From a virus: a stretch of 64,000 nucleotides of DNA. Position numbers and translations under genes: made by a program. Below, in pieces: positions 1 to 64,000 of this stretch. Numbering within the stretch: position 1 is the first letter of the stretch; every line of letters begins with the position of its first letter. The stretch lies in the IMG/VR virus record IMGVR_UViG_3300046694_000296, positions 62,001-126,000 of that record; one strand, written 5' to 3'. The notes below the pieces were generated by a model, which was given only the letters and a program-made list of their open reading frames with translations, had not been told where the DNA came from and did not search any database.

Positions 1-1
1 G

Positions 2-1393
2 GGCGGCAAGAGGAAGGGCAGCTTCGCGCCTTATCTCGAAACGTGGCACCCGGACCTTCCCGCCTTCCTGCAGCTGCGCAAGAACACCGGCGACGAGCAT
101 GCCCGCGCGCACGACATTTTCCCGGCGAACTGGATTCCCGACCTGTTCATGGAGCGCGTCGAAGCGAAGGGCAAGTGGCACTTCTTCGATCCGCACAGCT
201 ACCCGGAGCTGCATGAGCTCTACGGCGACGCCTTCAAGGCGCGCTACGAGGAGCTGGAAGCGGCCGGCGCATACGTGGGCGAGGTCGAGGCGCTCTCCCT
301 GTGGAAGGACATGCTGACCGCCTTGTTCGAGACGGGCAATCCGTGGATGACGTTCAAGGACGAAATGAACCGTCGCAATCCGCAGAGCCACGACGGGGTG
401 ATCCACAACTCCAACCTGTGCACCGAGATCGCGCTGAACAACTCGCCGACGGAAACGTTCGTCTGCAACTTGGGCAGCGTCAACGTGGTGCGCGTGAACC
501 CGTTCGACCACCCGAAGCGCTTCCGCGAGGTCATCCAGACCGCGATGCGTATGCTCGATAACGTGATCGACATCAATTACTACCCGAGCGACCGCGCCAA
601 AAAGTCGAACCTGCGTCACCGGCCGGTGGGTCTGGGCCTGATGGGCTTGACCGATCTGATGGCGCAAAAGGGCATCGATTGGGAGTCGCAGGCGTGCCTC
701 ACGATCAACGACGAGTTGCTCGAAGCGCTGTCGTTCCATGCGATCAACGCCTCGGTGGACCTGGCGGTCGAGCGCGGCGCATACAGCACGTTCGTCGGTT
801 CGAAGTGGCATCAGGGCATTCTTCCGATCGATACGGCGCGCGACCAGTCGCAATCCGGCGTGTTCGATTGGGAGGCAACCCGGGCACGCGTGAAGCGCCT
901 CGGGATGCGCAACTGCAACACGATGGCGATCGCACCGACCGCGACGATCAGCAACATCATCGGCGTGACCCCGTGCATCGAGCCGAACTTCGAACTGTTT
1001 TTCTCCAAGAAGAATATGGGCGGCAAGTTCCTCGTGCTCGCACCGTCGCTGCGCTACGCGGCGCCCGGCTACACGGTCAAGACGTGCTTTGACATTGACC
1101 CGGACTGGATCGTGGACGCAGCAGCGCGCCGCCAGAAGTGGATCGACCAGGCACAGTCGACCAACATCTGGATCAAGGCGGGCACGAAGGGCAAGCGCCT
1201 GTCCGACATTTACATCGGTGCGTGGAAGAAGGGCCTGAAAACCACCTACTACCTGCGCAGCCAGTCGGCAGAGGACGCGGACAAGCAGCCCGAACCGACC
1301 TACTCGACGCAGCCGGTGGTCGACGTGATGGAGCAAGACGTCTCGGCGGGCCTGTGCTCGATCGAGAATCCGGACTGCCAGTCCTGCCAGTAA
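2..1393 (+). CDS. nrdA: Ribonucleoside-diphosphate reductase alpha (large) subunit, 5'-truncated by window edge
   Basis: The large subunit of class I ribonucleotide reductase reduces ribonucleotides to deoxyribonucleotides in the cytosol, feeding phage DNA synthesis. The frame is open from base 2, so the start lies left of the window; 463 codons are visible. A SNLCTE motif carries the radical-site cysteine with its Asn and Glu neighbours, and the second active-site cysteine lies in FVCNLGS. The chain ends in a redox-type cysteine pair (NPDCQSCQ) that normally receives electrons from thioredoxin or glutaredoxin. A GC hairpin follows the stop, then a small gene and nrdB. A phage thioredoxin is encoded at 39835 and could serve as reductant, which is inference. 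Confidence 0.95.
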   Translation, partial: GGKRKGSFAPYLETWHPDLPAFLQLRKNTGDEHARAHDIFPANWIPDLFMERVEAKGKWHFFDPHSYPELHELYGDAFKARYEELEAAGAYVGEVEALSLWKDMLTALFETGNPWMTFKDEMNRRNPQSHDGVIHNSNLCTEIALNNSPTETFVCNLGSVNVVRVNPFDHPKRFREVIQTAMRMLDNVIDINYYPSDRAKKSNLRHRPVGLGLMGLTDLMAQKGIDWESQACLTINDELLEALSFHAINASVDLAVERGAYSTFVGSKWHQGILPIDTARDQSQSGVFDWEATRARVKRLGMRNCNTMAIAPTATISNIIGVTPCIEPNFELFFSKKNMGGKFLVLAPSLRYAAPGYTVKTCFDIDPDWIVDAAARRQKWIDQAQSTNIWIKAGTKGKRLSDIYIGAWKKGLKTTYYLRSQSAEDADKQPEPTYSTQPVVDVMEQDVSAGLCSIENPDCQSCQ

Positions 1394-1404
1394 CCTAAAA
1401 GGAA

Positions 1405-1422
1405 GGGCCGGGAAACCGGCCC
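1405..1422 (+). terminator. GC hairpin between nrdA and the next gene
   Basis: GGGCCGG, a GAAA tetraloop and CCGGCCC form a 7-bp stem. There is no clear U run, so it may act as a weak attenuator or an mRNA-stabilising hairpin rather than a full terminator. Confidence 0.4.
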
Positions 1423-1431
1423 TCGTTACCT

Positions 1432-1695
1432 ATGAGCAATGTCATCGACCTCGGCGCGCGCCGCGCCGCCAAGAAAGCACCCGAACCTATCGCCGAACCC
1501 GCAGCACCGTTGCCCGCGGCAATGGAGCAGGCGATCGAGCAGAACTTCGCGCAGATCGGATTTGCGCACTCGCTCGTCGGCCAGGCGCTTCAGTTCTACG
1601 CCAATCAGGGCTTCGATCATGGTCAGCGCGCACGGACTGCGCTCGCGGCGATGCACGGCGCTATCGAACTCGTTCACGGAGAGTCACAAGCATGA
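1432..1695 (+). CDS. Hypothetical protein between nrdA and nrdB (87 aa)
   Basis: I do not recognise a family. The product is alanine-rich, with a basic and proline-rich N-terminus followed by a predicted helical segment from about residue 27 (MEQAIEQNFAQIGFAHSL). It sits between the two reductase subunits, and its last codons overlap the nrdB start by 4 nt, so it is translationally coupled to nrdB. It may be a reductase-associated or purely structural spacer gene; nothing in the sequence decides. The Shine-Dalgarno signal is weak, so it may depend on readthrough from nrdA. Confidence 0.75.
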   Translation: MSNVIDLGARRAAKKAPEPIAEPAAPLPAAMEQAIEQNFAQIGFAHSLVGQALQFYANQGFDHGQRARTALAAMHGAIELVHGESQA

Positions 1696-2681
1696 AAACC
1701 GCAGTTCAGATCATCAACGAACGCCGGCTCGCCTTCGGCCCACGCAGCGAGCTTATGGCAATCTCGCCGGCCAAGCACAAGTGGGCGCGGGACGTCTGGA
1801 AACAGATGCTCGCAAACAATTGGGGGACGCACGAGACGGACCTGACGGAAGACGGCCCGTGCTTTCAGCGCCGGCTCACGGAAGGGGAGAAGTTCGCCTA
1901 CGAGAGCGCGCTCGCGTTCGCCTCGAACCTCGACGGGTTCCAGCTGCACTCGCTCGCCAACGTCGAGGCGTGCATTACCTCGCCCGAGGTGGAGATGTGC
2001 ATCAAACGCCAGATGTTCGAAGAGGCGCTGCACGTCGATGCCTACAGCGAAATGGTCGAGACGATCTCCAGCGACCCGATGTCCGTCTACATGCGCTTCG
2101 AGCGCGACGGCATGCTCGCAGCGAAGAACCAGCACATCCTCGAGCAGAACCATATTCTGAAGGGTGAGCAGACGCCCGCGCAGTTCGCCCGGGCCATCGT
2201 CGCGAACATTGCGCTGGAGGGCATCTACTTCTACAGCGCCTTCCTCGTGTTCTACGCGCTCGCGCGCAACGGGAAGATGACCGGCTCGGCCGACAGTGTG
2301 AAGCTGATCCACCGCGACGAGCGCACGCACCTCGGCTTCTTCAAGAAGATGCACGAGACGTTCATGGCCGAGAACCCGGAAGTCTACGACGCGCAGTTCT
2401 GGTTGGACGCAGAGGCCATCCTGCGCGGCGCTGTGGACCTCGAGGCGCAGTGGGGCGGCTATATCGTCAGCAAGGGCATGCTGGGCCTCACGCCCGTCAT
2501 CGTGCGGGGTTTCCTCGAGACGACGGCGAATGAGCACGCGGTCGATATTGGCCTTGCGCCGCTCTACCCGGATGCGAAAGACCCGGTGCCGTGGTTCGGC
2601 CCGTTCTCGCGTGGCGAGGAATCGAATTTCTTCGAAGCCAAGGTGGGTGACTATGCTGTCGGCACCCTCGATTGGGATTGA
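1692..2681 (+). CDS. nrdB: Ribonucleoside-diphosphate reductase beta (small) subunit
   Basis: The small subunit of class I ribonucleotide reductase holds the dimetal-tyrosyl radical cofactor. The expected ligands are all visible: D81, E111 and H114 (EALH), E176 (ALEGIYF), and E210 with H213 (ERTH). The radical tyrosine is Y118, four residues after H114. At 329 aa it is slightly shorter than E. coli NrdB but complete, ending in the acidic tail that docks on the large subunit. It starts at an ATGA overlap with the upstream small gene. The following gene has its own promoter-operator, so nrdB probably ends this operon. Confidence 0.96.
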   Translation: MKTAVQIINERRLAFGPRSELMAISPAKHKWARDVWKQMLANNWGTHETDLTEDGPCFQRRLTEGEKFAYESALAFASNLDGFQLHSLANVEACITSPEVEMCIKRQMFEEALHVDAYSEMVETISSDPMSVYMRFERDGMLAAKNQHILEQNHILKGEQTPAQFARAIVANIALEGIYFYSAFLVFYALARNGKMTGSADSVKLIHRDERTHLGFFKKMHETFMAENPEVYDAQFWLDAEAILRGAVDLEAQWGGYIVSKGMLGLTPVIVRGFLETTANEHAVDIGLAPLYPDAKDPVPWFGPFSRGEESNFFEAKVGDYAVGTLDWD

Positions 2682-2686
2682 TCCCC

Positions 2687-2715
2687 GTCACGTATAAGTG
2701 ACGCGTTACTATACT
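2687..2715 (+). promoter_or_regulatory. Operator dyad abutting TATACT promoter box
   Basis: AGTGACGCGTTACT (2697-2710) is one copy of the dispersed dyad and shares its last T with a TATACT -10 box (2710-2715). A second dyad, CGTCAC-GTATAA-GTGACG (2687-2704), overlaps it. No good -35 box is seen. It would control the lipoprotein gene at 2761. Confidence 0.6.
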
Positions 2716-2760
2716 TCTCATTAACCGCCCGGTCGCACGGGCGTTCACTGAAGGAAGAGC

Positions 2761-3171
2761 ATGAGAAAGAAACTGTTGAGCATCCTGGGCCTAGCTGCGC
2801 TGTTCATCCTCACCGCGGCGGTGCTCACAAGCTGCGGGCACCGCGACGACTACGCCTATCAGCAGCCCGTGGTGCAGCAAGCGCCGGTGGTCGCCGCCGC
2901 GCCCATGATGGTCGCGCCCGCTCCGGTAACGGTCGTTGCCGCGACGCCTGCGCATGACGGGTTCCTAACGGGCATGTTGATGGGCCACCTCCTCTCGAAC
3001 GGCGGCCCGAGTTACCACCCGCCGGTCTACCAGCGTGACATTCACCACAACACGACGATCGTCCAGCGCAATACCACGATCGTGCGGCCCGCGATTGCAG
3101 CGCCGCGTGCCAACACCTACGTCTATCGCCCATCCCGCAGCACGACCTTCGGATCGTTCAAACGTCGATAG
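2761..3171 (+). CDS. Predicted lipoprotein (136 aa)
   Basis: The N-terminus has a basic start (MRKK), a hydrophobic stretch and a lipobox (LTSC) that makes C25 the lipidated residue, so the product should be a lipoprotein of the host envelope. The mature part is rich in Val, Ala, Pro and Gln up to about residue 65, then His- and Thr-rich with a near repeat (HNTTIVQRNTTIVRP), and ends basic. It has its own promoter-operator and a GAAGGAAGAG ribosome site. The role is unknown; exclusion of other phages or envelope alteration are guesses from location in the cell only. Confidence 0.8.
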   Translation: MRKKLLSILGLAALFILTAAVLTSCGHRDDYAYQQPVVQQAPVVAAAPMMVAPAPVTVVAATPAHDGFLTGMLMGHLLSNGGPSYHPPVYQRDIHHNTTIVQRNTTIVRPAIAAPRANTYVYRPSRSTTFGSFKRR

Positions 3172-3200
3172 TCGCGCCAGCAGTCTGATTTGAGAATGTA

Positions 3201-3221
3201 GGTCGGGCGCAATGCCCGACC
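3201..3221 (+). terminator. GC hairpin upstream of thyX
   Basis: GGTCGGGC-GCAAT-GCCCGACC forms an 8-bp stem with no U run. An alternative upstream thyX start (3212) would lie inside this hairpin, which argues for the downstream start at 3296. Confidence 0.4.
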
Positions 3222-3295
3222 CAATCGAGAGGTTCCATCGACGTCGCGCACCGGAAGGTGGCGAGCTCAATGCAGTCTTTCAACCAGGAGCACAC

Positions 3296-3982
3296 ATGCA
3301 AGACAACGCCATCAAACTGTTGGACCACGGCCACATTCGCCTCGTCGAGTCGATGGGCTCGGACCTGTCGATCGTCCGCAACGCCCGCGTGAGCTACGAC
3401 GCCGAATGGCGCACGGGCGAGGACGCCGGCAAAGATGCCAAGCTGATCGACTACCTCGTCAAGAACCGCCACACCAGCCCTTTCGAGGCCGTGACCTTCA
3501 CCTTCGACGTGAAGGCGCCTATTTTTGTGTTCCGCCAGTGGCACCGGCATCGCACGGCGGCCTACAACGAAATCTCTGGGCGATACGCCGAGCTGCCGGA
3601 GGAGTTCTACGTCCCGATCCTCGCTGACATTACGGAGCAGTCGTCGTCCAACAAGCAGATGCGCACGGACACGCAGCACCCGATGGCGCAAGAGTTCGCC
3701 GACATTATTCGCTCAACCTGCGAGCAAGCCTTCAGGCAATACCACTACCTGATCGAGAACGGCTGTCCGCGCGAACTCGCGCGCTCGGTGCTCCCGCTCG
3801 GCACCTACAGCCATATGTTCTGCACCGTCTCGCTGCACAACCTTATGCACTTCCTGGGCTTGCGTCTGCACTCGCACGCGCAGAAGGAGATCCGCGTCTA
3901 CGCCGAAGCGATGCTGGAGCTGATCGAGCCGGTCGTGCCGGTGGCGGTCGCCGCATACCGTAAGCATCGCATCGCCCATTAA
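3296..3982 (+). CDS. thyX: FAD-dependent thymidylate synthase ThyX
   Basis: ThyX makes dTMP from dUMP using methylene-tetrahydrofolate, FAD and NADPH. The signature RHRTAAYNEIS (RHR-x7-S) is present after a WHRHR segment, and the later ELARSVLPLG segment with its following Tyr is also typical. The product is 228 aa, the usual ThyX length. The ATG at 3296 is chosen because CAGGAG lies 6 nt upstream; the in-frame ATG at 3212 adds 28 unrelated residues and lies in a hairpin. With ribonucleotide reductase it forms a nucleotide supply block that makes the phage independent of host ThyA. Confidence 0.95.
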   Translation: MQDNAIKLLDHGHIRLVESMGSDLSIVRNARVSYDAEWRTGEDAGKDAKLIDYLVKNRHTSPFEAVTFTFDVKAPIFVFRQWHRHRTAAYNEISGRYAELPEEFYVPILADITEQSSSNKQMRTDTQHPMAQEFADIIRSTCEQAFRQYHYLIENGCPRELARSVLPLGTYSHMFCTVSLHNLMHFLGLRLHSHAQKEIRVYAEAMLELIEPVVPVAVAAYRKHRIAH

Positions 3983-4002
3983 ACGCATCGGTATTGCCTC
4001 AC

Positions 4003-4027
4003 TATACTGATAAGTAACCCGTTACAC
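4003..4027 (+). promoter_or_regulatory. TATACT promoter with operator dyad
   Basis: A TATACT -10 box (4003-4008) is followed by AAGTAACCCGTTACAC (4012-4027), where a transcription start would fall. This is a classic repressor position. It drives the gene at 4063. Confidence 0.65.
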
Positions 4028-4062
4028 ACGGTGCAAACCAAACAACCACAGGAGTAAAACAC

Positions 4063-4734
4063 ATGACGCAAGCCGCAAACACGCTGGACAACGCCACCTA
4101 CCGCACCGAAGTCCTCTCGACCGAATCGAAGCCCGAGTCGATCAACTTCGGCCCGGCCACGCTGCTGATGGCGCTGAGCCTCGCGGTGCAAGCCGGCAAC
4201 CTGCTCGATCAGGTGAAGCGCGCGGTGTTCTACGGCAAGCAGCTGGACCCGAAGGTGACGGGCGAGGCGCTGCAGGCGATCCCGGCGATGGTCAAGGACA
4301 TCAGCTTCCCGCTCGCCACCGGCCGCTACCTCGATCCGCGCGACGTTGACTTTTTCCCGGGCATTGAAGGCGAAGCCCGCAAGGCACTGTCGCTGCAAGG
4401 CGTGGACGTGCGCCTGCTGCACGCAGCGGTCGGCCAGTTCACCGAGTCGTCCGAGTTCATCGAGGCGCTGATCCCGACGTTCTTCGGCACGCCGGTCGAC
4501 AAGGTGAACCTGCTGGAAGAGCAGGGCGATAGTTCATGGTATGGCGAGATCGCGCTCGACGCGCTCGGCTACAGCCGCGAGCAGTGCAATTTCACCAACA
4601 TCAAGAAGCTGAAGGACAAGAAGGCGGGCCGCTACCAGAAGGGCGCATTCGATCCGAACGCTGCGATCAACCGTGACACGACCGCCGAGCGTGCGCTGCT
4701 CGAAGCAGGCGCTGATGCACCGGCGGCCGCCTGA
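4063..4734 (+). CDS. MazG-like nucleoside triphosphate pyrophosphohydrolase
   Basis: The C-terminal half matches the all-alpha NTP pyrophosphohydrolase (MazG-like) pattern: LLEEQGDSSWY corresponds to the EExGDxxWY metal-binding helix, followed by NFTNIKKLKDKKAGRYQKGAF, the usual N-xxKL-x-RY ending. Such enzymes hydrolyse (d)NTPs to monophosphates and pyrophosphate. In phages they may clean the pool or lower alarmone signals, or supply monophosphates for modified nucleotides. The product is 223 aa with an alanine-rich tail. AGGAG lies 8 nt before the ATG. It is coupled by a 1-nt overlap to the nucleotide kinase gene downstream. Confidence 0.75.
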   Translation: MTQAANTLDNATYRTEVLSTESKPESINFGPATLLMALSLAVQAGNLLDQVKRAVFYGKQLDPKVTGEALQAIPAMVKDISFPLATGRYLDPRDVDFFPGIEGEARKALSLQGVDVRLLHAAVGQFTESSEFIEALIPTFFGTPVDKVNLLEEQGDSSWYGEIALDALGYSREQCNFTNIKKLKDKKAGRYQKGAFDPNAAINRDTTAERALLEAGADAPAAA

Positions 4735-5360
4735 TGATCGGCCTCGCGGGCAGCCAAAGGGTTGGCAAGAGCACGCTCGCGAAGGCGTATGCGGAGGAGT
4801 CCGGGGTGAAGTTCGTCGCCACCGGCGCCTCCGCAACGTTTCAGCGTCTCGGCCTGGACCCGAAAAGGGACTACGACTTCGCTACGCGCCTGCGCATTCA
4901 GCGCGAGATCCTCGCCGACTGTGACCGGTTGTATGAGAAGAGCGGCACGCGGTTCATCACCGACCGCACGCCGATCGACTTTCTCGGTTACACGCTCGCC
5001 GATGTCACGCGCGAGAACGTGCGCGGGAAGCTCGACGCGGAGCTGCGCCGCTACATCGTGGATTGCTATGCGTGCGCCAACAAGCACTTCACGGTGCTGG
5101 TGCTGGTGCAGCCGGGCATCGCGCTGATCGAAGAAGAAGGGAAGGCTCCGGCCAACCCGAGCTACATGGAGCATCTGAACGCGCTGATGCTGGGGCTGAT
5201 GGCCGACGACACGCTGCACTGCGACCACTACAAGATTCCGCGCCGGGCGATCGAGCTTGAGGTGCGGATCACTGCGGTCGAGGAAGCGGTGCGCAAGTCC
5301 GCGCAGCGCCACATCGCGAAGATGGAAAAGTTGCACGAAGACGGGCTGGTGCTGCACTAG
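4734..5360 (+). CDS. P-loop NTPase, probable nucleotide kinase
   Basis: An N-terminal Walker A motif (GSQRVGKST, residues 6-14) opens the protein, and TDRTPIDFLGY around residue 78 resembles the DR-x-x-xD-Y segment of deoxynucleoside and deoxynucleotide kinases and of AAA_28 ATPases. The length of 208 aa fits a nucleotide kinase without extra domains. Its place directly after a MazG-like gene, near ribonucleotide reductase and ThyX, supports phosphorylation of dNMPs, perhaps including an unusual one. The substrate cannot be read from sequence. A long perfect hairpin follows the stop codon. Confidence 0.75.
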   Translation: MIGLAGSQRVGKSTLAKAYAEESGVKFVATGASATFQRLGLDPKRDYDFATRLRIQREILADCDRLYEKSGTRFITDRTPIDFLGYTLADVTRENVRGKLDAELRRYIVDCYACANKHFTVLVLVQPGIALIEEEGKAPANPSYMEHLNALMLGLMADDTLHCDHYKIPRRAIELEVRITAVEEAVRKSAQRHIAKMEKLHEDGLVLH

Positions 5361-5364
5361 CCGA

Positions 5365-5403
5365 GAAAGGGAACCGACAATATCAATCAGTCGGTTCCCT
5401 TTC
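5365..5403 (+). terminator. Long perfect hairpin (14-bp stem)
   Basis: GAAAGGGAACCGAC (5365-5378) pairs without mismatch with GTCGGTTCCCTTTC (5390-5403). The 3' arm ends in TTTC, so it can act as a factor-independent terminator. It closes the nucleotide-metabolism operon. Confidence 0.7.
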
Positions 5404-5429
5404 AAATCAACCAATTACACGAGGACAAC

Positions 5430-6047
5430 ATGACGCAGAACGTCAAGCTCACGAACCATATCCGCGACCAGATCATCGACAACGCCTTGAAGGGCGCATT
5501 CGAGAAGGAACAGAAGGCGAACAAGGCTCGCCTCACGAAGTTCGCCGACAAGTGCTACCGCATGGTGGTGAGCGCGGCGCAAGAGAAGGCTGCGCGCCAG
5601 GCGCCGGACGAGTTCCTGAACCTCTGCAACATCGCGCGCCTCAATCTGAAAGACGATCAGGGTTACAACAAATTCACGGCCTGGAGCGTGGATCTGTCGC
5701 GCGTGGTTCCGTTCCCGAGCGGCAGCACGACGCTCACGATTAAGAGCAATGCGATCGCCGAAGAATATCGCGCCATCGACGCAGAGAGCGACGCGCTGAC
5801 CGAAAAGCGCAAGCAACTCAAGGAAAGCCTCAAGCGCACGGTCTACAGCACGTCCTCGCTGAAGAAGCTGATCGAGATGTGGCCCGAGGTGGAAGGATTC
5901 CTGCCGGAATCCCTCTCCGCGCCGAAGCCGATGCTGCCCGCGCTGCCGGTGGGTGATCTGAATGCCGCGCTGAAAGCCGCCGGCGTCAAGGTGGGTGTGA
6001 TCGTCGCGCCGAAAGCAACGGGCGGCCTCGTGGCCGTAGCAGCATGA
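5430..6047 (+). CDS. Nmad5-like putative nucleotide-modification protein
   Basis: The N-terminus (LTNHIRDQIIDNALKGAF), the middle charged coiled segment (residues about 110-130) and the SLKKLIEMWPEVEGFLPES region look like the Nmad5 family (nucleotide modification associated domain 5). That family was predicted from phage gene neighbourhoods to act in DNA base modification; no biochemical role is established to my knowledge. The product is 205 aa, soluble, with a hydrophobic Ala/Val-rich end. It overlaps the next gene by 4 nt. The match is from memory of the family pattern, so the call is moderate; a generic early phage protein is the alternative. Confidence 0.5.
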   Translation: MTQNVKLTNHIRDQIIDNALKGAFEKEQKANKARLTKFADKCYRMVVSAAQEKAARQAPDEFLNLCNIARLNLKDDQGYNKFTAWSVDLSRVVPFPSGSTTLTIKSNAIAEEYRAIDAESDALTEKRKQLKESLKRTVYSTSSLKKLIEMWPEVEGFLPESLSAPKPMLPALPVGDLNAALKAAGVKVGVIVAPKATGGLVAVAA

Positions 6048-6508
6048 CACCCGCCGAGCTCGCAGTCCTGCAAGGGCTCAACAGCGAGCCGCCGACGATA
6101 CGCGAGGAGCTGGAGCGCAAGGTCACGGAAGAGGTCGAGCGCGTGATCCTCGCCGTGCGCGCGGGCAAGATGAGCACCTACGGCTACCACCAGGCGCTCG
6201 AAGGGCTCTGGGGCGGTGTGGCGGGGCTCGTCTCGAAAGAGTCGATGGAGCTCATCACCGAGGCCCGCCGCGCGCATACGGCCGCGCCGAACATGACGCT
6301 GCGATCGGTCATCGTGATCGGTGAGGCGGTTGCCGTCGTGAAGTGGACGGTCGGCAGCGATACGGTCGAGACGATGGTGAAAAAGCCCGGCACACCGCCG
6401 ACGCTCGTCGCCCGCAAGGTCGAGGACGGCTCGGCGCTCACCGCGCTGCGCTACTACGCAGAAGCCAACAAGAAGTTCCGGGGCATGCCCGGGGCACAGG
6501 AGTTTTGA
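6044..6508 (+). CDS. Hypothetical protein (154 aa)
   Basis: No family recognised. Residues 20-70 are helical and acidic (ELERKVTEEVERVILAVRAGK, then YGYHQALEGLWGGVAGLV), and the second half alternates hydrophobic strands (RSVIVIGEAVAVVKW). It begins in an ATGA overlap with the Nmad5-like gene and its stop overlaps the leader of the following GTG-started gene, so three genes are co-translated. It is cytosolic by composition. Confidence 0.75.
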   Translation: MTPAELAVLQGLNSEPPTIREELERKVTEEVERVILAVRAGKMSTYGYHQALEGLWGGVAGLVSKESMELITEARRAHTAAPNMTLRSVIVIGEAVAVVKWTVGSDTVETMVKKPGTPPTLVARKVEDGSALTALRYYAEANKKFRGMPGAQEF

Positions 6509-6510
6509 AC

Positions 6511-6849
6511 GTGACGAAAGACGAGAAGTTTGCGATGGCTGGGTTGGCAGCAGCCGAGTGGCAACAGGTTCTCAGTGAGACGGTGCGCAACGACACGCCG
6601 GGCGCCGGGCTGTTCACCGGCAAGCTGGTCATCGACCCGGCCGTGTTGCAGCCTTCGGTCACGTTCCGCGCGCAGGGAATGCAGACGATTCTGCATGTGA
6701 CTCACGACGGCGCATTCAGCTGGCACCCGGACGCGGACGCTCTGATCGAGGCGATGGTGAAGGACGAGTGGAACAAGGCGACCATGCACCTCCTCAAGCG
6801 CCTGCGCCGCTTCGAACAGATCGCGAAGTCCGTCGAAGCGCATTTCTGA
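6511..6849 (+). CDS. Hypothetical protein (112 aa)
   Basis: Starts at GTG 6511, two bases after the upstream TGA, with CAGGAG upstream; the longer frame to 6343 runs through the previous gene and is ignored. The product is mixed alpha/beta with an amphipathic C-terminal helix (HLLKRLRRFEQIAKSVEAHF). No family recognised. It ends just before a promoter-operator. Confidence 0.7.
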   Translation: MTKDEKFAMAGLAAAEWQQVLSETVRNDTPGAGLFTGKLVIDPAVLQPSVTFRAQGMQTILHVTHDGAFSWHPDADALIEAMVKDEWNKATMHLLKRLRRFEQIAKSVEAHF

Positions 6850-6868
6850 TTCCAATCGCTCACGCTAC

Positions 6869-6893
6869 TATACTGGTAAGTAACACATTACCA
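6869..6893 (+). promoter_or_regulatory. TATACT promoter with operator dyad
   Basis: A TATACT -10 box (6869-6874) is followed 3 nt later by AAGTAACACATTACCA (6878-6893), a slightly imperfect copy of the dyad. It precedes the gene at 6915. Confidence 0.6.
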
Positions 6894-6914
6894 ACCACTT
6901 ATTACAGAGGGAAC

Positions 6915-7382
6915 ATGACCACAACGATTTCGGCGATGCGTCTTGATGTCGCCAACCTCGTGCAGCGCGCCGACGAGATTCCGTTGAAGCGCGACGAGGA
7001 CTTGCTCTACACGATCCTGGGCGAGCTCCAGAACCGCAGCGACAGTGAAAAGCAGGCGATCTTCGCGCAGTCGCGCAAGGGCGGCGGGGTGTTCCTGTTC
7101 GAGAGCCGGAACTTTCCGGGCCACATCGCTGAATACATTCCCGGGATCGTCGAGACGGACAGCATTTCGTGCCTGTTCACACCGCACCCGCTGCTCGCCG
7201 AAGCGCGCGTGTTGCTCAAGTTCCGCGAGGAGCTGATCGAAGCCATCGAGCGCGTGCAGCAAGCCGCACCCGGTTCGCTGAAGAAAGCCGACCCGGGCCG
7301 CCAGCGCGCCGTGTTCCTGCCGGAGATGTCCACGCTGCAGCTCGCCGACACGCTGCGCGAACTGGGCCGCGTGAAGCTCTAA
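6915..7382 (+). CDS. Hypothetical protein (155 aa)
   Basis: ATG 6915 is preceded by AGAGGGAAC; the longer in-frame extension to 6768 would read through the operator and the upstream gene. The product begins helical and charged, has a hydrophobic beta-rich middle (FLFESRNFPGHIAEYIPG) and ends with a helical region. No family recognised. It is the first gene of a short operon with the gene at 7451. Confidence 0.72.
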   Translation: MTTTISAMRLDVANLVQRADEIPLKRDEDLLYTILGELQNRSDSEKQAIFAQSRKGGGVFLFESRNFPGHIAEYIPGIVETDSISCLFTPHPLLAEARVLLKFREELIEAIERVQQAAPGSLKKADPGRQRAVFLPEMSTLQLADTLRELGRVKL

Positions 7383-7450
7383 ACCTCAAAACCGAAAATC
7401 CGCGCCGCGCGCGGACCCGACTTTTCACCACCTATAAGGATCTACCCATC

Positions 7451-7846
7451 ATGGCAAACCTCATTAAGCGCATCGTCAAGGCGCAATACGAAACCAGCGA
7501 CGGCCAAACCTTCGAGAGCAAGGTTGACGCGATGAAGCACCAGGCTGACCTGGACCGCGTGCGCAAGGTCATGGACCTGCTGACCGCCAACCTGCAGTTC
7601 CGCACCGTGGGCGCGTGCGATTACCTCGCCGACAGCACCACGGTCAACGAGGTCGCCACGTTCATCGTGGACAACGCCGATGCGCTGCGCGAGATCCTCC
7701 CGAAGCGCGCCAAGAGCCTCGTCGCCGAAGAACCGCCGGTCAACGACCCGGCGACACCGCTGACCGCTGAAGAGGCGCTGCTGCCCTACAACCCGGTCCT
7801 GAACGGCAACGGCAACGTCAGCGACGCTGCGCTCGCAAACGCGTAA
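7451..7846 (+). CDS. Hypothetical protein (131 aa)
   Basis: Begins MANLIKRIVKAQYETSDGQTF, a pattern of small phage proteins of unknown role in which a short strand is followed by DGxxFES and a helix beginning AMKHQADL. The remainder is helical with a proline-rich, low-complexity tail. SD AAGGAT lies upstream. It is followed by a strong terminator. No family named. Confidence 0.72.
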   Translation: MANLIKRIVKAQYETSDGQTFESKVDAMKHQADLDRVRKVMDLLTANLQFRTVGACDYLADSTTVNEVATFIVDNADALREILPKRAKSLVAEEPPVNDPATPLTAEEALLPYNPVLNGNGNVSDAALANA

Positions 7847-7873
7847 GCGCCTCACCGCAGCAGCACCAATCCA

Positions 7874-7900
7874 AAAGGGCGCCATCGAGCGCCCTTTATT
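7874..7900 (+). terminator. Factor-independent terminator
   Basis: AAAGGGCGC (7874-7882), a 6-nt loop and GCGCCCTTT (7889-7897) form a perfect 9-bp stem ending in a T run. Confidence 0.8.
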
Positions 7901-7924
7901 CACGGACATCTTTCACGGACATCT
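7899..7924. repeat. 13-bp perfect tandem repeat
   Basis: TTCACGGACATCT occurs twice back to back directly after the terminator. No function is evident. Confidence 0.8.
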
Positions 7925-8022
7925 GGGCCATCGACGTCGATCAGCGCCTCATCGATATTTTCATGCTCCACGCGGGAATGGTCGATCCGATCTGAATATC
8001 GAACGGGCCAAGATTCGCCCAC

Positions 8023-8049
8023 TATACTAAGTAACAAGTAAGTTACTAA
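8023..8049 (+). promoter_or_regulatory. TATACT promoter with 20-bp operator variant
   Basis: TATACT (8023-8028) is followed directly by AAGTAAC-AAGTAA-GTTACTA, the wider-spaced form of the dyad, ending 13 nt before the exonuclease start. Confidence 0.65.
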
Positions 8050-8061
8050 TTTGAGGTGAAA

Positions 8062-8637
8062 ATGACGATTATCGTAGGGGGCGACATCGAGACAACGGGC
8101 CTCGATCAGTCCGCGGGCCACCGCATCATCGAAATCGCGCTGACGCTCCACGAGTTCGAAACCGAGAAGTTCCTGGGCAAATACGTCCAGCGCTGCAACC
8201 CCCAACGCCCCATCGATCCTGACGCGCAGCGCGTGCACGGGATCACCTTCGAGCAGCTGGCGCACGAGCCGACGTGGGAACAGGTCGCGCCGAACGTGCA
8301 CCGCGTGCTGTCGGCCGCGAAATACTTCGCCGGGCACAACGTGATCGGCTTCGACTGGCCGTTCATCACGGGCGAGTTCAAGCGCATCGGCATGGCCGCA
8401 CCGGGGCTGGAGTTGATCGACACGATGGTTGGCGCCCGCTGGGCGACGCCGCTCGGCAAGCTTCCGAATTTGGGCGAGCTTTGCTTCGCAACGGGGATTC
8501 CGTATGACCCGAGCCAAGCGCACGGTGCCTTATACGACATCGACGTCAACATGCAGGCTTACTTCGCCGCGCGCCGCATGGGCTTCTTCGGCCCGCAGAT
8601 CATTCAACCCGTTCCCCCAATCCTGGAGGCAGCATGA
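8062..8637 (+). CDS. DnaQ-like 3'-5' exonuclease (DEDDh)
   Basis: Exonuclease motifs are in order: Exo I is GDIETTG (D8, E10), Exo II is GHNVIGFDWPF with its Asp, and Exo III is HGALYDIDV with His and Asp of the DEDDh class. The enzyme would remove 3' nucleotides from DNA or RNA, for proofreading, repair or RNA turnover. It is 191 aa, with no polymerase domain. ATG 8062 is chosen over GTG 8056 because TGAGGTG then sits at normal spacing. It is coupled (ATGA) to the next gene and lies one gene before an RNase H, suggesting a small nucleic-acid processing operon. Confidence 0.88.
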   Translation: MTIIVGGDIETTGLDQSAGHRIIEIALTLHEFETEKFLGKYVQRCNPQRPIDPDAQRVHGITFEQLAHEPTWEQVAPNVHRVLSAAKYFAGHNVIGFDWPFITGEFKRIGMAAPGLELIDTMVGARWATPLGKLPNLGELCFATGIPYDPSQAHGALYDIDVNMQAYFAARRMGFFGPQIIQPVPPILEAA

Positions 8638-8951
8638 GCGAGCGCACACCGGGTCCACTGGTGCTCGGCAAGATGGGCGTAATCAAGGGAGGGCCAATTC
8701 ACCACTTCACGAACGGCAGTGACCAGTCGCAGCTTTTCATGGCGATGGCCGGCATCGACATGCCGCACACCGAGCGCGACGCGAACGCCGTCCACATGGT
8801 CATGTGCTGGAACACGCACGACGAACTGGTTGCGGCGCTGCATGAGCTCCGCGAGCTCGTGGCGAACGATTGCGAAGTGAGCGACGCGAGCCGGGCCGCC
8901 TACCGGGCCGCGCTCGATCGTGCAGACATTGTTCTCGCCGAGGTGCCCTAA
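8634..8951 (+). CDS. Hypothetical protein (105 aa)
   Basis: Small soluble protein with helical C-terminal half (THDELVAALHELRELVANDC). The N-terminal HHFTNGSDQSQLFMAMA and the NTHDELVAALHEL segments resemble phage ead/Ea22-like small proteins, but the match is not strong enough to name. It is coupled to the exonuclease gene (ATGA) and to the RNase H start (TAATG), so the three are translated together. Confidence 0.72.
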   Translation: MSERTPGPLVLGKMGVIKGGPIHHFTNGSDQSQLFMAMAGIDMPHTERDANAVHMVMCWNTHDELVAALHELRELVANDCEVSDASRAAYRAALDRADIVLAEVP

Positions 8952-9620
8952 TGCTGGTCAGCGTGTTCGCCGACGCCTCGTTCGACCCCTGAGACACGCG
9001 CGGGCGGCTTTGGCTGCTGGTCAAAGTCCCTGCGGGGCCGGCACTCGGGTGGTGCGCCTTTTAAGAGCCTTGCGCGTAACAACGTAGTCGCGGAGATGAT
9101 GGCGTGCCTAAACGGCGTTCACCTTGCCTTCGTGCACTTGATTGCATGTCCGGGAGACACGATTCTCATTCAAACGGATTGCACGCCTGCTATTGCAGCG
9201 TTCGAAGGGAGGCGTATCCTCCAAGAAGACGAGCAAGTTATCGTCGACGGCCTGCGGACGTTGCTGCAAATCAAGAGCGCTACGGTGCGATGGAAGCACG
9301 TTAAAGCGCAGACGAACGGGGATCAGCCGCGTCTGTGGGTCAATAACCATTGCGACCACCTAGCGAAGAAGGGGATGCGCGAGGCACGGGCTCAAGCGCG
9401 CGCGAAGGCAGACGAGCGTTCGAAAAAGCGAGAATCCCGGAGAGCGGATAGGATGCTCGACCAAAACAACAGGCGCACGTTCGCGTTTGGTTTCAGTGAA
9501 GAGGAGTGGAACAACTATGTTATGGACCCCAGCCTTTCATCAATACCGCCTTGGGAAGAACAAGAGCCGGCTCAACAGCCTGTGGCTGGGCACCATCTGG
9601 GCGTTTCTCACGCTGCCTGA
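8951..9620 (+). CDS. RNase HI-like protein requiring a +1 frameshift at CCC-TGA
   Basis: RNase HI cuts RNA in RNA:DNA hybrids. The zero frame from ATG 8951 reads MLVSVFADASFDP and meets TGA at 8990. Skipping one base there enters the frame 8991-9620, which is open and continues the RNase H fold: GGFGCW, then AEMMACLNGV, IQTDCTP and NNHCDHLAKKG. All four catalytic acids are found only in the joined product: D8 of FADAS, the Glu of AEMM, the Asp of QTD and the Asp of HCDH. The joined protein is 222 aa with a basic, Arg-rich tail. CCC-TGA is a known +1-prone stop context. The alternative is a recent frameshift mutation. A downstream ATG at 9096 would give an inactive fragment. Confidence 0.7.
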
Positions 9621-9798
9621 GATCCTGCTGTTCAATCTCTTGGTGCCCGCGTTTTCGAACCCGAAGGTGGCGCATTTACGGCTGCTCTCGACCGTGGTGC
9701 TCCTCATCAAGTTACCTCTATTCGGGCTGCTTGGTCAGGTGAGCTCGGAGGACGTGACGATTGAGGAATTAGCGAAACGTCTGAGGTCGGTCCAATAA
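9517..9798 (+). CDS. Small two-helix membrane protein (93 aa)
   Basis: Overlaps the end of the RNase H gene in another frame. ATG 9517 follows GAGGAG at about 10 nt; an in-frame GTG at 9487 is less likely. Two hydrophobic segments (about residues 25-45 and 55-75) suggest an inner-membrane hairpin, followed by an acidic, soluble tail (VSSEDVTIEELAKRL). It could be a small exclusion or holin-like protein, but no lysis genes are adjacent, so no function is assigned. The deep overlap makes the call less sure, although the two-helix pattern is coherent. Confidence 0.6.
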   Translation: MLWTPAFHQYRLGKNKSRLNSLWLGTIWAFLTLPEILLFNLLVPAFSNPKVAHLRLLSTVVLLIKLPLFGLLGQVSSEDVTIEELAKRLRSVQ

Positions 9799-9838
9799 GC
9801 AGTCTGTAGTCTGTAATTGCAATTGAGTGCACAGGGTT

Positions 9839-9862
9839 AAGCGCTAAGGCGCTTTTGTTTTA
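9839..9862 (+). terminator. Factor-independent terminator
   Basis: AAGCGC-TAAG-GCGCTT followed by TTGTTTT. Confidence 0.75.
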
Positions 9863-9873
9863 GCCTCGTGCCT

Positions 9874-9896
9874 AAGTAATAGCTTACTCATACACT
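9874..9896 (+). promoter_or_regulatory. Operator dyad beside a TACACT box
   Basis: AAGTAATAGCTTACTC (9874-9889) is a diverged copy of the dyad, followed by TACACT (9891-9896), a plausible -10 box for the gene at 9914. Confidence 0.5.
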
Positions 9897-9913
9897 AATA
9901 GGTGGAGAGGCTC

Positions 9914-10141
9914 ATGAACGACGAAATGAAGAGCTACCGGATCTACGGTCGCGCCCCGCGCCACGGGAGTTTCAAGGCAATGGACATGCATTCTATGGTC
10001 CAAGTGTCCCGGGTGAGTAAAGCAACTACTTACTGGGATCGGTCAGAAGCGCAGGCAAAGAAGCTGAAGGCAATGGTGACCGAATTGAATGCCGAGAAAA
10101 CCGGCTGGTTTTATGAATTGAGGGAGGTAAAGGATAAATGA
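9914..10141 (+). CDS. Hypothetical protein (75 aa)
   Basis: Small basic protein beginning MNDEMKSYRIYGRAPRHGSF, with a helical second half (QAKKLKAMVTELN) and aromatic end. GGAGAGG lies just upstream of ATG 9914; the in-frame GTG at 9902 overlaps this ribosome site and is rejected. Sequence composition is less GC-rich than its neighbours. It overlaps the zinc-finger gene by 4 nt. No family recognised. Confidence 0.7.
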   Translation: MNDEMKSYRIYGRAPRHGSFKAMDMHSMVQVSRVSKATTYWDRSEAQAKKLKAMVTELNAEKTGWFYELREVKDK

Positions 10142-10749
10142 ACTGTCCTCATTGTGGTTCCGAAGGGCGAATTCACGTCCAAGTTAGCTTGAGCGCGCCC
10201 TCAAACATGTATCGCCTTTTCTCAAAGCAGAATTTGAGGAGCAAGGAGGTCCACCTGCAGGGTGTTCTGTGGGAAACCACGGACTTTATCTGCGAGAGCA
10301 AAGACTGTGGCCGCGTCACCAACGGATATGGCAACTACGTCTCCAAGCTCAAGGAGAGAGTTGACGAGCTGGAGAAGCAGGACGCGGCGATCCGGCGGGC
10401 GATCCGCAACTATTACCTGTCGCTCGACCTGCGCGCGCACGGCAACGTCGCGAAAAGCATCGCGTTCCTCGCCGTCGAGAAGGCGCTTGGCCTGGAGTGG
10501 AGACAGGGTGAAGAGGCGGGCAAGCGCCTTCTCGACGTCGTTCAGCTAGCACAGCTGCCGGCCGTGCCGCCCATGCTCGAAGGCGAGTGGCTCATCACGC
10601 AGCCGAACGGGCGCCAATACGTCGTGCACAGCAGCGCCAAAGCGAGCATCGCGCGCAAGTGCGGTTACACAGTCGAAGAGATCCAACGCACCGCCGAGAG
10701 TGCACCGGGACAATCGAATCAATGCATTCACACGGGGAACCAAGCATGA
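10138..10749 (+). CDS. Ogr/Delta-like zinc finger protein with extra C-terminal domain
   Basis: Opens with MNCPHCGSEGRIHVQVSLS and has a second cysteine pair at FICESKDCGRV (C52, C57). The spacing resembles the Ogr/Delta zinc finger, whose members in P2 and P4 bind DNA and activate late promoters. The protein is 203 aa, more than twice the usual Ogr length; residues about 75-200 form a helical region that looks unrelated. It may be a transcription activator of this phage, or a generic zinc-ribbon protein. It is coupled to both neighbours by ATGA overlaps. Confidence 0.6.
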   Translation: MNCPHCGSEGRIHVQVSLSAPSNMYRLFSKQNLRSKEVHLQGVLWETTDFICESKDCGRVTNGYGNYVSKLKERVDELEKQDAAIRRAIRNYYLSLDLRAHGNVAKSIAFLAVEKALGLEWRQGEEAGKRLLDVVQLAQLPAVPPMLEGEWLITQPNGRQYVVHSSAKASIARKCGYTVEEIQRTAESAPGQSNQCIHTGNQA

Positions 10750-11312
10750 GCACCATTCCGAATCACAAGCATCACCTCGCGCCGCGCGCGCAGCAGTTCT
10801 ACGTCGATGAAGAGACGATCCTGGCGTCGCAGCCGAGCGGCATGAACCTCTTCCCGCACTACCCGGCGTTCGACGCGGCCACGATTCTTGTTGGCGAGCG
10901 GCACGCGAAGTCCGATCTGATCCACCTCGTGGGCCACTTGCTCGTGAAGCTCCATGAAGCCAAGCAGATACCTGCGGCGTTCGACGCGCTGAAGGCTGCC
11001 CTCAAAGCTGACGCCTCGTATGCGTGGTCCTGGCACTGCAACGTCGCGATGGCGGTGGTCGATGCGGGCACCAACGCCGCAGACAAGCACCGGCTCGGCA
11101 ACGAGGGCGCGGCCATCTTCATGCGCCGCGCCTTCGACGTGGACACCTCGCAGTTCCCGGAATACCGGGCCTTCACCGAAGCATGGGCGCTTATGGCGGC
11201 CAACGTAGACGGGGCGTATGACCCGGCGACACAGCCCGGCTCGCCCGAGTTCGATGGCGCAGAAGCATACGAAGCGCACCTCGCAGCCACCGTGGGAGAG
11301 CAACGTGCCTAA
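10746..11312 (+). CDS. Hypothetical protein (188 aa)
   Basis: No family recognised. The middle region (LIHLVGHLLVKLHEAKQIPAA, then SWHCNVAMAVVDAGTN) is helical and fits small phage proteins of unknown function found near early genes. ATG 10746 follows GGGGAA; the upstream extension overlaps the zinc-finger gene and is rejected. It is followed by a GTG-started gene overlapping by 8 nt. Confidence 0.72.
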   Translation: MSTIPNHKHHLAPRAQQFYVDEETILASQPSGMNLFPHYPAFDAATILVGERHAKSDLIHLVGHLLVKLHEAKQIPAAFDALKAALKADASYAWSWHCNVAMAVVDAGTNAADKHRLGNEGAAIFMRRAFDVDTSQFPEYRAFTEAWALMAANVDGAYDPATQPGSPEFDGAEAYEAHLAATVGEQRA

Positions 11313-11544
11313 GGTCCTGACCGAAGCCGAGATCGAGCACCTCAACAAGCTCGCCTATCTGGGCGGGAAGGGTGATCCGCAGCGCGACGTGCGGCGCCTC
11401 CTCATGCACGCAGAGGTGCAGGGCGGGGCGCTCAAAGCGGTGGATGAGTTCTTCACCACGCGGCTGAAGGAGCTCGGCTGTCTGTCGGACGAGGCCGAGC
11501 GTCTGGTCAAGCTGGTGCGGCGCGCACGGGGGATCGAGGCGTGA
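11305..11544 (+). CDS. Hypothetical protein (79 aa)
   Basis: Starts with GTG 11305 after GGGAGAG. All-helical, charged protein (VLTEAEIEHLNKLAYLGGKGD, then SDEAERLVKLVRRARG). No family recognised. It is embedded in the operon by overlaps on both sides. Confidence 0.7.
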   Translation: MPKVLTEAEIEHLNKLAYLGGKGDPQRDVRRLLMHAEVQGGALKAVDEFFTTRLKELGCLSDEAERLVKLVRRARGIEA

Positions 11545-11741
11545 GGATCACGATCACCACAGGCCCAGCCCGCCGCAAGCCACAGGTGGGCGACCGCAAG
11601 CTGATCGGCGGGGTCGTCCACGTTCGCAAGCTGAAACATTGCCGTGATGCCTATGGGCGCGTCATCGGCGTCGATAAAACCAATGGCCGCTACCACTATG
11701 AATGGGTGCCGGTCGTCACAAAGGGGCAAGAGCAATGCTGA
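11541..11741 (+). CDS. Hypothetical protein (66 aa)
   Basis: GTG start overlapping the previous stop (GTGA). Small, strongly basic, beta-rich protein (VGDRKLIGGVVHVRK and NGRYHYEWVPV) of the kind seen in many phage early regions. No function can be given. Confidence 0.65.
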   Translation: MRITITTGPARRKPQVGDRKLIGGVVHVRKLKHCRDAYGRVIGVDKTNGRYHYEWVPVVTKGQEQC

Positions 11742-12283
11742 CCTATGAGCAGTTCCTTCTCACGAAGATCGCAGAGGAGGCGAGCGAAGTCGCCAAGATC
11801 GCATTGAAGGCACAGCAGTTCGGGTTGACCGAGGTGCAGCCCGGGCGCGAGCAGAGCAATGCCGAGCGCATGTATGCCGAGCTCAACGACTTGGCGACCG
11901 TGGTGCGCATGCTGACGGAAACGGGCGGCGGTTTCAATTTCGTGCCGTGCGTCGCGTCGATGGAGACGAAGCGCGCGAAGGTGAACGAGTTCCTGCACTA
12001 CTCGCGTCTGCTCGGCCAGGTCGAGGACTCGCCGCCGGTATCGCTCGCGTGGGTTGAAGGCTTGATGGACTCGATGAACATGGAGCTCGCGACCGTATCG
12101 GAGCGCGAAGTCGCGCAGGTGAACGGGCATGAGCTCGTCGCGGAGCTGCGCCACAACGCGAAAGGTCACGGCTACGCGGCTTGGTTCGTGGACGGCAAGG
12201 AGATGCTCTATTACCACGCGGTGGTGACCGTGATGCGCCCGCGCGGCGTGCCGTCGCCCCATACCGAAGTGGTGCCCGCATGA
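11735..12283 (+). CDS. MazG-like / phosphoribosyl-ATP pyrophosphohydrolase-like protein
   Basis: The N-terminal helices show the MazG-type metal pattern: TKIAEEASEVAKIALKAQQFG (ExxE after a basic Lys) and, about 40 residues later, AELNDLATVVRML in place of the usual END/LxD. It would hydrolyse an NTP to NMP. Residues about 105-182 are an added region of unknown fold. The product is 182 aa from ATG 11735, overlapping the preceding small gene. It is the second enzyme of this type in the window after the one at 4063, which suggests different substrates. Confidence 0.6.
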   Translation: MLTYEQFLLTKIAEEASEVAKIALKAQQFGLTEVQPGREQSNAERMYAELNDLATVVRMLTETGGGFNFVPCVASMETKRAKVNEFLHYSRLLGQVEDSPPVSLAWVEGLMDSMNMELATVSEREVAQVNGHELVAELRHNAKGHGYAAWFVDGKEMLYYHAVVTVMRPRGVPSPHTEVVPA

Positions 12284-12675
12284 ACAAGCGATCCATCCGC
12301 TACCGCGACACATGGGCCGCGCCCGGCAGCCAGCTGCACGCGGCGCTCACCGACGGCAACAAGAAGCTCGCCGAGTCCATCTACACGCAGTGTGAGAAGG
12401 ACCGGGCCAAGCTCGAGGGCCGCGACAAGCCCGCGCTCCAGGTCCGGTTCGGCCAGATCGACCACGATGTGAAGGGTGGTGCGATCCACGACCCGACCGC
12501 CGTGCGCATCATGAACGCGGTCGCGCCGATCCCGGGTGTGAACGTGTTGAACCAGTGCGACGGCTGCGTGAAGGGCGATCCGGTCAACGAGCGCGGCAAC
12601 CACGTCGATCGGCACGGCAAGCCCTACATGGGGTGTCAAGCCGAGAGATACGAGAAGCCGTCATGCGCCTTCTGA
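12280..12675 (+). CDS. Hypothetical protein with cysteine pairs (131 aa)
   Basis: Basic N-terminus, helical middle, and a C-terminal part with NQCDGC, YMGC and SCAF cysteines that could bind zinc. ATGA coupling to the MazG-like gene and overlap with the SLOG gene downstream put it in the same transcript. No family recognised. Confidence 0.7.
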   Translation: MNKRSIRYRDTWAAPGSQLHAALTDGNKKLAESIYTQCEKDRAKLEGRDKPALQVRFGQIDHDVKGGAIHDPTAVRIMNAVAPIPGVNVLNQCDGCVKGDPVNERGNHVDRHGKPYMGCQAERYEKPSCAF

Positions 12676-13013
12676 TCTGCGGCGGCCGAGACTTTGATGA
12701 CCGGGCATGGGCGTTCGCCAAGCTCGACCGGTTCGCCAGTGCGAATCCCGTGACCCTAGTTGTCCACGGTGCAGCGCGCGGTGCCGACACTATCGGGGAA
12801 GAATGGGCAGTCGCGCGGGGGATCGATTTTCTGCGGTTCCCTGCCGACTGGTCGCGCTTGCATAACGCCGCTGGGCCGACACGCAATGCGCAGATGCTCC
12901 GCGAGGGCAAACCCGACCATGTGTTCGCGCTGCCGGGAGGCCGGGGCACGATGAACATGGTCATGCAATCAAAGGAGGCGGGCGTGCCGGTCACGTTCGC
13001 CAAAGCACTATGA
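12663..13013 (+). CDS. SLOG-fold protein (DUF2493, YspA-like)
   Basis: Begins MRLLICGGRDFDD, and continues with VVHGAARGADTIGEEWA, the nucleotide-binding signature of the cpYpsA/YspA-related SLOG family. A PTRNAQMLREGKPDHVFALPGGRGT segment follows, again typical. SLOG proteins are Rossmann-like and bind nucleotides or nucleotide-derived ligands. Phage copies are common and their targets are unknown. At 116 aa it is a single domain. ATG 12663 overlaps the previous gene by 13 nt and its stop overlaps the next start. Confidence 0.88.
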   Translation: MRLLICGGRDFDDRAWAFAKLDRFASANPVTLVVHGAARGADTIGEEWAVARGIDFLRFPADWSRLHNAAGPTRNAQMLREGKPDHVFALPGGRGTMNMVMQSKEAGVPVTFAKAL

Positions 13014-13186
13014 GCCGTAAGCACGAACCAAATTTCGCCATCATCGCGGGCGACCAGCCCACGACCTGCCCGTTCTGCGGCGTGCGCACCGAGTTGCTGG
13101 AAGTCGCGTGCCCGGGCCAAGAGTTTGATCTGGAGCGCTGCCTGAACGATGCGTGCGGGCAGCACATTGAAGTCCATCAGGAATAG
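13010..13186 (+). CDS. Small zinc-ribbon-like protein (58 aa)
   Basis: ATG 13010 overlaps the SLOG stop (ATGA). The sequence contains TTCPFCGVRTELLEVACPGQ and, later, ERCLNDACGQHIEVHQE, giving C20, C23, C34, C44 and C49. The CPFCG knuckle and a later CxxxxC pair suggest one zinc ion. Such mini zinc ribbons are frequent in phage operons and of unknown role. Confidence 0.65.
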   Translation: MSRKHEPNFAIIAGDQPTTCPFCGVRTELLEVACPGQEFDLERCLNDACGQHIEVHQE

Positions 13187-13189
13187 GAC

Positions 13190-13681
13190 ATGGCAAAAGT
13201 AACAGCCCAAGCATTCGTCAGCCGAGAAGGGCACTTGCTTCAGCGGACGGAGTGGACGCGCCTGCGCGCGGACTCGTCCTACTTTCTCGTCAAGGAATTC
13301 GAGAACGACAAGATCGCCGTGTCGGTCGAGTGGCTCGGGTTCGCGCGCAACGCTAACAGCGTGCCGCGTCAGCACTGGAAGCTCTACCGCCTGAACGTGA
13401 CGAACATCGTCACGACCGACGGCTTGGGCGACGCGCTGCCTGTGCCGCGCCGCACGTCCGATCCCCAGCTCACGCGCGAGTTTCGCACCGAGAAGGAAGC
13501 GCTCGACGCCTACGAGGATGCTCTGGTGCGCTTCGGTGGGTGTGAATGGCTGCCCGCGCCGGCCGGCGCGAGCGGGCCGCTCTTCGTCGAGCACGGCAAC
13601 AAGCTGAAGCCGCCGGGCCCGAACGAGGTGGACACGCGCGGGATGGCCGATGACGTGGCTGACCTGGCGGGGAGTTGGTGA
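13190..13681 (+). CDS. Hypothetical protein (163 aa)
   Basis: Starts 3 nt after the previous stop with AGGA upstream. Beta-rich first half (FLVKEFENDKIAVSVEWLGF and WKLYRLNVTNIV), helical segment near residue 100, then a Gly/Pro-rich linker. No family recognised. Its stop overlaps the next ATG. Confidence 0.7.
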   Translation: MAKVTAQAFVSREGHLLQRTEWTRLRADSSYFLVKEFENDKIAVSVEWLGFARNANSVPRQHWKLYRLNVTNIVTTDGLGDALPVPRRTSDPQLTREFRTEKEALDAYEDALVRFGGCEWLPAPAGASGPLFVEHGNKLKPPGPNEVDTRGMADDVADLAGSW

Positions 13682-13929
13682 TGACGGAATGCGATGAAGT
13701 GGCGCAGGGTATGCGCGACGACTTTATCGATTGGGTTCGCTCCGAAGATCGGGAACTGACGCACTATGCCGCGCGCCGGTTCGTGTGCAATCAGATGCCC
13801 GACGAGACGCAGACGATTCGCGAGGACGTCGCCTTGAGCCTCTTTGCCGATGCGCGCGTGCATCTGCATGACCGCACGATGCGGGAGAGGATCGCGGAAA
13901 TGGATAGCCCGATGGCAGGGAGCTGGTGA
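13681..13929 (+). CDS. Hypothetical protein (82 aa)
   Basis: All-helical acidic protein (GMRDDFIDWVRSEDRELTHY, TIREDVALSLFADARVHLHD). ATG 13681 overlaps the previous TGA (TGATG). It ends in AGSW exactly as the preceding gene product ends in LAGSW, a small sign that the two 3' ends share ancestry. No family recognised. Confidence 0.65.
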   Translation: MTECDEVAQGMRDDFIDWVRSEDRELTHYAARRFVCNQMPDETQTIREDVALSLFADARVHLHDRTMRERIAEMDSPMAGSW

Positions 13930-13984
13930 TTAAAGATTCGCCACACCTATGCCGTTAATCATGGGTCAAATCTGAGGGGAAGTG

Positions 13985-14377
13985 ATGAAAAAGAATATGT
14001 TCGCAGCGCTCGCCTTTGCTGCGCTGAGTGCGCAAGCGGCGGCCGCGCCGACTTGGGTGTATTGGACCCATGCTGGAGACGCTAACTGGTATCTGGATAG
14101 AACTTCGCTCAAGCCGGCAGGCGGCGGGAAGGTGGCTCTTTGGGCCAAATATGTCAACGACCAGCCTGATCCGAAGATTCAGGGCTTGAAGACCGCTGTG
14201 ATGCACATGAACTCGGAATGCGGCGCACCCAACGTCGGTATCGACAGCACCATCCTTTACGATGCCGTGGGTCAAATTATCGCCACGTCGGAGGTCCAAT
14301 CCTATAAAAGTGCGCCGCCCGGTAGCGTCTACGAGGGGATCATCACGGCAGCGTGCGAGGTCGTCTATAAGCATTAG
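13985..14377 (+). CDS. Secreted Adhesin_E-like protein, copy 1
   Basis: A signal peptide (MKKNMFAALAFAALSAQAAAA) directs the product to the periplasm. The mature domain resembles the surface-adhesin protein E family: WVYWTHAGDANWYLDRTSL, GKVALWAKYVND and a C-terminal disulphide-type cysteine pair. Phages carry such proteins as lysogenic-conversion genes; their function here is unknown. ATG 13985 is preferred to GTG 13982 because GAGGGGAA is then well spaced. A paralogue lies on the other strand at 23005-23397. A terminator follows. Confidence 0.7.
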   Translation: MKKNMFAALAFAALSAQAAAAPTWVYWTHAGDANWYLDRTSLKPAGGGKVALWAKYVNDQPDPKIQGLKTAVMHMNSECGAPNVGIDSTILYDAVGQIIATSEVQSYKSAPPGSVYEGIITAACEVVYKH

Positions 14378-14411
14378 ACAGATCCGGTTTGTCCACGAGT
14401 GGTTGGGATTC

Positions 14412-14437
14412 GGGGCGCCTTCGGGCGCCTCTTTTTT
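14412..14437 (+). terminator. Factor-independent terminator
   Basis: GGCGCC-TTCG-GGCGCC with two extra pairs, followed by TCTTTTTT. Confidence 0.85.
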
Positions 14438-14646
14438 ATTGCGCCGCGCCAGCCTCGGTCAACGCATATCCGCCGCTGTCATTCGCCAGCCAACCCTTCG
14501 AAACGCAGTAGCGCAACGCATTATCTAAGTCCGGAGAGCCTCCGCCTCCTTCGATCCACGGTTTGACGATGTAAACGATATGGGCCACGTCGCCGGTAGC
14601 GAAGCCGCCTTCCTTGATGATCGCCAGCACTAGCCAGTTCGGTCAT
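14436..14646 (-). pseudogene. Winged-helix-like small ORF, probably frameshifted near its 5' end
   Basis: On the minus strand, GGAG lies at good spacing before ATG 14646, which reads MTELA and then loses the frame. The main frame (14630 down to 14436) reads VLAIIKEGGFATGDVAHIV and ends GYALTEAGAAQ, the tail of a small winged-helix domain. Removing one base near 14631-14634 would fuse the two into MTELAVLAIIKEGG. So either a one-base insertion has broken it or a GTG at 14630 is the start, with no ribosome site. It is the only minus-strand gene for 20 kb. Confidence 0.5.
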
Positions 14647-14671
14647 GTTGAAGTCTCCAAAAGCGCACCAC

Positions 14672-14677
14672 TATACA
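14672..14677 (+). promoter_or_regulatory. Possible -10 box (TATACA) upstream of the acidic protein gene
   Basis: TATACA lies in the 273-nt gap 14645-14917, with AAAGTAACACCTGTCGCA (14774-14791) downstream carrying one half of the operator dyad. The gap otherwise holds no gene; the open frame through it lacks ribosome sites. Confidence 0.35.
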
Positions 14678-14917
14678 GCCATCGCGAACGTGACAGACAC
14701 GCGCGTGCGCGCGCACTCGTTATCAGCGATCACACATCCAAAACCCGGGCGCCGGGGCCAAAGACCCGTCTCTAAAGTAACACCTGTCGCAGCGAAACGC
14801 GACGCGACAGGGAAGGGCAAAGCGATCCTCGATCATGCGATACGCGCCTCTCCCCGATGCTCAGAATTGAATTTAGCGCGATACAGCGCAGACCAACTCA
14901 CTCAGGAGAAACACGCA

Positions 14918-15982
14918 ATGTCGAAGAAATCCAACGCCTCGAAGAAGTCCCTCGCCGTGAACGTGATCGGTGCCGAAGCCGCACCGATGGACGCAGACCT
15001 CGCAGCGCTGCTCAACGTCCTCGAAGTCCCGGGCGACACGCCGACGCTCGAAGTCATCGAGCAAGCGAACGCCCCGCTGGTTGAAGCCGCGACCGAGATC
15101 ATCGAGTCCGCAGACGTCGAGACGCTCGAACTGTCCGAGATCGCCACCGCGCTCGATGCGGCGCCGCTGTTGCCCGAGACGCCTGCTGTGATCGAAATCC
15201 CGACCGAAGTCCTCGCGGGCGGTGAGTCCGATGCAGCGCTCGACGCCGCGCTCGCGACCATCGAGGTGCAGGACAGCTACGCGCAAACGAGCGTCGAAGA
15301 GGGCGATCCGACGATTGTGCCGATGAATGACGAAGAAGCCGAGAAAGAGCGTCTGCTCGCCGAAGAAGAGCTGGGTGAAGAAGCAGCCGCAGCGGTCGCC
15401 GCAGCAAACGGTGCGACGCCCGCAGCCGCGCCCGCAAAAGCGCGCACCCCGCGCATCCATTACGCGAACAAGACGGATCGCATCAAAGCGCGCCTGGGGG
15501 CGAATCTCGGGAACTATCTCGTCCTCGAGATCGCAGACGCCGACCTCGAAGGTGACGCCTTGAAAGCGAAGCAGGACGAGACGCTCGCGGTGATCGACGC
15601 CATGAGCGTGAAGGTGAAGAACCGCGCGAGCCTCTTGCTCGACTTCCTCTCGGGCAAGACCGCGAAGCCGAACGAGATACTGAAGCGTGCGCTCGACGTG
15701 CTCGCCGCCGACGGGAAGATCACGACGGGCGACAACGGGAACCTCCATAAGAACCTGATTGCGAAGCCGTATTCCCCGAGCGCTGCGCGCGCGATGGGCC
15801 GCAACACCGTGACGGTCATGGAGAAGACCAAGATGATCGTCGCCGGGGCGAACAAGGGCGAGTTCCTCCCGAACCCGAGCTCCTTGTTCCTCGCGATGGC
15901 GAACGAAATGACGGGCCTGAGCGCAGCAGCCGAAGAGCCCGCAGCCGAAGAGTCGCCGGTCGAAGAACCGAGCGCAGCGTAA
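14918..15982 (+). CDS. Acidic Ala/Glu-rich protein (354 aa), hypothetical
   Basis: The start at ATG 14918 has CAGGAGAA at normal spacing; an upstream extension to 14645 is only an open frame. The first 170 residues are highly acidic low-complexity helix (many Glu and Ala, LAEEELGEEAAAAVAAANGA). A compact basic/mixed domain follows at about 175-320 (HYANKTDRIKARLGANLGNY, then GKITTGDNGNLHKNLIAKPY), and the tail is again acidic. It may be an abundant DNA- or protein-binding early protein. It is a single-gene unit with promoter-like gap and strong terminator, suggesting high expression. No family recognised. Confidence 0.75.
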   Translation: MSKKSNASKKSLAVNVIGAEAAPMDADLAALLNVLEVPGDTPTLEVIEQANAPLVEAATEIIESADVETLELSEIATALDAAPLLPETPAVIEIPTEVLAGGESDAALDAALATIEVQDSYAQTSVEEGDPTIVPMNDEEAEKERLLAEEELGEEAAAAVAAANGATPAAAPAKARTPRIHYANKTDRIKARLGANLGNYLVLEIADADLEGDALKAKQDETLAVIDAMSVKVKNRASLLLDFLSGKTAKPNEILKRALDVLAADGKITTGDNGNLHKNLIAKPYSPSAARAMGRNTVTVMEKTKMIVAGANKGEFLPNPSSLFLAMANEMTGLSAAAEEPAAEESPVEEPSAA

Positions 15983-15988
15983 GACCCG

Positions 15989-16015
15989 AGCGGGCTTCGG
16001 CCCGCTTCTCCTTTT
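15989..16015 (+). terminator. Factor-independent terminator
   Basis: AGCGGGC-TTCG-GCCCGCT followed by TCTCCTTTT. Confidence 0.8.
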
Positions 16016-16182
16016 GCCCGCGCTGCCACGGCGCCGGCGGGCCGGGCCCGGGGAGTCGACCCTTGCCCGGGCATCGACCCGACTATCTACCGGTAGGCAG
16101 GGGTGCGGCGCACCGTGCAACTTCTTGCACGTTTCGCGCAACTTTTTACCATCGAGTTTGAAACGCGTCCGTGGCTGATGGC

Positions 16183-16209
16183 TATACTGGACAGTAACCA
16201 GTAACTTAC
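16183..16209 (+). promoter_or_regulatory. TATACT promoter with operator dyad
   Basis: TATACT (16183-16188), with a possible TTGAAA -35 at 16158-16163 (19-bp spacer). AGTAACCAGTAACTTAC (16193-16209) covers the expected start. It drives the small-gene operon beginning at 16265; the rest of the 15983-16264 gap is GC-rich and holds no gene. Confidence 0.65.
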
Positions 16210-16264
16210 ATGTGCCAAGGTTCGATGCGCAGAATTAGCACATCGCAACCACGGGGAAAATCCC

Positions 16265-16846
16265 ATGAGCCAAGACCGCATTGCCCTCGTCGCCGACATC
16301 ACCGCTCGCCTGGGCGGGACGTTCCGCGACGACACGTTCAAGGAACACAGCGGGCAGTTCAACCGTATCCACATCGAGCTGGCTCAACCGCGCCAGATGG
16401 GTCGCCTCCAGCTCACGTTTGACGCGTGGAAGCACCGGGGGCGAATCATCGTGCGCGGGATGGCGCCGTCCGAGCAGAACTCCAATCACCTCGTCTCGAT
16501 CGTGGATTCCATCACGGTCGCAGAGGACCGCGGTGCCGAGAAGATCGCCGCCGACATCGAGCGCCGCTTGATCCCCGATTATCTCCTCGCGCTCGAACGC
16601 CGCGTCGAGCAGAACCGCAAGGACCGGGAACAGAAGATCGCGAAGGCGCAGCTCCTCGAGGAATTGGCGACCGCCGCCGGCACGTTCGTCGGCACCGGCC
16701 ACATGAGCGACGAGCGTTTCACTCGCTTCTGGAACGAGACGGGTCAATGGGCTGAAGTCCGCGTGTGCTCCGACAGCGTGTCGATCGAGACGCGCGGCGT
16801 TCGCGCCGACAAGGCCAAACGCATTCTCGCGATCCTCGCTGAGTGA
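16265..16846 (+). CDS. Hypothetical protein (193 aa)
   Basis: First gene of a long operon of small unknown genes. Beta-rich N-terminal part (IHIELAQPRQMGRLQLTFDAW) and a long charged helix at about 100-135 (IPDYLLALERRVEQNRKDRE) that could form a coiled coil. The ATG is preceded by GGGGAAAA. A shared CACATCGCAACCAC element lies in its leader (16239-16252). No family recognised. Confidence 0.75.
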   Translation: MSQDRIALVADITARLGGTFRDDTFKEHSGQFNRIHIELAQPRQMGRLQLTFDAWKHRGRIIVRGMAPSEQNSNHLVSIVDSITVAEDRGAEKIAADIERRLIPDYLLALERRVEQNRKDREQKIAKAQLLEELATAAGTFVGTGHMSDERFTRFWNETGQWAEVRVCSDSVSIETRGVRADKAKRILAILAE

Positions 16847-16916
16847 CACGCGTCCACCCGGGCGCCAGCGTGTGCCCGGGAAGATAGAACCATCGAAACC
16901 ACACAGAGAAACGACC

Positions 16917-17462
16917 ATGTTTCCGACCGCTCAGAACGAAGTCCCGTATGCCTACGCCTGCGCTCGCGAGTCCACCCCGGGCTATGCGCACATCGAGATC
17001 CAGCTGCGCCGCCTGGTGAAAAGCGCATCCGGTTATCTCTACTCCACCGACCTCGTGATCCGCACGTCCGTCAACGGTGAATGGGACTACAGCTACGCCA
17101 CCAAGTTCGCGATGCGCGAGCCGGGCCCCTACGTCGAGATGGACGAGCTCGAAGCCACCCTCAAGGTGATGACAGGCATCGCACGCAAGCTCAAGAAGAT
17201 GGATCTGGAGCTCGGTTACGTGCCTGACAACAACTTCGCCGAGTTCGCGCGCCGGGTGCTGGTCGCATCGGGCGTGCGCACGGTGTTCGCCGAGCGCACG
17301 TTCAACCAAGGGCCGCGCGACCGCGACGGTCTGATGCTCGCGGACGGGATTTTCGGGCTGCCGCAGCTCGATCCGAAGCAGGGCGCGCACTTCCTCGACC
17401 TGATCGGTGATCTGGTCGCCGACACGCTCAAGAAGCGCGGCAAGCAGAAGGAGACGGCATGA
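16917..17462 (+). CDS. Hypothetical protein (181 aa)
   Basis: Mixed alpha/beta protein with YAHIEIQLRRLVK and a helical middle (MDELEATLKVMTGIARKLKK). No family recognised. A CCCGGGC...GCCCGGG hairpin lies in the gap before it (about 16858-16881). It is coupled to the next gene by ATGA. Confidence 0.72.
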   Translation: MFPTAQNEVPYAYACARESTPGYAHIEIQLRRLVKSASGYLYSTDLVIRTSVNGEWDYSYATKFAMREPGPYVEMDELEATLKVMTGIARKLKKMDLELGYVPDNNFAEFARRVLVASGVRTVFAERTFNQGPRDRDGLMLADGIFGLPQLDPKQGAHFLDLIGDLVADTLKKRGKQKETA

Positions 17463-17698
17463 GAAAGCTCACCGAGCCGACGCGCGTCGTCGCGCGCAAC
17501 GCATGGGGTGGTGATTCGACCACTTTCCACCAAGAGTTCGAGGTGGAAGCAGAAGACATGGGCAAGACGCGGCCGCACTACCTCGGGCACAACCATCGGA
17601 GCTACGCGTTCGCGCGCGCCGATGTGGGCCGCGTGATCGTAAACATGACGGACGGCAGCGGGTGGTCCTGCTGGTCGTTCAAGTCGGGTGGCACATGA
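17459..17698 (+). CDS. Hypothetical protein (79 aa)
   Basis: Small basic protein rich in aromatic residues with a beta-strand tail (GRVIVNMTDGSGWSCWSF). ATGA overlaps on both sides place it in a translationally coupled chain. No family recognised. Confidence 0.7.
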   Translation: MRKLTEPTRVVARNAWGGDSTTFHQEFEVEAEDMGKTRPHYLGHNHRSYAFARADVGRVIVNMTDGSGWSCWSFKSGGT

Positions 17699-17889
17699 GC
17701 ACCTGGCACCAGCAGCAGAACCCCGTGCCCTTGTGGCACGACACGCTGTGGACGCGCGTCGATGACGCGCCCAACCGCCTGACTTCGGTCGAGCGGTTCC
17801 ACACGTCCGACGACGCCTACAAGGCAATGGACAAGCTCGGGGGCTACGTGCTCCCGCCATCGAACAGTCTGAAATCGGAGAAGCAATGA
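17695..17889 (+). CDS. Hypothetical protein (64 aa)
   Basis: Small soluble protein, tryptophan-rich at the start (STWHQQQNPVPLWHDTLW), with a short helix (TSDDAYKAMDKLGGY). Coupled by ATGA to both neighbours. No function assigned. Confidence 0.65.
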   Translation: MSTWHQQQNPVPLWHDTLWTRVDDAPNRLTSVERFHTSDDAYKAMDKLGGYVLPPSNSLKSEKQ

Positions 17890-18368
17890 CCCGTCCTTAC
17901 AACGTCATCGACATCAACGGCTTCGTCGTGCCCGCCACGTTCCACGATGCGCTCAAGAAGATCCTGCACGACGTGAGCACGGGCCGCATTCACAGCGACG
18001 CGCATCGCAGCTATCGCGTGCGCCGGCCGACGACGCACGGCTTGGCGACGCCTTGCATGTGCGCGATCGGCACGTTCTTCACCGACGAGCAGCTGGATCG
18101 GATCAAAGAGGCGAGAACCAACGGCGTCAGGACATGGACCCTCGCTGACAAATTCGGGCACGAAAACTTCGAAGCCATGACCGGGATGCCGGTCCGCTAT
18201 GCCGCGGTGATCCAAAGCGATTTCGACTACTTCACCAGTTTGGGCTACGGCGCAATTCACCGGTTCGGAGATCGCGTTCGGCTGATGCTGAACCAAGAAC
18301 CGAACAAGTCGAATCCCGCCACCGAGCGCACGGGCAAGTGGCACTTCCCGGTGAGCATGTCGGCATGA
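17886..18368 (+). CDS. Hypothetical protein (160 aa)
   Basis: The segment FHDALKKILHDVSTGRIHSD, then LATPCMCAIGTFFTDEQLDRI and a later FDYFTSLGY is a compact alpha-rich domain recurring in phages of this type but without a named family I can cite. ATGA coupling on both sides. No membrane segments. Confidence 0.72.
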   Translation: MTRPYNVIDINGFVVPATFHDALKKILHDVSTGRIHSDAHRSYRVRRPTTHGLATPCMCAIGTFFTDEQLDRIKEARTNGVRTWTLADKFGHENFEAMTGMPVRYAAVIQSDFDYFTSLGYGAIHRFGDRVRLMLNQEPNKSNPATERTGKWHFPVSMSA

Positions 18369-18568
18369 GCGCGCCCGACGAAATCTGGAAGTGTCAGGAC
18401 GGCCGCCTCATCGCGGTCGGCGACATGACCGAGGCCCATGCCAAGAACGCGCTGCGCATGATCCTGCGCAATCGCCGTAAGCGGGCGGCGCTGCAGGTGG
18501 ATCTCAACAAGCTGGAAGACCATTGGGCGGACCTCTATGAAGAGGACCGCAAGTGGGGCAGTGATTGA
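18365..18568 (+). CDS. Hypothetical protein (67 aa)
   Basis: Begins IWKCQDGRLIAVGDMTEAHAKN and continues with a basic helix (ALRMILRNRRKRAALQV). The pattern W-x-x-DG-x-x-I-x-V-x-DM is frequent in small phage proteins of unknown role. Overlaps the upstream gene by 4 nt. A CCGGGC...GCCCGG hairpin follows the stop. Confidence 0.68.
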   Translation: MSAPDEIWKCQDGRLIAVGDMTEAHAKNALRMILRNRRKRAALQVDLNKLEDHWADLYEEDRKWGSD

Positions 18569-18635
18569 ATCCAGCCGGGCGCCAATGCCCGGTCGGGAGA
18601 ATTCTCATATCGAAACGCGCAAGGGAGCGCACAGC

Positions 18636-18974
18636 ATGAAATGGTTGATCCTGAAAGAGCCCATCGCCGCCACGCTGAATTGCCCGCCGATCTGCATCGG
18701 GAAGGGCAAGGTCAAGCCTGAGCACCGCAAGGTGATCGACGCAGCGAACGCCGAAGCACGCCCGGTCCTGCTTGAGAACTACACGGTCCTCTGGCCGTAT
18801 GAGTTCCAGCTGCTCGACGCGGACGCCGCGGTCTACTTCGAGGGCAAGTGCGGTGACATCGCCGACGCAGACTCCGACGCTGCGTTCGCGCCGCTCGACT
18901 GGGCCAAGGGTTACGCGGGCTGCACGGAAATGCGCTACCGCAAGGTGGGCGCCGAGAAGTGGGAGACGCTCTGA
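18636..18974 (+). CDS. Hypothetical protein (112 aa)
   Basis: Starts at ATG 18636 after AAGGGAG. Beta-rich small domain (WLILKEPIAATLNCPPICIG, VLLENYTVLWPYEFQLL) with several cysteines. No family recognised. Its stop overlaps the next start (TGATG). Confidence 0.7.
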   Translation: MKWLILKEPIAATLNCPPICIGKGKVKPEHRKVIDAANAEARPVLLENYTVLWPYEFQLLDADAAVYFEGKCGDIADADSDAAFAPLDWAKGYAGCTEMRYRKVGAEKWETL

Positions 18975-19279
18975 TGGCGACGTGGGATCGCTTCGATATC
19001 TGCGAAGCCTACTCGATCCTCGAGTGCGACTACAACGTGGGCGGCTGGTTGCGGGAGCGCCCGAGCAACCAGCGCCGCCGCGAGTCGTGCGGCGTGCAGC
19101 TTCATCGCATCCAGTTCCGCCCGAGCATGGGCTCGTGCTTCGAGGAAATGACCGAGAACGGGCAGGAAATCTACCTGTCGGCCGTGATGCGCCTCGCGCT
19201 GCCGGTCGATGAAGAGCAACACGCGCGCCTGGTCGAGATGTTCGGCGAGGGATACCGCGACATTGATTGGAGAAGCTGA
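18974..19279 (+). CDS. Hypothetical protein (101 aa)
   Basis: The sequence WDRFDICEAYSILECDYNVGGWLRERPSNQRRRESCGVQL is a recognisable small-protein pattern in phages and plasmids, with no known activity. A helix near the C-terminus ends in DWRS. It overlaps the next ATG by 1 nt. Confidence 0.7.
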   Translation: MATWDRFDICEAYSILECDYNVGGWLRERPSNQRRRESCGVQLHRIQFRPSMGSCFEEMTENGQEIYLSAVMRLALPVDEEQHARLVEMFGEGYRDIDWRS

Positions 19280-19557
19280 TGGTCCTCATCGAAGCGGTGC
19301 GCGACTACCTGAAGTTCGCCGAGGGCGGGACCGACACGGCGGCCCAGACCAAAGCAGCATTCGAGAACCTCAAGCGTCTGCACGCGGATCTCACGTTCGC
19401 AGACGCGGCGCTGCTCGACGCCGCCCGGGATCGCTACGCGCTCGGGAGCAACGACGACGTTGAAATCGACGACGGCGCGGTGACCTCGGTCGGCGACGGC
19501 GGGACGTGGGTGCAGGCGTGGGTCTGGATCGCAAACGAGGAAGAGGAGGGCGGCTGA
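19279..19557 (+). CDS. Hypothetical protein (92 aa)
   Basis: Acidic helical protein starting MVLIEAVRDYLKFAEG with a GGAGA ribosome site inside the previous gene. It ends in a Glu/Gly-rich tail (IANEEEEGG). The C-terminal GDGGTWVQAWVWI looks like a short beta hairpin. No family recognised. One-base overlaps on both sides. Confidence 0.68.
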   Translation: MVLIEAVRDYLKFAEGGTDTAAQTKAAFENLKRLHADLTFADAALLDAARDRYALGSNDDVEIDDGAVTSVGDGGTWVQAWVWIANEEEEGG

Positions 19558-19790
19558 TGCGCATCATCCACTTCAACCATTCGCGCCCGTTGCCGTTCGC
19601 CATCGCGCTGAGCGGCACGACCATCGACGACTTCGGCAACACGGTCCACCTCGAATCGGACGAGCAGTGGTTCGCCGCTGTGCGCTTCGTGGACGACAAC
19701 TACTTTGACGACTCGCTCGGATTTGACGGGCGGGGATGGAGCGCTCGATGCGCAGACGCGCACACGCCAGCAGACGATCGCGACAATTGA
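19557..19790 (+). CDS. Hypothetical protein (77 aa)
   Basis: MRIIHFNHSRPLPFAIALSG, then TVHLESDEQWFAAVRFVDDN and YFDDSLGFDG: a small beta-rich domain. The Shine-Dalgarno GAGGAGG overlaps the previous gene's end. No family recognised. Confidence 0.66.
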   Translation: MRIIHFNHSRPLPFAIALSGTTIDDFGNTVHLESDEQWFAAVRFVDDNYFDDSLGFDGRGWSARCADAHTPADDRDN

Positions 19791-19801
19791 ATCTGTCGCG
19801 T

Positions 19802-19817
19802 AAGTCACGCGTAACTT
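19802..19817. promoter_or_regulatory. Operator dyad
   Basis: AAGTCACGCGTAACTT, a good copy of the 16-bp dyad, lies alone in the short gap before the gene at 19831, with no obvious -10 box. Confidence 0.65.
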
Positions 19818-19830
19818 AGGAAAAAACACC

Positions 19831-20127
19831 ATGCCGAAGAAACTGACCGAGAGCGTCATCATCCGCCCCGCGTCCGAGCGCTACGGGCAAGACGCCGACT
19901 TCTCGATGTTCGACTTCATCCAGAACGAACTCGAAAACGAGAAGGTCCACGCGGTGCTCACGCACGTTCCGTATGACATCGCCGACAAGATGAACCAGCA
20001 GAACGCGAAACTGGACAACCTTCGCGCCGCCGCGATCAAGGTTGTGGGTGCGATGGAAGAGGGCAGCAGCGACCTTGCGGCCGCCGTGCGCGAGCTGGAA
20101 GCAGCAGTGAAGGAGAGCCAGCGATGA
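19831..20127 (+). CDS. Hypothetical protein (98 aa)
   Basis: Two helical segments, the second being a heptad-like region (AKLDNLRAAAIKVVGAMEEG and LAAAVRELEAAVKES), so coiled-coil dimerisation is likely. No family recognised. It is the first gene after an operator and is coupled (ATGA) to the next. Confidence 0.7.
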   Translation: MPKKLTESVIIRPASERYGQDADFSMFDFIQNELENEKVHAVLTHVPYDIADKMNQQNAKLDNLRAAAIKVVGAMEEGSSDLAAAVRELEAAVKESQR

Positions 20128-20411
20128 GCGGCCGCCACATCGTCGTCGCCGCTCTTGACGACGCCAACGACGAGAAGCACCACGGTGAAGCCTACACGGT
20201 GCACTTGTGGCTGCGCTCGGGTCGTGAGGTGCACGGCGCGGTCGAGCGCGGGATGATGCGCCCGTTCAACGGCGGGCTGCTCTTGGAACTGGAGCTCTGG
20301 GAACGCAAGCTCTACAACGGCTACCCCCGTGCGGACGAGTCGCCTGAGCCCACCGGGCGCCACGTCGTCATCGATCCCGAGCAGGTGGAGCAGATCGAGG
20401 TCTGCTGGTGA
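20124..20411 (+). CDS. Hypothetical protein (95 aa)
   Basis: Beta-rich protein (GRHIVVAALDD, YTVHLWLRSGREVHGAVE, LLLELELWER) ending in an IDPEQVEQIEVCW strand, consistent with a small barrel. No family recognised. GTGA overlap with the next gene. Confidence 0.68.
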   Translation: MSGRHIVVAALDDANDEKHHGEAYTVHLWLRSGREVHGAVERGMMRPFNGGLLLELELWERKLYNGYPRADESPEPTGRHVVIDPEQVEQIEVCW

Positions 20412-20704
20412 TCCCGCGCGGCCCGTTCAAGGGAGCGACGCCGCGCTACGCCGCCTACTGCATTGCGCACGGGGCGGCGTCGCCGGCGGAGCAGCTCGCA
20501 AAGGACACCGCGTGCTTCGGCGCGCACCACACGCGGCCCTATGTCTACTGGATCGGCCACCAGGCGGATGCCTGGTGCGAGCAGCACGGAATGGTCCGAG
20601 TAGAGATGGGGTTCGCCGAACAGCAGCAGTTCACCGAGTGGCTGATCGCCCGCTACCCGGTGCCGAGCGCGGTGCAACAGGTCCGAAAGCGCGCCACAGC
20701 GTGA
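20408..20704 (+). CDS. Hypothetical protein (98 aa)
   Basis: GTG start overlapping the previous stop. Contains a Cys/His-containing region (DTACFGAHHTRPYVYWIGHQ) and a helical C-terminus. No family recognised. Its stop codon is the first base triplet of a leader element (TGATCGGGAAACTA) that recurs at 21147. Confidence 0.65.
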   Translation: MIPRGPFKGATPRYAAYCIAHGAASPAEQLAKDTACFGAHHTRPYVYWIGHQADAWCEQHGMVRVEMGFAEQQQFTEWLIARYPVPSAVQQVRKRATA

Positions 20705-20747
20705 TCGGGAAACTACACACATCGCAACCACACAACGAGTTTTGACC

Positions 20748-21149
20748 ATGCCGCTGCACATGACCGCCGACGAAAAGATCGCCTTCTGCAAATCCGCCCG
20801 GGTTCACGAACTGCGCCTGCACCGCGGTGAGACGCGCGCCGACGGGACCGTGATCCTCGAGGTTCGACATGAGCCTGGTTCCATGCTGCCGATCACGGTG
20901 GGCCGCGTGCGCCTGCGGGAGAACGGGGTGTCGTTCCAGCTCCTGTTCCCGGGCGTGTCGCCGCACATCACCGGTCCCGGTCACCTCGAACAGTGCGTGC
21001 GCGACACGCTCGAAGCCTACAAGCATCCGGGCAAGCCGCTGTCCGACGCTTTCGATCTGGTCGCCGACAAGCCCGAAGAGGGCTTGTCGAGCCTGCCCCT
21101 CGTTGTCCGCACGCTGATCGAACAGGTCCATGCGGTCGCCACCGTCTGA
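20748..21149 (+). CDS. Hypothetical protein (133 aa)
   Basis: ATG 20748 is chosen over TTG 20742. Beta-rich first half (VHELRLHRGETRADGTVILEV, VGRVRLRENGVSFQLL), helical second half. No classic Shine-Dalgarno; the leader carries a CACATCGCAACCAC element shared with the gene at 16265. No family recognised. Confidence 0.68.
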   Translation: MPLHMTADEKIAFCKSARVHELRLHRGETRADGTVILEVRHEPGSMLPITVGRVRLRENGVSFQLLFPGVSPHITGPGHLEQCVRDTLEAYKHPGKPLSDAFDLVADKPEEGLSSLPLVVRTLIEQVHAVATV

Positions 21150-21197
21150 TCGGGAAACTAACACCTGTCGCAACCAACCACACACACGAAACACATC

Positions 21198-21713
21198 ATG
21201 CCGATCCGCTACGAAGAAATCATCGCCACCGTCGACACGTCCAAGTTCAAACCGTCCGCTGAAGAGCTCGCGACCGAGCGTCCGCAGACGCTCGACAACC
21301 TGTATCTCGACGCCTACGGGTATGTGATCGACGAGGTCCACAACCACGCGATCGGTGTCCCGTCCGTCTCGATGGTCTACGCAGCCGCGAAGGTCATGTT
21401 CGCGCGCGCAGCCGACAGCAAACTGATCTACGACCTGTCCAGTGACATGGGCGCCGCAGGTGCATCACCGTGGGAATACACCTGCTCCAAGCCCGAAGAG
21501 TGGGCCGCGTGCTTCGCGCGTCGCCTGGTCGAGACGCAAGACGGATGCGTCGAAGACGATGAGGTCGATGCCGACGTCGTTGAACGCGCGCAGAGCGTGC
21601 TCAAGATTCTGCGCGACGCGGGCGTGCCGGTCGATGACGACATCACCACGCTGGTGTGCCACGACAGCGAGACGCTGCTCGAAATGTTGAGCGACGAGCT
21701 CCTCCCCGAATAA
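21198..21713 (+). CDS. Hypothetical protein (171 aa)
   Basis: Acidic, mainly helical protein with a conserved-looking VPSVSMVYAAAKVMFARAAD segment and an acidic tail (CVEDDEVDADVVERAQSVL). Its leader repeats the TGATCGGGAAACTA element of the previous gene, again beginning at the upstream stop codon. No good ribosome site is seen. No family recognised. Confidence 0.68.
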   Translation: MPIRYEEIIATVDTSKFKPSAEELATERPQTLDNLYLDAYGYVIDEVHNHAIGVPSVSMVYAAAKVMFARAADSKLIYDLSSDMGAAGASPWEYTCSKPEEWAACFARRLVETQDGCVEDDEVDADVVERAQSVLKILRDAGVPVDDDITTLVCHDSETLLEMLSDELLPE

Positions 21714-21759
21714 CGACCATTGCCCGGGCCGCGTGCCCGGGCGCAGCTTGGAGAACGAC

Positions 21760-22059
21760 ATGAGCAGCGCAGTGCAGACATTCCAGGTGGATCTGATCCC
21801 CGCCATCTCGACGTGCCACGTCTCGAAAGAAACCGCCGATCGGCTCGATCAGGGCGACGAGAACAACATCTGGACCATCGTCGCGGCGTATGAGCACGGC
21901 TGGTTCCTCTACGTGCAGCCGGAAGACCTGATCGACACGCTCGAAATGCCTGAAGACCTCGTGCAGGTCATGGCGTGGGGTCGCCGCCACAACGTGCAGT
22001 GGATTCGCATGGATGCGGACGCGGGTGCCGTGCACGACCTGGACCAATACGACTGGTGA
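21760..22059 (+). CDS. DUF5983-like protein (99 aa)
   Basis: Pattern ISTCHVSKETADRLDQGDEN, then YEHGWFLYVQ, MPEDLVQVMAWGRRHNVQWI and MDADAGAVHDLDQYDW matches the plan of the DUF5983 family, small proteins found in plasmids, phages and anti-restriction neighbourhoods. The biochemical role is unknown. SD TTGGAGA. A GCCCGGG...GCCCGGGC hairpin precedes it and a strong terminator-like hairpin follows. The family match is from pattern memory. Confidence 0.55.
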   Translation: MSSAVQTFQVDLIPAISTCHVSKETADRLDQGDENNIWTIVAAYEHGWFLYVQPEDLIDTLEMPEDLVQVMAWGRRHNVQWIRMDADAGAVHDLDQYDW

Positions 22060-22069
22060 TGCGCGCGGG

Positions 22070-22099
22070 TTCCCGGTCCAGCGACCGGGAATCCTTTAT
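22070..22099 (+). terminator. Hairpin terminator followed by a possible TATGCT -10 box
   Basis: TTCCCGGTC-CAGC-GACCGGGAA is a perfect 9-bp stem followed by TCCTTTATGCT. TATGCT (22094-22099) and the half-dyad GAGTTAC just after it could form a weak promoter for the gene at 22133. Confidence 0.6.
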
Positions 22100-22132
22100 G
22101 CTCAATGAGTTACCTCTTCCTCGGAGGCGCCC

Positions 22133-22315
22133 ATGTGCTACGGCAAACCTGACGAAATGCTCGCCGACATTCTCAGCGCGCGCCCGCTCGTGCCAAATCA
22201 GAACGGGCACACTGCGATGGATGACTTCGAGCACTTCTGCGCCTACTCGGGCTGCGATCCCAACAACGCCTGGGCGAAACTCGCCTTCATCAGCGCCCGC
22301 TTGCCGAAAACGTGA
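22133..22315 (+). CDS. Hypothetical protein (60 aa)
   Basis: GGAGGCGCCC precedes the ATG. Small helical protein (MCYGKPDEMLADILSARPLV, then DDFEHFCAYSGCDPNNAWAK). GTG of the ligase gene overlaps its stop, so it may simply be the translation leader for the ligase. No family recognised. Confidence 0.65.
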   Translation: MCYGKPDEMLADILSARPLVPNQNGHTAMDDFEHFCAYSGCDPNNAWAKLAFISARLPKT

Positions 22316-22962
22316 GCGCCATCCCGCTGATCGACGCCGCGGACCTGATGCTCGCGACGCTTCAGCGCGCGCCGTTTTCCCGTGAAGATTGGCTGTTCGA
22401 ACTCAAATACGACGGGTTCCGCTGCCTGGTGCGGAAGGTCGGCTCGCGGGTCGAGCTGATCTCGCGGCAGGGCAACATCATGAACCGCTCGTTTCCTGAT
22501 GTGGTCGCGGCGGTCGAGCGGGTGCCCGGCAATTTCGTGTGGGATGCGGAGCTCACGGTCGACGAGCCTACCGGCCAGTCCTCGTTTGAGCGTCTGCAGA
22601 TCCGAGCCCGCACATCGGTCGCAACGCGCGTGCGTGCCGCGATGAAGTTGCACCCGGCGCGCCTCTACGTGTTCGACATGCTCGCTGATGGTGGGCGCGA
22701 CATTCGGAAGCTTCCGCTCGTCGAGCGAAAAGAGGTATTGCGCGAATCATTCGAGAACACCGCCGTGCTGGTCTACGTGACCGGAATCGTCGCGGCAGGG
22801 GCATGGGTGTTCGATCAGGTGAAAGCGCACGACTTCGAGGGCATGGTCGGCAAGCGACTCGACGCGCCGTATCAGCGCGGTCGCTCGCGGGATTGGCTCA
22901 AGGTAAAGCTCGCCAACTACAGCCGCCCGGCTGCACTCGGACGGGGGCGCGCGAGCAGGTAG
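22312..22962 (+). CDS. Minimal ATP-dependent DNA ligase (nucleotidyltransferase domain only)
   Basis: Seals DNA nicks using ATP via a lysine-AMP intermediate. Motif I is ELKYDGFR with catalytic K32; motif III is FVWDAEL; motif IIIa RLYVFDML; motif IV FEGMVGKR; motif V DWLKVK. The protein is only 216 aa and stops right after motif V, so the usual C-terminal OB-fold with motif VI is missing. Either the ligase acts without it or needs a partner. It starts with GTG in an overlap with the upstream gene. Its position at the end of the early block fits a role in replication or repair. Confidence 0.85.
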   Translation: MSAIPLIDAADLMLATLQRAPFSREDWLFELKYDGFRCLVRKVGSRVELISRQGNIMNRSFPDVVAAVERVPGNFVWDAELTVDEPTGQSSFERLQIRARTSVATRVRAAMKLHPARLYVFDMLADGGRDIRKLPLVERKEVLRESFENTAVLVYVTGIVAAGAWVFDQVKAHDFEGMVGKRLDAPYQRGRSRDWLKVKLANYSRPAALGRGRASR

Positions 22963-23004
22963 CGTCCCAGTCCTAACCGAAATTATCTCTTCGCCTTTCT
23001 GCAA

Positions 23005-23397
23005 TCATAGCCCGTGGCACGCCGCCTTCCTCACGACGTCGCTGACCGTATCAGGGATAACATCATCGAACTTGCTCGGCGCTCCAGCATTCGAGTAGAG
23101 TTCGTTGCCGTAAGCGTCCTGCTCTGTCGACACGCCGCTTGCCATTTGGCGGGTCCCACAGTTGAATATCCATCGCTGAATCCGAGTTGCGATCGGCGCC
23201 GAGTTGACATTCACGACCTCGGGCGGATCAGATATCTGCCGCACCCATACCTTTACGATTTGACCATTGCGAACGATCGATTGGCGATCAATCGAAATAG
23301 ATCTGTGTGCTCCTGCGTCCACCACGGTCCAACTCGACGCAAAAGCGCTGGTTGCCGCAAAGGTCAGCGCTCCGAAAACCACACCTTTCCTCATCAT
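23005..23397 (-). CDS. Secreted Adhesin_E-like protein, copy 2
   Basis: Minus-strand gene. ATG 23397 has AAAGGAACAAG before it; the frame extends upstream but without ribosome site. Signal peptide MMRKGVVFGALTFAATSAFA, mature part WTVVDAGAHRSISIDRQSIV, IVKVWVRQISDPPEV, then cysteines at IFNCG and AACHG as in the family. It is about 130 aa and parallels copy 1 (13985) in length, signal peptide and domain order, though sequence identity is low by eye. Likely a lysogenic-conversion gene exported to the periplasm. Confidence 0.68.
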   Translation of the reverse strand: MMRKGVVFGALTFAATSAFASSWTVVDAGAHRSISIDRQSIVRNGQIVKVWVRQISDPPEVVNVNSAPIATRIQRWIFNCGTRQMASGVSTEQDAYGNELYSNAGAPSKFDDVIPDTVSDVVRKAACHGL

Positions 23398-23530
23398 TCT
23401 TGTTCCTTTAATCATTCGATTTATCCGGATGATAACGGCGCCAAAGCTCAATAATTTAGGGATAATCCTCCGAACCTTTCGGGATTAGAATCGGCGAAGC
23501 GTTTCCGTAGCCCACCGGGACGGAGGTTTC

Positions 23531-24502
23531 ATGAAGCTGGCTAACGTAGGTAAGAAACTTTGGACAGATGGTGTGCCGAAGAGAGCACAACCGTTTCTCG
23601 CCGGGCTCGTCGTTATCGTGCTATGCGCTCAGCACTCGGACTCCATGGCCGCTCTGTGGGATTGGTATAAGTGCAATCGCGAACCGGTCATCTCCCTCGC
23701 AACTGGCATCGGTGGATTGTTTGCTATTTGGGTGGCCTTTGGTCAATTTCAGACCGCTAGGCTGCGGCATGAGGAGCAAACTCGGGCCGATCTTCAGCGC
23801 CGGATTACTGAGACCTTCATTAAGGCGACTGAGCAACTCGGAAGTGAAAAGATCGATGTTCGTCTAGGTGGCATCTATACACTGGAGCGCATCTCGAAGG
23901 AAAGTCCGGTGGACTACTGGCCCGTTATGGAAACGCTCTGCGCGTTCGTGCGCGGACGACCTCGGGCGAAAGAGCTGAAAGCCGGATCGGATTCGCTTTT
24001 ATACTCGGCCGCAGAAGGGCAGGATGACGCCGGAGGCTGTCCGACGGACATTCAAGCCGTGCTAACTGTGATTGGGCGGCGCCATGAAAAGAGCCGTGAG
24101 CACGAAAGGATGAGGGGTCGGCACATTGATCTCAGCTACGCAAACCTTCAGAAATCCAATCTAACATTTGCGCATCTCGAATGGGCTTTCATGGTCGGCG
24201 TGCATCTCGAAGGCGCGAATCTTATTCACGCAGGACTTGAGAACGCTGACATAAGCAATGGGCATCTTGAGCGCGCTTATCTCGTTGGGGCGGACCTTCG
24301 AAGGGCGAACCTCCGGTCGGCGAATTTCGAGGGTGCCAACCTTCAGGCGGCACGTATCGATTTGGCACAAGTCGCGGGCGCTGATCTCCGTTGCATGCAT
24401 CTTCCAGATCTCGAAGTTACTATGGGCGACGCTACGACCATACTTCCGGAAGGGTTGAGCGCCCCCGGTTCGTGGGTTCTACCCACTTCGGCGACGAAAT
24501 AA
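23531..24502 (+). CDS. Membrane-anchored pentapeptide-repeat protein
   Basis: Two hydrophobic segments lie near residues 22-35 and 53-72, followed by a conserved-looking RRITETFIKATEQLGSEKID and VRLGGIYTLERISKES region typical of bacterial membrane-linked pentapeptide proteins. From about residue 193 on there are tandem A(D/N)Lxx repeats (LSYANLQKSNLTFAHLEWA, ADLRRANLRSANFEGANLQ), which fold as a right-handed beta helix. The 323-aa product has lower GC codon use than neighbouring genes, pointing to recent transfer. It stands alone; a phage-exclusion or host-benefit role is possible but unproven. Confidence 0.85.
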   Translation: MKLANVGKKLWTDGVPKRAQPFLAGLVVIVLCAQHSDSMAALWDWYKCNREPVISLATGIGGLFAIWVAFGQFQTARLRHEEQTRADLQRRITETFIKATEQLGSEKIDVRLGGIYTLERISKESPVDYWPVMETLCAFVRGRPRAKELKAGSDSLLYSAAEGQDDAGGCPTDIQAVLTVIGRRHEKSREHERMRGRHIDLSYANLQKSNLTFAHLEWAFMVGVHLEGANLIHAGLENADISNGHLERAYLVGADLRRANLRSANFEGANLQAARIDLAQVAGADLRCMHLPDLEVTMGDATTILPEGLSAPGSWVLPTSATK

Positions 24503-25364
24503 CCGGCTTTATTTCATGGTCGAGACAGCCACGAACAAGAGCCCGCGTAAGTCGTTGATAGTAAACACAAATCGCCTATTTCGGAGAGACACCCGGTTTC
24601 GCCACTATTGCAGAGCCAATACACCCGCTCAGAGAAAACGCTAAGCCCGGGCCAAGCCCCGCCTCGATTCGACAGAGAAGCAGATAGCCCCGCCCGCAAA
24701 CGAGACGAATGCCGAGCGATCTGACAAGCGCAACCGCATAGTCCAAAACACTGCATCGGGCGCAAACCCTTTTCCCAGTAGAGAAAAGAGGAAGAAAGTT
24801 GCTTTTGTCGAGAACGTCGAGGACGAAAAATCCGAGATAGAGGTCGCGGAAGAGAGAGTCGCAATCCGCACTCATACACATAGAGATTCCGGGAGAGACA
24901 CGCTCCACACACCCATCGCCTCTATAAGGTTCTTATACGGCTGGGTCCGATCTTTGTCTTTCAATCGTGCCTCGCCAGCAATTTCTTATACCGCGCCGCC
25001 AAGCACCAGCCACACTCATACCTGCCAACTCCCGCCAAAGCCTTGTCAGACAAGGGCCGTGGAGCTTTGAGATCCTTGGAATCGGTGCCGTGGAATGAGG
25101 ATGGCGAGCGGCCCGTATAGTCGATTTGGCTGATTCGCGAGGCCCGGCCCTATAAGAATTGGACGGCTCTTCCTATAAGTATCGCCAAGGCTACGTATAA
25201 GGTTCGGCCCTACGTATAAGAGTGCCCTATAAGTATCGGCGTGTCACGTATAAGAACGGCGCTCCGTGGCGGGCGCCTGTGTGGAAAGGCGTGCACGCGT
25301 CCTATAAGTATCCAAGCCTTCGTCGAGAAAATGAAAGCTCACCAACAACGAAGCACACCACACC
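24503..25364. other. Gene-poor region with TATAAG iteron array
   Basis: No convincing gene in 862 nt. Positions 24640-25072 hold one long open frame without a usable start, biased to Ser, Thr and Arg, which may be decayed coding DNA. The right part holds the TATAAG array described separately. Inverted TATAAG copies also occur at 24932 and 24985. Confidence 0.6.
25149..25312. repeat. Seven TATAAG-centred iterons
   Basis: Seven copies of (C/A)C(T/G)TATAAG lie in the same orientation, cores at 25151, 25174, 25196, 25215, 25228, 25249 and 25303. Most intervals are 19-23 bp, near two helical turns. Single copies recur at 2693, 7433, 24923 and, inverted, at 29865 and 29898. Confidence 0.75.
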
Positions 25365-25631
25365 ATGCGAGACGCATTCGAAGCCAAATGGTTCGTCGGG
25401 GAGAAGTATCACCGCGCCGAGTTCGACACTGCCGCTGAAGCGATCGCCGCGATTGAAGCGAACGGGAAGGGCTCCATCACCAAGTTCTACGTGAGCGCCA
25501 ATCTCCCGGGCTGTTTGCCTGAAGAGGTGTATCGCTCGTCGGGACTCTGGAACTTCGAAGACGGGAAGTGGATGAGCGTCGCGATCTTCGGTGGTCCCGG
25601 GCCGGGCAAGTGGGAAGAGCGTCCTGAGTAA
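25365..25631 (+). CDS. Hypothetical protein (88 aa)
   Basis: MRDAFEAKWFVGEKYHRAEF, then AIAAIEANGKGSITKFYVSA and a C-terminal WNFEDGKWMSVAIFGG: a compact alpha/beta domain seen in phage small proteins without known function. It follows the TATAAG array and is closed by a terminator. The overlapping frame at 25222 was rejected. Confidence 0.7.
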   Translation: MRDAFEAKWFVGEKYHRAEFDTAAEAIAAIEANGKGSITKFYVSANLPGCLPEEVYRSSGLWNFEDGKWMSVAIFGGPGPGKWEERPE

Positions 25632-25638
25632 TGAGGTG

Positions 25639-25662
25639 ACGGGCCAAGCGCCCGTCTTTCTT
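25639..25662 (+). terminator. Factor-independent terminator
   Basis: ACGGGC-CAAGC-GCCCGT followed by CTTTCTTT. Confidence 0.75.
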
Positions 25663-25696
25663 TCCCTGCTCGTTGCCTTGGCGGTCCGTGGATTGC

Positions 25697-26008
25697 CTAC
25701 TCCAATGACTTCAACGAACGCCACACGACGAAGATATAAATGACCGCAAAGGCAATGAAATCCTTCGTGGAGAGCACGTTCAGACGCACGGAAGAAGAGG
25801 CATCAGTATCTTCGATGAGCCACGGAGATGACTTAGAGAGCATCAGGACGCTCAGACCGGTGCCGACAACCGATGCGTGGAGCAAAGCCCACTTGGTCAA
25901 TCGAGCAAGCGTTATCCGGCGCTCGCGTTCGAGCAGCACAAGCTCAGTAACAAAGATGGCGAAGCCGATAAGTGTGGCGGCGATCGACAGATAGTCGAGC
26001 AACGTCAT
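25697..26008 (-). CDS. Small membrane protein (103 aa)
   Basis: Minus strand; GGAGGGCC precedes ATG 26008. Three hydrophobic segments: LSIAATLIGFAIFVTELVLL, LLHASVVGTGLSVLML and FIAFAVIYIFVVW, separated by charged loops. An inner-membrane protein of unknown role, possibly a superinfection-exclusion or conversion gene; no family recognised. It faces the terminator of the plus-strand gene at 25365. Confidence 0.65.
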   Translation of the reverse strand: MTLLDYLSIAATLIGFAIFVTELVLLERERRITLARLTKWALLHASVVGTGLSVLMLSKSSPWLIEDTDASSSVRLNVLSTKDFIAFAVIYIFVVWRSLKSLE

Positions 26009-26167
26009 AGATGGCCCTCCAGGTGCGGGCAGTGTATCCGAGGACCGAAAGCAGCCTGGGTTACCACGGCCAGGTGAAATCACACGGCCAAGTTAGGGCA
26101 AACGCATCCGGGTGTCATCCAAAGCCTCGTCGGGAGACTGAAGTCTCTCCCATCAACGAGGTGTCCC

Positions 26168-26344
26168 ATGTTCGAACAGTTGCAGTGGTTCTTTGCCGTG
26201 CTGCTGGTGATTCTTGCCGCGGTCGTGATCGGTGCTGCGGGCTGGTTGCTGATCGACGTGCTCACGGGCGGACTCAAGCGCACCGCCCGGGTGCGTCGCT
26301 GTGCGATGCCCAAGCGTATCGCCAACCTGATGCGGGGTCACTGA
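26168..26344 (+). CDS. Single-helix membrane protein (58 aa)
   Basis: MFEQLQWFFAVLLVIL followed by AAVVIGAAGWLLIDVLTG gives one long transmembrane segment, then a basic cytoplasmic tail (LKRTARVRRCAMPKR) consistent with positive-inside topology. AACGAGGTG upstream serves as ribosome site. Unknown function; too short for most gene finders. Confidence 0.65.
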   Translation: MFEQLQWFFAVLLVILAAVVIGAAGWLLIDVLTGGLKRTARVRRCAMPKRIANLMRGH

Positions 26345-26345
26345 G

Positions 26346-26504
26346 ATGCCAGCAACCACTCACTACGCGGCCGGCTCGCTGCGCACGTTCATCGAACGCG
26401 CTGTCTATCTGGGTGCACGCTCGGCTGGGGCGTCGCCGCGCGATGCATACCGCATGGCTCGACAAACCCAGCGGGTCGAAGAGCGTCGCGCGCGTCGGGT
26501 CTAG
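26346..26504 (+). CDS. Small basic protein (52 aa)
   Basis: Begins 1 nt after the previous stop. MPATTHYAAGSLRTFIERAV, then AYRMARQTQRVEERRARRV: an amphipathic, Arg-rich helix. No family recognised. Two genes of this membrane-plus-basic pattern occur again at 27302 and 27614. Confidence 0.55.
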   Translation: MPATTHYAAGSLRTFIERAVYLGARSAGASPRDAYRMARQTQRVEERRARRV

Positions 26505-26826
26505 GCGAGGTTTACTTCGGGGAAAGTCAAGAGCATCCGACAAAGAGAGGGTGCTTTTGCTCCTCTGCCGAACATATGTTGCGCCACGGCAACATCTTTA
26601 TTACAAAAATACACATTCTAGACGGACAAAACATTGCTCAACTATGGTTGATCCGTGCAAACCCTTATCACGCAAGCAATCGGAAATGTTTACCAATCGG
26701 TAACAATGAAACCTGATCTGTTGGATACGTTTCATTTTTGACACAATATTAAACATGCGCTGGACACACCACTACGGCGCACCCCACGGATGAGTTCACC
26801 AAAAAGAATCTGGAGTCGGTCAGGCA
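26505..26826. other. AT-rich intergenic region with terminator and dyad
   Basis: No gene in 322 nt. It contains a terminator (26529-26557), a dyad TTTACC-AATC-GGTAAC (26689-26704) and a TTGACA box at 26739 followed by AT-rich sequence, which could be a promoter for the gene at 26827 with an operator just upstream. The half-sites face the opposite way from the phage-wide operator. Confidence 0.5.
26529..26557 (+). terminator. Terminator hairpin
   Basis: AGCATCC-(10 nt)-GGGTGCT followed by TTTG, with one G-U pair in the stem. Confidence 0.55.
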
Positions 26827-27225
26827 ATGAGCAAGATCACGTTTGAGTGTTTGGACCAGAATGGTCAGATGTTCACGGTGTCGATGGTGGCGAACACCGA
26901 GGCGATAGAGACGGTCATCGCCAATACTGTGCAAGCCTACCAACGCAGTGGGATCGAGGTCATCTCGGCCACGCGCGTTGAGGAGCTGGTAGTCGATGTG
27001 AATTTGTATGCGCCGGCGCCGCGCCGCGAGAACGTGTCAAGCTCGGCCCTGCAGTGGCTCGCCGGCAGGGGCGGCAAGATCATGCAGGGTGGCGCGGCCT
27101 TCGGGGCGCTGGCGCTCTCCGTGATCGGCTTTGATGACGGGTTTTCCATCCTGTCGTTCTCGCACCATCTCACGCTGCTCGCCGAGGCGGTGCCCAGCCT
27201 TATGCACATGATCCACTTGGCCTGA
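26827..27225 (+). CDS. Hypothetical protein (132 aa)
   Basis: N-terminal alpha/beta part (ITFECLDQNGQMFTVSMVAN) and a C-terminal region with Gly/Ala-rich hydrophobic stretch (MQGGAAFGALALSVIGF) that could be membrane-associated. No family recognised. Monocistronic, flanked by an AT-rich promoter region and a long terminator-like hairpin. Confidence 0.68.
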   Translation: MSKITFECLDQNGQMFTVSMVANTEAIETVIANTVQAYQRSGIEVISATRVEELVVDVNLYAPAPRRENVSSSALQWLAGRGGKIMQGGAAFGALALSVIGFDDGFSILSFSHHLTLLAEAVPSLMHMIHLA

Positions 27226-27249
27226 CGAATCCGCGGAAGTCAAATCCGA

Positions 27250-27298
27250 AAAGGGCACTCTACACTGGTGAATCTTTCATCAGCTACGGGTGCCCTTT
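27250..27298 (+). terminator. Long-range hairpin AAAGGGCAC / GTGCCCTTT
   Basis: Arms 27250-27258 and 27290-27298 pair perfectly with a 31-nt loop that also holds a TACACT box (27262). It lies between the gene at 26827 and the small membrane gene at 27302, so it can end one transcript and contain the promoter of the next. Confidence 0.5.
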
Positions 27299-27301
27299 CC
27301 T

Positions 27302-27466
27302 ATGATGTCGTTGTTCAGCGAAGGCATGTGGATGATCCCGCTCTACGGGCTCGTGTTCATCCTGTTCGTGCTTGCAATCGCCCTTGCGGAAGCGTTCTTC
27401 GACGCCCGTAAACACCGCCGATACATCGCGAGCGTGCGGCGCTACCACGCGCGTCGCAGGTTCTAG
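27302..27466 (+). CDS. Single-helix membrane protein (54 aa)
   Basis: MMSLFSEGMWMIPLYGLVFI runs into LFVLAIALAEAFF, one transmembrane helix, followed by a strongly basic tail (DARKHRRYIASVRRYHARRR). Same layout as the product of 26168. Start could be either of two adjacent ATGs. No family recognised. Confidence 0.6.
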   Translation: MMSLFSEGMWMIPLYGLVFILFVLAIALAEAFFDARKHRRYIASVRRYHARRRF

Positions 27467-27613
27467 CAGCTCCTCCACCCGGTGCCCATGCGCACCGTCA
27501 CGGCATAGCCTTGGCGCGTCTCACACGCATCCAAGCGCGCTCCGACACCCGCTCGACAAAATGACGTCTCTCGCAGCAAACGACTTGCTGCCCACCTATT
27601 CAAGGAGACTGTC

Positions 27614-27781
27614 ATGCACGCCCGCCTCATCCACGTTGAAACGCTGCTCGCCGATAACGAGCTCGACCGCGAGCTGGATGAGCTGGAGATGATGCAGGAG
27701 CAGGAAGAGCAGCGTGCCGCCCGCGCTACCCGTGGGACGCGCCGCCGCCCGTATTCGACCGAGCGCGCACGGATCGACTAA
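27614..27781 (+). CDS. Small charged protein (55 aa)
   Basis: AAGGAGA precedes the ATG at normal spacing. The first 40 residues form a highly acidic helix (ADNELDRELDELEMMQEQEE), the rest is Arg-rich (ATRGTRRRPYSTERARID). No family recognised; coupled in position to the small membrane gene upstream, as in the pair 26168/26346. Confidence 0.6.
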   Translation: MHARLIHVETLLADNELDRELDELEMMQEQEEQRAARATRGTRRRPYSTERARID

Positions 27782-27845
27782 AATTGCCGTTGTAGTTCTG
27801 TTTTACCTGAGTGATAGTCGAGCCGTCAAACAGCAAGACATCTTG

Positions 27846-27872
27846 GCGGCACCTTCGGGTGCCGCTCTTTTT
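27846..27872 (+). terminator. Factor-independent terminator
   Basis: GCGGCACC-TTCG-GGTGCCGC followed by TCTTTTT. Confidence 0.9.
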
Positions 27873-28114
27873 CCCGCCGACGCGCGAGGGCTGGCGAGCA
27901 TCCAGGTAAGCACGCCTTGGCACCCGGCAGCACACCGAGGCCCGGGCTTTAGGATTCTACGAGCCCGTGCCGCGGCTGGGCCAAAACGAGGGCCAGGTAA
28001 GGGCGGCTTGGACGGGAAAGGGCAGGGCGCGCCGGGCCGGGGCCGTCCACAAGAGCCAGCGCCAAAGCGCTCAGGGCCGCACAACAACGTCAGGGCCACA
28101 GACGATCAGAGCCA

Positions 28115-28193
28115 CGTATCAATATGTTAGAACTTCGTATCAATAGTGTTAGAGATACGATGTATCGCATCGCGTATCAATTCTGTTAGAACT
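28115..28193. repeat. Three CGTATCAAT-TGTTAGA iterons
   Basis: Direct copies CGTATCAATA.TGTTAGA begin at 28115, 28136 and 28173, with 21- and 37-bp steps; a partial inverted copy (TTGATAACAG) follows at 28198. The intervening GATACGATGTATCGCATC has dyad character. The tract is AT-rich within GC-rich DNA. Confidence 0.75.
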
Positions 28194-28336
28194 ACCATTG
28201 ATAACAGCGACGCACCGGGCGCCCCATAATAACCAGAACCGGGCGCGCACGCGTCTACCAGATGGTCCCGGGCGTCGTCAAGCGGTCCTAGTAAATACAA
28301 CGTCAACAAATTTCTAACTTTTTTTCGACAAACCTG

Positions 28337-28365
28337 TTGCAGCAAGTAACCCGTTACTTTAAGAT
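28337..28365 (+). promoter_or_regulatory. Promoter with operator filling the spacer
   Basis: TTGCAG (28337-28342) and TAAGAT (28360-28365) are 17 bp apart. The spacer contains the full dyad AAGTAACCCGTTACTT (28344-28359), whose 7-bp arms match perfectly. Binding there would exclude RNA polymerase. It drives the gene at 28425. Confidence 0.75.
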
Positions 28366-28424
28366 TCTCTTACCGGTTCAGCGAAACCGGGCAAACAAAC
28401 CAATCACTCAATAGGTAAATCAAA

Positions 28425-29099
28425 ATGACGAATGCAGCTAAAGAACAAGTTATCACCCTCGAAAACGTGTTTATCGCTATCAACCGCGCGAATGACCGTT
28501 ACAACGCAAAGACGGGCAGCGCTCACATGCAAGACGACCTGAAGAAAGCGCGCGGTTACTGGGACGAAGCGCTGTGCACGTTCGTTGCGGGCATGCTGAA
28601 CCGGGCGCGTATCGATCAAGTCGAATTTCTCGCGACCATCGCAGATAACATGCCCGTCAAAGCGGTAATGCGCGCTAGTGAGTTTTTCGCATGCTTGCAT
28701 GCAAAGAACTATCGTCAACTCGACGGTGTTACTGCGCTGTCGATTCTTAGCGCAGTGCATGCGGGCGCAGTGTCGCGTAGTGCGGTTTTCTTTGCTGCAA
28801 CCGGTCGCGGGAATGAATCGACGTCAGATGTGGTTAGCGATATTTCGCTGGTTCGCAAGCTTCAACGTGCGCTGGGTAAGACTGTGGGCGCAACGACCGA
28901 AAGCACGCAGAATTCCCGCTCTTTCGGGACTAACGGGTTTTGCAAGTATCTGCGCATGGGTGAAATGGTCAAAGCAAAGGGCGCAGAAGCACAGTTGACC
29001 GTCAACGCTAAATCCCCCTTTGTCGCTGCAATTGCAAAGATGGTAGAGCAAGCAAGCGAAGACACCCTCTCGTTGGTTAAGGGCGCGAAGAAAGAGTAA
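28425..29099 (+). CDS. Hypothetical protein (224 aa)
   Basis: Helical soluble protein (NVFIAINRANDRYNAKTGSA, KKARGYWDEALCTFVAGML) with a middle Ser/Ala-rich part and basic C-terminus. Codon use is less GC-biased than neighbouring genes. No Shine-Dalgarno is evident (AATAGGTAAATCAAA precedes the ATG). It is bracketed by two operators, one in its promoter and one starting at its stop codon. The tight control suggests an early or lysogeny-linked role. No family recognised. Confidence 0.75.
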   Translation: MTNAAKEQVITLENVFIAINRANDRYNAKTGSAHMQDDLKKARGYWDEALCTFVAGMLNRARIDQVEFLATIADNMPVKAVMRASEFFACLHAKNYRQLDGVTALSILSAVHAGAVSRSAVFFAATGRGNESTSDVVSDISLVRKLQRALGKTVGATTESTQNSRSFGTNGFCKYLRMGEMVKAKGAEAQLTVNAKSPFVAAIAKMVEQASEDTLSLVKGAKKE

Positions 29100-29111
29100 G
29101 TAACGCGTTAC
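29098..29111. promoter_or_regulatory. Operator dyad at the stop codon
   Basis: AAGTAACGCGTTAC (29098-29111) overlaps the TAA of the upstream gene. No -10 box is nearby, so it may act on elongation. Confidence 0.6.
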
Positions 29112-29114
29112 GCT

Positions 29115-29138
29115 ACCGGGCGCACACTGCGCCCGGTT
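29115..29138 (+). terminator. GC hairpin
   Basis: ACCGGGCGCA-CAC-TGCGCCCGGT directly after the operator, followed by TCAATC; a probable terminator despite a weak T run. Confidence 0.55.
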
Positions 29139-29166
29139 CAATCAAACCATTCTCCCGATTAGCACC

Positions 29167-29442
29167 ATGCAAACGACCCAATACGCCCGCGTTTCTGTTG
29201 TCGATTACAACGAGCAAGACGACACCTTGCTTTGTGACGTTGTGATTGGTCGCGACACTCTCGCCCAATCAATCGACATTCCCGCAAGCGCTTTCTATCA
29301 AGCGTTTTCGACGCAAGACGCACAAGACGCGCGCACGGTTGCGCTCGGTGCTTTGTATGACGCGCATTTTGATGCATGCCCGCGCGACCTTGTGGGCGCG
29401 TCTTGTGTCGCAGAGTATCGCGCGCACTTGCTCGCACAGTAA
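29167..29442 (+). CDS. Hypothetical protein (91 aa)
   Basis: Begins beta-rich (ARVSVVDYNEQDDTLLCDVV) and continues helical (AFYQAFSTQDAQDARTVALG). No ribosome-binding site: the leader is GATTAGCACC. The AQDA motif occurs again in the next gene product. Composition is closer to the gene at 28425 than to the late genes. No family recognised. Confidence 0.65.
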   Translation: MQTTQYARVSVVDYNEQDDTLLCDVVIGRDTLAQSIDIPASAFYQAFSTQDAQDARTVALGALYDAHFDACPRDLVGASCVAEYRAHLLAQ

Positions 29443-29449
29443 CGCACCT

Positions 29450-29471
29450 AGCGGGCGCACTGTGCGCCCGC
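29450..29471 (+). terminator. GC hairpin
   Basis: AGCGGGCGCA-CTG-TGCGCCCGCT, same design as the hairpin at 29115; no U run. Confidence 0.5.
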
Positions 29472-29506
29472 TACATATTGCCCGCACCCTTTCCCTATCC
29501 CGCACC

Positions 29507-29719
29507 ATGAAAACCGCTCAAAACGTCTCTACTGCCCGCGTCTCTGCTTTCGCATACCATGCGCGTGCACAGCACGGGTATCACGCACAGCAAGACGCAC
29601 AAGACGCGAACCGCTATACCATCGCGCGCGGTTCGTGCGACGCTGATTCATTCGATACTATGACAGACGCACTCTCTCACTTCAGTCTCTCGATTGATTG
29701 GGAAAGCGAACCAATCTAA
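29507..29719 (+). CDS. Hypothetical protein (70 aa)
   Basis: MKTAQNVSTARVSAFAYHAR, then YHAQQDAQDANRYTIARG: small, Ala/Gln/His-rich protein. Leader CCCGCACC lacks a ribosome site, as for 29167. It may be part of the same low-GC cassette as 28425-29442. No family recognised. Confidence 0.6.
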   Translation: MKTAQNVSTARVSAFAYHARAQHGYHAQQDAQDANRYTIARGSCDADSFDTMTDALSHFSLSIDWESEPI

Positions 29720-30112
29720 TACATAGCAAACCGAACTATCGCGCGCCCGGGCACCCTCGCACCGGGCGATGAATCGTAACGCTTGGGGCACCTTCATGGT
29801 CTTAGAAGGAATCGCGATAGTGGTGGGGCCTCGTTGGAAATTTTTTCCAGATCCAGACCCGATCCTTATACGGCCAGGCGGTGGCAAATCCGAGATCCTT
29901 ATAGGGCCGAGCGGGGCCTTGGAAATCGGGGAGAGGGAAAGCGGGGGAGTGGGGAGTGGGGCTTGGGGAAGGGGAAGTTGGACTTGGACGAGCTGGCAGA
30001 TCGGAAAGGGGCAGGCCGGCGGCGCTAGGGGCGCTGGCGCGCCCCGCGCGACCCCGTCCTCGCCGATACTGAGCGTTACAATCGCATCACTGATCGATCT
30101 GGCGAGGCTCTC
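29720..30112. other. Intergenic region without a gene
   Basis: About 390 nt with no supported gene. It contains two inverted TATAAG copies (29865, 29898), a purine-rich G/A tract (29925-30020), and a GATACT box (30065) followed by a GTTAC half-dyad (30075) that could be a promoter for 30113. Confidence 0.45.
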
Positions 30113-30490
30113 ATGAGAAAGGCTCATTTCCTCTTGCTTGTCGCAGTCATCTGGACCTCTGCGCAAGCCGCGAGTGAAGCTCCCATAACCATCCCGAACG
30201 GATATCTCACTGGCAGCCAATTCCGAGCGGCGGGTCCGGCCGTCCAAAGGGGTTACGCGATGGGTGTCGTCGACGGACTCCTCCTCTCGCCCATGTATGG
30301 AGCGCCCGAGCGACGCTCGCGGCTGCTAAAAACCTGCCTATTGGCATTGCAACTCGACAGCGACCAGATCACTGCGCTCGTGAGCCGCGAGATTGAGGCC
30401 GACCCCGTAACGTGGAGCAACCCCGCGCACTCGACAGCCTTTCGTGCGTTACGAAAGGCGTGTATGTCAAACGGCTACGCGTTCGATTGA
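30113..30490 (+). CDS. Secreted Rap1a/Tai-like protein (125 aa)
   Basis: Signal peptide MRKAHFLLLVAVIWTSAQA; mature part LTGSQFRAAGPAVQRGYAMG followed by VVDGLLLSP, a cysteine in LLKTCLLAL and a C-terminal RALRKACMSNGY. The order GY-x-x-G-x-x-D...C...A-x-x-A-C resembles the Rap1a/Tai type VI immunity domain, which also occurs in unrelated periplasmic proteins. The match is tentative. It is placed immediately before the Abi-alpha-like gene. Confidence 0.5.
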   Translation: MRKAHFLLLVAVIWTSAQAASEAPITIPNGYLTGSQFRAAGPAVQRGYAMGVVDGLLLSPMYGAPERRSRLLKTCLLALQLDSDQITALVSREIEADPVTWSNPAHSTAFRALRKACMSNGYAFD

Positions 30491-30510
30491 GATTGATCGA
30501 GTGGCTTCTC

Positions 30511-30528
30511 CATACTGATAAGCTAGTG
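30511..30528 (+). promoter_or_regulatory. Degenerate promoter-operator upstream of the Abi-alpha-like gene
   Basis: CATACTGATAAGCTAGTGAC resembles the TATACT-GAT-AAGTAAC arrangement seen at 4003, with one dyad arm left. Confidence 0.35.
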
Positions 30529-30551
30529 ACCTTAATCTTGGAGACACGAGA

Positions 30552-31244
30552 GTGAGCGACCCAGTTTCGCAGTTTGCGGCAGCAGCCGGGAAAGAAGTGG
30601 TGGTTCAGTTGGGCAAGCTGGTTCACCGAGTGGTTGGGCCGGCTGCCGATGAGCTCTCTGAATGGCTCGTCACCGGGGTTAGACAGTGGCGCAGCAAAAA
30701 TCTCCTGGCGGTCATCGCGAAGACGGAGCCAAAACTCGAAAAGATCGACCCGACGTGGCGCTCGTCGCCTCGGGTAGCCGCCACGATTCTCGAGAATGCA
30801 AGCTGGGCCGACGCTGACACTCTTCAGGAGCTCTGGTCGAATTTGCTTGTTTCATCCATGAGCGCTGATGGACATTCCGAAGAGGCGCTCCTGTATGCGC
30901 CAGTCCTCTCTCGGCTTACGACCGTGCAGGCCAGGATACTGGACATGGCGCTCATGGAGCGGAGCATCCTTTCGGACTTGAAGCCCCGCAAGGACGTTGG
31001 CGAATACCCATTGCCCGTATGGCTTGAAACGACTGGGGCAAAAAGCGCCGAGGAGATTGGATTGTCGGTGGAATCTCTCGTTTCTTTGCGCCTTATGCAA
31101 GACACAGACATCGTTAGCTTCTACGTGAACGATCCGAATTCAAAGATCATGGTCCATCCCACTCATTTTGCTTGGGCATTTTTTGCCCGAGTGCATGGAC
31201 ACACCGGACCCATGCCGGGGTTCTACCGCCCTTACCATCCATGA
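30552..31244 (+). CDS. Abi-alpha-like protein (DUF4393)
   Basis: GTG start after GGAGACACGAGA. N-terminal segment KEVVVQLGKLVHRVVGPAAD is followed by SSPRVAATILENASWADADT and LQELWSNLLVSSMSADGHSE, then LTTVQARILDMALME, the layout of the DUF4393/Abi-alpha family (an abortive-infection related group). If real, the protein would be a prophage-encoded defence against other phages. It is 230 aa, soluble, with less GC-rich codons than the structural genes, and has its own weak promoter-like site. The family call rests on pattern, not on a search. Confidence 0.6.
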   Translation: MSDPVSQFAAAAGKEVVVQLGKLVHRVVGPAADELSEWLVTGVRQWRSKNLLAVIAKTEPKLEKIDPTWRSSPRVAATILENASWADADTLQELWSNLLVSSMSADGHSEEALLYAPVLSRLTTVQARILDMALMERSILSDLKPRKDVGEYPLPVWLETTGAKSAEEIGLSVESLVSLRLMQDTDIVSFYVNDPNSKIMVHPTHFAWAFFARVHGHTGPMPGFYRPYHP

Positions 31245-31251
31245 ATCGCCG

Positions 31252-31346
31252 TCAGTCGTTCACGGTGCCGTCTCGCTGCCCTTGATGGTAAAGCCCGACG
31301 ATATTGTCGACGCAGTCGAAGAATGCCCCTGCGCGACCCGTCCGTG
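31252..31346 (-). pseudogene. 3' fragment of a duplicate of the gene at 32113
   Basis: On the minus strand, a frame ending at TGA 31254-31252 reads FFDCVDNIVGLYHQGQRDGT, nearly the same as the end of the signal-peptide protein at 32113-32448 (YCMDNIVGLYHQGQRDGTIT). Only about 30 codons remain, the frame opens directly after the stop of the gene at 31349, and no start is present. It marks an old duplication. Confidence 0.65.
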
Positions 31347-31348
31347 CC

Positions 31349-31615
31349 TCAGTTCAACTGCTGCGGGGGCTGGTTGCCTCGGAACTCTTGCGGGCTACAC
31401 ACGATCACCTTTGCGCCTTCTGGCAGCGGCGTCCTTGCCCCGCGACCCATCACTGTCCAGCAAGGGGTGTTTGCCCAGCGGTCCCAGACCCAGTGCATAC
31501 CATCTCCGGGGCTCAACGGACTCATGGGTGCGTATCTGAACATCCATGAAAACCAGAGGACAAGCGCCGCCCCTATAACGCAGGCCCCGATAAGAGCCCT
31601 TTGCGTCGCGTTCAT
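31349..31615 (-). CDS. Membrane-anchored small protein (88 aa)
   Basis: AAGGAGA sits 5-6 nt before ATG 31615. One N-terminal transmembrane helix (RALIGACVIGAALVLWFSWM) then an extra-cytoplasmic domain with a VWDRWANTPCWTVMGRGART segment and a second cysteine. Last gene of the minus-strand operon 33055-31349. No family recognised. Confidence 0.65.
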   Translation of the reverse strand: MNATQRALIGACVIGAALVLWFSWMFRYAPMSPLSPGDGMHWVWDRWANTPCWTVMGRGARTPLPEGAKVIVCSPQEFRGNQPPQQLN

Positions 31616-31642
31616 ACATTCTCCTTGTGTTTTTCCCTGCGA

Positions 31643-31891
31643 TCAGTCAACAAGTTTGACCTTGACCCACAGCTTCTGCTCGTGGGGCTCCTGCCCAGGC
31701 CAAACGCGCTGTTCAATCGAGACGATGACGTAATCCAGCATGGGCTGATAGTCGTCGTCAGCATCTGTATCCCTAGGGAAGTTGATTTGAGCTCCGGGCA
31801 CCACATGCGCGAGCGGCGCAGACTTACGCACTGTCAGCAGATGTTGGTGCGGGGGCCCGGAAATGAAGGCGTATTCGTAGACCGTTGTCAT
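31643..31891 (-). CDS. Hypothetical protein (82 aa)
   Basis: MTTVYEYAFISGPPHQHLLT, later DDDYQPMLDYVIVSIEQRVW and a basic end: small beta-rich soluble protein. GGGAAG precedes ATG 31891, which overlaps the stop of the upstream membrane protein (ATGA). No family recognised. Confidence 0.65.
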   Translation of the reverse strand: MTTVYEYAFISGPPHQHLLTVRKSAPLAHVVPGAQINFPRDTDADDDYQPMLDYVIVSIEQRVWPGQEPHEQKLWVKVKLVD

Positions 31892-32109
31892 GTTTTCTTC
31901 CCAGTGAAGCCCACGATGATCCATTCGATGCCCTTGCACAATCCGAGAAACACGGCGCCGATCAGCAAAAAAATAATCAATTCCACAGGGTCGTGAGAAG
32001 CGGTGCGTGTGAAATTATAGACAGCGAGGATGGCGAGCATTGCAAACACCGCCCACCCAACGATGGCGGTGACTTTCCCGATACGCCGAAAACCTTCTGC
32101 TTTGTCCAT
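31888..32109 (-). CDS. Two-helix membrane protein (73 aa)
   Basis: Transmembrane segments at about residues 10-31 (IGKVTAIVGWAVFAMLAILA) and 43-66 (LIIFLLIGAVFLGLCKGIEW), with a short loop. GGAGTGAACG precedes the ATG. Part of the minus-strand envelope operon. No family recognised. Confidence 0.68.
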   Translation of the reverse strand: MDKAEGFRRIGKVTAIVGWAVFAMLAILAVYNFTRTASHDPVELIIFLLIGAVFLGLCKGIEWIIVGFTGKKT

Positions 32110-32112
32110 CGT

Positions 32113-32448
32113 TCACTCCGTGATGGTGCCGTCGCGCTGGCCCTGGTGGTAGAGGCCGACGATGTTGTCCATGCAGTAGGAGAACGCCCAGCGCGCCGCC
32201 GACTCACGATCGTATGCCGCTGTGTTCGCGTAGATTTCGTCCTCGATGTGCTGCCGCAGAGGCTCCGACCATGCAGGATTGTGGATCGACGGCTTTTTCC
32301 CCTGAACCGCCATGCGGTAATAGAGATCGCCCGTTTTGCCGTAGTTCTCGCAGGCGCCCGCCCGCGCGTCGAAGTTCTCCCACCCGCCGCCCGCATGCGC
32401 GAGCCCCGCGGCTGCCGTCAGCAGCGCGGCCATCATCACCTTCTTCAT
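32113..32448 (-). CDS. Secreted protein (111 aa)
   Basis: Signal peptide MKKVMMAALLTAAAGLAHAG and a mature domain with cysteines at GACENYG and SYCMDN, giving one likely disulphide. GAGGGG precedes the ATG. Its 3' third is duplicated as a remnant at 31252-31346. Periplasmic protein of unknown function in an operon of membrane proteins. Confidence 0.7.
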   Translation of the reverse strand: MKKVMMAALLTAAAGLAHAGGGWENFDARAGACENYGKTGDLYYRMAVQGKKPSIHNPAWSEPLRQHIEDEIYANTAAYDRESAARWAFSYCMDNIVGLYHQGQRDGTITE

Positions 32449-32494
32449 TTGCGACCCCTCGTAGGCCCATTGTAATTTTGAGACGGCAGGGATT

Positions 32495-33055
32495 TTACCA
32501 GCCACCCCAGCGCTCGTCGGTAAGTGGCGCCGTCTCGAGTAGCCGGCCCACGATCGCCTCCATCGGCTCATCCGACGCGGCCAGCTCGTCCGCGGCCTGG
32601 CGTGAGCGCATCGCCTCGCGCTGCTCTTCCTGCGCGCGCAGAATACCCGCTTCGCGCTCCTCCCGGCCGTCCCATGCGTCGGTCGTCTCCCACCTGCCAC
32701 CGTCGTCGAGCACGTTTGGCACCCACCGGAACTCTTTCTTCCAGTCGACCTGCGGCAACCCCGCGGCCCGGCGCTCGAGCGCCGCCTGCAGCGCGTCAAT
32801 CATCGGCTCGTTCATGTCGCCCGCCATCGCCTTGTATTGGCGCTTGGCTGCCTTCTGGTCGGTGATCGGGAACAGCCCGCGCCATTTCGCCATCGTGTCC
32901 ATCAGGTTCCGGGGATCGGGCACGTAGCTCATGCGGCGCATCACCTCGGCGAGCGCTTCTACCTCGGCCGCGCGCGACACGGGTGACGGAATATCGCCGA
33001 ACGCATCGGGCATCGTGGTGCGGGCGTATTCGACGACGTTGAAGAGTAGGGACAT
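32495..33055 (-). CDS. Hypothetical protein (186 aa)
   Basis: Starts MSLLFNVVEYARTTMPDAFG; helical and charged throughout (RAAEVEALAEVMRRMSYVPD, EEREAGILRAQEEQREAM). It is the first gene of the minus-strand operon, behind a TATACT box. No family recognised. Confidence 0.7.
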   Translation of the reverse strand: MSLLFNVVEYARTTMPDAFGDIPSPVSRAAEVEALAEVMRRMSYVPDPRNLMDTMAKWRGLFPITDQKAAKRQYKAMAGDMNEPMIDALQAALERRAAGLPQVDWKKEFRWVPNVLDDGGRWETTDAWDGREEREAGILRAQEEQREAMRSRQAADELAASDEPMEAIVGRLLETAPLTDERWGGW

Positions 33056-33091
33056 GGCGTGCAGACCTCGGAATTTGGCTTCTTACCGTCG

Positions 33092-33097
33092 AGTATA
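33092..33097 (-). promoter_or_regulatory. TATACT -10 box for the minus-strand operon
   Basis: TATACT read on the minus strand, 37 nt upstream of ATG 33055, followed by CGACGGTAAG, a possible weak half-dyad. Confidence 0.45.
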
Positions 33098-33112
33098 GGG
33101 AGGGGAGGTGTT

Positions 33113-33150
33113 CCAGCCGCGGAAAAAGAAACAGCGCCCGAAGGCGCCGT
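33113..33150 (-). terminator. Terminator for the minus-strand gene 33205-33435
   Basis: On the minus strand GAAACGGCGCC-TTCG-GGCGCTGTTTC, one mismatch in an 11-bp stem, followed by TTTTTCC. Confidence 0.8.
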
Positions 33151-33204
33151 TTCAGTGGCTTCCCGCCTAGTGCGCTCGAGCCAGCAGCCGAGCACCCACA
33201 GCAG

Positions 33205-33435
33205 TCATACGAAGCCCATCGGTGTTCCCGAGCCGCCGTCGGCGTCCTCGAGCTCGCGCTCGATTTGACCGATCCGCGCGACCTGTTCAGGATCTTGCAT
33301 CAGCGGCGGCTCGGGCAGGAAAAACAGGCCCAGAATCGACAGCGGATTGCCCGTGATGCACAGCGTGGCGATGACCGCCCCGACGATGCCCACGACGATC
33401 AGCACAAACAGAAAAGGCGTGCGTGAAGGGAACAT
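33205..33435 (-). CDS. Small membrane protein (76 aa), copy A of a duplicated divergent pair
   Basis: MFPSRTPFLFVLIVVGIVGA and the following VIATLCITGN give one or two transmembrane segments, then a soluble acidic tail (ARIGQIERELEDADGG). AAGGAAATC precedes ATG 33435. It is divergent from the gene at 33544 and shares an operator with it. The start MFPSR-x-P recurs in the small ORF at 35015. Confidence 0.68.
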   Translation of the reverse strand: MFPSRTPFLFVLIVVGIVGAVIATLCITGNPLSILGLFFLPEPPLMQDPEQVARIGQIERELEDADGGSGTPMGFV

Positions 33436-33450
33436 GATTTCCTTTTTTAA

Positions 33451-33474
33451 AAGTAAGTTATGAGTTACTTTATA
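33451..33474. promoter_or_regulatory. Shared operator between divergent genes (copy A)
   Basis: AAGTAA-GTTATGAG-TTACTT (33451-33470), the 20-bp variant; on the minus strand it directly follows a TATA box (33474-33471). It can control both 33435 (minus) and 33544 (plus). Confidence 0.65.
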
Positions 33475-33543
33475 CCGCTCCAGCGGTCGCGGCAAGTGCG
33501 TTCGTGTCCTATCATTTGCAGGGGGCGAGAAGAGGGGGCTACC

Positions 33544-34032
33544 ATGAAGTCGTTCAAGACGTTGCAGGCAATTTTGGTAGTTCTTGTTGTCGGGTTTTCT
33601 ATCACTGCAGTTCTCGGGGCGCGTGAAGTGATCGAGGACCTCAACAATGAAATTGCTGCGTTAGTGTATGACCGAGGACAACTGAGCCTTCAATTATTGA
33701 AAGAACGAGCGGAAGTAGAGCGATTGCGAGGCGGTCGGGGCGAGACATCTGAGCACGACATTGCGCCCCCGCCGCCGCCTAAGCCGGCGTCTTCGACAAC
33801 GGAATCTTCGACAAATCAGTTGAGTTTGTGGCTATCGACGGCAGGCTCTGCTGGGACCCTCGCTGGCCTTCTCATTACCAATTGGATCGCGATACGGAAA
33901 GAACGTCGGGAGGCTGCTCGCGCGGGTGAGGATCTGCAGAAAGTGCTGTTTGAAAACCAGAAGCTGCGGGCGGACATCGCGACGAAAAACGCCGTGCCGG
34001 CGCAACGCCGTGTCAAGCGGCCGAATATCTAG
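33544..34032 (+). CDS. Membrane protein with coiled coil (162 aa), copy A
   Basis: N-terminal transmembrane helix (LQAILVVLVVGFSITAVLGA), a charged helical coiled-coil segment to residue about 65, a poly-proline linker (IAPPPPPKPASS), a second transmembrane helix (LSTAGSAGTLAGLLITNWIA) and a basic cytoplasmic tail ending AQRRVKRPNI. The product of 35119 has a similar two-helix plan and the near-identical end AQRRKVKRLS, so they are paralogues. Function unknown; a spanin is unlikely because neither lipobox nor lysis genes are present. Confidence 0.7.
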   Translation: MKSFKTLQAILVVLVVGFSITAVLGAREVIEDLNNEIAALVYDRGQLSLQLLKERAEVERLRGGRGETSEHDIAPPPPPKPASSTTESSTNQLSLWLSTAGSAGTLAGLLITNWIAIRKERREAARAGEDLQKVLFENQKLRADIATKNAVPAQRRVKRPNI

Positions 34033-34033
34033 G

Positions 34034-34297
34034 CTATTTGTCGTTGTAATGTCCGCGGCAGCGAATGATTAGCAGGTTTTCTTCGGTGACAGCGTAGGTC
34101 AGCCGGTCCTTCTCGTTAATGCGGCGCGATATCATTTTGATGTGCTTTAGGAATTCGACCTTTCCGGTTCCTGTGAACGGGGTGCGACGACTTTCGTCGA
34201 TCAATCCGGTGAGACGTTCAAACATTTTTGCGTCGGAGCTGCGCCAAAAGTGGTAATCGTCCCAACTTTGCGGTGAGAAGGTAACGCCTCGTGACAT
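34034..34297 (-). CDS. yoeB: YoeB-family mRNA interferase toxin
   Basis: YoeB toxins cut mRNA on the ribosome. The sequence SPQSWDDYHFWRSSDAKMFE, then DESRRTPFTGTGKVEFLKH and SRRINEKDRLTYAVTEENLL, follows E. coli YoeB closely, with the catalytic Glu (KVEFL), Arg (SRRINE) and the C-terminal His-Tyr (CRGHY). It is 87 aa from ATG 34297, whose codon overlaps the stop of the upstream antitoxin candidate (TGATG); a GTG at 34300 is an alternative. It converges with the plus-strand gene at 33544. Likely an addiction module or anti-phage element of a prophage. Confidence 0.88.
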   Translation of the reverse strand: MSRGVTFSPQSWDDYHFWRSSDAKMFERLTGLIDESRRTPFTGTGKVEFLKHIKMISRRINEKDRLTYAVTEENLLIIRCRGHYNDK

Positions 34298-34818
34298 CAC
34301 GTTCCTTGTGTCGTCTTTCGTTTATGACGAAGTGCGCCGGGCTGGGAGGTGTGGGCGGGCGGCAATGCGGAGCGCACTCCTGAGTAAGGACCGCTGGCGG
34401 AGCTACGAACAAATACCGGCACATCGAGGCCCTGTTGAGGAGTCTTTGGTAGGCGGTGTTCGACATCCAGGTTTGCAACGACCCTCGTGGGCAACGCCAT
34501 AATCCAAGAACGCGCCAGTTGTTCAGCTGCGACGAATTCCTCCTCCGGCGGCGAGAGAAATTTGCCCGGCGTGTGGCCCTGCGCGGCGAACCACGAAATA
34601 GAATCCTCGGTCTTGCGATTGTCGATTGCTTGCTCGAGCTCCTCCACGCGCGATTCTAGGGCTTGATACATCTCCAGCGGCAAGGTTACGTAGTGGCGCT
34701 CGCCCTTCATAAAAACCTCTGGGCTTTCGGGTTCGGACGTGCGAGCGGCCGGATCGGCGGCCTCAATTCCTGGCTCTATAGCTGGATTTTCATCCGATGG
34801 GGGAAGGTTCAGTGCCAT
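34297..34818 (-). CDS. Putative antitoxin of the YoeB pair, atypical (173 aa)
   Basis: CAGGAGA precedes ATG 34818, and the stop overlaps the toxin start, the normal antitoxin-toxin arrangement. The middle region HYVTLPLEMYQALESRVEEL looks like the toxin-facing helix of YefM/Phd-type antitoxins. However, the protein is twice the usual length, its first 37 residues are acidic and low-complexity instead of a Phd DNA-binding fold, and the last 50 are Pro/Ser-rich and basic. It may be a divergent antitoxin or have suffered rearrangement at its ends. Confidence 0.55.
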   Translation of the reverse strand: MALNLPPSDENPAIEPGIEAADPAARTSEPESPEVFMKGERHYVTLPLEMYQALESRVEELEQAIDNRKTEDSISWFAAQGHTPGKFLSPPEEEFVAAEQLARSWIMALPTRVVANLDVEHRLPKTPQQGLDVPVFVRSSASGPYSGVRSALPPAHTSQPGALRHKRKTTQGT

Positions 34819-34880
34819 GAAAGTCTCCTGATTGCAGCATTTTAACCTACCTCAAGCTTTTGATTCATCGGGGCAAAAGC

Positions 34881-35015
34881 TCACGCAGCCTTTCTGAACA
34901 CGCTGTAGGCGAAATCCGCGACAATTCTGTCGGCGAAGCCAGCAGGTTTGTGATGATGCCGGATGACGCAGGCGATGTGAAACAGATACGGCACCGGGAC
35001 GCGCGAGGGGAACAT
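34881..35015 (-). CDS. Small ORF (44 aa), copy B of the divergent pair
   Basis: The frame from ATG 35015 begins MFPSRVPVPYLFHIACVIRH, sharing its MFPSR-x-P start and its position opposite an operator with the gene at 33435, but it lacks the transmembrane helix. GGGAAAAG lies upstream. It may be a degenerate remnant of the duplicate. Confidence 0.45.
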   Translation of the reverse strand: MFPSRVPVPYLFHIACVIRHHHKPAGFADRIVADFAYSVFRKAA

Positions 35016-35028
35016 GGCTTTTCCCGTA

Positions 35029-35048
35029 AAGTAATATGTAGCTTACTT
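35029..35048. promoter_or_regulatory. Shared operator between divergent genes (copy B)
   Basis: AAGTAA-TATGTAGC-TTACTT, the 20-bp variant, in the same place relative to its two genes as the operator at 33451. Confidence 0.6.
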
Positions 35049-35118
35049 TAAAAGAGGCGACGGCTGGCGTCTAGCGCCGGTGTGTCCTATTCTGTTTTAA
35101 CACTAGGGAGCGCCAAAA

Positions 35119-35550
35119 ATGACACCTTTAGAACTCAGACGCCTGCGGAACATTTTCCTGGTGGTATTTTGCGGCTCGGCTGCTTTCATCGCTGCCGACG
35201 AACGAGTCAGGTATGCGACGTCGTGGCAGTCTGAGGCGGGCGACATTTCCGCATACGAGACGCCTGTCATGTCGGCCAAAGATATTCTCGGAAGTCGTAA
35301 GCAAACATACGGGCAAGCGGCGCTGGCAGACTCTGCTTCGATCCTTCCTTTAATCATTGCAACGATCAGTAGCGCCACTTCTTTGATCGGAGCAATCGGT
35401 GCGACCGTGATTGCTTGGCGCAGAGAGAATCGCGAATCGAAACGTCAGGAACACGATATTGAGAAGATCCGGCTCGACATCGAAAAGCTGCGCGGTGAGC
35501 TTGAGAAAAAGGAAGCCGCGCAGCGTCGTAAAGTCAAGCGGCTCTCTTGA
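35119..35550 (+). CDS. Membrane protein with coiled coil (143 aa), copy B
   Basis: Hydrophobic N-terminal segment (NIFLVVFCGSAAFIAADER), an extracytoplasmic part, a second transmembrane helix (ILPLIIATISSATSLIGAIG followed by ATVIAW) and a long charged helix (RESKRQEHDIEKIRLDIEKL) ending AQRRKVKRLS. Similar architecture and C-terminus to the product of 33544. Its last 17 nt overlap the end of the converging helicase gene. Confidence 0.7.
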   Translation: MTPLELRRLRNIFLVVFCGSAAFIAADERVRYATSWQSEAGDISAYETPVMSAKDILGSRKQTYGQAALADSASILPLIIATISSATSLIGAIGATVIAWRRENRESKRQEHDIEKIRLDIEKLRGELEKKEAAQRRKVKRLS

Positions 35551-37252
35551 ACCTCGAGTAGTCGAAGTCGCTCAAGATGTTTTCGGCAAATCCCGGTGTG
35601 CTTCTGATGATCGAGATCCGCTCGTTCTGGTGGTCCCGCAGCGTCGTGTTGGCCGCCTCGATGAAATCGACCACGAACGCGACGTTCGGCCCGTGCTTCT
35701 TCTTACGCAGGCCCCGGCCGATCCGCTGGCGGGTCTGCACCTCGGCCTTGCCCGCGCCCGCGAGCACGATCAGGCCCACCGCCGGCACGTCGACCCCGAC
35801 GTCCATGATCGACGTGCCGATCACCGCATCGACGCGGCCGTCACGCAGCGCGTTCAACGCCGCCTTACGCTCGGTGTGGTCGTTCGCGCCCTTGATGAAG
35901 GCGACGCGCACGCCCGCCTGCGTGAGCATGTCCGAGAGCTGCCGCCCGTGCTCGGTGCGCGAGACGAGAATCATGCCCGGCAGCCCGTGCTGCTTGGCGC
36001 GGCTCACCTCGTAGACGATCGCGCGGTTGCGCTCGTCGTTGTGCACGACGCCGATCTCGTAGCACTTGGGCCACGGGGTCGAGCGAAACAGGCGGTGCGT
36101 GACGAGCTTGCCCTTGACCTCTTCCTGATAGAAGGGCGCCGCGGTCTGCAGCTGGACGAACTTGAAATAGGGCTTGGCCAGCACGCCGAGGTCGATCAGC
36201 TGCTTTTCCGTGACCGTGATCGCCACGGGCCCGCTGCACGCCTCGAGGCGCAGGTTGTCCTCGGGTGAGTCCTTCATGAACGGGGTGGCCGTCAGCGCGA
36301 GCCGGTAGTGCGCGTTCACGCAGTGGCGCATCACCTCGTAGAAGCCATTTCCCGACGCCTCGTGCGCCTCCTCGAGGATCACGAATTCGACGCCCGCCAG
36401 GAACTTGATCATTTCCTCGCGCTTCCGGTTGTGATCCTGCACCTTCGCCTGGATCGTCGCGACCACTTCGACGTCGGCCGGGCGTTTCGCCTCGAGCTGG
36501 CGGCGCAGCGCGGTCGTAGCATCCGCGATCTGCGGGGCGGGGAGCTTCTGCTTTTTCAGCTTCGCCTGCAGCTTCTCGACCTCGCGGTCTTCGGCGGCGT
36601 CCCGGTTCTTGATGTAGGCGAGCATTTCGCCCTCATCGGTCCAGAGGTCGATCGCCTGGCTGATCGTCTGCACCATCCCGAGCGTGAACTGACGCGAGAA
36701 GTCCCGCTGGCTGTCGCCCACGACGCCCACGCGCTCGCCAAGGTTCTCGGTCACCGCGTCGCCCATCTGATACATCAGGATGCCCCGCGTGGTCAGAAAA
36801 AGCGTCTTGCGGCCGATGCGCTTGTAGCAGATCCGTGCGATCCGGCTCTTGCCGCCGCCCGTCGCCACGCGGGCAATGATCGCGCGGTGCTTCACGAGCT
36901 TGTCGGCCACCTCGGGCTGGTAGTTGTAGGCCGGGTCATAGCCGAAGTCGTCGACCACCGGGCGCTCCGGGCCCAGAGGTGCGGGCGCGGGCTTTCTCAC
37001 GAGATTGACCTTGTAGCCAGCCTTGAGGAGCGCGGCATAGACCTTGTAGGTGAAGCCCGCCGGGAAGGTGTCGTTGTCGAAGTCGTAGAAGCTCGAGGAG
37101 CCGTCCCACGACGTGCCCTTGAACGCCTGCGAGTAGCTTGCGCCCTCGACCAGATAGGAGAGCTTCTCGCGCACGAGCAGCTTCGCCTCGCGCGTGGCGC
37201 CCATCAGCCTTGCGTTCACCGCTCCTGCGGCGAGAGTCAGTCCAGATGTCAT
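35534..37252 (-). CDS. Superfamily 2 DNA helicase, UvsW-like
   Basis: Helicase motifs are complete: motif I VATGGGKSR (residues 129-137), motif II EEAH as ILEEAHEA, motif III LTATP, and motif VI QRIGRGLR. A charged insertion with coiled-coil character (DREVEKLQAKLKKQKLPAPQ) lies between motifs I and II. T4 UvsW and related phage helicases unwind branched DNA and R-loops, letting replication switch from origin- to recombination-dependent mode. The 572-aa length fits. It is read from the minus strand behind a TATACT promoter divergent from the ParB-like gene at 37314. Confidence 0.9.
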   Translation of the reverse strand: MTSGLTLAAGAVNARLMGATREAKLLVREKLSYLVEGASYSQAFKGTSWDGSSSFYDFDNDTFPAGFTYKVYAALLKAGYKVNLVRKPAPAPLGPERPVVDDFGYDPAYNYQPEVADKLVKHRAIIARVATGGGKSRIARICYKRIGRKTLFLTTRGILMYQMGDAVTENLGERVGVVGDSQRDFSRQFTLGMVQTISQAIDLWTDEGEMLAYIKNRDAAEDREVEKLQAKLKKQKLPAPQIADATTALRRQLEAKRPADVEVVATIQAKVQDHNRKREEMIKFLAGVEFVILEEAHEASGNGFYEVMRHCVNAHYRLALTATPFMKDSPEDNLRLEACSGPVAITVTEKQLIDLGVLAKPYFKFVQLQTAAPFYQEEVKGKLVTHRLFRSTPWPKCYEIGVVHNDERNRAIVYEVSRAKQHGLPGMILVSRTEHGRQLSDMLTQAGVRVAFIKGANDHTERKAALNALRDGRVDAVIGTSIMDVGVDVPAVGLIVLAGAGKAEVQTRQRIGRGLRKKKHGPNVAFVVDFIEAANTTLRDHQNERISIIRSTPGFAENILSDFDYSRFKRAA

Positions 37253-37276
37253 TTCTTGCCTTATAGGAGGTCCGTA

Positions 37277-37300
37277 AGTATAGTAACGAATGACTTACTC
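37277..37300 (-). promoter_or_regulatory. TATACT promoter with 20-bp operator variant for the helicase
   Basis: On the minus strand GAGTAAGTCATTCGTTACTA runs straight into TATACT (37282-37277), the same GTTACTATACT junction as at 2706-2715. GGAGG follows before ATG 37252. The plus-strand gene at 37314 may share the site. Confidence 0.7.
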
Positions 37301-37313
37301 ACACGGACGCATT

Positions 37314-37976
37314 ATGTCAGCCGCACAACCCAAGTTCCAGCCGGTGTCAGCGCAGGTATCAGTCGATATGCTGCGGGCGAACAGCTGGAACACCAACACG
37401 ATGTCGCCGGATTCGGAAGCCAAGCTCGACGTCTCCGTATCCCGGTTCGGCCTCTACAAGCCGATCGTGGTGCGCCCGCACCCGGACGGCGAGGGCTACG
37501 AGATTCTCGGCGGTCAGCATCGGTGGGAGGCAGCGCGGCGCGCTGGCATGTCCGAAGTGCTGATCGTCAACGTCGGGCCGGTGAGCGATCTGACGGCCAA
37601 GGAAATTGGCCTCGTCGACAACGGCCGCTACGGCGAAGACGACACGCTCGCGCTCTCGCGCCTGTTGAAGGAGATGGGCGTCGAGGACATCGGCACCTTC
37701 CTTCCCTACACCGACAGCGAGCTGGAGAACATTCTCGCAGCTTCAAGTATAGATCTCGACGACCTTGACAAGCTGGATCAGGCCGAGATGCCTGACCTCT
37801 CCGGCGCGGGGCTTGGCGCCACGCATCAGGTGATGCGCTTCAAGGTGCCCGTCGAGGACGTCGCCTGGGTCACGAGCGCGATTGAGCGCCGCCAGCGCGA
37901 GCAGGGATTCACCACCGAAGACTCCATGACGAACGCCGGCATGGCCTTCGTCGATCTCATGAAGGCATACAAGTGA
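37314..37976 (+). CDS. ParB/Srx-domain protein, copy 1
   Basis: Residues 15-90 show the ParB N-terminal (Srx-like) pattern: VSVDMLRANSWNTNTM, then SRFGLYKPIVVRP and ILGGQHRWEAARRAG, the G-x-HR-xx-A nucleotide-binding box. The region after residue 130 is acidic and distinct from partition ParB, with no helix-turn-helix recognised. Phage members of this group can act as nucleases or CTP/ATP-handling enzymes and often neighbour DNA-modification genes. ATG 37314 is chosen over 37290 because the latter runs through the operator. GTG of the next gene overlaps the stop. Confidence 0.8.
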   Translation: MSAAQPKFQPVSAQVSVDMLRANSWNTNTMSPDSEAKLDVSVSRFGLYKPIVVRPHPDGEGYEILGGQHRWEAARRAGMSEVLIVNVGPVSDLTAKEIGLVDNGRYGEDDTLALSRLLKEMGVEDIGTFLPYTDSELENILAASSIDLDDLDKLDQAEMPDLSGAGLGATHQVMRFKVPVEDVAWVTSAIERRQREQGFTTEDSMTNAGMAFVDLMKAYK

Positions 37977-38248
37977 GCAAACCGACCGGCTTTGCGCGCA
38001 TCCCACGCTCCGAGTTCCTCTACCCGGAGTGTCAGAGCTGCTACTTCCACAACGTCGAGCCTGCCATCTGCGAGAACTGTGACAACGGTTCCGAATACGA
38101 GCCCGATGACGATCTCGAGGGCAAGCTCTCCGCGCGCCGCGCCGCCATCGTGCGATTTTTCCGCAAGATCCAGACACCCCTGCCGGCCGAGCTGATCCCC
38201 GAGGAGCTCGAGCCCGCGACTGAAGAACAGGAGCTTCAAGCAGCATGA
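37973..38248 (+). CDS. Cysteine-containing small protein (91 aa)
   Basis: GTG start overlapping the ParB-like stop. An N-terminal CQSCYFHNVEPAICENCDNG cluster (four to five Cys) suggests a zinc site; the rest is acidic helix. Possibly a partner of the surrounding ParB-type proteins. No family recognised. Confidence 0.68.
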   Translation: MSKPTGFARIPRSEFLYPECQSCYFHNVEPAICENCDNGSEYEPDDDLEGKLSARRAAIVRFFRKIQTPLPAELIPEELEPATEEQELQAA

Positions 38249-38463
38249 GCAAACAGAGCGAAGCCAAGGCCGCGCAGCACTACAACCGCGAGCCGGTGAA
38301 CTGCGGCAACTGCCGCCATTTCGAGTTCGACGAAATCACCCACAAGGGCGCCTTCGGCGGTGGCACCTACGTCGAGCAGAAGAGCCTGCGTTGCGGCATC
38401 GGCAGGTTCAAGGTCCACAAGACCGCCAGCTGCGTGCGCTTCGAGCGCCCGGAGGCCGCATGA
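38245..38463 (+). CDS. Small putative zinc-binding protein (72 aa)
   Basis: NREPVNCGNCRHFEFDEITH, then SLRCGIGRF and TASCVRF place cysteines as in short phage zinc proteins with a C-x2-C...C...C layout. ATGA coupled to both neighbours in the cassette 37314-41796. No activity assigned. Confidence 0.68.
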   Translation: MSKQSEAKAAQHYNREPVNCGNCRHFEFDEITHKGAFGGGTYVEQKSLRCGIGRFKVHKTASCVRFERPEAA

Positions 38464-39101
38464 GCGTCACCCGCACCAACGAGATTCGCGCCGTTGCCGA
38501 TCTCGTGCCCTACGCGAAGAACGTCAAGAAGCACGACGACGCGCAGGTCGCCAAGATCATCGAGTCGATCCAGCAGTTCGGCTGGACCCAGCCCATCGTC
38601 ATCGACGAGGCGAACGTCATCATCGCCGGCCACGGCCGGCGCCTGGCGGCGACCAAGCTCTCCATGACGCAGGTGCCGGTGCTCGTGCTGCGCGGCCTGA
38701 CGGACGGGCAGAAGCGGGCGCTGCGCCTGGCCGACAACCGCACGAACGAGGGCGGCATCGACACGCTGATGTTCCGCGAAGAGATTCTCGGCATCGAGGA
38801 GCTGCTCACCGGCATCTACGACGTGAAGGAGCTCGAGTTCTCCACCGCGGACCTGGGCGAGCTGAACGACGCGGCCTTCGTGCCGGACGTCGCTGAAGCC
38901 GTCGAAATGCAGGAGCAGGCGGCCCACGCGAAGGCAGACGAGGTGACCGCGCGCCGCGTGCCGCTCTCGAAGGCGTTCGGCTTCAAGGACGTCGCCGGCA
39001 GCCACGAGATCCACATCTCGCGCTTCATGGCGCGCGCGGCCGCTGAAACCGGGTTGACGGGCGCCGACGCGCTCGCGGCTTTTCTCGAAACGCTGGCATA
39101 A
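38460..39101 (+). CDS. ParB/Srx-domain protein, copy 2
   Basis: ParB-type N-terminal domain: LVPYAKNVKKHDDAQVAKII, QQFGWTQPIVIDEANVIIAG and GHGRRLAATKL (the G-x-GR-xx-A box). This version resembles the ParB domains encoded beside phage DNA methyltransferases and modification enzymes more than copy 1 does. C-terminal 90 residues are of unknown fold. It is 213 aa from ATG 38460 and ATGA-coupled to the zinc gene upstream. Confidence 0.82.
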   Translation: MSVTRTNEIRAVADLVPYAKNVKKHDDAQVAKIIESIQQFGWTQPIVIDEANVIIAGHGRRLAATKLSMTQVPVLVLRGLTDGQKRALRLADNRTNEGGIDTLMFREEILGIEELLTGIYDVKELEFSTADLGELNDAAFVPDVAEAVEMQEQAAHAKADEVTARRVPLSKAFGFKDVAGSHEIHISRFMARAAAETGLTGADALAAFLETLA

Positions 39102-39115
39102 GTCACCCATTACTC
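39100..39115. promoter_or_regulatory. Operator dyad in place of the ribosome site
   Basis: AAGTCACCCATTACTC fills the 17-nt gap between the ParB copy 2 stop and the ATPase ATG 39119, leaving no Shine-Dalgarno sequence. Confidence 0.6.
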
Positions 39116-39118
39116 ACC

Positions 39119-39835
39119 ATGACAACCTACACCATCGACAAGCGCTTCCACACCCGTGTCGCGCGCAGCCAGCGCGTCGTGGAAGTCGCTGAAGCGTTCG
39201 GGCTCGGCCTGGACGACAAGGAATTCGTGATCTTCGACCAGCTCAAGCTGGACGTGGCGCAGGGCGACGTGCTCTACATCACGGGCCAGTCGGGCTCCGG
39301 CAAGTCGCTGCTGCTGCGCGAGCTCTCGGCGCAGATGGCTGCCGAAGGGCAGAAGGTCGCCAACCTCGACGAGGTGGCGATCAACGCGGAGCTGCCGCTC
39401 ATCGACCAGATCGGCACCAGCACGAACGACGCGATCCGGCTGCTCTCGATTGCCGGCCTGAACGACGCGTATCTGTTCATCCGCAAGCCCGGCGAGCTCT
39501 CTGACGGCCAGCGCTACCGCTTCAAGCTCGCGAAAGCCATCGAGAGCCAGGCCGACGTCTGGGTCGCCGACGAGTTCATGGCGGTGCTCGACCGGACCGC
39601 GGCCAAGGTGATCGCGTATGCCGTGCAGAAGACCGCGCGCAAGGTCAACGCGACCGTGATCGTCGCAACCACCCACCTCGATCTCGTGGAAGACCTGCAG
39701 CCGTCGCTCTACATCGAAAAGCGCTACCGCGAAAAGCTGCGCATCGAAGCATTCACCGACCTCAACGCGGCGGCCGAGGGCTCGAAGACCCTCACACGCG
39801 ACGAGGCTTTCGATCTCATGAAAAGGATGGCCTGA
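39119..39835 (+). CDS. Soluble ABC-class ATPase (COG2401-type)
   Basis: Walker A GQSGSGKS (56-63), ABC signature LSDGQRYR (127-134) and Walker B VWVADEF (147-153) with the catalytic Glu after the Asp; a later TTHLDL supplies the H-loop. No membrane segments are present here or in neighbours, so it is not a transporter. In bacteria and archaea, COG2401 proteins fuse this kind of ATPase to a GNAT acetyltransferase domain; here the two parts are separate genes flanking a thioredoxin. It is 238 aa and overlaps the thioredoxin start (TGATG). Confidence 0.8.
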   Translation: MTTYTIDKRFHTRVARSQRVVEVAEAFGLGLDDKEFVIFDQLKLDVAQGDVLYITGQSGSGKSLLLRELSAQMAAEGQKVANLDEVAINAELPLIDQIGTSTNDAIRLLSIAGLNDAYLFIRKPGELSDGQRYRFKLAKAIESQADVWVADEFMAVLDRTAAKVIAYAVQKTARKVNATVIVATTHLDLVEDLQPSLYIEKRYREKLRIEAFTDLNAAAEGSKTLTRDEAFDLMKRMA

Positions 39836-40164
39836 TGAACCCGAAGTATGAAGCGGCGCTCGAAGCGTCGAAAGAGCGCCCGCAAGTCGTGATCTTCACG
39901 GCGGCCTGGTGCGGCCCGTGCAAACTCCTGAAACCGGCGCTGCAGTCGCTCAAGGGCGACTACGGCTTCGACTATCACGAGTTCGACGTGGCCGAGTTCG
40001 AGCCCGCGGACCTCCAGACGCTCGGCGTGCGCAACGTGCCGAACGTGCGCGTGCTCGTGAACACCGTCGTGAAGGCACAGTTCGTCGGCGCGCGCACGAA
40101 GGCGTCGGTCGAGGAGTGGCTCACGGCGCTCGGCGTGATCTCTCGCGGGCTGAGCTTCGAATGA
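39835..40164 (+). CDS. Thioredoxin-like protein
   Basis: AAWCGPCK gives the classical WCGPC redox site (W25, C26, C29), with the cis-proline loop at RNVPNVRV. It is 109 aa, the normal single-domain length, cytosolic. It may reduce ribonucleotide reductase, or serve the modification cassette in which it lies between ATPase and GNAT genes with overlaps on both sides. The genomic placement favours the second, which is inference. Confidence 0.9.
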   Translation: MNPKYEAALEASKERPQVVIFTAAWCGPCKLLKPALQSLKGDYGFDYHEFDVAEFEPADLQTLGVRNVPNVRVLVNTVVKAQFVGARTKASVEEWLTALGVISRGLSFE

Positions 40165-41144
40165 TCGCGCCGGCCACCGCCCTGAACCTTGCCGGGCCGA
40201 TCACGGCCTCGGACGACCGGGATAGCCCGATCTTCGCCTGGCGTGACCCGGCGGCCGGCACGCGCCCGCTCTCGCTCATGAAGCACATGTATGTCGAGCG
40301 CGGCACGCTGGAGGACTGGCAGCTCCTGCACGAGCTCCACTACAAGGCGAGCAACAACGGCATCGGCCCGCGCTACGTGCGTCTCGTGATCGATGACGGC
40401 GTGGAGCCCGCGCAGACGATCGGCGTGATGGTGTTTACGGTCCCCAAGCCGCTCGACTCCGGTCGCAATCAGGTGTTTCCGCACCTGCGGCCCAACCAGA
40501 ACGGGCGCGACAACCGGCTCATCAACGTGCAGCGCATGGCGTGGATCAACAAGAACCTGATTCTCTCCAGCCGCACGGTGCTCGACACGATGTATCGGGG
40601 CGGCGGCATCGCCTACCGCTTCAAGAACATCGGCTACCGGCTGATGGGCTTCCGGTATGTGGAGAGCCGCAGCTCGATGAGCCGCTACAACCCGTTCAGC
40701 ATCCGCGCCGGCATGCGCTTCGTGAAGCCGAAGTCGGCGCCGGCCTTCGAGACGGGCTTGGCCTTCTTCGCGCGGCACTTCAAGAGCCCGGCCTACGACT
40801 ACGTGGCGATCAAGGCCGAGATCGAGGCGATGCCCGATTACCTGCGCGAGCACACGCTGAAGGAGCTGCGCACCTTCTACTACCGCAACAGCTCGATGGA
40901 GAAGTCGGGCGACAACCGGCTGAACGGCACCTCCCGCGTCGAACAGATGGAGCTCGGGTATCTCCTCAAGCAGACCCAGCAGCTCGTGTTCGGCGCGACC
41001 GTCTACGCCGCGTGGACGAACCCCGACTGGGATCCAAACACGCAGGCGATGCGCACGCTCCCCGCGCGTATCCCGCTTTCCGCTTTTGACAACCAAGGGG
41101 TCGACGAACCCCTGCGACTGGACCTTCTGGAGGCACCAGCATGA
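40161..41144 (+). CDS. GNAT-fold acyltransferase of the COG2401/Mom-like type
   Basis: Residues about 100-215 look like the acetyltransferase part of COG2401: INVQRMAWINKNLILSSRTV, then YRGGGIAYRFKNIGYRLMGF in the place of the acyl-CoA loop, and SSMSRYNPFSIRAGMRFV, the family's M-x-RYNPF-xx-AGM block. The protein has 327 aa with an extra C-terminal helical region. GNAT-fold Mom of phage Mu modifies adenine in DNA; this protein may transfer an acyl-type group to DNA bases with help of the ATPase. Substrate and reaction are not known. ATG 40161 overlaps the thioredoxin stop. Confidence 0.65.
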   Translation: MIAPATALNLAGPITASDDRDSPIFAWRDPAAGTRPLSLMKHMYVERGTLEDWQLLHELHYKASNNGIGPRYVRLVIDDGVEPAQTIGVMVFTVPKPLDSGRNQVFPHLRPNQNGRDNRLINVQRMAWINKNLILSSRTVLDTMYRGGGIAYRFKNIGYRLMGFRYVESRSSMSRYNPFSIRAGMRFVKPKSAPAFETGLAFFARHFKSPAYDYVAIKAEIEAMPDYLREHTLKELRTFYYRNSSMEKSGDNRLNGTSRVEQMELGYLLKQTQQLVFGATVYAAWTNPDWDPNTQAMRTLPARIPLSAFDNQGVDEPLRLDLLEAPA

Positions 41145-41368
41145 CGCTCAAAACGACTGCCAAGACCCTCTGTGTCGTTGGGACCAAGGGCACGCTCTCT
41201 CCCTGGACGATGGAAGCTGTCGACGATGCCGCGGCCGTGAAGGGCATGGCATTCGACTTCGTGATCTGGGCGCGCACCCCCTCGAAAGAGGAATACGAGG
41301 TCGTCAACGCGACGTTGAAGGGCTCGGAGTGGGGTGATCACTTCTGGACCTGCCGGCGGCCGCGATGA
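41141..41368 (+). CDS. Hypothetical protein (75 aa)
   Basis: MTLKTTAKTLCVVGTKGTLS, then AAVKGMAFDFVIWARTPSKE: small alpha/beta protein. ATGA overlap with the GNAT gene and with the next gene suggests it belongs to the same cassette. No family recognised. Confidence 0.66.
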   Translation: MTLKTTAKTLCVVGTKGTLSPWTMEAVDDAAAVKGMAFDFVIWARTPSKEEYEVVNATLKGSEWGDHFWTCRRPR

Positions 41369-41796
41369 ACCTCACGACCAAGCAGATCGAGATCATGAAG
41401 GTGGTGGCCGCGGCCGCCGCCAGTGAGCCGGTCGATCTGGACCAGCTGCTCGAGCGCCTGACCTACGCGACCACCAAGGAGAGCCTGCAGTTCTCCCTGC
41501 GCGCGATCGAGCGGCACGGCCTCATCGACCGCTCGATGGCCGAGCACCGCCGCGGGCGGCTGCGACGCCTGGTGGCCGCAACGGACCTCGGCCGGGCCGT
41601 AGTGGGCGGCACAGGGCGGCCCGCTCCGGGGCCTGGCTCGACGATCGGCATGCGATCGGAAGAAGTTCTCCCGGTGCCAGCCTCAAAGGAGGTGGCTTTG
41701 ATAAGCGAAAACTTACCCGAGCCGGAGCTTCTTTCTCTCCCGGAGGTTTCTCTTCCCGAGCCGGAGATACTGCTTGAAGAAGTGTTTATTGATTAA
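41365..41796 (+). CDS. Winged-helix-like protein (143 aa)
   Basis: N-terminal 75 residues fit a winged helix (LTTKQIEIMKVVAAAAASEP, then KESLQFSLRAIERHGLIDRS and RLRRLVAATDLGRAV), likely DNA-binding. The C-terminus is an acidic Leu/Glu/Pro repeat (PEPELLSLPEVSLPEPEILL) that could be a protein-interaction tail. It is the last gene before the terminase region and is a candidate regulator of late genes or of the operator regulon. Confidence 0.6.
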   Translation: MNLTTKQIEIMKVVAAAAASEPVDLDQLLERLTYATTKESLQFSLRAIERHGLIDRSMAEHRRGRLRRLVAATDLGRAVVGGTGRPAPGPGSTIGMRSEEVLPVPASKEVALISENLPEPELLSLPEVSLPEPEILLEEVFID

Positions 41797-41824
41797 AAAG
41801 TAAGCATTTTTTGTAAGTTTTACC

Positions 41825-41928
41825 ACTTGTCACTTTTTGCGTTTCCCCCTTATATATAAACCTTCTTTTTAATACATAGTAAAAAGCTACATTTTAAAAA
41901 CTAAGGGAAACGCGAAAAAGTGACAAGT
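41825..41928. repeat. 27-bp inverted repeat around an AT-rich centre
   Basis: Left arm 41825-41852 (ACTTGTCACTTTTT then GCGTTTCCCCCTTA) and right arm 41902-41928 are inverted copies with only small indels. The 49-nt centre is almost pure A/T with TATATATAA. AAGTAAG words flank both arms. It lies in the 41797-42117 gap, the most AT-rich spot of the window, just before terminase. Confidence 0.85.
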
Positions 41929-42036
41929 AAGTAAGGATAGTGAAAGGATAAAGAGCACGATGAGATCAGGACCGCGGGTGGGAAAGTCTGCGCATGAAAG
42001 TAAGGCACGGGTTATTTACATTCTTCCCGCGGCCCG

Positions 42037-42102
42037 GTATAGTCTGCCCTTAGTGAATCACCTCCAAGGGGCAGACCGAGCGACGGCTGCCCCATTTTTT
42101 TT
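42037..42102 (+). promoter_or_regulatory. Overlapping hairpins (attenuator-like) before the terminase gene
   Basis: A TATAGT box (42037-42042) is followed by two competing stems. GTCTGCCCTT (42042-42051) pairs with AAGGGGCAGAC (42066-42076), and GGGGCAG (42068-42074) pairs instead with CTGCCCC (42087-42093), which is followed by A and eight T. The second is a good terminator. Confidence 0.6.
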
Positions 42103-42117
42103 GCCTGAGAGCCAGTG

Positions 42118-42795
42118 ATGACGGATACGACGACCGAGCCGAAAAAGACCGGCGGCCGCAAGCCCGGTAGCCGCTCGCTTTCGGAGAAGCAAAAAGCCGA
42201 AGCCTGCGCGCTCTACGCTGCGGGCGAACTCACGATCGAGCAGCTTGCCGAGCGCTACAAGCGCACCCCGCGCGCGATGAGCGCGATGTTCGCGAAGGCG
42301 GGCGTAAAGAAGGGCGACAAGCGCGCCGAAGTGCAAGCTGCGGTCACACAGCAGGTCAACCAGCAGATCGCGGGTGACGCGGGCGTGATCGCGGGCAAGA
42401 TCAAAGAGACGAAGGACTCGCACTACGCGGCGGCGAAGGTCATCGCGGGCCTGATCCAGAAGCAGCTCGTCACGGCGCAGCAAAACGGCAAGGGGTTCGC
42501 GATCGTCCAGAACGAGATCAAGACGCTCAAGCTCGCGGCCGAGGCATTGGCGACCCTGCGCGCCGAGCGCTTCGTGATTCTCGGCATCGCCGACGGCGAG
42601 AAGGACGACAACGACGAGCTGCCGGATCTGGGCGTGCACGAGATGACCGCCGAGCAGATCGCCGAGATGCAAGCGCGCCAGGACGACGGCGGCCTCGACA
42701 TGAGCGCCGACGAAGAGGCGATGGCAATGGCGATCGCGCCGCCGGGCAACGACGACAACGTGATCGACATCGAGGACGGCGATGCAGCTGCGTGA
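42118..42795 (+). CDS. Terminase small subunit
   Basis: Recognises phage DNA for packaging. The N-terminal domain holds a helix-turn-helix (SEKQKAEACALYAAGELTIE, QLAERYKRTPRAMSAMFAKA), followed by helical oligomerisation segments and a very acidic C-terminal tail. The product is 225 aa. ATG 42118 is preferred over GTG 42115. It sits directly before and overlaps the large subunit gene, the normal order. The inverted repeat at 41825 could be its target. Confidence 0.8.
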   Translation: MTDTTTEPKKTGGRKPGSRSLSEKQKAEACALYAAGELTIEQLAERYKRTPRAMSAMFAKAGVKKGDKRAEVQAAVTQQVNQQIAGDAGVIAGKIKETKDSHYAAAKVIAGLIQKQLVTAQQNGKGFAIVQNEIKTLKLAAEALATLRAERFVILGIADGEKDDNDELPDLGVHEMTAEQIAEMQARQDDGGLDMSADEEAMAMAIAPPGNDDNVIDIEDGDAAA

Positions 42796-44068
42796 GCCGG
42801 GGCTGCCCGGCATTACGCCGATCGCAGCCGAGATGCAGACGCTTTTCCTCCATCCGAAGCAGATGGAGGTGTTTCGCTCGCCGCATCGCTTTCGCGTGGT
42901 CACGGCGGGCCGACGCTGGGGCAAAACTCAGCTCGCCAAGGTGGCGCTCATCAAATACGCGAAGGTGAAGAACCGGCTCGTGTGGTATGTGGCGCCGTCC
43001 TACCGGATGGCAAAGCAGATCATGTGGCCGGACCTCATCGCCGCGATCCCGCGCAAGTGGGTCAAGAAGATCAACGAGACGACGCTCGCCGTCACGCTCG
43101 TGAACAACACCCGGATTGAGCTGAAGGGCGCCGACAACCCCGACTCGCTGCGTGGCGTGGGTGTGCACTTTCTCGTCATGGACGAGGTGCAGGACATCAA
43201 CCCGGAAGCGTGGACCAAGGTGCTGCGCCCGACCCTCGCATCGACCGGCGGCCACGCGCTCTTTATCGGCACGCCCAAGTCATACAACTTCCTGTATGAC
43301 CTGCACATGCTCGGCCAGGACCCGAAGAACCAGATCCTCGGTCGCTGGAAGAGCTGGCAGTTCCCGACGATCACCTCGCCCTTCATTCCGAAGTCGGAGA
43401 TCGAGGCCGCACGCGCGGACATGGACGAGAAATCGTTCAAGCAAGAATTCGAGGCATCGTTCGAGACGATGAGCGGGCGCGTGTATCACGCCTTCGATCG
43501 CAAGGTGCACACGGGCGACTATCCGTTCAACCCGAGCCTGCCGATCTGGGTGGGGCAGGACTTTAACATCGACCCGATGAGCTCCTGCATCTTGCAGCCG
43601 CAGGAGAACGGCGAGGTGTGGGCGATCCACGAGCTGAGCCTGAAGAGCTCCAACACCGAGGAGGTGTGCGACGAGCTCGAGCGCCTCTACTGGAAGCTCA
43701 TCAAGCGCGTGACGATCTTCCCCGACCCAGCCGGCGGCTACCGCCAGCACGCGCGCGGCGAGTCGGACGTGGACATCTTCAAGCAGAAGGGGTTCGAGAA
43801 CGTCGTCTACCGGAAGAAACACCCGCCTGTGGCCGACCGGATCAACGCGGTGAACCGCATGCTGCGCTCAGCCGACGGGCGCGTGCGCCTGAAGGTCGAC
43901 AAGCGCTGCAAGGAAGTCATCAAGGCGCTGGAGCAGACGATCTACAAGGAAGGCGGGCGCGAGGTCGACAAGGACATGGGCGTCGAGCACATGGGCGACG
44001 CACTCGGCTACCCGGTCGAGTATATGTTCCCGGTGCGCGAAATCAGCATTGCAGGCGTGTCCATTTGA
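42782..44068 (+). CDS. terL: Terminase large subunit
   Basis: The motor ATPase and nuclease of DNA packaging. Walker A is AGRRWGKT (42-49), Walker B LVMDE (131-135), coupling region LFIGTPKS; the nuclease half has WVGQDFNID, IFPDPAG and the final GDALGYPVEY acidic residues. At 428 aa it is a full-length, single-chain terminase. It overlaps the small subunit gene by 14 nt. Confidence 0.95.
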   Translation: MQLREPGLPGITPIAAEMQTLFLHPKQMEVFRSPHRFRVVTAGRRWGKTQLAKVALIKYAKVKNRLVWYVAPSYRMAKQIMWPDLIAAIPRKWVKKINETTLAVTLVNNTRIELKGADNPDSLRGVGVHFLVMDEVQDINPEAWTKVLRPTLASTGGHALFIGTPKSYNFLYDLHMLGQDPKNQILGRWKSWQFPTITSPFIPKSEIEAARADMDEKSFKQEFEASFETMSGRVYHAFDRKVHTGDYPFNPSLPIWVGQDFNIDPMSSCILQPQENGEVWAIHELSLKSSNTEEVCDELERLYWKLIKRVTIFPDPAGGYRQHARGESDVDIFKQKGFENVVYRKKHPPVADRINAVNRMLRSADGRVRLKVDKRCKEVIKALEQTIYKEGGREVDKDMGVEHMGDALGYPVEYMFPVREISIAGVSI

Positions 44069-44077
44069 TGTTATGGT

Positions 44078-44093
44078 AAGTGACCCGTTACTC
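44078..44093. promoter_or_regulatory. Operator dyad
   Basis: AAGTGACCCGTTACTC lies between terminase and portal; a possible GTG portal start (44080) falls inside it. Confidence 0.65.
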
Positions 44094-44112
44094 TACACCC
44101 GGCACGCCCGTT

Positions 44113-45684
44113 ATGTCGTTTAGCCAGAAACAGCTCCAGACATTCATCAAGCGCCGTCATCCCCTCTACGAGGCGATGGAGGCGCATTGGAATTTCCTCG
44201 AGCAGACCTACGAAGGCGGGCGGCAGTGGTTCGTCGAGAACCTGCACAAATACCGCAAGGAAGGCGACCAGGAGTATAAGGAGCGCCTGAAGCGCGCCTA
44301 CCGCTTCAACCACACGCGCGAGGTGGTCGATCTGCTGGACAAATACGTCTTCAAGATCGACATCAAGCGCAATGAGGACGCCCCGGACTACATCAAGGAG
44401 TTCTGGAAGCGCGCGACGCTCAACGAAAGCCCGATTGCCGACTACATGAAGCGTGTGTCCAACCGCTCATCGACGTTCGGCCGTATCTGGGTAGTGGTCG
44501 ATTCGACGAAGACGGCTGACGTGAAAAGTGTGGCCGACCAGAAGGCGACCGATGCGCGCTGCTACAGCTACATCGTCAAGCCCCAGCACGTCCTCGATCT
44601 CTCGACCGACGAGCTCGGCAAGCTCAACTGGATTCTGATCTACGAGACAGCGCGCGACGACTCGGACCCGATCAACTCGTCGGGCGACATCATCGAGCGC
44701 TATCGGCTCTGGACGCGCGACGCCTCGCAGCTTTTCACGGTGGTGTATCAGCGCGGCAAGCCGATCATCCAGGTTGCTGAGCCCGTGGCGCACGGCCTCG
44801 GGGTCGTGCCGGTGTTCGCGGCCGACAACGTGATCTCGGACGAGCCCTACACGTCGCCGGCGCTGATCGCCGATGTCGCGTATCTGGACCGGGCGGTGGC
44901 GAACTACCTCTCGAACCTCGACGCGATCATCCAGGACCAGACCTTCAGCCAGCTCGTCATCCCGGCGCAGTCGTTGCCAGCAGGCGACGAGGGCTTCGAC
45001 AAGCTGGTGGAGATGGGCACGAAGCGCATTTTCACCTACGACGGCTCGGGCCCCGGGAAGCCTGAGTTCATCAGCCCGGACGTGAAGCAGGCGCAACTGA
45101 TCGTCTCGACGATCTCCAAGATCATCAACGAGATTTACCACTCGACGGGCCTTGCCGGCGAGCGCACGAAACAGGACAACTCGCAGGGCATCGACAACAG
45201 CTCCGGCGTCGCCAAGGCGTATGACTTCGAGCGCGTCAATTCGCTGCTCACCGCCAAGGCCGACAGCCTCGAGCAGGTCGAGCGCCAGCTCTGCTACTTC
45301 GTGTCGCTCTGGAACGGCACGCAGGCCGACTTCGCGCCCGATGCGACGGGCGCCGACAAGACCAAGCAGATGGTCGAGTATCCGAAAGATTTCGACGTCC
45401 GTGGCCTCTACGACGAGTTCGACATTGCCGCGCGCCTGTCGCTGATCGACGCGCCGGACGCCGTGCGCCGTCAGCAGATGGACGCGACGATTGACAAGCT
45501 GTTCCCGATGCTCAAGGAGGAGCTTGTCAAAAAGATGAAGTCCGAGCTGAGCTCGTGGCCGCCGAAAGACGTTTTGGCGGCACCTGGCGCTGGCGGTTCG
45601 CCCGTATCCAGCGCTGAGATTCAGAAAACGGGCGGCAAGCAGGTCGCCGGGCAGATGTTGAACCCCGGCAAGAAAGCAGCGTAG
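44113..45684 (+). CDS. Portal protein (DUF4055-type)
   Basis: Forms the dodecameric DNA channel at one capsid vertex. The start MSFSQKQLQTFIKRRHPLYE, the later TREVVDLLDKYVFKID and VKPQHVLDLSTDELG, and the long C-terminal helices agree with the DUF4055 family. ATG 44113 gives 523 aa; GTG 44080 would add 11 residues read through the operator, and neither has a clear ribosome site. The gene is directly after terL, the standard portal position. Confidence 0.85.
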   Translation: MSFSQKQLQTFIKRRHPLYEAMEAHWNFLEQTYEGGRQWFVENLHKYRKEGDQEYKERLKRAYRFNHTREVVDLLDKYVFKIDIKRNEDAPDYIKEFWKRATLNESPIADYMKRVSNRSSTFGRIWVVVDSTKTADVKSVADQKATDARCYSYIVKPQHVLDLSTDELGKLNWILIYETARDDSDPINSSGDIIERYRLWTRDASQLFTVVYQRGKPIIQVAEPVAHGLGVVPVFAADNVISDEPYTSPALIADVAYLDRAVANYLSNLDAIIQDQTFSQLVIPAQSLPAGDEGFDKLVEMGTKRIFTYDGSGPGKPEFISPDVKQAQLIVSTISKIINEIYHSTGLAGERTKQDNSQGIDNSSGVAKAYDFERVNSLLTAKADSLEQVERQLCYFVSLWNGTQADFAPDATGADKTKQMVEYPKDFDVRGLYDEFDIAARLSLIDAPDAVRRQQMDATIDKLFPMLKEELVKKMKSELSSWPPKDVLAAPGAGGSPVSSAEIQKTGGKQVAGQMLNPGKKAA

Positions 45685-45759
45685 CACCGACTGGCCGAGT
45701 GACCGGCCACACACACAAACCCCGGGCAAGAGAGCGCCCACACGAAAGGCAGCATTGAG

Positions 45760-46659
45760 ATGAACAAGTTCCTGATGAAACTGATGGCACACGGCGGCTA
45801 CATGGCACCCGAGGGCGAAGGCGGCTCCGGCGGCGGTGGCGTAGGCAGTGGGCCGGCAGGCGGCGAAGGTGGCTCCGGCGGTGAAGGCAAGGGCGCAGGT
45901 GCGGGCGACGGCAAATCCGGCGGCGAAGGCGGCCAGGGTGGCACGGGTGACCCGACCGGCGGCAAGAAGCCGACCGACGAAGAAGCGCGCCTGATCCGCG
46001 AAGTGATGGACAAGAAGGACAAGCTGAAGAACGCCACCTCGGCACTCGAGCAAGCGAATGCTCGGCTGAAGGAGTTCGACGGCATCGACGTCTCGCAGGT
46101 CAAGGCACTGCTGCGCGAAAAGGCCGAAGCTGAAACCGCCAAGCTCGAAGCGAAGGGCGAATGGGATCGCCTGAAGCAACAGATGGCCGACCAGCACGCC
46201 GCCGACATCGCCGCGCGCGAGCAAGCGGTGACTGCCGCGCAGTCGCAAGTGTCCGAGCTGCAGTCGCAGATCGCCGAGCTGACCGTCGGCAACGCCTTCG
46301 GCCAGTCCAAGTTCATCGCAGACGAGCTGACTCTCTCTGTTGCCAAGGCGCGTCGCATCTACGGCGCACATTTCGAGTTCAAGGACGGCGCGGTCGTCGC
46401 CTACGACAAGGCCGCCGGCGCGCGCGAGCGCACGATGCTGGTCGATTCGAAGGGCGAGCCGCTCGGTTTTGACGCGGCGCTCTCGAAGCTCGTCGATGGC
46501 GACCCCGACAAGGACACGCTCGTCAAGAGCAAGCTGCGGTCGGGCGCGGGTTCCAACACGAACCCGGCGGCTGCCCCGGGCGCCAAGCCTGGCGTGAGCG
46601 CACCGCTCACGGGCCGCGCGAAGATCGCTGCGGGCCTGAAGAGCGCGGGCCTGAAGTAA
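45760..46659 (+). CDS. Capsid scaffolding protein (DUF6651-like)
   Basis: Begins with about 55 Gly/Glu/Ser-rich residues, then charged helix with coiled-coil character (residues 70-185: RLIREVMDKKDKLKNATSAL, EKAEAETAKLEAKGEWDRLK) and a C-terminal domain (GNAFGQSKFIADELTLSVAK) similar to GP20/DUF6651 scaffold-type proteins. It would shape the procapsid and then leave. At 299 aa and lying between portal and capsid genes, the role is well supported by position. Confidence 0.78.
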   Translation: MNKFLMKLMAHGGYMAPEGEGGSGGGGVGSGPAGGEGGSGGEGKGAGAGDGKSGGEGGQGGTGDPTGGKKPTDEEARLIREVMDKKDKLKNATSALEQANARLKEFDGIDVSQVKALLREKAEAETAKLEAKGEWDRLKQQMADQHAADIAAREQAVTAAQSQVSELQSQIAELTVGNAFGQSKFIADELTLSVAKARRIYGAHFEFKDGAVVAYDKAAGARERTMLVDSKGEPLGFDAALSKLVDGDPDKDTLVKSKLRSGAGSNTNPAAAPGAKPGVSAPLTGRAKIAAGLKSAGLK

Positions 46660-46674
46660 GCCGGCGACAAAAAG

Positions 46675-46722
46675 TTGTAAACCCGTGGCATTCCTGTTAA
46701 AGTAAGTCGCGGGTTACTTACT
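46675..46722 (+). promoter_or_regulatory. Promoter with operator before the major capsid gene
   Basis: TTGTAA (46675-46680) and TTAAAG (46697-46702) are 16 bp apart. The dyad AGTAAGT...ACTTACT (46701-46722), containing the core AAGTCGCGGGTTACTT, covers the -10 edge and start site. Confidence 0.6.
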
Positions 46723-46753
46723 ACCCATTTTCTTTTCGAAAAGGAAGATTGAT

Positions 46754-47662
46754 ATGCCATTGCTGCGAGAAGAAGCCGACAAGCTGAGTAACAATCAGCT
46801 GGTCGCAGGCGTGATCGAGGAAATCATCGACAAGGATGAGCTCTTCGCGCTCCTGCCGTTCGTCGGCATCAACGGAAAGGCTTACGTCTACGATCGCGAG
46901 AACACCCTGCCGGACGCAGAGTTCTACGACGTGAACGACGAGCTGGATGAATCGGCTGGCACGTTCACCGAGGTCGTGGCGAAGCTGCGCATCCTCGCTG
47001 GTGACGTGGACGTCGACAAGTTCCTGCAGGAAACCGAGTCCGACACGAACGATCAGCGTGCTACGCAGATCGGTCTGAAGGCCAAGGCGGTTGCCCGCAA
47101 GTTCAAGCGCACGATCGCTCAAGGCGATTCGACGGCCAACGCGAAGGAATTCGACGGCCTGCCGAAGATGGTGTCGGCTGCCCAGACGCTCGACGCAGGC
47201 GGTGCGGCCAACGGCGCGGCGCTCACGCTGTCGATGCTCGACGAGCTCGGCGATGCGGTCATCAACGGCGCGGACGCATACGTGATGCGCCCGGGCACGA
47301 TCCGCGCATACCGCGCGCTGCTGTATGCAACCGGCGGCATCCAGCCGGCGATGGTCGAAGTGCCGAACTTCGGTCAGGCGATCCTCGGCCACAACGGCAT
47401 CCCCATCCTCCGTAACGACTTCCTGTCGAACACGGAGACGAAGGGCACCAACACGAACACGTGTTCGGTGTATGCGGTTCGCCTGAACGAACTGGACGGC
47501 TTCCACGGCCTCTGGGGCGGCAAGCAAGCCGGCATTCGCGTCGAGGACATCGGCACGGTGCAGAACAAGGATGCAGACCGCATCCGCGTGAAGTGGTATT
47601 GCGGCTCGGCGCTGAAGTCCACGCGCTCGCTGGCACGTCTGCGCGGCGTGACGAACGTCTAA
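46754..47662 (+). CDS. Major capsid protein
   Basis: 302 aa with the features of an HK97-fold structural protein that needs a separate scaffold: NNQLVAGVIEEIIDKDELFA near the start, the FYDVNDELDESAGTFTEVVA loop, a central ADAYVMRPGTIRAYRALLYA helix and a C-terminal GLWGGKQAGIRVEDIG strand set typical of DUF2184-like capsid proteins. Own promoter-operator, GGAAG ribosome site and strong terminator mark it as the most expressed late gene. Confidence 0.85.
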   Translation: MPLLREEADKLSNNQLVAGVIEEIIDKDELFALLPFVGINGKAYVYDRENTLPDAEFYDVNDELDESAGTFTEVVAKLRILAGDVDVDKFLQETESDTNDQRATQIGLKAKAVARKFKRTIAQGDSTANAKEFDGLPKMVSAAQTLDAGGAANGAALTLSMLDELGDAVINGADAYVMRPGTIRAYRALLYATGGIQPAMVEVPNFGQAILGHNGIPILRNDFLSNTETKGTNTNTCSVYAVRLNELDGFHGLWGGKQAGIRVEDIGTVQNKDADRIRVKWYCGSALKSTRSLARLRGVTNV

Positions 47663-47677
47663 ACGTTCGGCTGCTAG

Positions 47678-47699
47678 AGTAAGTCACCCGTGACTTACT
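47678..47699. promoter_or_regulatory. Operator dyad, best 22-bp copy
   Basis: Core AAGTCACCCGTGACTT (47681-47696), extended on both sides by AGT and ACT to a 22-bp dyad without mismatch except the CC centre. It lies right after the capsid gene and before its terminator. Confidence 0.75.
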
Positions 47700-47711
47700 T
47701 TCGCGTAAAAT

Positions 47712-47742
47712 AAAGGGCATGGGCTTCGGCTCATGCCCTTTT
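47712..47742 (+). terminator. Strong factor-independent terminator after the capsid gene
   Basis: AAAGGGCATG-GGC-TTCG-GCT-CATGCCCTTTT, a long stem with TTCG loop ending in T residues. Confidence 0.9.
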
Positions 47743-47768
47743 GCATATGAGCACATGAGGAACCTCAC

Positions 47769-48236
47769 ATGAAGATCAAGATGGTCCAGCCGGGCTACGA
47801 GCAGTTCACGGGCAACTTCGGCGGCGTTGAATTCGTCGACGGCGTGTCGGTCGCTGACGTCGCGCCGATGATTGCCACGCGCATCGCCAACGTCGTGCGT
47901 GTTGAGAACGCCGAAGACGGCGTGAACCCGTCGGCATCGCAGACGGCGCTCGACAGCTACTCGACGCCGATGGCGCTGCGCCCGCAAGACGTGCCGGCGG
48001 CGAAGCCCCAGAAATACACCGAAGCCGATCTCGAAGCCATCGCTGGCAAGGAAGGCATCAAGGGTCTGCGCAAGATCAGCGATCCGCTGGGCGTGAAGAG
48101 CAACGGCATTGCCGAGCTCATCGGGCTGATTCTCAAGTCGCAGGCACCGGCCGACACCGCGCAGTTCTTGGGCGAAGTGCCCTCGGACGTCGTGAAGGCT
48201 GAAGATGCCCCGACCGAAGCGCCGGCTGCGGAGTAA
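47769..48236 (+). CDS. Putative head-associated structural protein (155 aa)
   Basis: Begins VQPGYEQFTGNFGGVEFVDG, a pattern seen in phage genes following capsid genes, and ends with a KYTEADLEAIAGKEGIKGLR helical segment and acidic tail. It may be a head-tail connector partner or a decoration protein. The start has GAGGAACC upstream. No family named with certainty. Confidence 0.65.
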   Translation: MKIKMVQPGYEQFTGNFGGVEFVDGVSVADVAPMIATRIANVVRVENAEDGVNPSASQTALDSYSTPMALRPQDVPAAKPQKYTEADLEAIAGKEGIKGLRKISDPLGVKSNGIAELIGLILKSQAPADTAQFLGEVPSDVVKAEDAPTEAPAAE

Positions 48237-48239
48237 GGC

Positions 48240-49052
48240 ATGAACAAGTATCTCGCCGGTGAAACCGTCACCGTTACCTTTCCGATTGATGAAAGTCAGG
48301 GCGCGATGCCGGCCACGGCGAGCTACCGCCTGCTCGATGAAAACGAAGCCGTGCTCATCGAGCAGAGCATCGCGACCGACCCCGCCAATGGCGCGGTCAC
48401 GATCGTCATCGACGGCACGAAGAACCAACTGCCGATCGACGTGATTCGCTTCGCGTATGAAAACCATGACGTGCAGGCCGTGCGCGCCGCGCGCATCGTG
48501 CAGATCACGCTCGCCATGCCCAGTGGCACCTACCGCGCCTCCCAGACGTATCTGATCGAGGCCGCGTCGTTGCTGGTGCCTGGCACCAACAGCTTCCAGA
48601 CGATGACGAAGGCCAACCTCGTCGCGTTGGAGATTCCCCAGCTCAACGGCTGGGCTGCAGCCACCGACGAGCAGAAGATCGCCGCGATGGTGCAGGCACG
48701 ACTGAACCTCGGCCAGCTGCGCTACCGCTACCGGTTCGACGACAACTGGATGAACTACGTGATGCCGGAGTTCGCGCTCTACGCGATCACCTCGCTCTCG
48801 CAGGACGAGTATGTCCAGCTGCCCGCGGCGTTCCGTCACAACCTGGAGCGCGCACAGGTGATCGAGGCCGACTACCTGCTCAACGCCGACCCGGTGATGG
48901 CCCGGCGCAATCAGGGCATCGTGTCCGAGACGGTGGGCGACTCGACCACGAGCTTCAACCCGATTCGACCGCTCACGGGCCTCGTGTGCCCGCGCGCGAT
49001 GCAGGAAATGTCGCGCTACGTGCTGCGCCGCACCCGACTCTCGCGGACCTGA
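48240..49052 (+). CDS. Putative head-tail connector protein (270 aa)
   Basis: The N-terminal part is a beta domain (VTVTFPIDESQGAMPATASY, ANGAVTIVIDG), followed by an alpha-helical region with LRYRYRFDDNWMNYVMPEFA and PRAMQEMSRYVLRRT. Located between capsid and tail terminator genes, where adaptor (gp6-type) and stopper proteins are encoded. Role inferred from position and fold pattern. Confidence 0.6.
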   Translation: MNKYLAGETVTVTFPIDESQGAMPATASYRLLDENEAVLIEQSIATDPANGAVTIVIDGTKNQLPIDVIRFAYENHDVQAVRAARIVQITLAMPSGTYRASQTYLIEAASLLVPGTNSFQTMTKANLVALEIPQLNGWAAATDEQKIAAMVQARLNLGQLRYRYRFDDNWMNYVMPEFALYAITSLSQDEYVQLPAAFRHNLERAQVIEADYLLNADPVMARRNQGIVSETVGDSTTSFNPIRPLTGLVCPRAMQEMSRYVLRRTRLSRT

Positions 49053-49056
49053 AGCC

Positions 49057-49806
49057 ATGAAAAACGTCATCATCGACACCCTCGGCGAGTTCGCTGCATC
49101 GCAGACCGCCGGCTACCAGGCGGCGCTCGCCAATCTGGTGAGCGAGGGCATGAACGTCACGGCCCCGCCGCGGCGCCTGGCCTTAGCCACCATGCAGCGC
49201 TTGCAGGCAAGCACGCTCACCGCGCTCGCAGCCGTGTTCGACACGGCCGTGACCGACATCGTGCATGCGGCGATCGTCAACGCACACCCGGACGCCCCTG
49301 ACGCGCTCGTTGCGGCCATCTCGGCTGATGCCGCCTCCACCCGCAACGCCGTGCTCGGCACCGTGTCGGCCGCGCTCTCGAAGGACGCAGAGGTCGCCCA
49401 TGCACGGCTGCGCGAGTTCGCGCTCAAGGTGGAGCTCGTGCTCGCAGCGGGCGGGCGCGGCTACAGCTCGGCCGTCATGCACGCGGCGATCGCCGAGCGA
49501 CAGCGCGGCATCACCTTCGGGCAGACCGACACGCTCGGGCGACGCTGGAAGAGCGCGCAGTTCGTCGCGGCCACGCTGCGCGGGGCGCTTCAGCACGTCT
49601 ACGCCGATGCGTTCGTGCGCGCGGCCGCCGCGCGGGGCGATGAAGGTGTCGCGCTGCAGTATGCGGACCCCGAGCATGAGGGCCACGGAGACGTGATCCC
49701 GATGTCCGGGTATCTCGACGTGCGCAACGAGATTTTCCATCCGAACTCCCGCGCCACGCTCGCGCGGGTGGACGCGCAAGGGGGCGGCGATGTTTCGGGG
49801 CAATAA
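49057..49806 (+). CDS. Putative minor head protein (249 aa)
   Basis: Helical Ala-rich first 170 residues, then a more compact end (GDVIPMSGYLDVRNEIFHPN) with the R-x-EIFHPNSR element that recalls minor head/morphogenesis proteins. Its unusually high Ala content suggests long helices. It overlaps the next gene by 17 nt. Function inferred from neighbourhood only. Confidence 0.55.
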   Translation: MKNVIIDTLGEFAASQTAGYQAALANLVSEGMNVTAPPRRLALATMQRLQASTLTALAAVFDTAVTDIVHAAIVNAHPDAPDALVAAISADAASTRNAVLGTVSAALSKDAEVAHARLREFALKVELVLAAGGRGYSSAVMHAAIAERQRGITFGQTDTLGRRWKSAQFVAATLRGALQHVYADAFVRAAAARGDEGVALQYADPEHEGHGDVIPMSGYLDVRNEIFHPNSRATLARVDAQGGGDVSGQ

Positions 49807-50134
49807 GCCGTGCATCGTGGCCTTGGCGGGCGAGCGCAACCTCTACGGTGAGGAGCAAGCGCCGGCCGCGGGCGTCACCGAGCGCTGCGCGGTGGTGGAG
49901 CTCATTCAGAAAGCGGCCATGACCAACCAGCGCGCGCAGATGGCGGGCTCGATGGCTCACGCCGAGGATCTGGCGATCACCAGCAAGATCAGGCTGGAAC
50001 CCGGCACGGCCGCGGTCCTTGGTGCGCAGATCACGGTCGATGGCGTGCAGTTGCGCGTCGTCTCGATCACGCCCAAGAACACCACCTACGGCCAGCTCGA
50101 TCACTACGACGTGGAGTGTGTGCCGTGGGTCTAG
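49790..50134 (+). CDS. Putative head-tail stopper / minor capsid protein (114 aa)
   Basis: Beta-rich small protein (ERCAVVELIQ, LEPGTAAVLGAQITVDGVQL, VVSITPKNTTYGQLDHYDVE) with the size and order of head-closure (stopper) proteins between connector and tail-terminator genes. Starts inside the previous gene and overlaps the next by 10 nt. Confidence 0.6.
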   Translation: MFRGNKPCIVALAGERNLYGEEQAPAAGVTERCAVVELIQKAAMTNQRAQMAGSMAHAEDLAITSKIRLEPGTAAVLGAQITVDGVQLRVVSITPKNTTYGQLDHYDVECVPWV

Positions 50135-50583
50135 TCAAGAGCAACTTCAACCCCGAGCTGCTGGCGATGAAGATTCAGCGCATCGGCGACACTGCCGCGC
50201 GCCGCATTCTGGGTGTGATGCGGGAAGAGGGCGACAAGATCGCGGAGCTCGCGCGTGAGAACGCACCGGTCGATGACGGCGAGCTCGAGGACGCGATTCA
50301 GGTGGTCGAGAACCGCGGCGGGCCGAACGGGCGCACGGTGGTGAGCGTGCAGGTCGATCCGACAGCCACCGACAGCAAAGGGGTGCCGGTCATCCAATAC
50401 GCACGGGTCATGCACGAGGCGCTTGCGCCCTACGGCACGGGCGCGTTTCACCTCGGGCCTGCCTCGCGTGCGAAAGACGGCGGCGGCGGGCGCGTCGGGG
50501 GCAAGTTCATGGAGCGTGCGATGCGATCCCGCATCGGCGAGATGGGCAAGAAGGTCAAGCAGATCGTGAAGGAGTCGACGTAA
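50125..50583 (+). CDS. HK97 gp10-like tail completion protein
   Basis: ELLAMKIQRIGDTAARRILG, then AELARENAPVDDGELEDAIQ and a C-terminal IQYARVMHEALAPYGTGAF with RVGGKFMERAMRSRIGEM, the plan of HK97 gp10-family proteins that act in head-tail joining. GTG 50125 is used with GGAG upstream. It overlaps the next gene by 1 nt. 152 aa. Confidence 0.8.
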   Translation: MGLVKSNFNPELLAMKIQRIGDTAARRILGVMREEGDKIAELARENAPVDDGELEDAIQVVENRGGPNGRTVVSVQVDPTATDSKGVPVIQYARVMHEALAPYGTGAFHLGPASRAKDGGGGRVGGKFMERAMRSRIGEMGKKVKQIVKEST

Positions 50584-50969
50584 TGCACCTGGAACCGATT
50601 GCGGCGCTGCTAGAGGAGAAGGGCATCGGCAAGCGCGCCAAGACGATTTTCATCAACGAGATGCGGGTCGAGGACTCGGGCATCCTGCTCAAGCCCGACT
50701 ACAAGGGCACGGCGATCGACCCGGAGCTGCCCGGCTACTTCAAGGGCGCATTCGCCCTTGTGGTGCGGGCCAAGGGCTACGCGGCGGGCGCGGCGCTCAT
50801 CAAGCGGGCGATGGATGCGCTCTGGATCGAGCAGCAAACCGAGCTCGCCGACGGCATGACGGTGAAGTGGTGCCGCGCACGCACGCTGCCGATCAACTAC
50901 CCGGTGCCCGCCACCGGCGTCACCGAGTTCGTGGTGAACATTGACTGCTGCTATGTCAAGCCTGTATAG
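50583..50969 (+). CDS. Putative tail terminator (minor capsid 3-like, 128 aa)
   Basis: The order gp10-like, this gene, tail tube is the classical place of the tail terminator that caps the tube during assembly. The sequence (HLEPIAALLEEKGIGKRAKT at the start, then a beta-rich part ending ATGVTEFVVNIDCCYV) agrees with that class and with the phage minor capsid 3 family. Followed by a TATAGT-operator element. Confidence 0.6.
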   Translation: MHLEPIAALLEEKGIGKRAKTIFINEMRVEDSGILLKPDYKGTAIDPELPGYFKGAFALVVRAKGYAAGAALIKRAMDALWIEQQTELADGMTVKWCRARTLPINYPVPATGVTEFVVNIDCCYVKPV

Positions 50970-50987
50970 TCTAGTAACGAGTTACTT
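50965..50987 (+). promoter_or_regulatory. TATAGT box with operator dyad
   Basis: TATAGT (50965-50970) overlaps the end of the upstream gene; TAGTAACGAGTTACTT (50972-50987) follows directly, before the tail tube gene. Confidence 0.65.
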
Positions 50988-51022
50988 ACCGTAACTCCGA
51001 CCTCTTTGCAAAGGAGTTTTGA

Positions 51023-51544
51023 GTGGCAAGCGATACCAAAAACGTAAAGATGGGCGTCTGCCTGGTCTATTACAAGGGCGTGGATCTGGGCTACACCCAG
51101 GGCGGCGTCCAAGTGACCGTGACCACGGAAACCCACAAGACGAACGTGGACCAGTTCGGCAAGACCACCGTCAACGAGCAGATCATGAGCCGTGACGTGT
51201 CGGTGAAGGTGCCGCTGGCTGAAACCACGCTCGAAAACCTCGTCGCGACGATGCCGGGCGCATCGCTCTCGGGCACGGGCGCCGACAAGAAGGTGATCGT
51301 CACGACCGGCGTTGGCATGTCGCTGCTCGACATCGCCGGCGAGCTGCGCCTGCACCCGAAGGACAAGGCAGTGGACGACTACAGCGAGGACTTCGTGATC
51401 CCGCTGGCAGCAACGTCGGGCGGCCTGAACTTCGCCTACGAAGTCGAAAAGGAACGAATCTTCGACGTGACCTTCCAGGGCTACCCGGACTCGGCCACCG
51501 AAGAGCTGTTCGCCATCGGCGGCGCGCCGACGGTCACCCCGTAA
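51023..51544 (+). CDS. Major tail tube protein
   Basis: 173 aa, GTG start after AAGGAG. Beta-rich with YYKGVDLGYTQGGVQVTVTT, SRDVSVKVPLAETTLENLVA and a C-terminal YEVEKERIFDVTFQGYPDSA, the pattern of siphophage tube subunits that form the hollow tail. Between tail terminator and chaperone genes, in the standard place, with its own promoter-like element. Confidence 0.8.
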   Translation: MASDTKNVKMGVCLVYYKGVDLGYTQGGVQVTVTTETHKTNVDQFGKTTVNEQIMSRDVSVKVPLAETTLENLVATMPGASLSGTGADKKVIVTTGVGMSLLDIAGELRLHPKDKAVDDYSEDFVIPLAATSGGLNFAYEVEKERIFDVTFQGYPDSATEELFAIGGAPTVTP

Positions 51545-51553
51545 CGGGCGAGT

Positions 51554-51569
51554 AAGTCACCCGTAACTT
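51554..51569. promoter_or_regulatory. Operator dyad
   Basis: AAGTCACCCGTAACTT, preceded by AGT, lies right after the tail tube gene, followed by a GGCCGGC-TCAC-GCCGGCC hairpin (51577-51594). Confidence 0.7.
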
Positions 51570-51616
51570 GACACAAGGCCGGCTCACGCCGGCCTGCCTA
51601 CATCGGATACCTCATC

Positions 51617-51964
51617 ATGAGCCAAGTGAAAGTCCTGAATCTCGACACCCTGCCCACGAGCGCCCCGCAACGCGTGGTGACCATCGGCGGCGTCGAATAC
51701 CCGGTGAAAGAGATGGACGTCGAGGGTTTCATCGAGACGAACCTCGCCGCTGACCGCCTGAAGGATCAGACCGATCCGAAGGTGCAGATCGAAGAAATGA
51801 TCGCCTCGATCAAGCGCGCGGTGGAGATCCCCGACGCGGTGCTGAACAAGCTGCCGCTCGAAAAGCTCGGCGTGCTGGTCGCCTTCCTGCGCGGGCTGTT
51901 CGATCCCGACAAGAAGGACGTCGAAGGTGCTGCGGGCACCGAGGGCGACGCCGAAAAAAAGTAA
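51617..51964 (+). CDS. Tail assembly chaperone, short form (115 aa)
   Basis: Equivalent to lambda gpG: a soluble acidic protein that coats the tape measure protein before tube polymerisation. Beta start (RVVTIGGVEYPVKEMDVEGF) then helices. It stops at TAA 51962, immediately after the slippery run described in the long form. Upstream hairpin 51577-51594. Confidence 0.85.
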   Translation: MSQVKVLNLDTLPTSAPQRVVTIGGVEYPVKEMDVEGFIETNLAADRLKDQTDPKVQIEEMIASIKRAVEIPDAVLNKLPLEKLGVLVAFLRGLFDPDKKDVEGAAGTEGDAEKK

Positions 51965-52302
51965 CGCTGCCGGGTGATGAGAAGGAGGTCGATCTTGACT
52001 TCAGCCTGCTCTTCACCCGCGTGCAACGGCATTACCGCATGACGTATTGGGAAGTGATGGCACTTCCCATTCGCGCTTTCTGGACTCTGAACCGCAACAT
52101 CAACCGGCTGCTCGCGGAAGAAGACCTCCGCGCCATGATGATGCACATGGCCCGCCAAAGCCCCGAGGGCGCGCGGGATCATGAAATCAAGCTCCGAGCC
52201 GAGCTCTATCAGACGGAACAGAAGTTCGATCCGCTGAACGAGAAGAGAGACGAAGCGGGCTTCGCGGAGCTGAAAGCGATGGTGGCCCGTCCGACACAGT
52301 GA
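51617..52302 (+). CDS. Tail assembly chaperone, long form made by -1 frameshift (228 aa)
   Basis: Equivalent to lambda gpGT. The heptamer A-AAA-AAG (51955-51961) lies directly before the TAA of the short form; a -1 slip reads VTLPGDEKEV and stays open to 52302, adding 113 residues (WEVMALPIRAFWTLNRNINR and on). A-AAA-AAG is the most slippery -1 signal known in E. coli. No independent start with a ribosome site precedes the second part, apart from a weak GTG at 52021. The T-like extension recruits tube subunits to the tape measure. Confidence 0.88.
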
Positions 52303-52312
52303 CAGGACGAAG

Positions 52313-55300
52313 ATGGCAAGCAACCTCGAAAACGTAGGCTATAACCTGATCCTCGATGACTCGGGGTTCAGGGTCACCGCGCAAAGCACCGCCGCACAGC
52401 TCAAGGCGCTCGAAGCCCAGTTCGCGAGCACCGGGCAAGGTGTCAAGGCCATCGAGCAGAAGATCAACTCGGCCGGGGTTGCGTTTCACCAGTGGGTCAC
52501 CACCATCGGCGCGGTCAAGTTCGCGCTGATGGACATCGACAGCGTGTTCCTCACGCTGCCGCGCTCGATCATGGAGACGGCCGGCGAGCTCGAAAAGCTC
52601 ACCACGGTCCTGAAGGGCTTGTCCACCGCCGCGGACGAAGCGGGCCGCAACGCGGACGCCGCGCTCGGCAAGAAGTTCATCCTGAACCTCGAACAGAACG
52701 CGCCGTTCAAGCTCGCCGCGCTCACCGACACGTTCGTCAAATTCAAGACCGTCGGCATCGACCCCACCAAGGGCGCGATGGAAGCGCTCATCAATCAGGT
52801 TGCGAAATACGGCGGCGGGTCCGAACAGCTCAAGAGTGCGTCGCTTGCGATTCAGCAGATGGCGGGCAAGGGCGTCGTCTCGCTGCAGGAGCTCCGACTC
52901 CAGCTCTCGCAGGCTATCCCCAACGCGGCGCAGGCAATGGCCGACGGCATGGGTATGTCGATGGGCGAATTGACCAAGAAGATCTCCACCGGCACGGTGA
53001 GCTCCGAGATGGCGATTCGCAAGATGCTCGCGGTGTTCACGCTCGACTCGCTTGGCTCCGCTGCCGAGCAGATGAAGACGTGGCAGGGCGAGATCGAAAA
53101 GCTGAACGTGCGCTGGGAGCTTTTCAAGAACGACGTGGCCGAAGCCGGCATGTTCGACGCGGCCAAGAAAGAGCTCGAGGACATCATGGGGCTCTTCGGC
53201 ACGGAGACGGCGAAGAACTGGTCCAAAGACCTGTCGAACTCGTTCGTCTCGATGATCGGGCTCTTCCACGACGGGCGCGAGGTGCTGCAAGAATACATTC
53301 CGCAATTGCTGACCATCAGCAAGCTGGTATTGGCCGCCTTCGCCACGAACATGCTGTCGAACTTCCTGACGGGCATGCGCAACGCGGTCGTCGGCATGAA
53401 CGCGTCGTGGCGCGAATACGCCGCCAACGCGATCACGGCACAGGGAGCGGTTGCCGCCAAGCAATTGTCGGTGACCGAGCAGATCCTCGCCGCAGATGCG
53501 AAGCGCATGGCAAGCATCGCGCAGGAAAGTGAGCTGCGGCAGGAGGCGCTTGCGCGCGAGATCGCCAACAATCAGAAGCTCATGCTCATCTACGACGCGG
53601 CCGATGCCCGTCGGGACGCCGCGCGCCAGGCCGAGTATGCCAAGGAGATCGCCAACAACGAGAAGCGCCTGGCCGCGAACATGGCGTTTCTTGCTCAGCT
53701 GAAGGCAGAGCACGCTGCCTATGAAGCTGCGCTCGTGCCCCTGCAATTCAACTCTATGAAGCTCGGGCAGGCGAACAGCCCAGCTACGGCCGCCGAGTAT
53801 GTCGCCGCGCAGAAGCAGACCGACGCGATGCAGCGCAACGTTCAGTTGACCGCCGCGCAGATCGACGTTGTGACGCGCGACACCGCGGCGCTCATGGAGA
53901 AGACTGCAGCGCTCAAGGGTGTCGCCGCCGCTGAACTCGCGAACGCAGAGGCTACCGGGCGCAACAGCGCGATGTTGGTCGCGCACAACGCCGAGCTCGC
54001 GACCGGTATTCGCGCCGAGCGCGAGATGGTCAACAACATGACCGCAATGACGCGCGGCGCCGCGATGATGGAATCGGGCCTTCTCAAGCTCAAGTTCGTC
54101 TTCAACGCGCTCGGCGGCTGGATCGGCCTCGTGTCGATTGCGGTGGTCGCGGGCATCGGCTTCTGGCAGAAGTATCGGCAGGCGGCCAAGGACGCGGCAC
54201 AGGCAGCGCTCGACGCGGCCAACGTCAAGAACATCATCGCTAAGGGCGAAGCGGACAAAGACGCCGTGGCGCGCCAGAACACGGCGCTCACCAACAATCA
54301 GGCCGAGCTGGGCCTGGTCGAGACGCAGATCCAGAACCGCAAGAACGGGATCGGCGACGACGGCACGACCATGATCCCCCGCGCGGGTGAGAACGATCCC
54401 GAGGTCAAGGCGCTTCGGGCAAAGGCCGCGGCGCTGCGCTCGGCCGGCGAAGACATCAAGCGGGTGCGTGACCAGCTCCAGGCGCAGGTCGATGACAAGA
54501 GCGCCGAGCTCGCGAGCCACAGCTACGCGAACCAGTATGAGACGGAGACGAATAAGCAGCTCTCCGGGCTGACGGCCGCGAAGAGCCGCGAGATCGCAAC
54601 GCTGCAGACGAACTTCGCCAAGACAACGGCGACGATGGACAAGCAGTCGAAGGAATACACGGCGCTTGCCAATCAGCTGGCGACCGACAAGAACAAGGTC
54701 GAGCAGAAGATCAGCACGGACTATATCGCGGCGCTCAACAAGCGGCAGGCCGAGCTCGCCGATGCGATCGTCAACAACAAGTTCACGGGCAAAGGCAAGG
54801 AGCTTGAGGCGCAGAAGCTCGCGGCGGCCAGGGAGCAGGAGCGCATTGCTCAGCAGCTTTCGAACGCCCAGAGCGGCCTGCAGGCACTTGCCGCGCCCAA
54901 TGAATATGTCGCGGGCAAGGACAAGAAGACGGCGGCCGCCAAGCCGCCGACGGACCTCTTCGCCAAGAAGAACGCCGACATCAAGTCGCAGCTCGCGCAG
55001 GCAACCAACGAGCTGAAGATGATCGTCTCGGGCGCCTCCGAGTATGACCAGATTCGCGTGGGCGCCGAGGCCAAGATCCGCGCGATCTGGGAGAACGGCG
55101 AACTCGACACGAAGGGCCACGGCAAGGGCGCGAAGAACAGCCGCCCGGCTTGGGACAGTGCGGAGGTGCGGGGACTCATCGACGATGAGACGATGCTCAA
55201 GATCACTGAGAATGCCAAGAGCCAGATGGAATCGCTCAAAGGCAAGCTCGCGCCGCTCGCCGCTGAGTATCAGGAGAGCATCAAGAAGCTGATGGCCGGC

Positions 55301-56803
55301 GACGTCTCCACACCTGACTCCGACGAGAGCAACGGGCGCGGCGCGATCAAGTTCCTCGAGAAGCTCGGCACTAAGTCGACCGAGGCGGCCAAGAAGATTG
55401 CGCCGGTTGTCGAATACATGAAGTCGGTCCAACTCCAGGCCGATCAAGTCGACATGGTGAAGTTCACGCGCGAGATCGTGAAGACCGATCAGGACACGCA
55501 AGCGCAATTGATCGAGAACACGCGCGACCGCATCACCGCGCAGATCGCGCTGGATAACGATCGGTGGGAGAAGGCAGCCAAGGCGCGGCTTGAGAGGGCG
55601 AAGGCTGACGGCGGCGACATTTCGAACGAAGAGGCCATGATTGACGCGGCGCGCGTCACCCGCGCGGCCGAGCAGGCGAAGCGCCTTCGCACGCCGATGG
55701 AGCAGCTGGCGATCGACTGGCAGGACACGACCGACCAGATGGCGAAGAAGTCGACGGAGTGGTCCAACTCGACCATCGACGCCTTCGTGAACGTCGCCAA
55801 GACCGGCAAGCTCAACTTCGGCAGTCTGTTCGAGTCGATCGCCACGGACATGCTCAAGATCAGCCTCCAGAAGTCGATGGGCGGCGGCCTGCAGCAGCTC
55901 TACGACGGCATCGGCCAGAAGTTCACGAACATCATCGGCAGCAACAGCAAGGCGTCGGGTGGCGAAGCGGCCACTGGCGCCGCTACGGGCTCGATGGGCA
56001 GCGGGATCATGAGCTTCCTGCAGCACCCGATTGATGGCGTCACCTCGCTCTTCAACAAGCTCACGGGTTCGGGCGACACGCTCAACTCGAAGATGGTCGA
56101 GCAGGCGCGTCAGGCCGTCATCGGCGTGAGCGCCGACACGACCACCGCGAACAGCGTCATCACGCTCGGCAACGCTGCGCTCTACGCCGCGCAAGCGCTC
56201 GCGTCGATGGGTGGCGGCGGTGGCGGCGGCATTGGCGGCGCGCTTGCAAGCATCGCGGGGGCTGCTGCATCGGCTTACTTTGGCGGGGCCGGGGCGACGG
56301 CCACGAGCACGGCGCTCGCGGGCACCCAGTCTTTCGGCAGCGGGCTGTCCGGCGAGACGAACATGAGCACGCTGATGGGCGTGCAGGGCGGCACCAACAC
56401 GCTCGGCAACTACACGTATCAGGGCGGCGCGATGTCGAACCAATACAAGTTCGCCGACGGCGGGATCATGACCGAGATGGGACCGCTCGCGCTGCGCAAA
56501 TATGCCAACGGCGGCATCGCCAACTCCCCGCAGGTTGCGGTCTACGGCGAAGGCAGCATGAACGAGGCGTTCGTGCCGCTGCCCGATGGCCGCAGCATCC
56601 CCGTGACGATCACCGGCGGTCAACAGGGCGGCGGCACGGCCCCGGCGGTGACCGTGAACGTTATCAACCAGACCAGCCAGCCGGTCACCGCTCAGCAAGG
56701 GTCGCCCCGTTTCGATGGGCGCCAGATGGTTCTCGACATCGTGCTGACGGCCGCGACCACGCCTGGCTCCTTCCGTGACGGAATGAAAGGCGCACTGAAA
56801 TGA
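52313..56803 (+). CDS. Tape measure protein
   Basis: 1496 aa, the longest tail gene but one, setting tail length. The N-terminal 250 residues match tape-measure domains (SIMETAGELEKLTTVLKGLS, SLAIQQMAGKGVVSLQELRL). Helical coiled segments with regular Ala/Gln/Lys spacing fill residues 380-1000; a hydrophobic part (GGWIGLVSIAVVAGIGFW) may insert in the membrane. The C-terminus has Gly-rich stretches and FADGGIMTEMGPLALRKYAN with NEAFVPLPDGR, typical of Gram-negative siphophage tape measures. Predicted tail length about 220 nm. Confidence 0.95.
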   Translation: MASNLENVGYNLILDDSGFRVTAQSTAAQLKALEAQFASTGQGVKAIEQKINSAGVAFHQWVTTIGAVKFALMDIDSVFLTLPRSIMETAGELEKLTTVLKGLSTAADEAGRNADAALGKKFILNLEQNAPFKLAALTDTFVKFKTVGIDPTKGAMEALINQVAKYGGGSEQLKSASLAIQQMAGKGVVSLQELRLQLSQAIPNAAQAMADGMGMSMGELTKKISTGTVSSEMAIRKMLAVFTLDSLGSAAEQMKTWQGEIEKLNVRWELFKNDVAEAGMFDAAKKELEDIMGLFGTETAKNWSKDLSNSFVSMIGLFHDGREVLQEYIPQLLTISKLVLAAFATNMLSNFLTGMRNAVVGMNASWREYAANAITAQGAVAAKQLSVTEQILAADAKRMASIAQESELRQEALAREIANNQKLMLIYDAADARRDAARQAEYAKEIANNEKRLAANMAFLAQLKAEHAAYEAALVPLQFNSMKLGQANSPATAAEYVAAQKQTDAMQRNVQLTAAQIDVVTRDTAALMEKTAALKGVAAAELANAEATGRNSAMLVAHNAELATGIRAEREMVNNMTAMTRGAAMMESGLLKLKFVFNALGGWIGLVSIAVVAGIGFWQKYRQAAKDAAQAALDAANVKNIIAKGEADKDAVARQNTALTNNQAELGLVETQIQNRKNGIGDDGTTMIPRAGENDPEVKALRAKAAALRSAGEDIKRVRDQLQAQVDDKSAELASHSYANQYETETNKQLSGLTAAKSREIATLQTNFAKTTATMDKQSKEYTALANQLATDKNKVEQKISTDYIAALNKRQAELADAIVNNKFTGKGKELEAQKLAAAREQERIAQQLSNAQSGLQALAAPNEYVAGKDKKTAAAKPPTDLFAKKNADIKSQLAQATNELKMIVSGASEYDQIRVGAEAKIRAIWENGELDTKGHGKGAKNSRPAWDSAEVRGLIDDETMLKITENAKSQMESLKGKLAPLAAEYQESIKKLMAGDVSTPDSDESNGRGAIKFLEKLGTKSTEAAKKIAPVVEYMKSVQLQADQVDMVKFTREIVKTDQDTQAQLIENTRDRITAQIALDNDRWEKAAKARLERAKADGGDISNEEAMIDAARVTRAAEQAKRLRTPMEQLAIDWQDTTDQMAKKSTEWSNSTIDAFVNVAKTGKLNFGSLFESIATDMLKISLQKSMGGGLQQLYDGIGQKFTNIIGSNSKASGGEAATGAATGSMGSGIMSFLQHPIDGVTSLFNKLTGSGDTLNSKMVEQARQAVIGVSADTTTANSVITLGNAALYAAQALASMGGGGGGGIGGALASIAGAAASAYFGGAGATATSTALAGTQSFGSGLSGETNMSTLMGVQGGTNTLGNYTYQGGAMSNQYKFADGGIMTEMGPLALRKYANGGIANSPQVAVYGEGSMNEAFVPLPDGRSIPVTITGGQQGGGTAPAVTVNVINQTSQPVTAQQGSPRFDGRQMVLDIVLTAATTPGSFRDGMKGALK

Positions 56804-57171
56804 GCACGACCTACACGACCTTGCCGCACAACGACTTGCTCGATTCGAGCAAGTTCCAGCCGGAGAAAGAGAACCCGGCGATGGCCTCCAAGATGGACGG
56901 AGGCTATGTCGTCACCCGGCCGAAGCACACGCGAAAGCCCCGGCGCACGTTCGCCTGCGGCTTCACTGATTTCACCGACGCACAACGCGCGGACATCGAC
57001 GCGCATTTCGACGCGATGCACGGCGGCAGCGCGATTTTCTACTTCGTGCACCCGCTGTCGAAGGAGACGATCTACGTGCGTTACACGACCGATACCACGA
57101 TGCAGTGGAGCAACGCCGGCAAGGGCATGAACCCGCTGTGGTCCGTCACTTTCAAGTTGCAGGAGGTCTAA
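56800..57171 (+). CDS. Minor tail protein M-like (123 aa)
   Basis: Lambda gpM-type protein joining tape measure and tail tip. YVVTRPKHTRKPRRTFACGF and TDAQRADIDAHFDAMHGGSA with IFYFVHP fit the family. ATGA overlap with the tape measure gene and the following L-like gene starts immediately, as in lambda. Confidence 0.78.
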   Translation: MSTTYTTLPHNDLLDSSKFQPEKENPAMASKMDGGYVVTRPKHTRKPRRTFACGFTDFTDAQRADIDAHFDAMHGGSAIFYFVHPLSKETIYVRYTTDTTMQWSNAGKGMNPLWSVTFKLQEV

Positions 57172-57807
57172 GTGCCAAATCCCGTATCCGTTGCAAGCAT
57201 CATCGAGAAGAACAAGGTCGGCAGCGCCGTCCCTTATCTGGCCTTCCTCGACGTGGGCGTGATCGACCCGACCACGGGCGTTGTGGCCCAGACGTTCCAC
57301 TACGTGAACAACACCGAGGAGGTGGTGCGCCAGGGCATCACCTACCTGCCGATGCAGTTCTCGCTGGAGCTGAAGACCCAGGCGGGCAGCCAGCCGCAGA
57401 TCACCGTCTCGATCTTCGACTACACGCGCGCCGTCATCCAGACGATGAACGACTACGGCGGGGGCACCGACTTCCCGGTGACGATCCGCGTGTGTCAGAC
57501 CGGCGGCCTTGACGAAGCTCCCGATGTCGAGGAGCACTTCACGATCATCCAGGCGAGCGCTGATAACTACGTCGCGAACTGGACGCTGGGCGCCGAGAAC
57601 GCGCTCACCAAGCAGTTCCCGCGCCGCCAGCAGCGCCGCGACTTTTGCCAGTGGGTCTACCGCGACGGCCGCACCTGCCGCTACAACGGCGCGATGCCCG
57701 CGTGCGACCGCACGCTCGCGGGTCCGATGGGCTGCAAGGCTCACAATAACGTCATCAACTTCGGCGGGATGCCGAACTTGGTATCCAGCAACCTCTACGT
57801 CGCGTAA
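57172..57807 (+). CDS. Minor tail protein L-like with iron-sulphur cysteines
   Basis: Lambda gpL-type tail tip protein. The N-terminal domain is beta-rich (DUF1833-like: GITYLPMQFSLELKTQAGSQ). The C-terminal part has four cysteines in the gpL arrangement: C159, C169, C178 and C188 (FCQW, TCRY, ACDR, GCKA), which in lambda ligate a 4Fe-4S cluster. GTG start directly after the M-like stop. 211 aa. Confidence 0.85.
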   Translation: MPNPVSVASIIEKNKVGSAVPYLAFLDVGVIDPTTGVVAQTFHYVNNTEEVVRQGITYLPMQFSLELKTQAGSQPQITVSIFDYTRAVIQTMNDYGGGTDFPVTIRVCQTGGLDEAPDVEEHFTIIQASADNYVANWTLGAENALTKQFPRRQQRRDFCQWVYRDGRTCRYNGAMPACDRTLAGPMGCKAHNNVINFGGMPNLVSSNLYVA

Positions 57808-57808
57808 A

Positions 57809-58201
57809 ATGAATGAGTCACCCGTTACTTATGTGGACCTGCTTGGCGCGCCGTTCCGAAAGGGCGGCCGCGGCCCTGACGAGTTCGACTGCTACGGCCT
57901 CGTCAAGTATCTGATCCATCGCGCCACCGGCCAGGTGGTGCCGGACTATGTGACGCCCGACGACACGGGCGCCACGCACGCGCTGATGATTACCTCGCGC
58001 GAGTTCTGGCGGCGGCTGCCCGGGCCGAAGGTCGGCTCAATGATCTTCTTCAAGATCGGCCGGGAGGTCTGCCATGTGGGCTACATGATAAGTAACGGGT
58101 TATTCATTCATGCGTGGGAGCCGTCCGGCGGCGTGACGGTGGAGCGGCTCTCGCAGTGGGAAAAACGGATCGACGGGTTCTATGAATACATCGAAGGCTA
58201 A
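57809..58201 (+). CDS. NlpC/P60-family tail protein (K-like peptidase)
   Basis: Small peptidase domain: FDCYGLVKYLIHRATG with catalytic C28 and EVCHVGYMI with H89, followed by LFIHAWE. Lambda gpK-type proteins combine such a domain with tail tip assembly and may open cell-wall peptides on DNA entry. It is 130 aa, with only the NlpC domain. Two operator dyads lie inside the coding sequence, at codons 3-8 and about 95-99, the only gene with such sites. It overlaps the J gene by 20 nt. Confidence 0.88.
   Translation: MNESPVTYVDLLGAPFRKGGRGPDEFDCYGLVKYLIHRATGQVVPDYVTPDDTGATHALMITSREFWRRLPGPKVGSMIFFKIGREVCHVGYMISNGLFIHAWEPSGGVTVERLSQWEKRIDGFYEYIEG
57815..57830. promoter_or_regulatory. Operator dyad inside the NlpC/P60 coding sequence (1)
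   Basis: GAGTCACCCGTTACTT, read as part of codons 3-8 (E-S-P-V-T-Y). Confidence 0.65.
58090..58105. promoter_or_regulatory. Operator dyad inside the NlpC/P60 coding sequence (2)
   Basis: AAGTAACGGGTTATTC, read as I-S-N-G-L-F codons; 260 bp downstream of the first copy. Confidence 0.6.
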
Positions 58202-61200
58202 GGTGGCACCGCAGTTCGTGAAGGTCCGACGGGTAGTCAACCCGTTCGACCCGATGCGCGACATTCGCGAAGAGCAGTGGAAGTGGCGCAAGACCTACTC
58301 GCTCGCGCGCTATCTGCCGCTCGGCGAGGCGACCGACGTGGTGGTGTCGGTCAATGGCCGCGCCATCGAACGCGAGCAGTTCGCCAAGACGCGCCTGCAG
58401 CCGAATGACTTCGTTGTGATCTGCCCGGTGCCACGCGGCGGCGGGGGCAAGGGCATCCTGCGTATCGTCGGCATGATCGTGGTCGCGATCGCCTCGGTCT
58501 ATACGGGCGGCGCAGCGGCCGCGGCCTATGGCGGCGCAACGGGTGTGGCCGCGGGCGCGACCACCGCCGGCATGATGGCCGTGCAGGTGGGCGTGTCGAT
58601 GGCCGTCACGATCGCGGGCTCCATGCTCCTGAACGCGGTCCTGCCACCGCCGCAGGCCACCCTCAACTCGAACAACGGGCTGGCGGGCAGCTCGACCTAC
58701 GGTGCCGACGGGGCGAAGAACACCAGCGCCGAGATGATCCCCACGCCCGTGCCCTACGGCACGTTCCGCATGGCAGGCAACATCATTGGCGTGCACACGG
58801 AGGCTGACGGCAATAACCAGATCCTCTACATGCTCATCAATGCCGGGGAGGGGCCGATCGCCTCGATCTCCGACATCAAGATCAACGATCGCGCCATCTC
58901 GGAATACTCCGAAGTCTCGGTGCAAACGCGCCTGGGCGATCCGCTGCAAACGCCGATCGACTGGTTCAGCGCCGTCATCACGCCCAATCAGAAGAACGTG
59001 AAGCTGCCCGCTGATGGCAGCTATCTCAACTTTGTCACCGAAGGCAATGTCGAAGCCGTGCGGCTCGACTTCAACTTCCCGCAGGGGCTTTACTCGGTCG
59101 ATACGAGCACCGGCAACATCATCGAAAACTCGGTGGCGATCGACGCCGAATATCGACTTGCAGGTTCCGGCGGGGCCTGGACGCCGTTCTCGTCTTCACC
59201 GGCGCGCTATGTGACTGCACGCGTATGCCCGATTACGAAGATCGGCGTGGGCAACATGCCGACCCACTGGCTCAGGGAAGTCGGCTATACGTGGGACGGC
59301 ACACAAGTCATCACGGACCTGAATATCACGACTGACAACGGCGAGGTGCTTGATGTCGTGCGCCAGGCCGCGCTCGCGAAATACGGCAGCTACATCGGCA
59401 AGCAGGTCGACGATTGGCCGGTGAAAGAGGCGGGCAACGTCTCAGTGGGCGTCAACGTGCCCGCAGGCACCGCCGCGCTCGTCGTCACCGAGAAGCTGCG
59501 CGCCACCGCCCGGCGCACCTATACGTCGCCGCAATTGCTGCCGGGCAAGTATGAAGTCCGGGTGCGCCGCCACAACCAATACATCGATTACTCGGTCAAC
59601 ACCACGCTTGGCAACAAGGTCAAAACCAACACGGACAACACGTCGGCCTCCGACTGCTACCTCGGCGACCTGAACGAAATCGTCTATCAGGGTGTGGGGT
59701 ATAACCACACGGCGCTGCTCGCGCTGCGCGTGAAGATGGACGACCAGATTTCGGGCGTGCCGACTGTGACGTTCTTGAACGGCGGGCGTGTCATCGACAC
59801 CTTCAGCCGCGCAAACGGCGTCATCATGCAAAACAGCGAGGCGAGCAACAACCCCGCCTGGGTGCTGTGGGATGCGCTCACGCACTGGCGCTATGGCGGC
59901 GGCATCGACGCGAGCCGGCTCGACCGATCGGCGTTCTTTGAGCTTGCCGAATACTGCGCCGCCAATAACCTGACCTACGACGGCGTGTTCGATACGAACA
60001 TGAACGTGTGGGATGCGTGCAACTACATCGGGCGCTGTGGGCACGCGCAGCTCGTGCCTGTGGGCACGCGCTATTCGCTGGTGATCGAGCGCCCGTCGGA
60101 CCCGGTGATGCTCTTCGGCATGGGCAACATCGTCGAGGGTTCGTTCAAACAGAGCTGGATGGCGCGCACCGACCGCGCCACCGAAATCGACGTTACGTTC
60201 GCGGACAAGACCGACGACTACAAGAGTAAGACCGTCAAGGTGGCTGATGCGTCGGCCGCGCTCGAGGGCCGCCCGCAGAACGCCGCGCAGATCACCGCCT
60301 ACGGTGTGGTCGATATCCAGCGCGCGTATCGGGAAGGCGCGCTCCAGCTCAACATCAACCGGTATCTCACGCAGACGTGCGAATGGCAGTCGCCGATCGA
60401 GTCGATCGCATGCACGGCGGGCGACGTCGTGCTCGTGCAGCACGATCAGCCGGCATGGGCCGAGTCGGGGCGTCTCGCGCCGGGTAGCACCCAGACGGTC
60501 ATCAAGCTGGACAAGACCGTCACGATGGAGGTTGGCAAGACCTACAAGCTGCTGGTGCTCGCCAACAGCGCCGTGCGCGGCACGGGCCAGGTGACGAGCA
60601 TCAATGACCAGTTCATCGGCGTAGCAGGCACACCGACGAACTATCGTGTGCGGCGCATTCGCAATGTGGCCGGCGCGGAAGCGGGCATCACGGCAGCTGT
60701 GTCCGATGGCGTCTATGTGGATTCCGCAGCCGGGTTTGCTGTTGGGCAGACGGTCACGTTCTACGACACGGACGTGATTGAGGACCACGACGTCGTGTTG
60801 CATGCAGGCGACACCGATACGGTGACGATCACCGCGCCGATGTCGTTCGTGCCGGACCCGTTCGTGAACTATATGTTCGGCGAAACGCAGAAGGTCAGGA
60901 AGCCCTTCCGCATCACCCAGATCACGCTCGGCTCGACCGATATGACGCGCGCCATCTCGGCGCTCGAATATCGCAGCGAGGTCTATGACCTGTCCAGCTA
61001 CGGCGATGTCGCCTCGACGCTCACCCCGCCGATGCTCGACCCGTCGCAGGCCGCCATCGGCACGGTGCAGAACTTGACCGCCTACGAGGAAACCTACGTT
61101 CAGGGCGCGCAGATCCTCTCGCAAGTGCGCGCGGCGTGGGCACAGCCGGTCGCTGGCAACTACGCGGGCGCGGACGTCTTTCTGCAAAAGAATGGCGGCG

Positions 61201-63797
61201 CGTTCGCGAAGGTGGGCACGGTCAAGGCCGACACGAGCTTCGTCGTGCCGGGCGTCGCCAAGGGCGACCAGTTGACCATCAAGGTGCAGGCATACGACGT
61301 CTGGGGCAAGTTCAGCTCCTACGACCAGGCGCCGATGGTGAGCTACACGGTCGTCGGCAATGTGTCGAACATCTCCAGCGCGATCGTCTCGGGCGCCGAC
61401 TACCTCTGGGCGGGACGCGACTGCAAGCTCTACTGGAACTACAACTCGGTCACGGCCAGCTTCGAATTCGGCAGCGAGCCTGACGGCGCCGACTCGGGCA
61501 CGCGCGACCCGCACTTCCAGGACTACGAGATCCGCGTCTACGACACGGCGACTTACGGCACGAAGAACCAGAAGGTGCTGCGCACCGAGCACACGACCGA
61601 CAACTCCTACATCTACACGTTCGAGAAGAACTTCGTCGACGGATTGCACCGCAAGGTCACGTTCGAAATCGCCGTGCGCGACGTTTTCGGCCATGTGGGC
61701 AAGCCCGCCGTGCTCGACGCGTATAACCCGCCGCCTACAGTCACGAGCGCAGCCACGAATGCCAACTTCGAGGCGATCACCGTCCAGTTCACGCACAGCG
61801 ACGACCCCGACTACGCCGGCGCGCAGATCAAGCTGCGCTGGGCGGGCGACCTTGACAGCGCCGAAGTGCCGGTGGCCTACGACGGCCCCGACACGACCGT
61901 GCTGCTCTCGGGCCTGATGTTCAACTCGGACTACTACATCACGATCGTTCCGTATGACGCCTTCGGCCTCGACGAGACGATCCCGAGCAACGAGATCCAC
62001 GTCCACACGCCGTTCCTCGACGTCGAGGCGATCGCCGAGGGCGTGCTCAAAGACAGCCAGCTGATCCCGGCGCTGAAAACGCGTATCGATCTGGTGGATG
62101 CGCCTGAGTCGATCATCGGCTCGGTGAATCAGCGCTTGGCCGACGCGAAGACGAAGCTCTCGGGCGACCTGACGGCCGCAATCGCCAACGAGCAGACGCT
62201 CCGACAGGGCGCGGACAACAGCATGGCCGCGCAGATCACGACGCTTGTGTCAGCGAGCAACGCGAACACGGCGGCGATCACCTCCGAGCAGACCGCGCGC
62301 ACGACCGCTGATACGGCGCTCTCCACGCGCATCGACACGATTGCGGCCAACACGGGGAACAACACGGCCGCAGTGCAGGCGGAAGCTACCGCGCGCACGA
62401 ACGCCGACACGGCGCTCGCCACGCAGATCAACACGGTGGCCGCGGCCTACGGCGTCGATGCGTCGAACCTGTGTGCAAACCCGGTGGCCGCCGGCGGCTC
62501 GAACGCGGGCTGGAGCAACAACACGGCAGTGGGCGGCACGACGCTCGACGTCCCGCTGCAGGCGCCCGCGGCCTACGTGTTCAAGCAGAACGTTCGGGAC
62601 AACCGCTACACCACGCGCACGGTGCCGGTGACCGGCGGACAGACGCACTATCTGGAGATGCGCGCAGCGACGCCGGTCGCCGCCGTGCCGATCTATCTCG
62701 GGCTGCACCTTACCGGCCCGGGCAAGACTGACTTCTACGCCTGGGCGGGCTCGCTCACGGCAACGAGCGCATGGACGCGCGTGGCGGGCACGGTCACGAT
62801 CCCCGACGGTTACACGACCGCCGAGCTCTACGTGCTGATTGATTTCGCCGCAGGCTCGGCCAACGACAAGAACCGCTGGTATTACACCGACGTCGAATGG
62901 CGCGCCGCCTCGCTCGTGCAGCCGGCAATGGCCGCCATCAGCACCGAGCAAACCGCGCGGGCCTCCGCCGACAGCGCGCTCTCGACCCGTATCGACAGCG
63001 TGAATGCGTCGCTTGGCACGACCAACGCGAACGTGCAGACCGAGATCAACGCCCGCGTGGCGGGGGACAGCGCGAACGCGAGCTCCATCACGCAGATCAA
63101 CTCGACGCTCGGCAGCCATACGGCCTCGATTAGCACCCAGCAAAGCTCGATCAACGGACTGAACGCGCAATACACGGTCAAGATCGACAACAACGGCTGG
63201 GTGAGCGGCTTCGGTCTTGCGTCGTATCCGATCAACGGCGGCTTCGTGAGCGAGTTCGCGGTGCACGCGCAGAAGTTCTCGGTGTGGATTCCCGGCTACC
63301 CGGGCGTTCAGCCGTTCACGATCGGCGTGGTCAACGGCCAGCCCCGCGTCATCATCAGCAGCGCGCTGATCGGCGACGCGTCGATCAACCGCGCGATGAT
63401 CGGCTACGCGCAGGTCAACGAGGAACACGTCGGCTACGCGGCGATCAAGACCGCGCATATCGGCGAAGCGCAGATTGACACCCTGCGCATCGGCGCGAAT
63501 GCAGTCACGACGATGGTGGCCTTCGCCGGCACTGGCAACTGGACGTATCAGTCGAGCGGCGGTCAAGTGGTGGTCATGATCTCGGCCATTTGCGGCACGA
63601 CCGGCGCCGGGCAGACTCCGATTTCAGGCGCGGCTACGGTGACCGTGGGCGGCATTTCGGCAGGCGTGCAAGCGGTCTATACCACGCGCTGCGCTTCCTT
63701 CACTCAGGCTACGCTGGGTGCCGGCGCGTTCGGAGTGAGCGTCACCGCATCCGGCGCCAGCGCTGTCTTTGTAGTCATTCTTGAGGCAAAACGATGA
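58182..63797 (+). CDS. Tail tip/host-specificity protein J-like, with I-like N-terminus
   Basis: 1871 aa, the largest protein seen, replacing separate I and J of lambda. Residues about 60-155 include the Gly/Ala-rich hydrophobic region (IVGMIVVAIASVYTGGAAAA) of tail assembly protein I. Residues 160-1350 hold the J-type core, with NAVLPPPQATLNSNNGLAGS and several fibronectin-like beta domains. Residues about 1360-1690 have heptad coiled-coil runs (TARTTADTALSTRIDTIAAN), and the end has the DUF1983-like ALIGDASINRAMIGYAQ segment. It would trimerise at the tail tip and bind the receptor. Confidence 0.88.
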   Translation: MNTSKAKVAPQFVKVRRVVNPFDPMRDIREEQWKWRKTYSLARYLPLGEATDVVVSVNGRAIEREQFAKTRLQPNDFVVICPVPRGGGGKGILRIVGMIVVAIASVYTGGAAAAAYGGATGVAAGATTAGMMAVQVGVSMAVTIAGSMLLNAVLPPPQATLNSNNGLAGSSTYGADGAKNTSAEMIPTPVPYGTFRMAGNIIGVHTEADGNNQILYMLINAGEGPIASISDIKINDRAISEYSEVSVQTRLGDPLQTPIDWFSAVITPNQKNVKLPADGSYLNFVTEGNVEAVRLDFNFPQGLYSVDTSTGNIIENSVAIDAEYRLAGSGGAWTPFSSSPARYVTARVCPITKIGVGNMPTHWLREVGYTWDGTQVITDLNITTDNGEVLDVVRQAALAKYGSYIGKQVDDWPVKEAGNVSVGVNVPAGTAALVVTEKLRATARRTYTSPQLLPGKYEVRVRRHNQYIDYSVNTTLGNKVKTNTDNTSASDCYLGDLNEIVYQGVGYNHTALLALRVKMDDQISGVPTVTFLNGGRVIDTFSRANGVIMQNSEASNNPAWVLWDALTHWRYGGGIDASRLDRSAFFELAEYCAANNLTYDGVFDTNMNVWDACNYIGRCGHAQLVPVGTRYSLVIERPSDPVMLFGMGNIVEGSFKQSWMARTDRATEIDVTFADKTDDYKSKTVKVADASAALEGRPQNAAQITAYGVVDIQRAYREGALQLNINRYLTQTCEWQSPIESIACTAGDVVLVQHDQPAWAESGRLAPGSTQTVIKLDKTVTMEVGKTYKLLVLANSAVRGTGQVTSINDQFIGVAGTPTNYRVRRIRNVAGAEAGITAAVSDGVYVDSAAGFAVGQTVTFYDTDVIEDHDVVLHAGDTDTVTITAPMSFVPDPFVNYMFGETQKVRKPFRITQITLGSTDMTRAISALEYRSEVYDLSSYGDVASTLTPPMLDPSQAAIGTVQNLTAYEETYVQGAQILSQVRAAWAQPVAGNYAGADVFLQKNGGAFAKVGTVKADTSFVVPGVAKGDQLTIKVQAYDVWGKFSSYDQAPMVSYTVVGNVSNISSAIVSGADYLWAGRDCKLYWNYNSVTASFEFGSEPDGADSGTRDPHFQDYEIRVYDTATYGTKNQKVLRTEHTTDNSYIYTFEKNFVDGLHRKVTFEIAVRDVFGHVGKPAVLDAYNPPPTVTSAATNANFEAITVQFTHSDDPDYAGAQIKLRWAGDLDSAEVPVAYDGPDTTVLLSGLMFNSDYYITIVPYDAFGLDETIPSNEIHVHTPFLDVEAIAEGVLKDSQLIPALKTRIDLVDAPESIIGSVNQRLADAKTKLSGDLTAAIANEQTLRQGADNSMAAQITTLVSASNANTAAITSEQTARTTADTALSTRIDTIAANTGNNTAAVQAEATARTNADTALATQINTVAAAYGVDASNLCANPVAAGGSNAGWSNNTAVGGTTLDVPLQAPAAYVFKQNVRDNRYTTRTVPVTGGQTHYLEMRAATPVAAVPIYLGLHLTGPGKTDFYAWAGSLTATSAWTRVAGTVTIPDGYTTAELYVLIDFAAGSANDKNRWYYTDVEWRAASLVQPAMAAISTEQTARASADSALSTRIDSVNASLGTTNANVQTEINARVAGDSANASSITQINSTLGSHTASISTQQSSINGLNAQYTVKIDNNGWVSGFGLASYPINGGFVSEFAVHAQKFSVWIPGYPGVQPFTIGVVNGQPRVIISSALIGDASINRAMIGYAQVNEEHVGYAAIKTAHIGEAQIDTLRIGANAVTTMVAFAGTGNWTYQSSGGQVVVMISAICGTTGAGQTPISGAATVTVGGISAGVQAVYTTRCASFTQATLGAGAFGVSVTASGASAVFVVILEAKR

Positions 63798-64000
63798 TTG
63801 AAAGCATCATGGCGGCAGCACCGACAGCGGGCTACGTCGATTTCGTGACGGTCGATGCAACGGGCCGCATCCTGAATTCGGCGCACATGCCGGAATCAAT
63901 GTTCAAGATCCAGGTGCCGCCGGATGGCTGCTCGCTGGTGCTCGGTCTGGGCGACCCCGAAACACACTACGTGGCGGGCGGCGCGGTCGCCCCGCGCCCG
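63794..64000 (+). CDS. Hypothetical tail-associated protein, 3'-truncated by window edge
   Basis: ATG 63794 overlaps the J stop (ATGA). 69 codons are visible: MIESIMAAAPTAGYVDFVTV, then ATGRILNSAHMPESMFKIQV. Beta-rich; genes in this place are often tail fibre or fibre-assembly related, but no family can be named from the fragment. Confidence 0.6.
   Translation, partial: MIESIMAAAPTAGYVDFVTVDATGRILNSAHMPESMFKIQVPPDGCSLVLGLGDPETHYVAGGAVAPRP

Follow-up and report, generated by a model that had tools for sequence, protein, structure and literature searches.

Dispersed 18-bp dyads as predicted operators of a single immunity repressor in SSU5-supergroup phage-plasmids

Introduction

In the phage-plasmid P1, the C1 repressor has 22 operators scattered over the genome, all asymmetric 17-mers (ATTGCTCTAATAAATTT), through which lytic units are silenced and its own gene is regulated (PMC8546580). 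The L5-like (Cluster A) mycobacteriophages have 20 to 30 dispersed stoperators, one helix-turn-helix (HTH) repressor, an autoregulatory site, and a motif that diverges with the repressor (PMC6550527). The L5 sites are asymmetric 13-mers that are oriented with transcription and lie mostly off promoters.

A preliminary description of the window analyzed here, a 64,000-nucleotide stretch of viral DNA, reported about 20 copies of a 16-bp dyad and likened them to L5 stoperators. As a functional comparison this is fair: like the L5-like phages, the genomes in question appear to combine dispersed sites with one HTH repressor, codivergence of motif and repressor, and an autoregulatory site. P1 C1 is the closer parallel because these genomes belong to predicted phage-plasmids; here too, one repressor would serve at least about 20 dispersed operators at lytic promoters, with 38 promoter-linked sites per genome. 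In contrast to the P1 operators and L5 stoperators, the dyads are symmetric 18-bp sequences, and they lie largely on −10 boxes. Furthermore, tblastn searches of a phage collection recovered no P1 record with two repressor homologs as queries and no mycobacteriophage among the repressor relatives. Since the sites are symmetric and neither known repressor is among the detectable relatives, the system appears to work like those of P1 and L5, nearest P1 in lifestyle, but to be a member of neither. We found no description of the operator set of SSU5-like elements in open-access text, and there CYRAN_45 carried just the label “putative repressor.”

Results

The window covers positions 62001 to 126000 of a 215,656-bp virus record. 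Self-comparison revealed that the record consists of two head-to-tail genomes, A (108,902 bp) and B (106,627 bp), with identity of approximately 70 to 90%, depending on the stretch, and with an exact 127- to 156-bp stretch common to both at the joins. An independent 105-kb contig, G001, matches genome B alone at 97 to 99% identity. We infer that the record is an assembly chimera of two relatives of about 107 kb, the shared stretch resembling an assembly-graph crossing. A single 215-kb jumbo phage was ruled out, given two genomes of about 107 kb joined at the shared stretch and the occurrence of B alone as G001. Genome A extends from window position 1 to approximately 46.9 kb and genome B occupies the remainder, so that window sites up to 46704 belong to A and those from 47681 to B. 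The chimera thereby supplies an internal comparison of A with B.

The large terminase subunit (TerL) shares 69% identity with that of 107-kb Cupriavidus plasmids, 68% with that of 110-kb Acinetobacter baumannii plasmids, and 61% with that of SSU5. Judged by their terminases, A and B fall in the SSU5 supergroup of phage-plasmids, with which they also share modules and a syntenic genome of approximately 105 to 117 kb. The named members (SSU5/pHCM2, pLF82 Cyrano, and the A. baumannii AB-like pABTJ2) resemble A and B in terminase (61 to 69%), gene order, ParA, repressor homolog, and operator class. Unlike them, A and B represent an uncultured lineage nearest a Cupriavidus plasmid, and their operator prefers A at half-site position 6. 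ParA homologs are present in both genomes, and no replication initiator was identified in either. The named hosts of the relatives are Pseudomonadota, bar one metagenome bin labeled Chloroflexi.

The dyads are far more frequent than expected by chance. Allowing up to 2 mismatches, the IUPAC pattern AAGTNACNNGTNACTT matched the window 20 times, compared with 0.63 expected (maximum among 100 shuffles, 5). A weight matrix trained solely on two other phages, G003 and G005, found 21 sites at a threshold of 12, compared with 0.18 per shuffle; these comprise all 20 copies noted earlier and an extra one at 42002 (Table 1). Nearly all of the earlier coordinates held, the exceptions being 16193, where the site starts at 16192, and 33451, where the core is at 33455. 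Across the whole record, 34 sites had at most 1 mismatch and a reversed control pattern had none. Iterated matrices identified 38 dyads in each genome. With genes called by a simple codon-based caller, 37 of 38 sites in one genome and 36 of 38 in the other are noncoding, although noncoding DNA makes up only 15 to 18% of the genome.

Table 1 Predicted operators in the window, the assembly join, and the candidate regulator genes. Positions are those of the window unless marked as record positions.
Feature	Position	Strand	Basis
Operator, genome A; right arm overlaps TATACT −10	2696..2711	+	pattern + matrix
Operator directly 3′ of TATACT, ahead of MazG-like gene	4012..4027	+	pattern + matrix
Operator directly 3′ of TATACT	6878..6893	+	matrix
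Operator ahead of Pol III epsilon-like exonuclease gene; 20-bp dyad reading also possible	8029..8044	+	pattern + matrix
Operator	9874..9889	+	matrix
Operator directly 3′ of TATACT	16192..16207	+	pattern + matrix
Operator	19802..19817	+	pattern + matrix
Operator 73 bp ahead of 225-codon ORF	28344..28359	+	pattern + matrix
Operator at gene end; no start within 300 bp downstream	29098..29113	+	pattern + matrix
Operator; nearest downstream gene on − strand	33455..33470	-	pattern + matrix
Weakest operator of the set; no start within 300 bp downstream	35029..35044	.	pattern + matrix
Operator ahead of UvsW-like helicase gene (− strand); TATACT −10 within arm	37281..37296	-	pattern + matrix
Operator ahead of ABC-ATPase/ParB-cluster gene	39100..39115	+	pattern + matrix
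Operator ahead of terS-terL; absent from earlier list	42002..42017	+	pattern + matrix
Operator ahead of portal gene	44078..44093	+	pattern + matrix
Final operator of genome A part	46704..46719	+	pattern + matrix
Chimeric assembly join, exact A/B shared stretch	46903..47058 = record 108903-109058	.	self-comparison
Operator, genome B; perfect dyad, head/tail module	47681..47696	+	pattern + matrix
Operator ahead of tail-tube-like gene	50972..50987	+	pattern + matrix
Operator two genes 5′ of tape-measure gene	51554..51569	+	pattern + matrix
Operator, tail-tip module	57815..57830	+	pattern + matrix
Operator within short predicted ORF, 105 bp ahead of TailJ-like gene	58090..58105	+	pattern + matrix
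Candidate XRE regulator, genome A	record 40676-41095	-	beside ParA-like gene
Candidate XRE regulator, genome B	record 147848-148303	-	beside ParA-like gene

The consensus in A and B is TAAGTnACnnGTnACTTA; the dyad is real, and at 18 bp it is longer than the 16 bp first proposed. The AGT-N8-ACT spacing is sharp across genomes and is accompanied by minor peaks 4 bp shorter and 4 bp longer. A wider, 20-bp spacing had been assigned to the sites at 8029, 33451, 35029, and 37281. We could not uphold a distinct 20-bp class in the window: these are alternative registers, all four score as ordinary 16-bp sites too, and where genome B has a counterpart (8029 and 37281), it is in the ordinary register. 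Separately, minor dyad classes with arms 4 bp closer or farther than standard, an offset that does not equal a helical turn, occur in A, B, and Cupriavidus, Rhizobium, and SSU5-type genomes.

A palindrome search without a seed in the noncoding DNA of 31 genomes, A and B included, recovered the dyad class in every one, weakly in G026. Variants among the relatives include TAAGTCACnnGTGACTTA, AATAGTnACnnGTnACTATT, and TCAGTCAn4TGACTGA; pABTJ2 has TATTAGTAAGCGCTTACTAATA, and Rhizobium phages have AGTCAATATTGACT-like sites. Three isolated Rhizobium phages (MN988505, MN988547, and MT770738) carry RepC-like genes, a repressor homolog, and 21 to 38 operators in the parts read, and on this gene content they are probably phage-plasmids. 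In G004, noncoding DNA also contains long GCTA tandem arrays, which are unrelated to the operators.

Conservation at the same places in a related phage could be assessed within the record itself. Of the alignable A sites, 33/34 coincide within 3 bp with a B site; the expectation for a random intergenic position is 2.1%. Identity between A and B is 93.6% at key arm positions, compared with 76% at site centers and 82% in other intergenic DNA.

The sites are also closely associated with promoters. We examined −10 hexamers in two zones, from −22 to −9 or from +4 to +9 of the site center, corresponding to positions just 5′ of the site or in its downstream arm. In six close genomes, 66 exact TATACT or TATAAT hexamers lie on the same strand as the gene downstream, versus 2 on the opposite strand. 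Counting every TATAMT-like hexamer as a −10 signal was rejected, because loose matches in one class did not outperform the antisense control; exact hexamers alone discriminate. In the window, the claim that several sites lie directly downstream of TATACT was borne out at 4012, 6878, and 16192. The arrangement fits a repressor that would cover the −10 region.

Alternatively, the dyads might be chiefly L5-type stoperators that halt elongating RNA polymerase, with promoter repression playing a minor part. L5 sites act in this way (PMC6550527), and the genome-wide dispersal of the dyads would suit it. Moreover, some sites do lie at gene ends with no promoter in view, as had been noted for the window, where the site at 29098 lies at a gene end; in eight genomes, no start codon follows within 300 bp for 28/320 sites. 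The sites with no obvious promoter nearby are few, and they are compatible with an elongation block. Such a mode is nonetheless unlikely to be the principal one, since the −10 association is strong and strand specific and the dyads are symmetric, whereas L5 stoperators are asymmetric and biased in orientation. With so many sites on −10 boxes, classical promoter repression is favored.

Gene names in A and B were assigned by similarity to annotated relatives. The sites precede genes for DnaB/primase, CobT/CobS, Pol III, RecA, SbcCD, NrdA, MazG, holin, terminase, portal, tail, and UvsW proteins.

One gene family accompanies the dyads: a small XRE HTH protein gene adjoining a ParA-like gene. The preliminary description saw no repressor in the window, and in both genomes this gene lies elsewhere in the record (Table 1). 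Four sites in A and three in B lie between the regulator gene and the gene divergent from it. Of the 30 genomes that carry the regulator, 25 show one or more sites in the 450 bp preceding it and five show none there. Homologs are encoded in 906 to 932 plasmid records and, by tblastn of the phage collection, in Rhizobium, E. coli, and Klebsiella phages. The regulator matches the phrog_2967 transcription regulators, and its HTH_31, HTH_19, and HTH_3 matches fall just under the curated cutoffs. Its predicted structure (pLDDT, 92) is a five-helix HTH fold, with helices 26 to 33 and 39 to 46 forming the HTH. The nearest solved folds, at weak E values, belong to XRE repressors such as Stl, 434 Cro, and P22 c2, and the sole relative among solved sequences is 8bny, named Immunity repressor protein (E = 2.6e-4). 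The regulator thus has in common with XRE/Cro-CI repressors (434 Cro, P22 c2, ImmR, and Stl) an HTH domain with a recognition helix; it differs from them in that no autocleavage (S24) domain was matched and its C-terminal half matches no family.

The gene divergent from the regulator encodes a conserved protein of 60 to 80 amino acids (LDxGS...HPxxG...), located in genome A at record positions 41338-41577. Operators lie between the two genes, and it occupies the same place in most relatives. Pfam and PHROGs searches gave no convincing match, and the protein is a candidate antirepressor or Cro-like partner. G017 has an additional, divergent member of the repressor family (57402-57815, − strand), which lies by a TrfA-like replication gene and has two sites of its own upstream.

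If the XRE protein binds the dyads, its recognition residues might vary together with operator bases. We compared the two across 23 genomes, a set thinned according to repressor identity; CMS-2020a, for which there was no refit in the standard register, was omitted, and Cyrano took its place. Where residue 37 is K or R, the median frequency of C at half-site position 6 is 0.96, versus 0.48 with other residues (P = 2e-4); where residue 42 is Thr, that of A at half-site position 2 is 0.72, versus 0.29 with S or A (P = 0.005), P values that kinship could inflate, as the regulator tree is nearly unresolved. Both pairs rank near the top of 126 residue-base pairs (permutation P of approximately 0.001 each, uncorrected), and G015 and Cyrano are exceptions to the residue 42 rule. 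In the structural model, residue 37 lies shortly before recognition helix 39 to 46 and residue 42 lies inside it.

Relatives with described lifestyles provided a further comparison. CYRAN_45, annotated as a putative repressor in the Cyrano phage-plasmid of E. coli LF82, is expressed 10-fold above background in lysogens (PMC9928086), and it matches the regulator profile (E = 2e-26). A predicted operator was found in 0/14 upstream gaps of lysogen-expressed Cyrano genes. Among genes that start transcription units, 0/9 expressed versus 23/68 silent ones have an operator, a borderline difference (Fisher P = 0.051). The gap upstream of CYRAN_45 has no site above threshold.

SSU5 is described as virulent (PMC5427195). 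Its genome (NC_018843) retains 25 operators and has no regulator match. The interval from 39096 to 43039 in Cyrano (OV696614), which includes the integrase, CYRAN_45, and CYRAN_46, corresponds to about 60 bp in SSU5 (NC_018843 42600-42663). SSU5 is without the integrase, the repressor, and the divergent small gene, all of which Cyrano has, and has kept the operators; it is likely a natural clear mutant. Pseudomonas phage nickie, a lytic, syntenic relative from wastewater, retains a ParB gene; no regulator and no such sites were found in the 100 kb of its 112 kb that were read.

These observations bear on two further alternatives. The first is that a phage or host activator binds the sites, or a phage sigma factor recognizes them, so that they mark lytic promoters for switching on. 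Nearly all lytic transcription units carry sites, and several relatives have a gene for a sigma-70-like protein close to the regulator gene. However, the sites occur both 5′ and directly 3′ of the −10 box, which suits steric repression, none precedes the lysogen-expressed genes, and virulent SSU5 grows without the regulator. We consider an activating role very improbable. The second is that a ParB-type partition protein binds the dyads as dispersed centromeres, any effect on transcription being secondary. Phage-plasmid N15 has dispersed centromere sites, the elements studied here encode ParA and ParB, and one operator lies ahead of the ABC-ATPase gene in the ParB cluster. This explanation also has very little likelihood: the position of the sites relative to −10 boxes is fixed, their sequence varies together with the XRE recognition helix, and they cluster in the promoter region of the XRE gene; nickie has a ParB homolog yet none of the sites in the 100 kb read.

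Discussion

We propose, with a probability of roughly 0.87, that in SSU5-supergroup phage-plasmids the dyads serve one immunity (lysogeny) repressor, the XRE protein encoded beside parA, as its operators. The preliminary description envisaged one dimeric phage regulator controlling early, accessory, and late genes together, and such a phage-wide regulon is supported by fixed-position conservation, promoter overlap, a covarying regulator, and the published lysogen expression of a relative. We infer physical binding, repression, and maintenance of A and B as plasmids from the sequence evidence.

In the proposed mechanism, a 130- to 180-amino-acid XRE (Cro/CI-type) HTH protein would bind as a dimer to each 18-bp dyad, on or beside a sigma-70 −10 box. 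In the plasmid state, binding would shut off nearly all lytic units, from replication and nucleotide metabolism to packaging, head, tail, and lysis. The repressor may regulate itself through two to four sites in the divergent interval toward the conserved small gene, and its loss would yield a virulent phage. The best reading is a P1- and L5-like dispersed-operator immunity regulon that would use an unrelated repressor and symmetric operators.

We see about an even chance for a broader proposal, in which immunity would follow a single repressor-operator code, its residue-base rule readable, throughout the supergroup, including about 900 Klebsiella, E. coli, Acinetobacter, and other plasmids, several Rhizobium phages, and many uncultured elements. 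SSU5 would then be a natural repressor-deletion mutant and the divergent small gene a new antirepressor or Cro-like partner.

Few phage-plasmids are as common as SSU5-type elements, some of which carry antibiotic resistance genes (PMC9600943). With the repressor and its site known, sequence could be used to predict the lytic units under silencing, the cargo genes exempt from it, the elements that should be immune to one another, and those that are naturally virulent mutants. The covariation, in turn, may provide a setting in which to study how specificity changes jointly in a repressor and approximately 40 operators.
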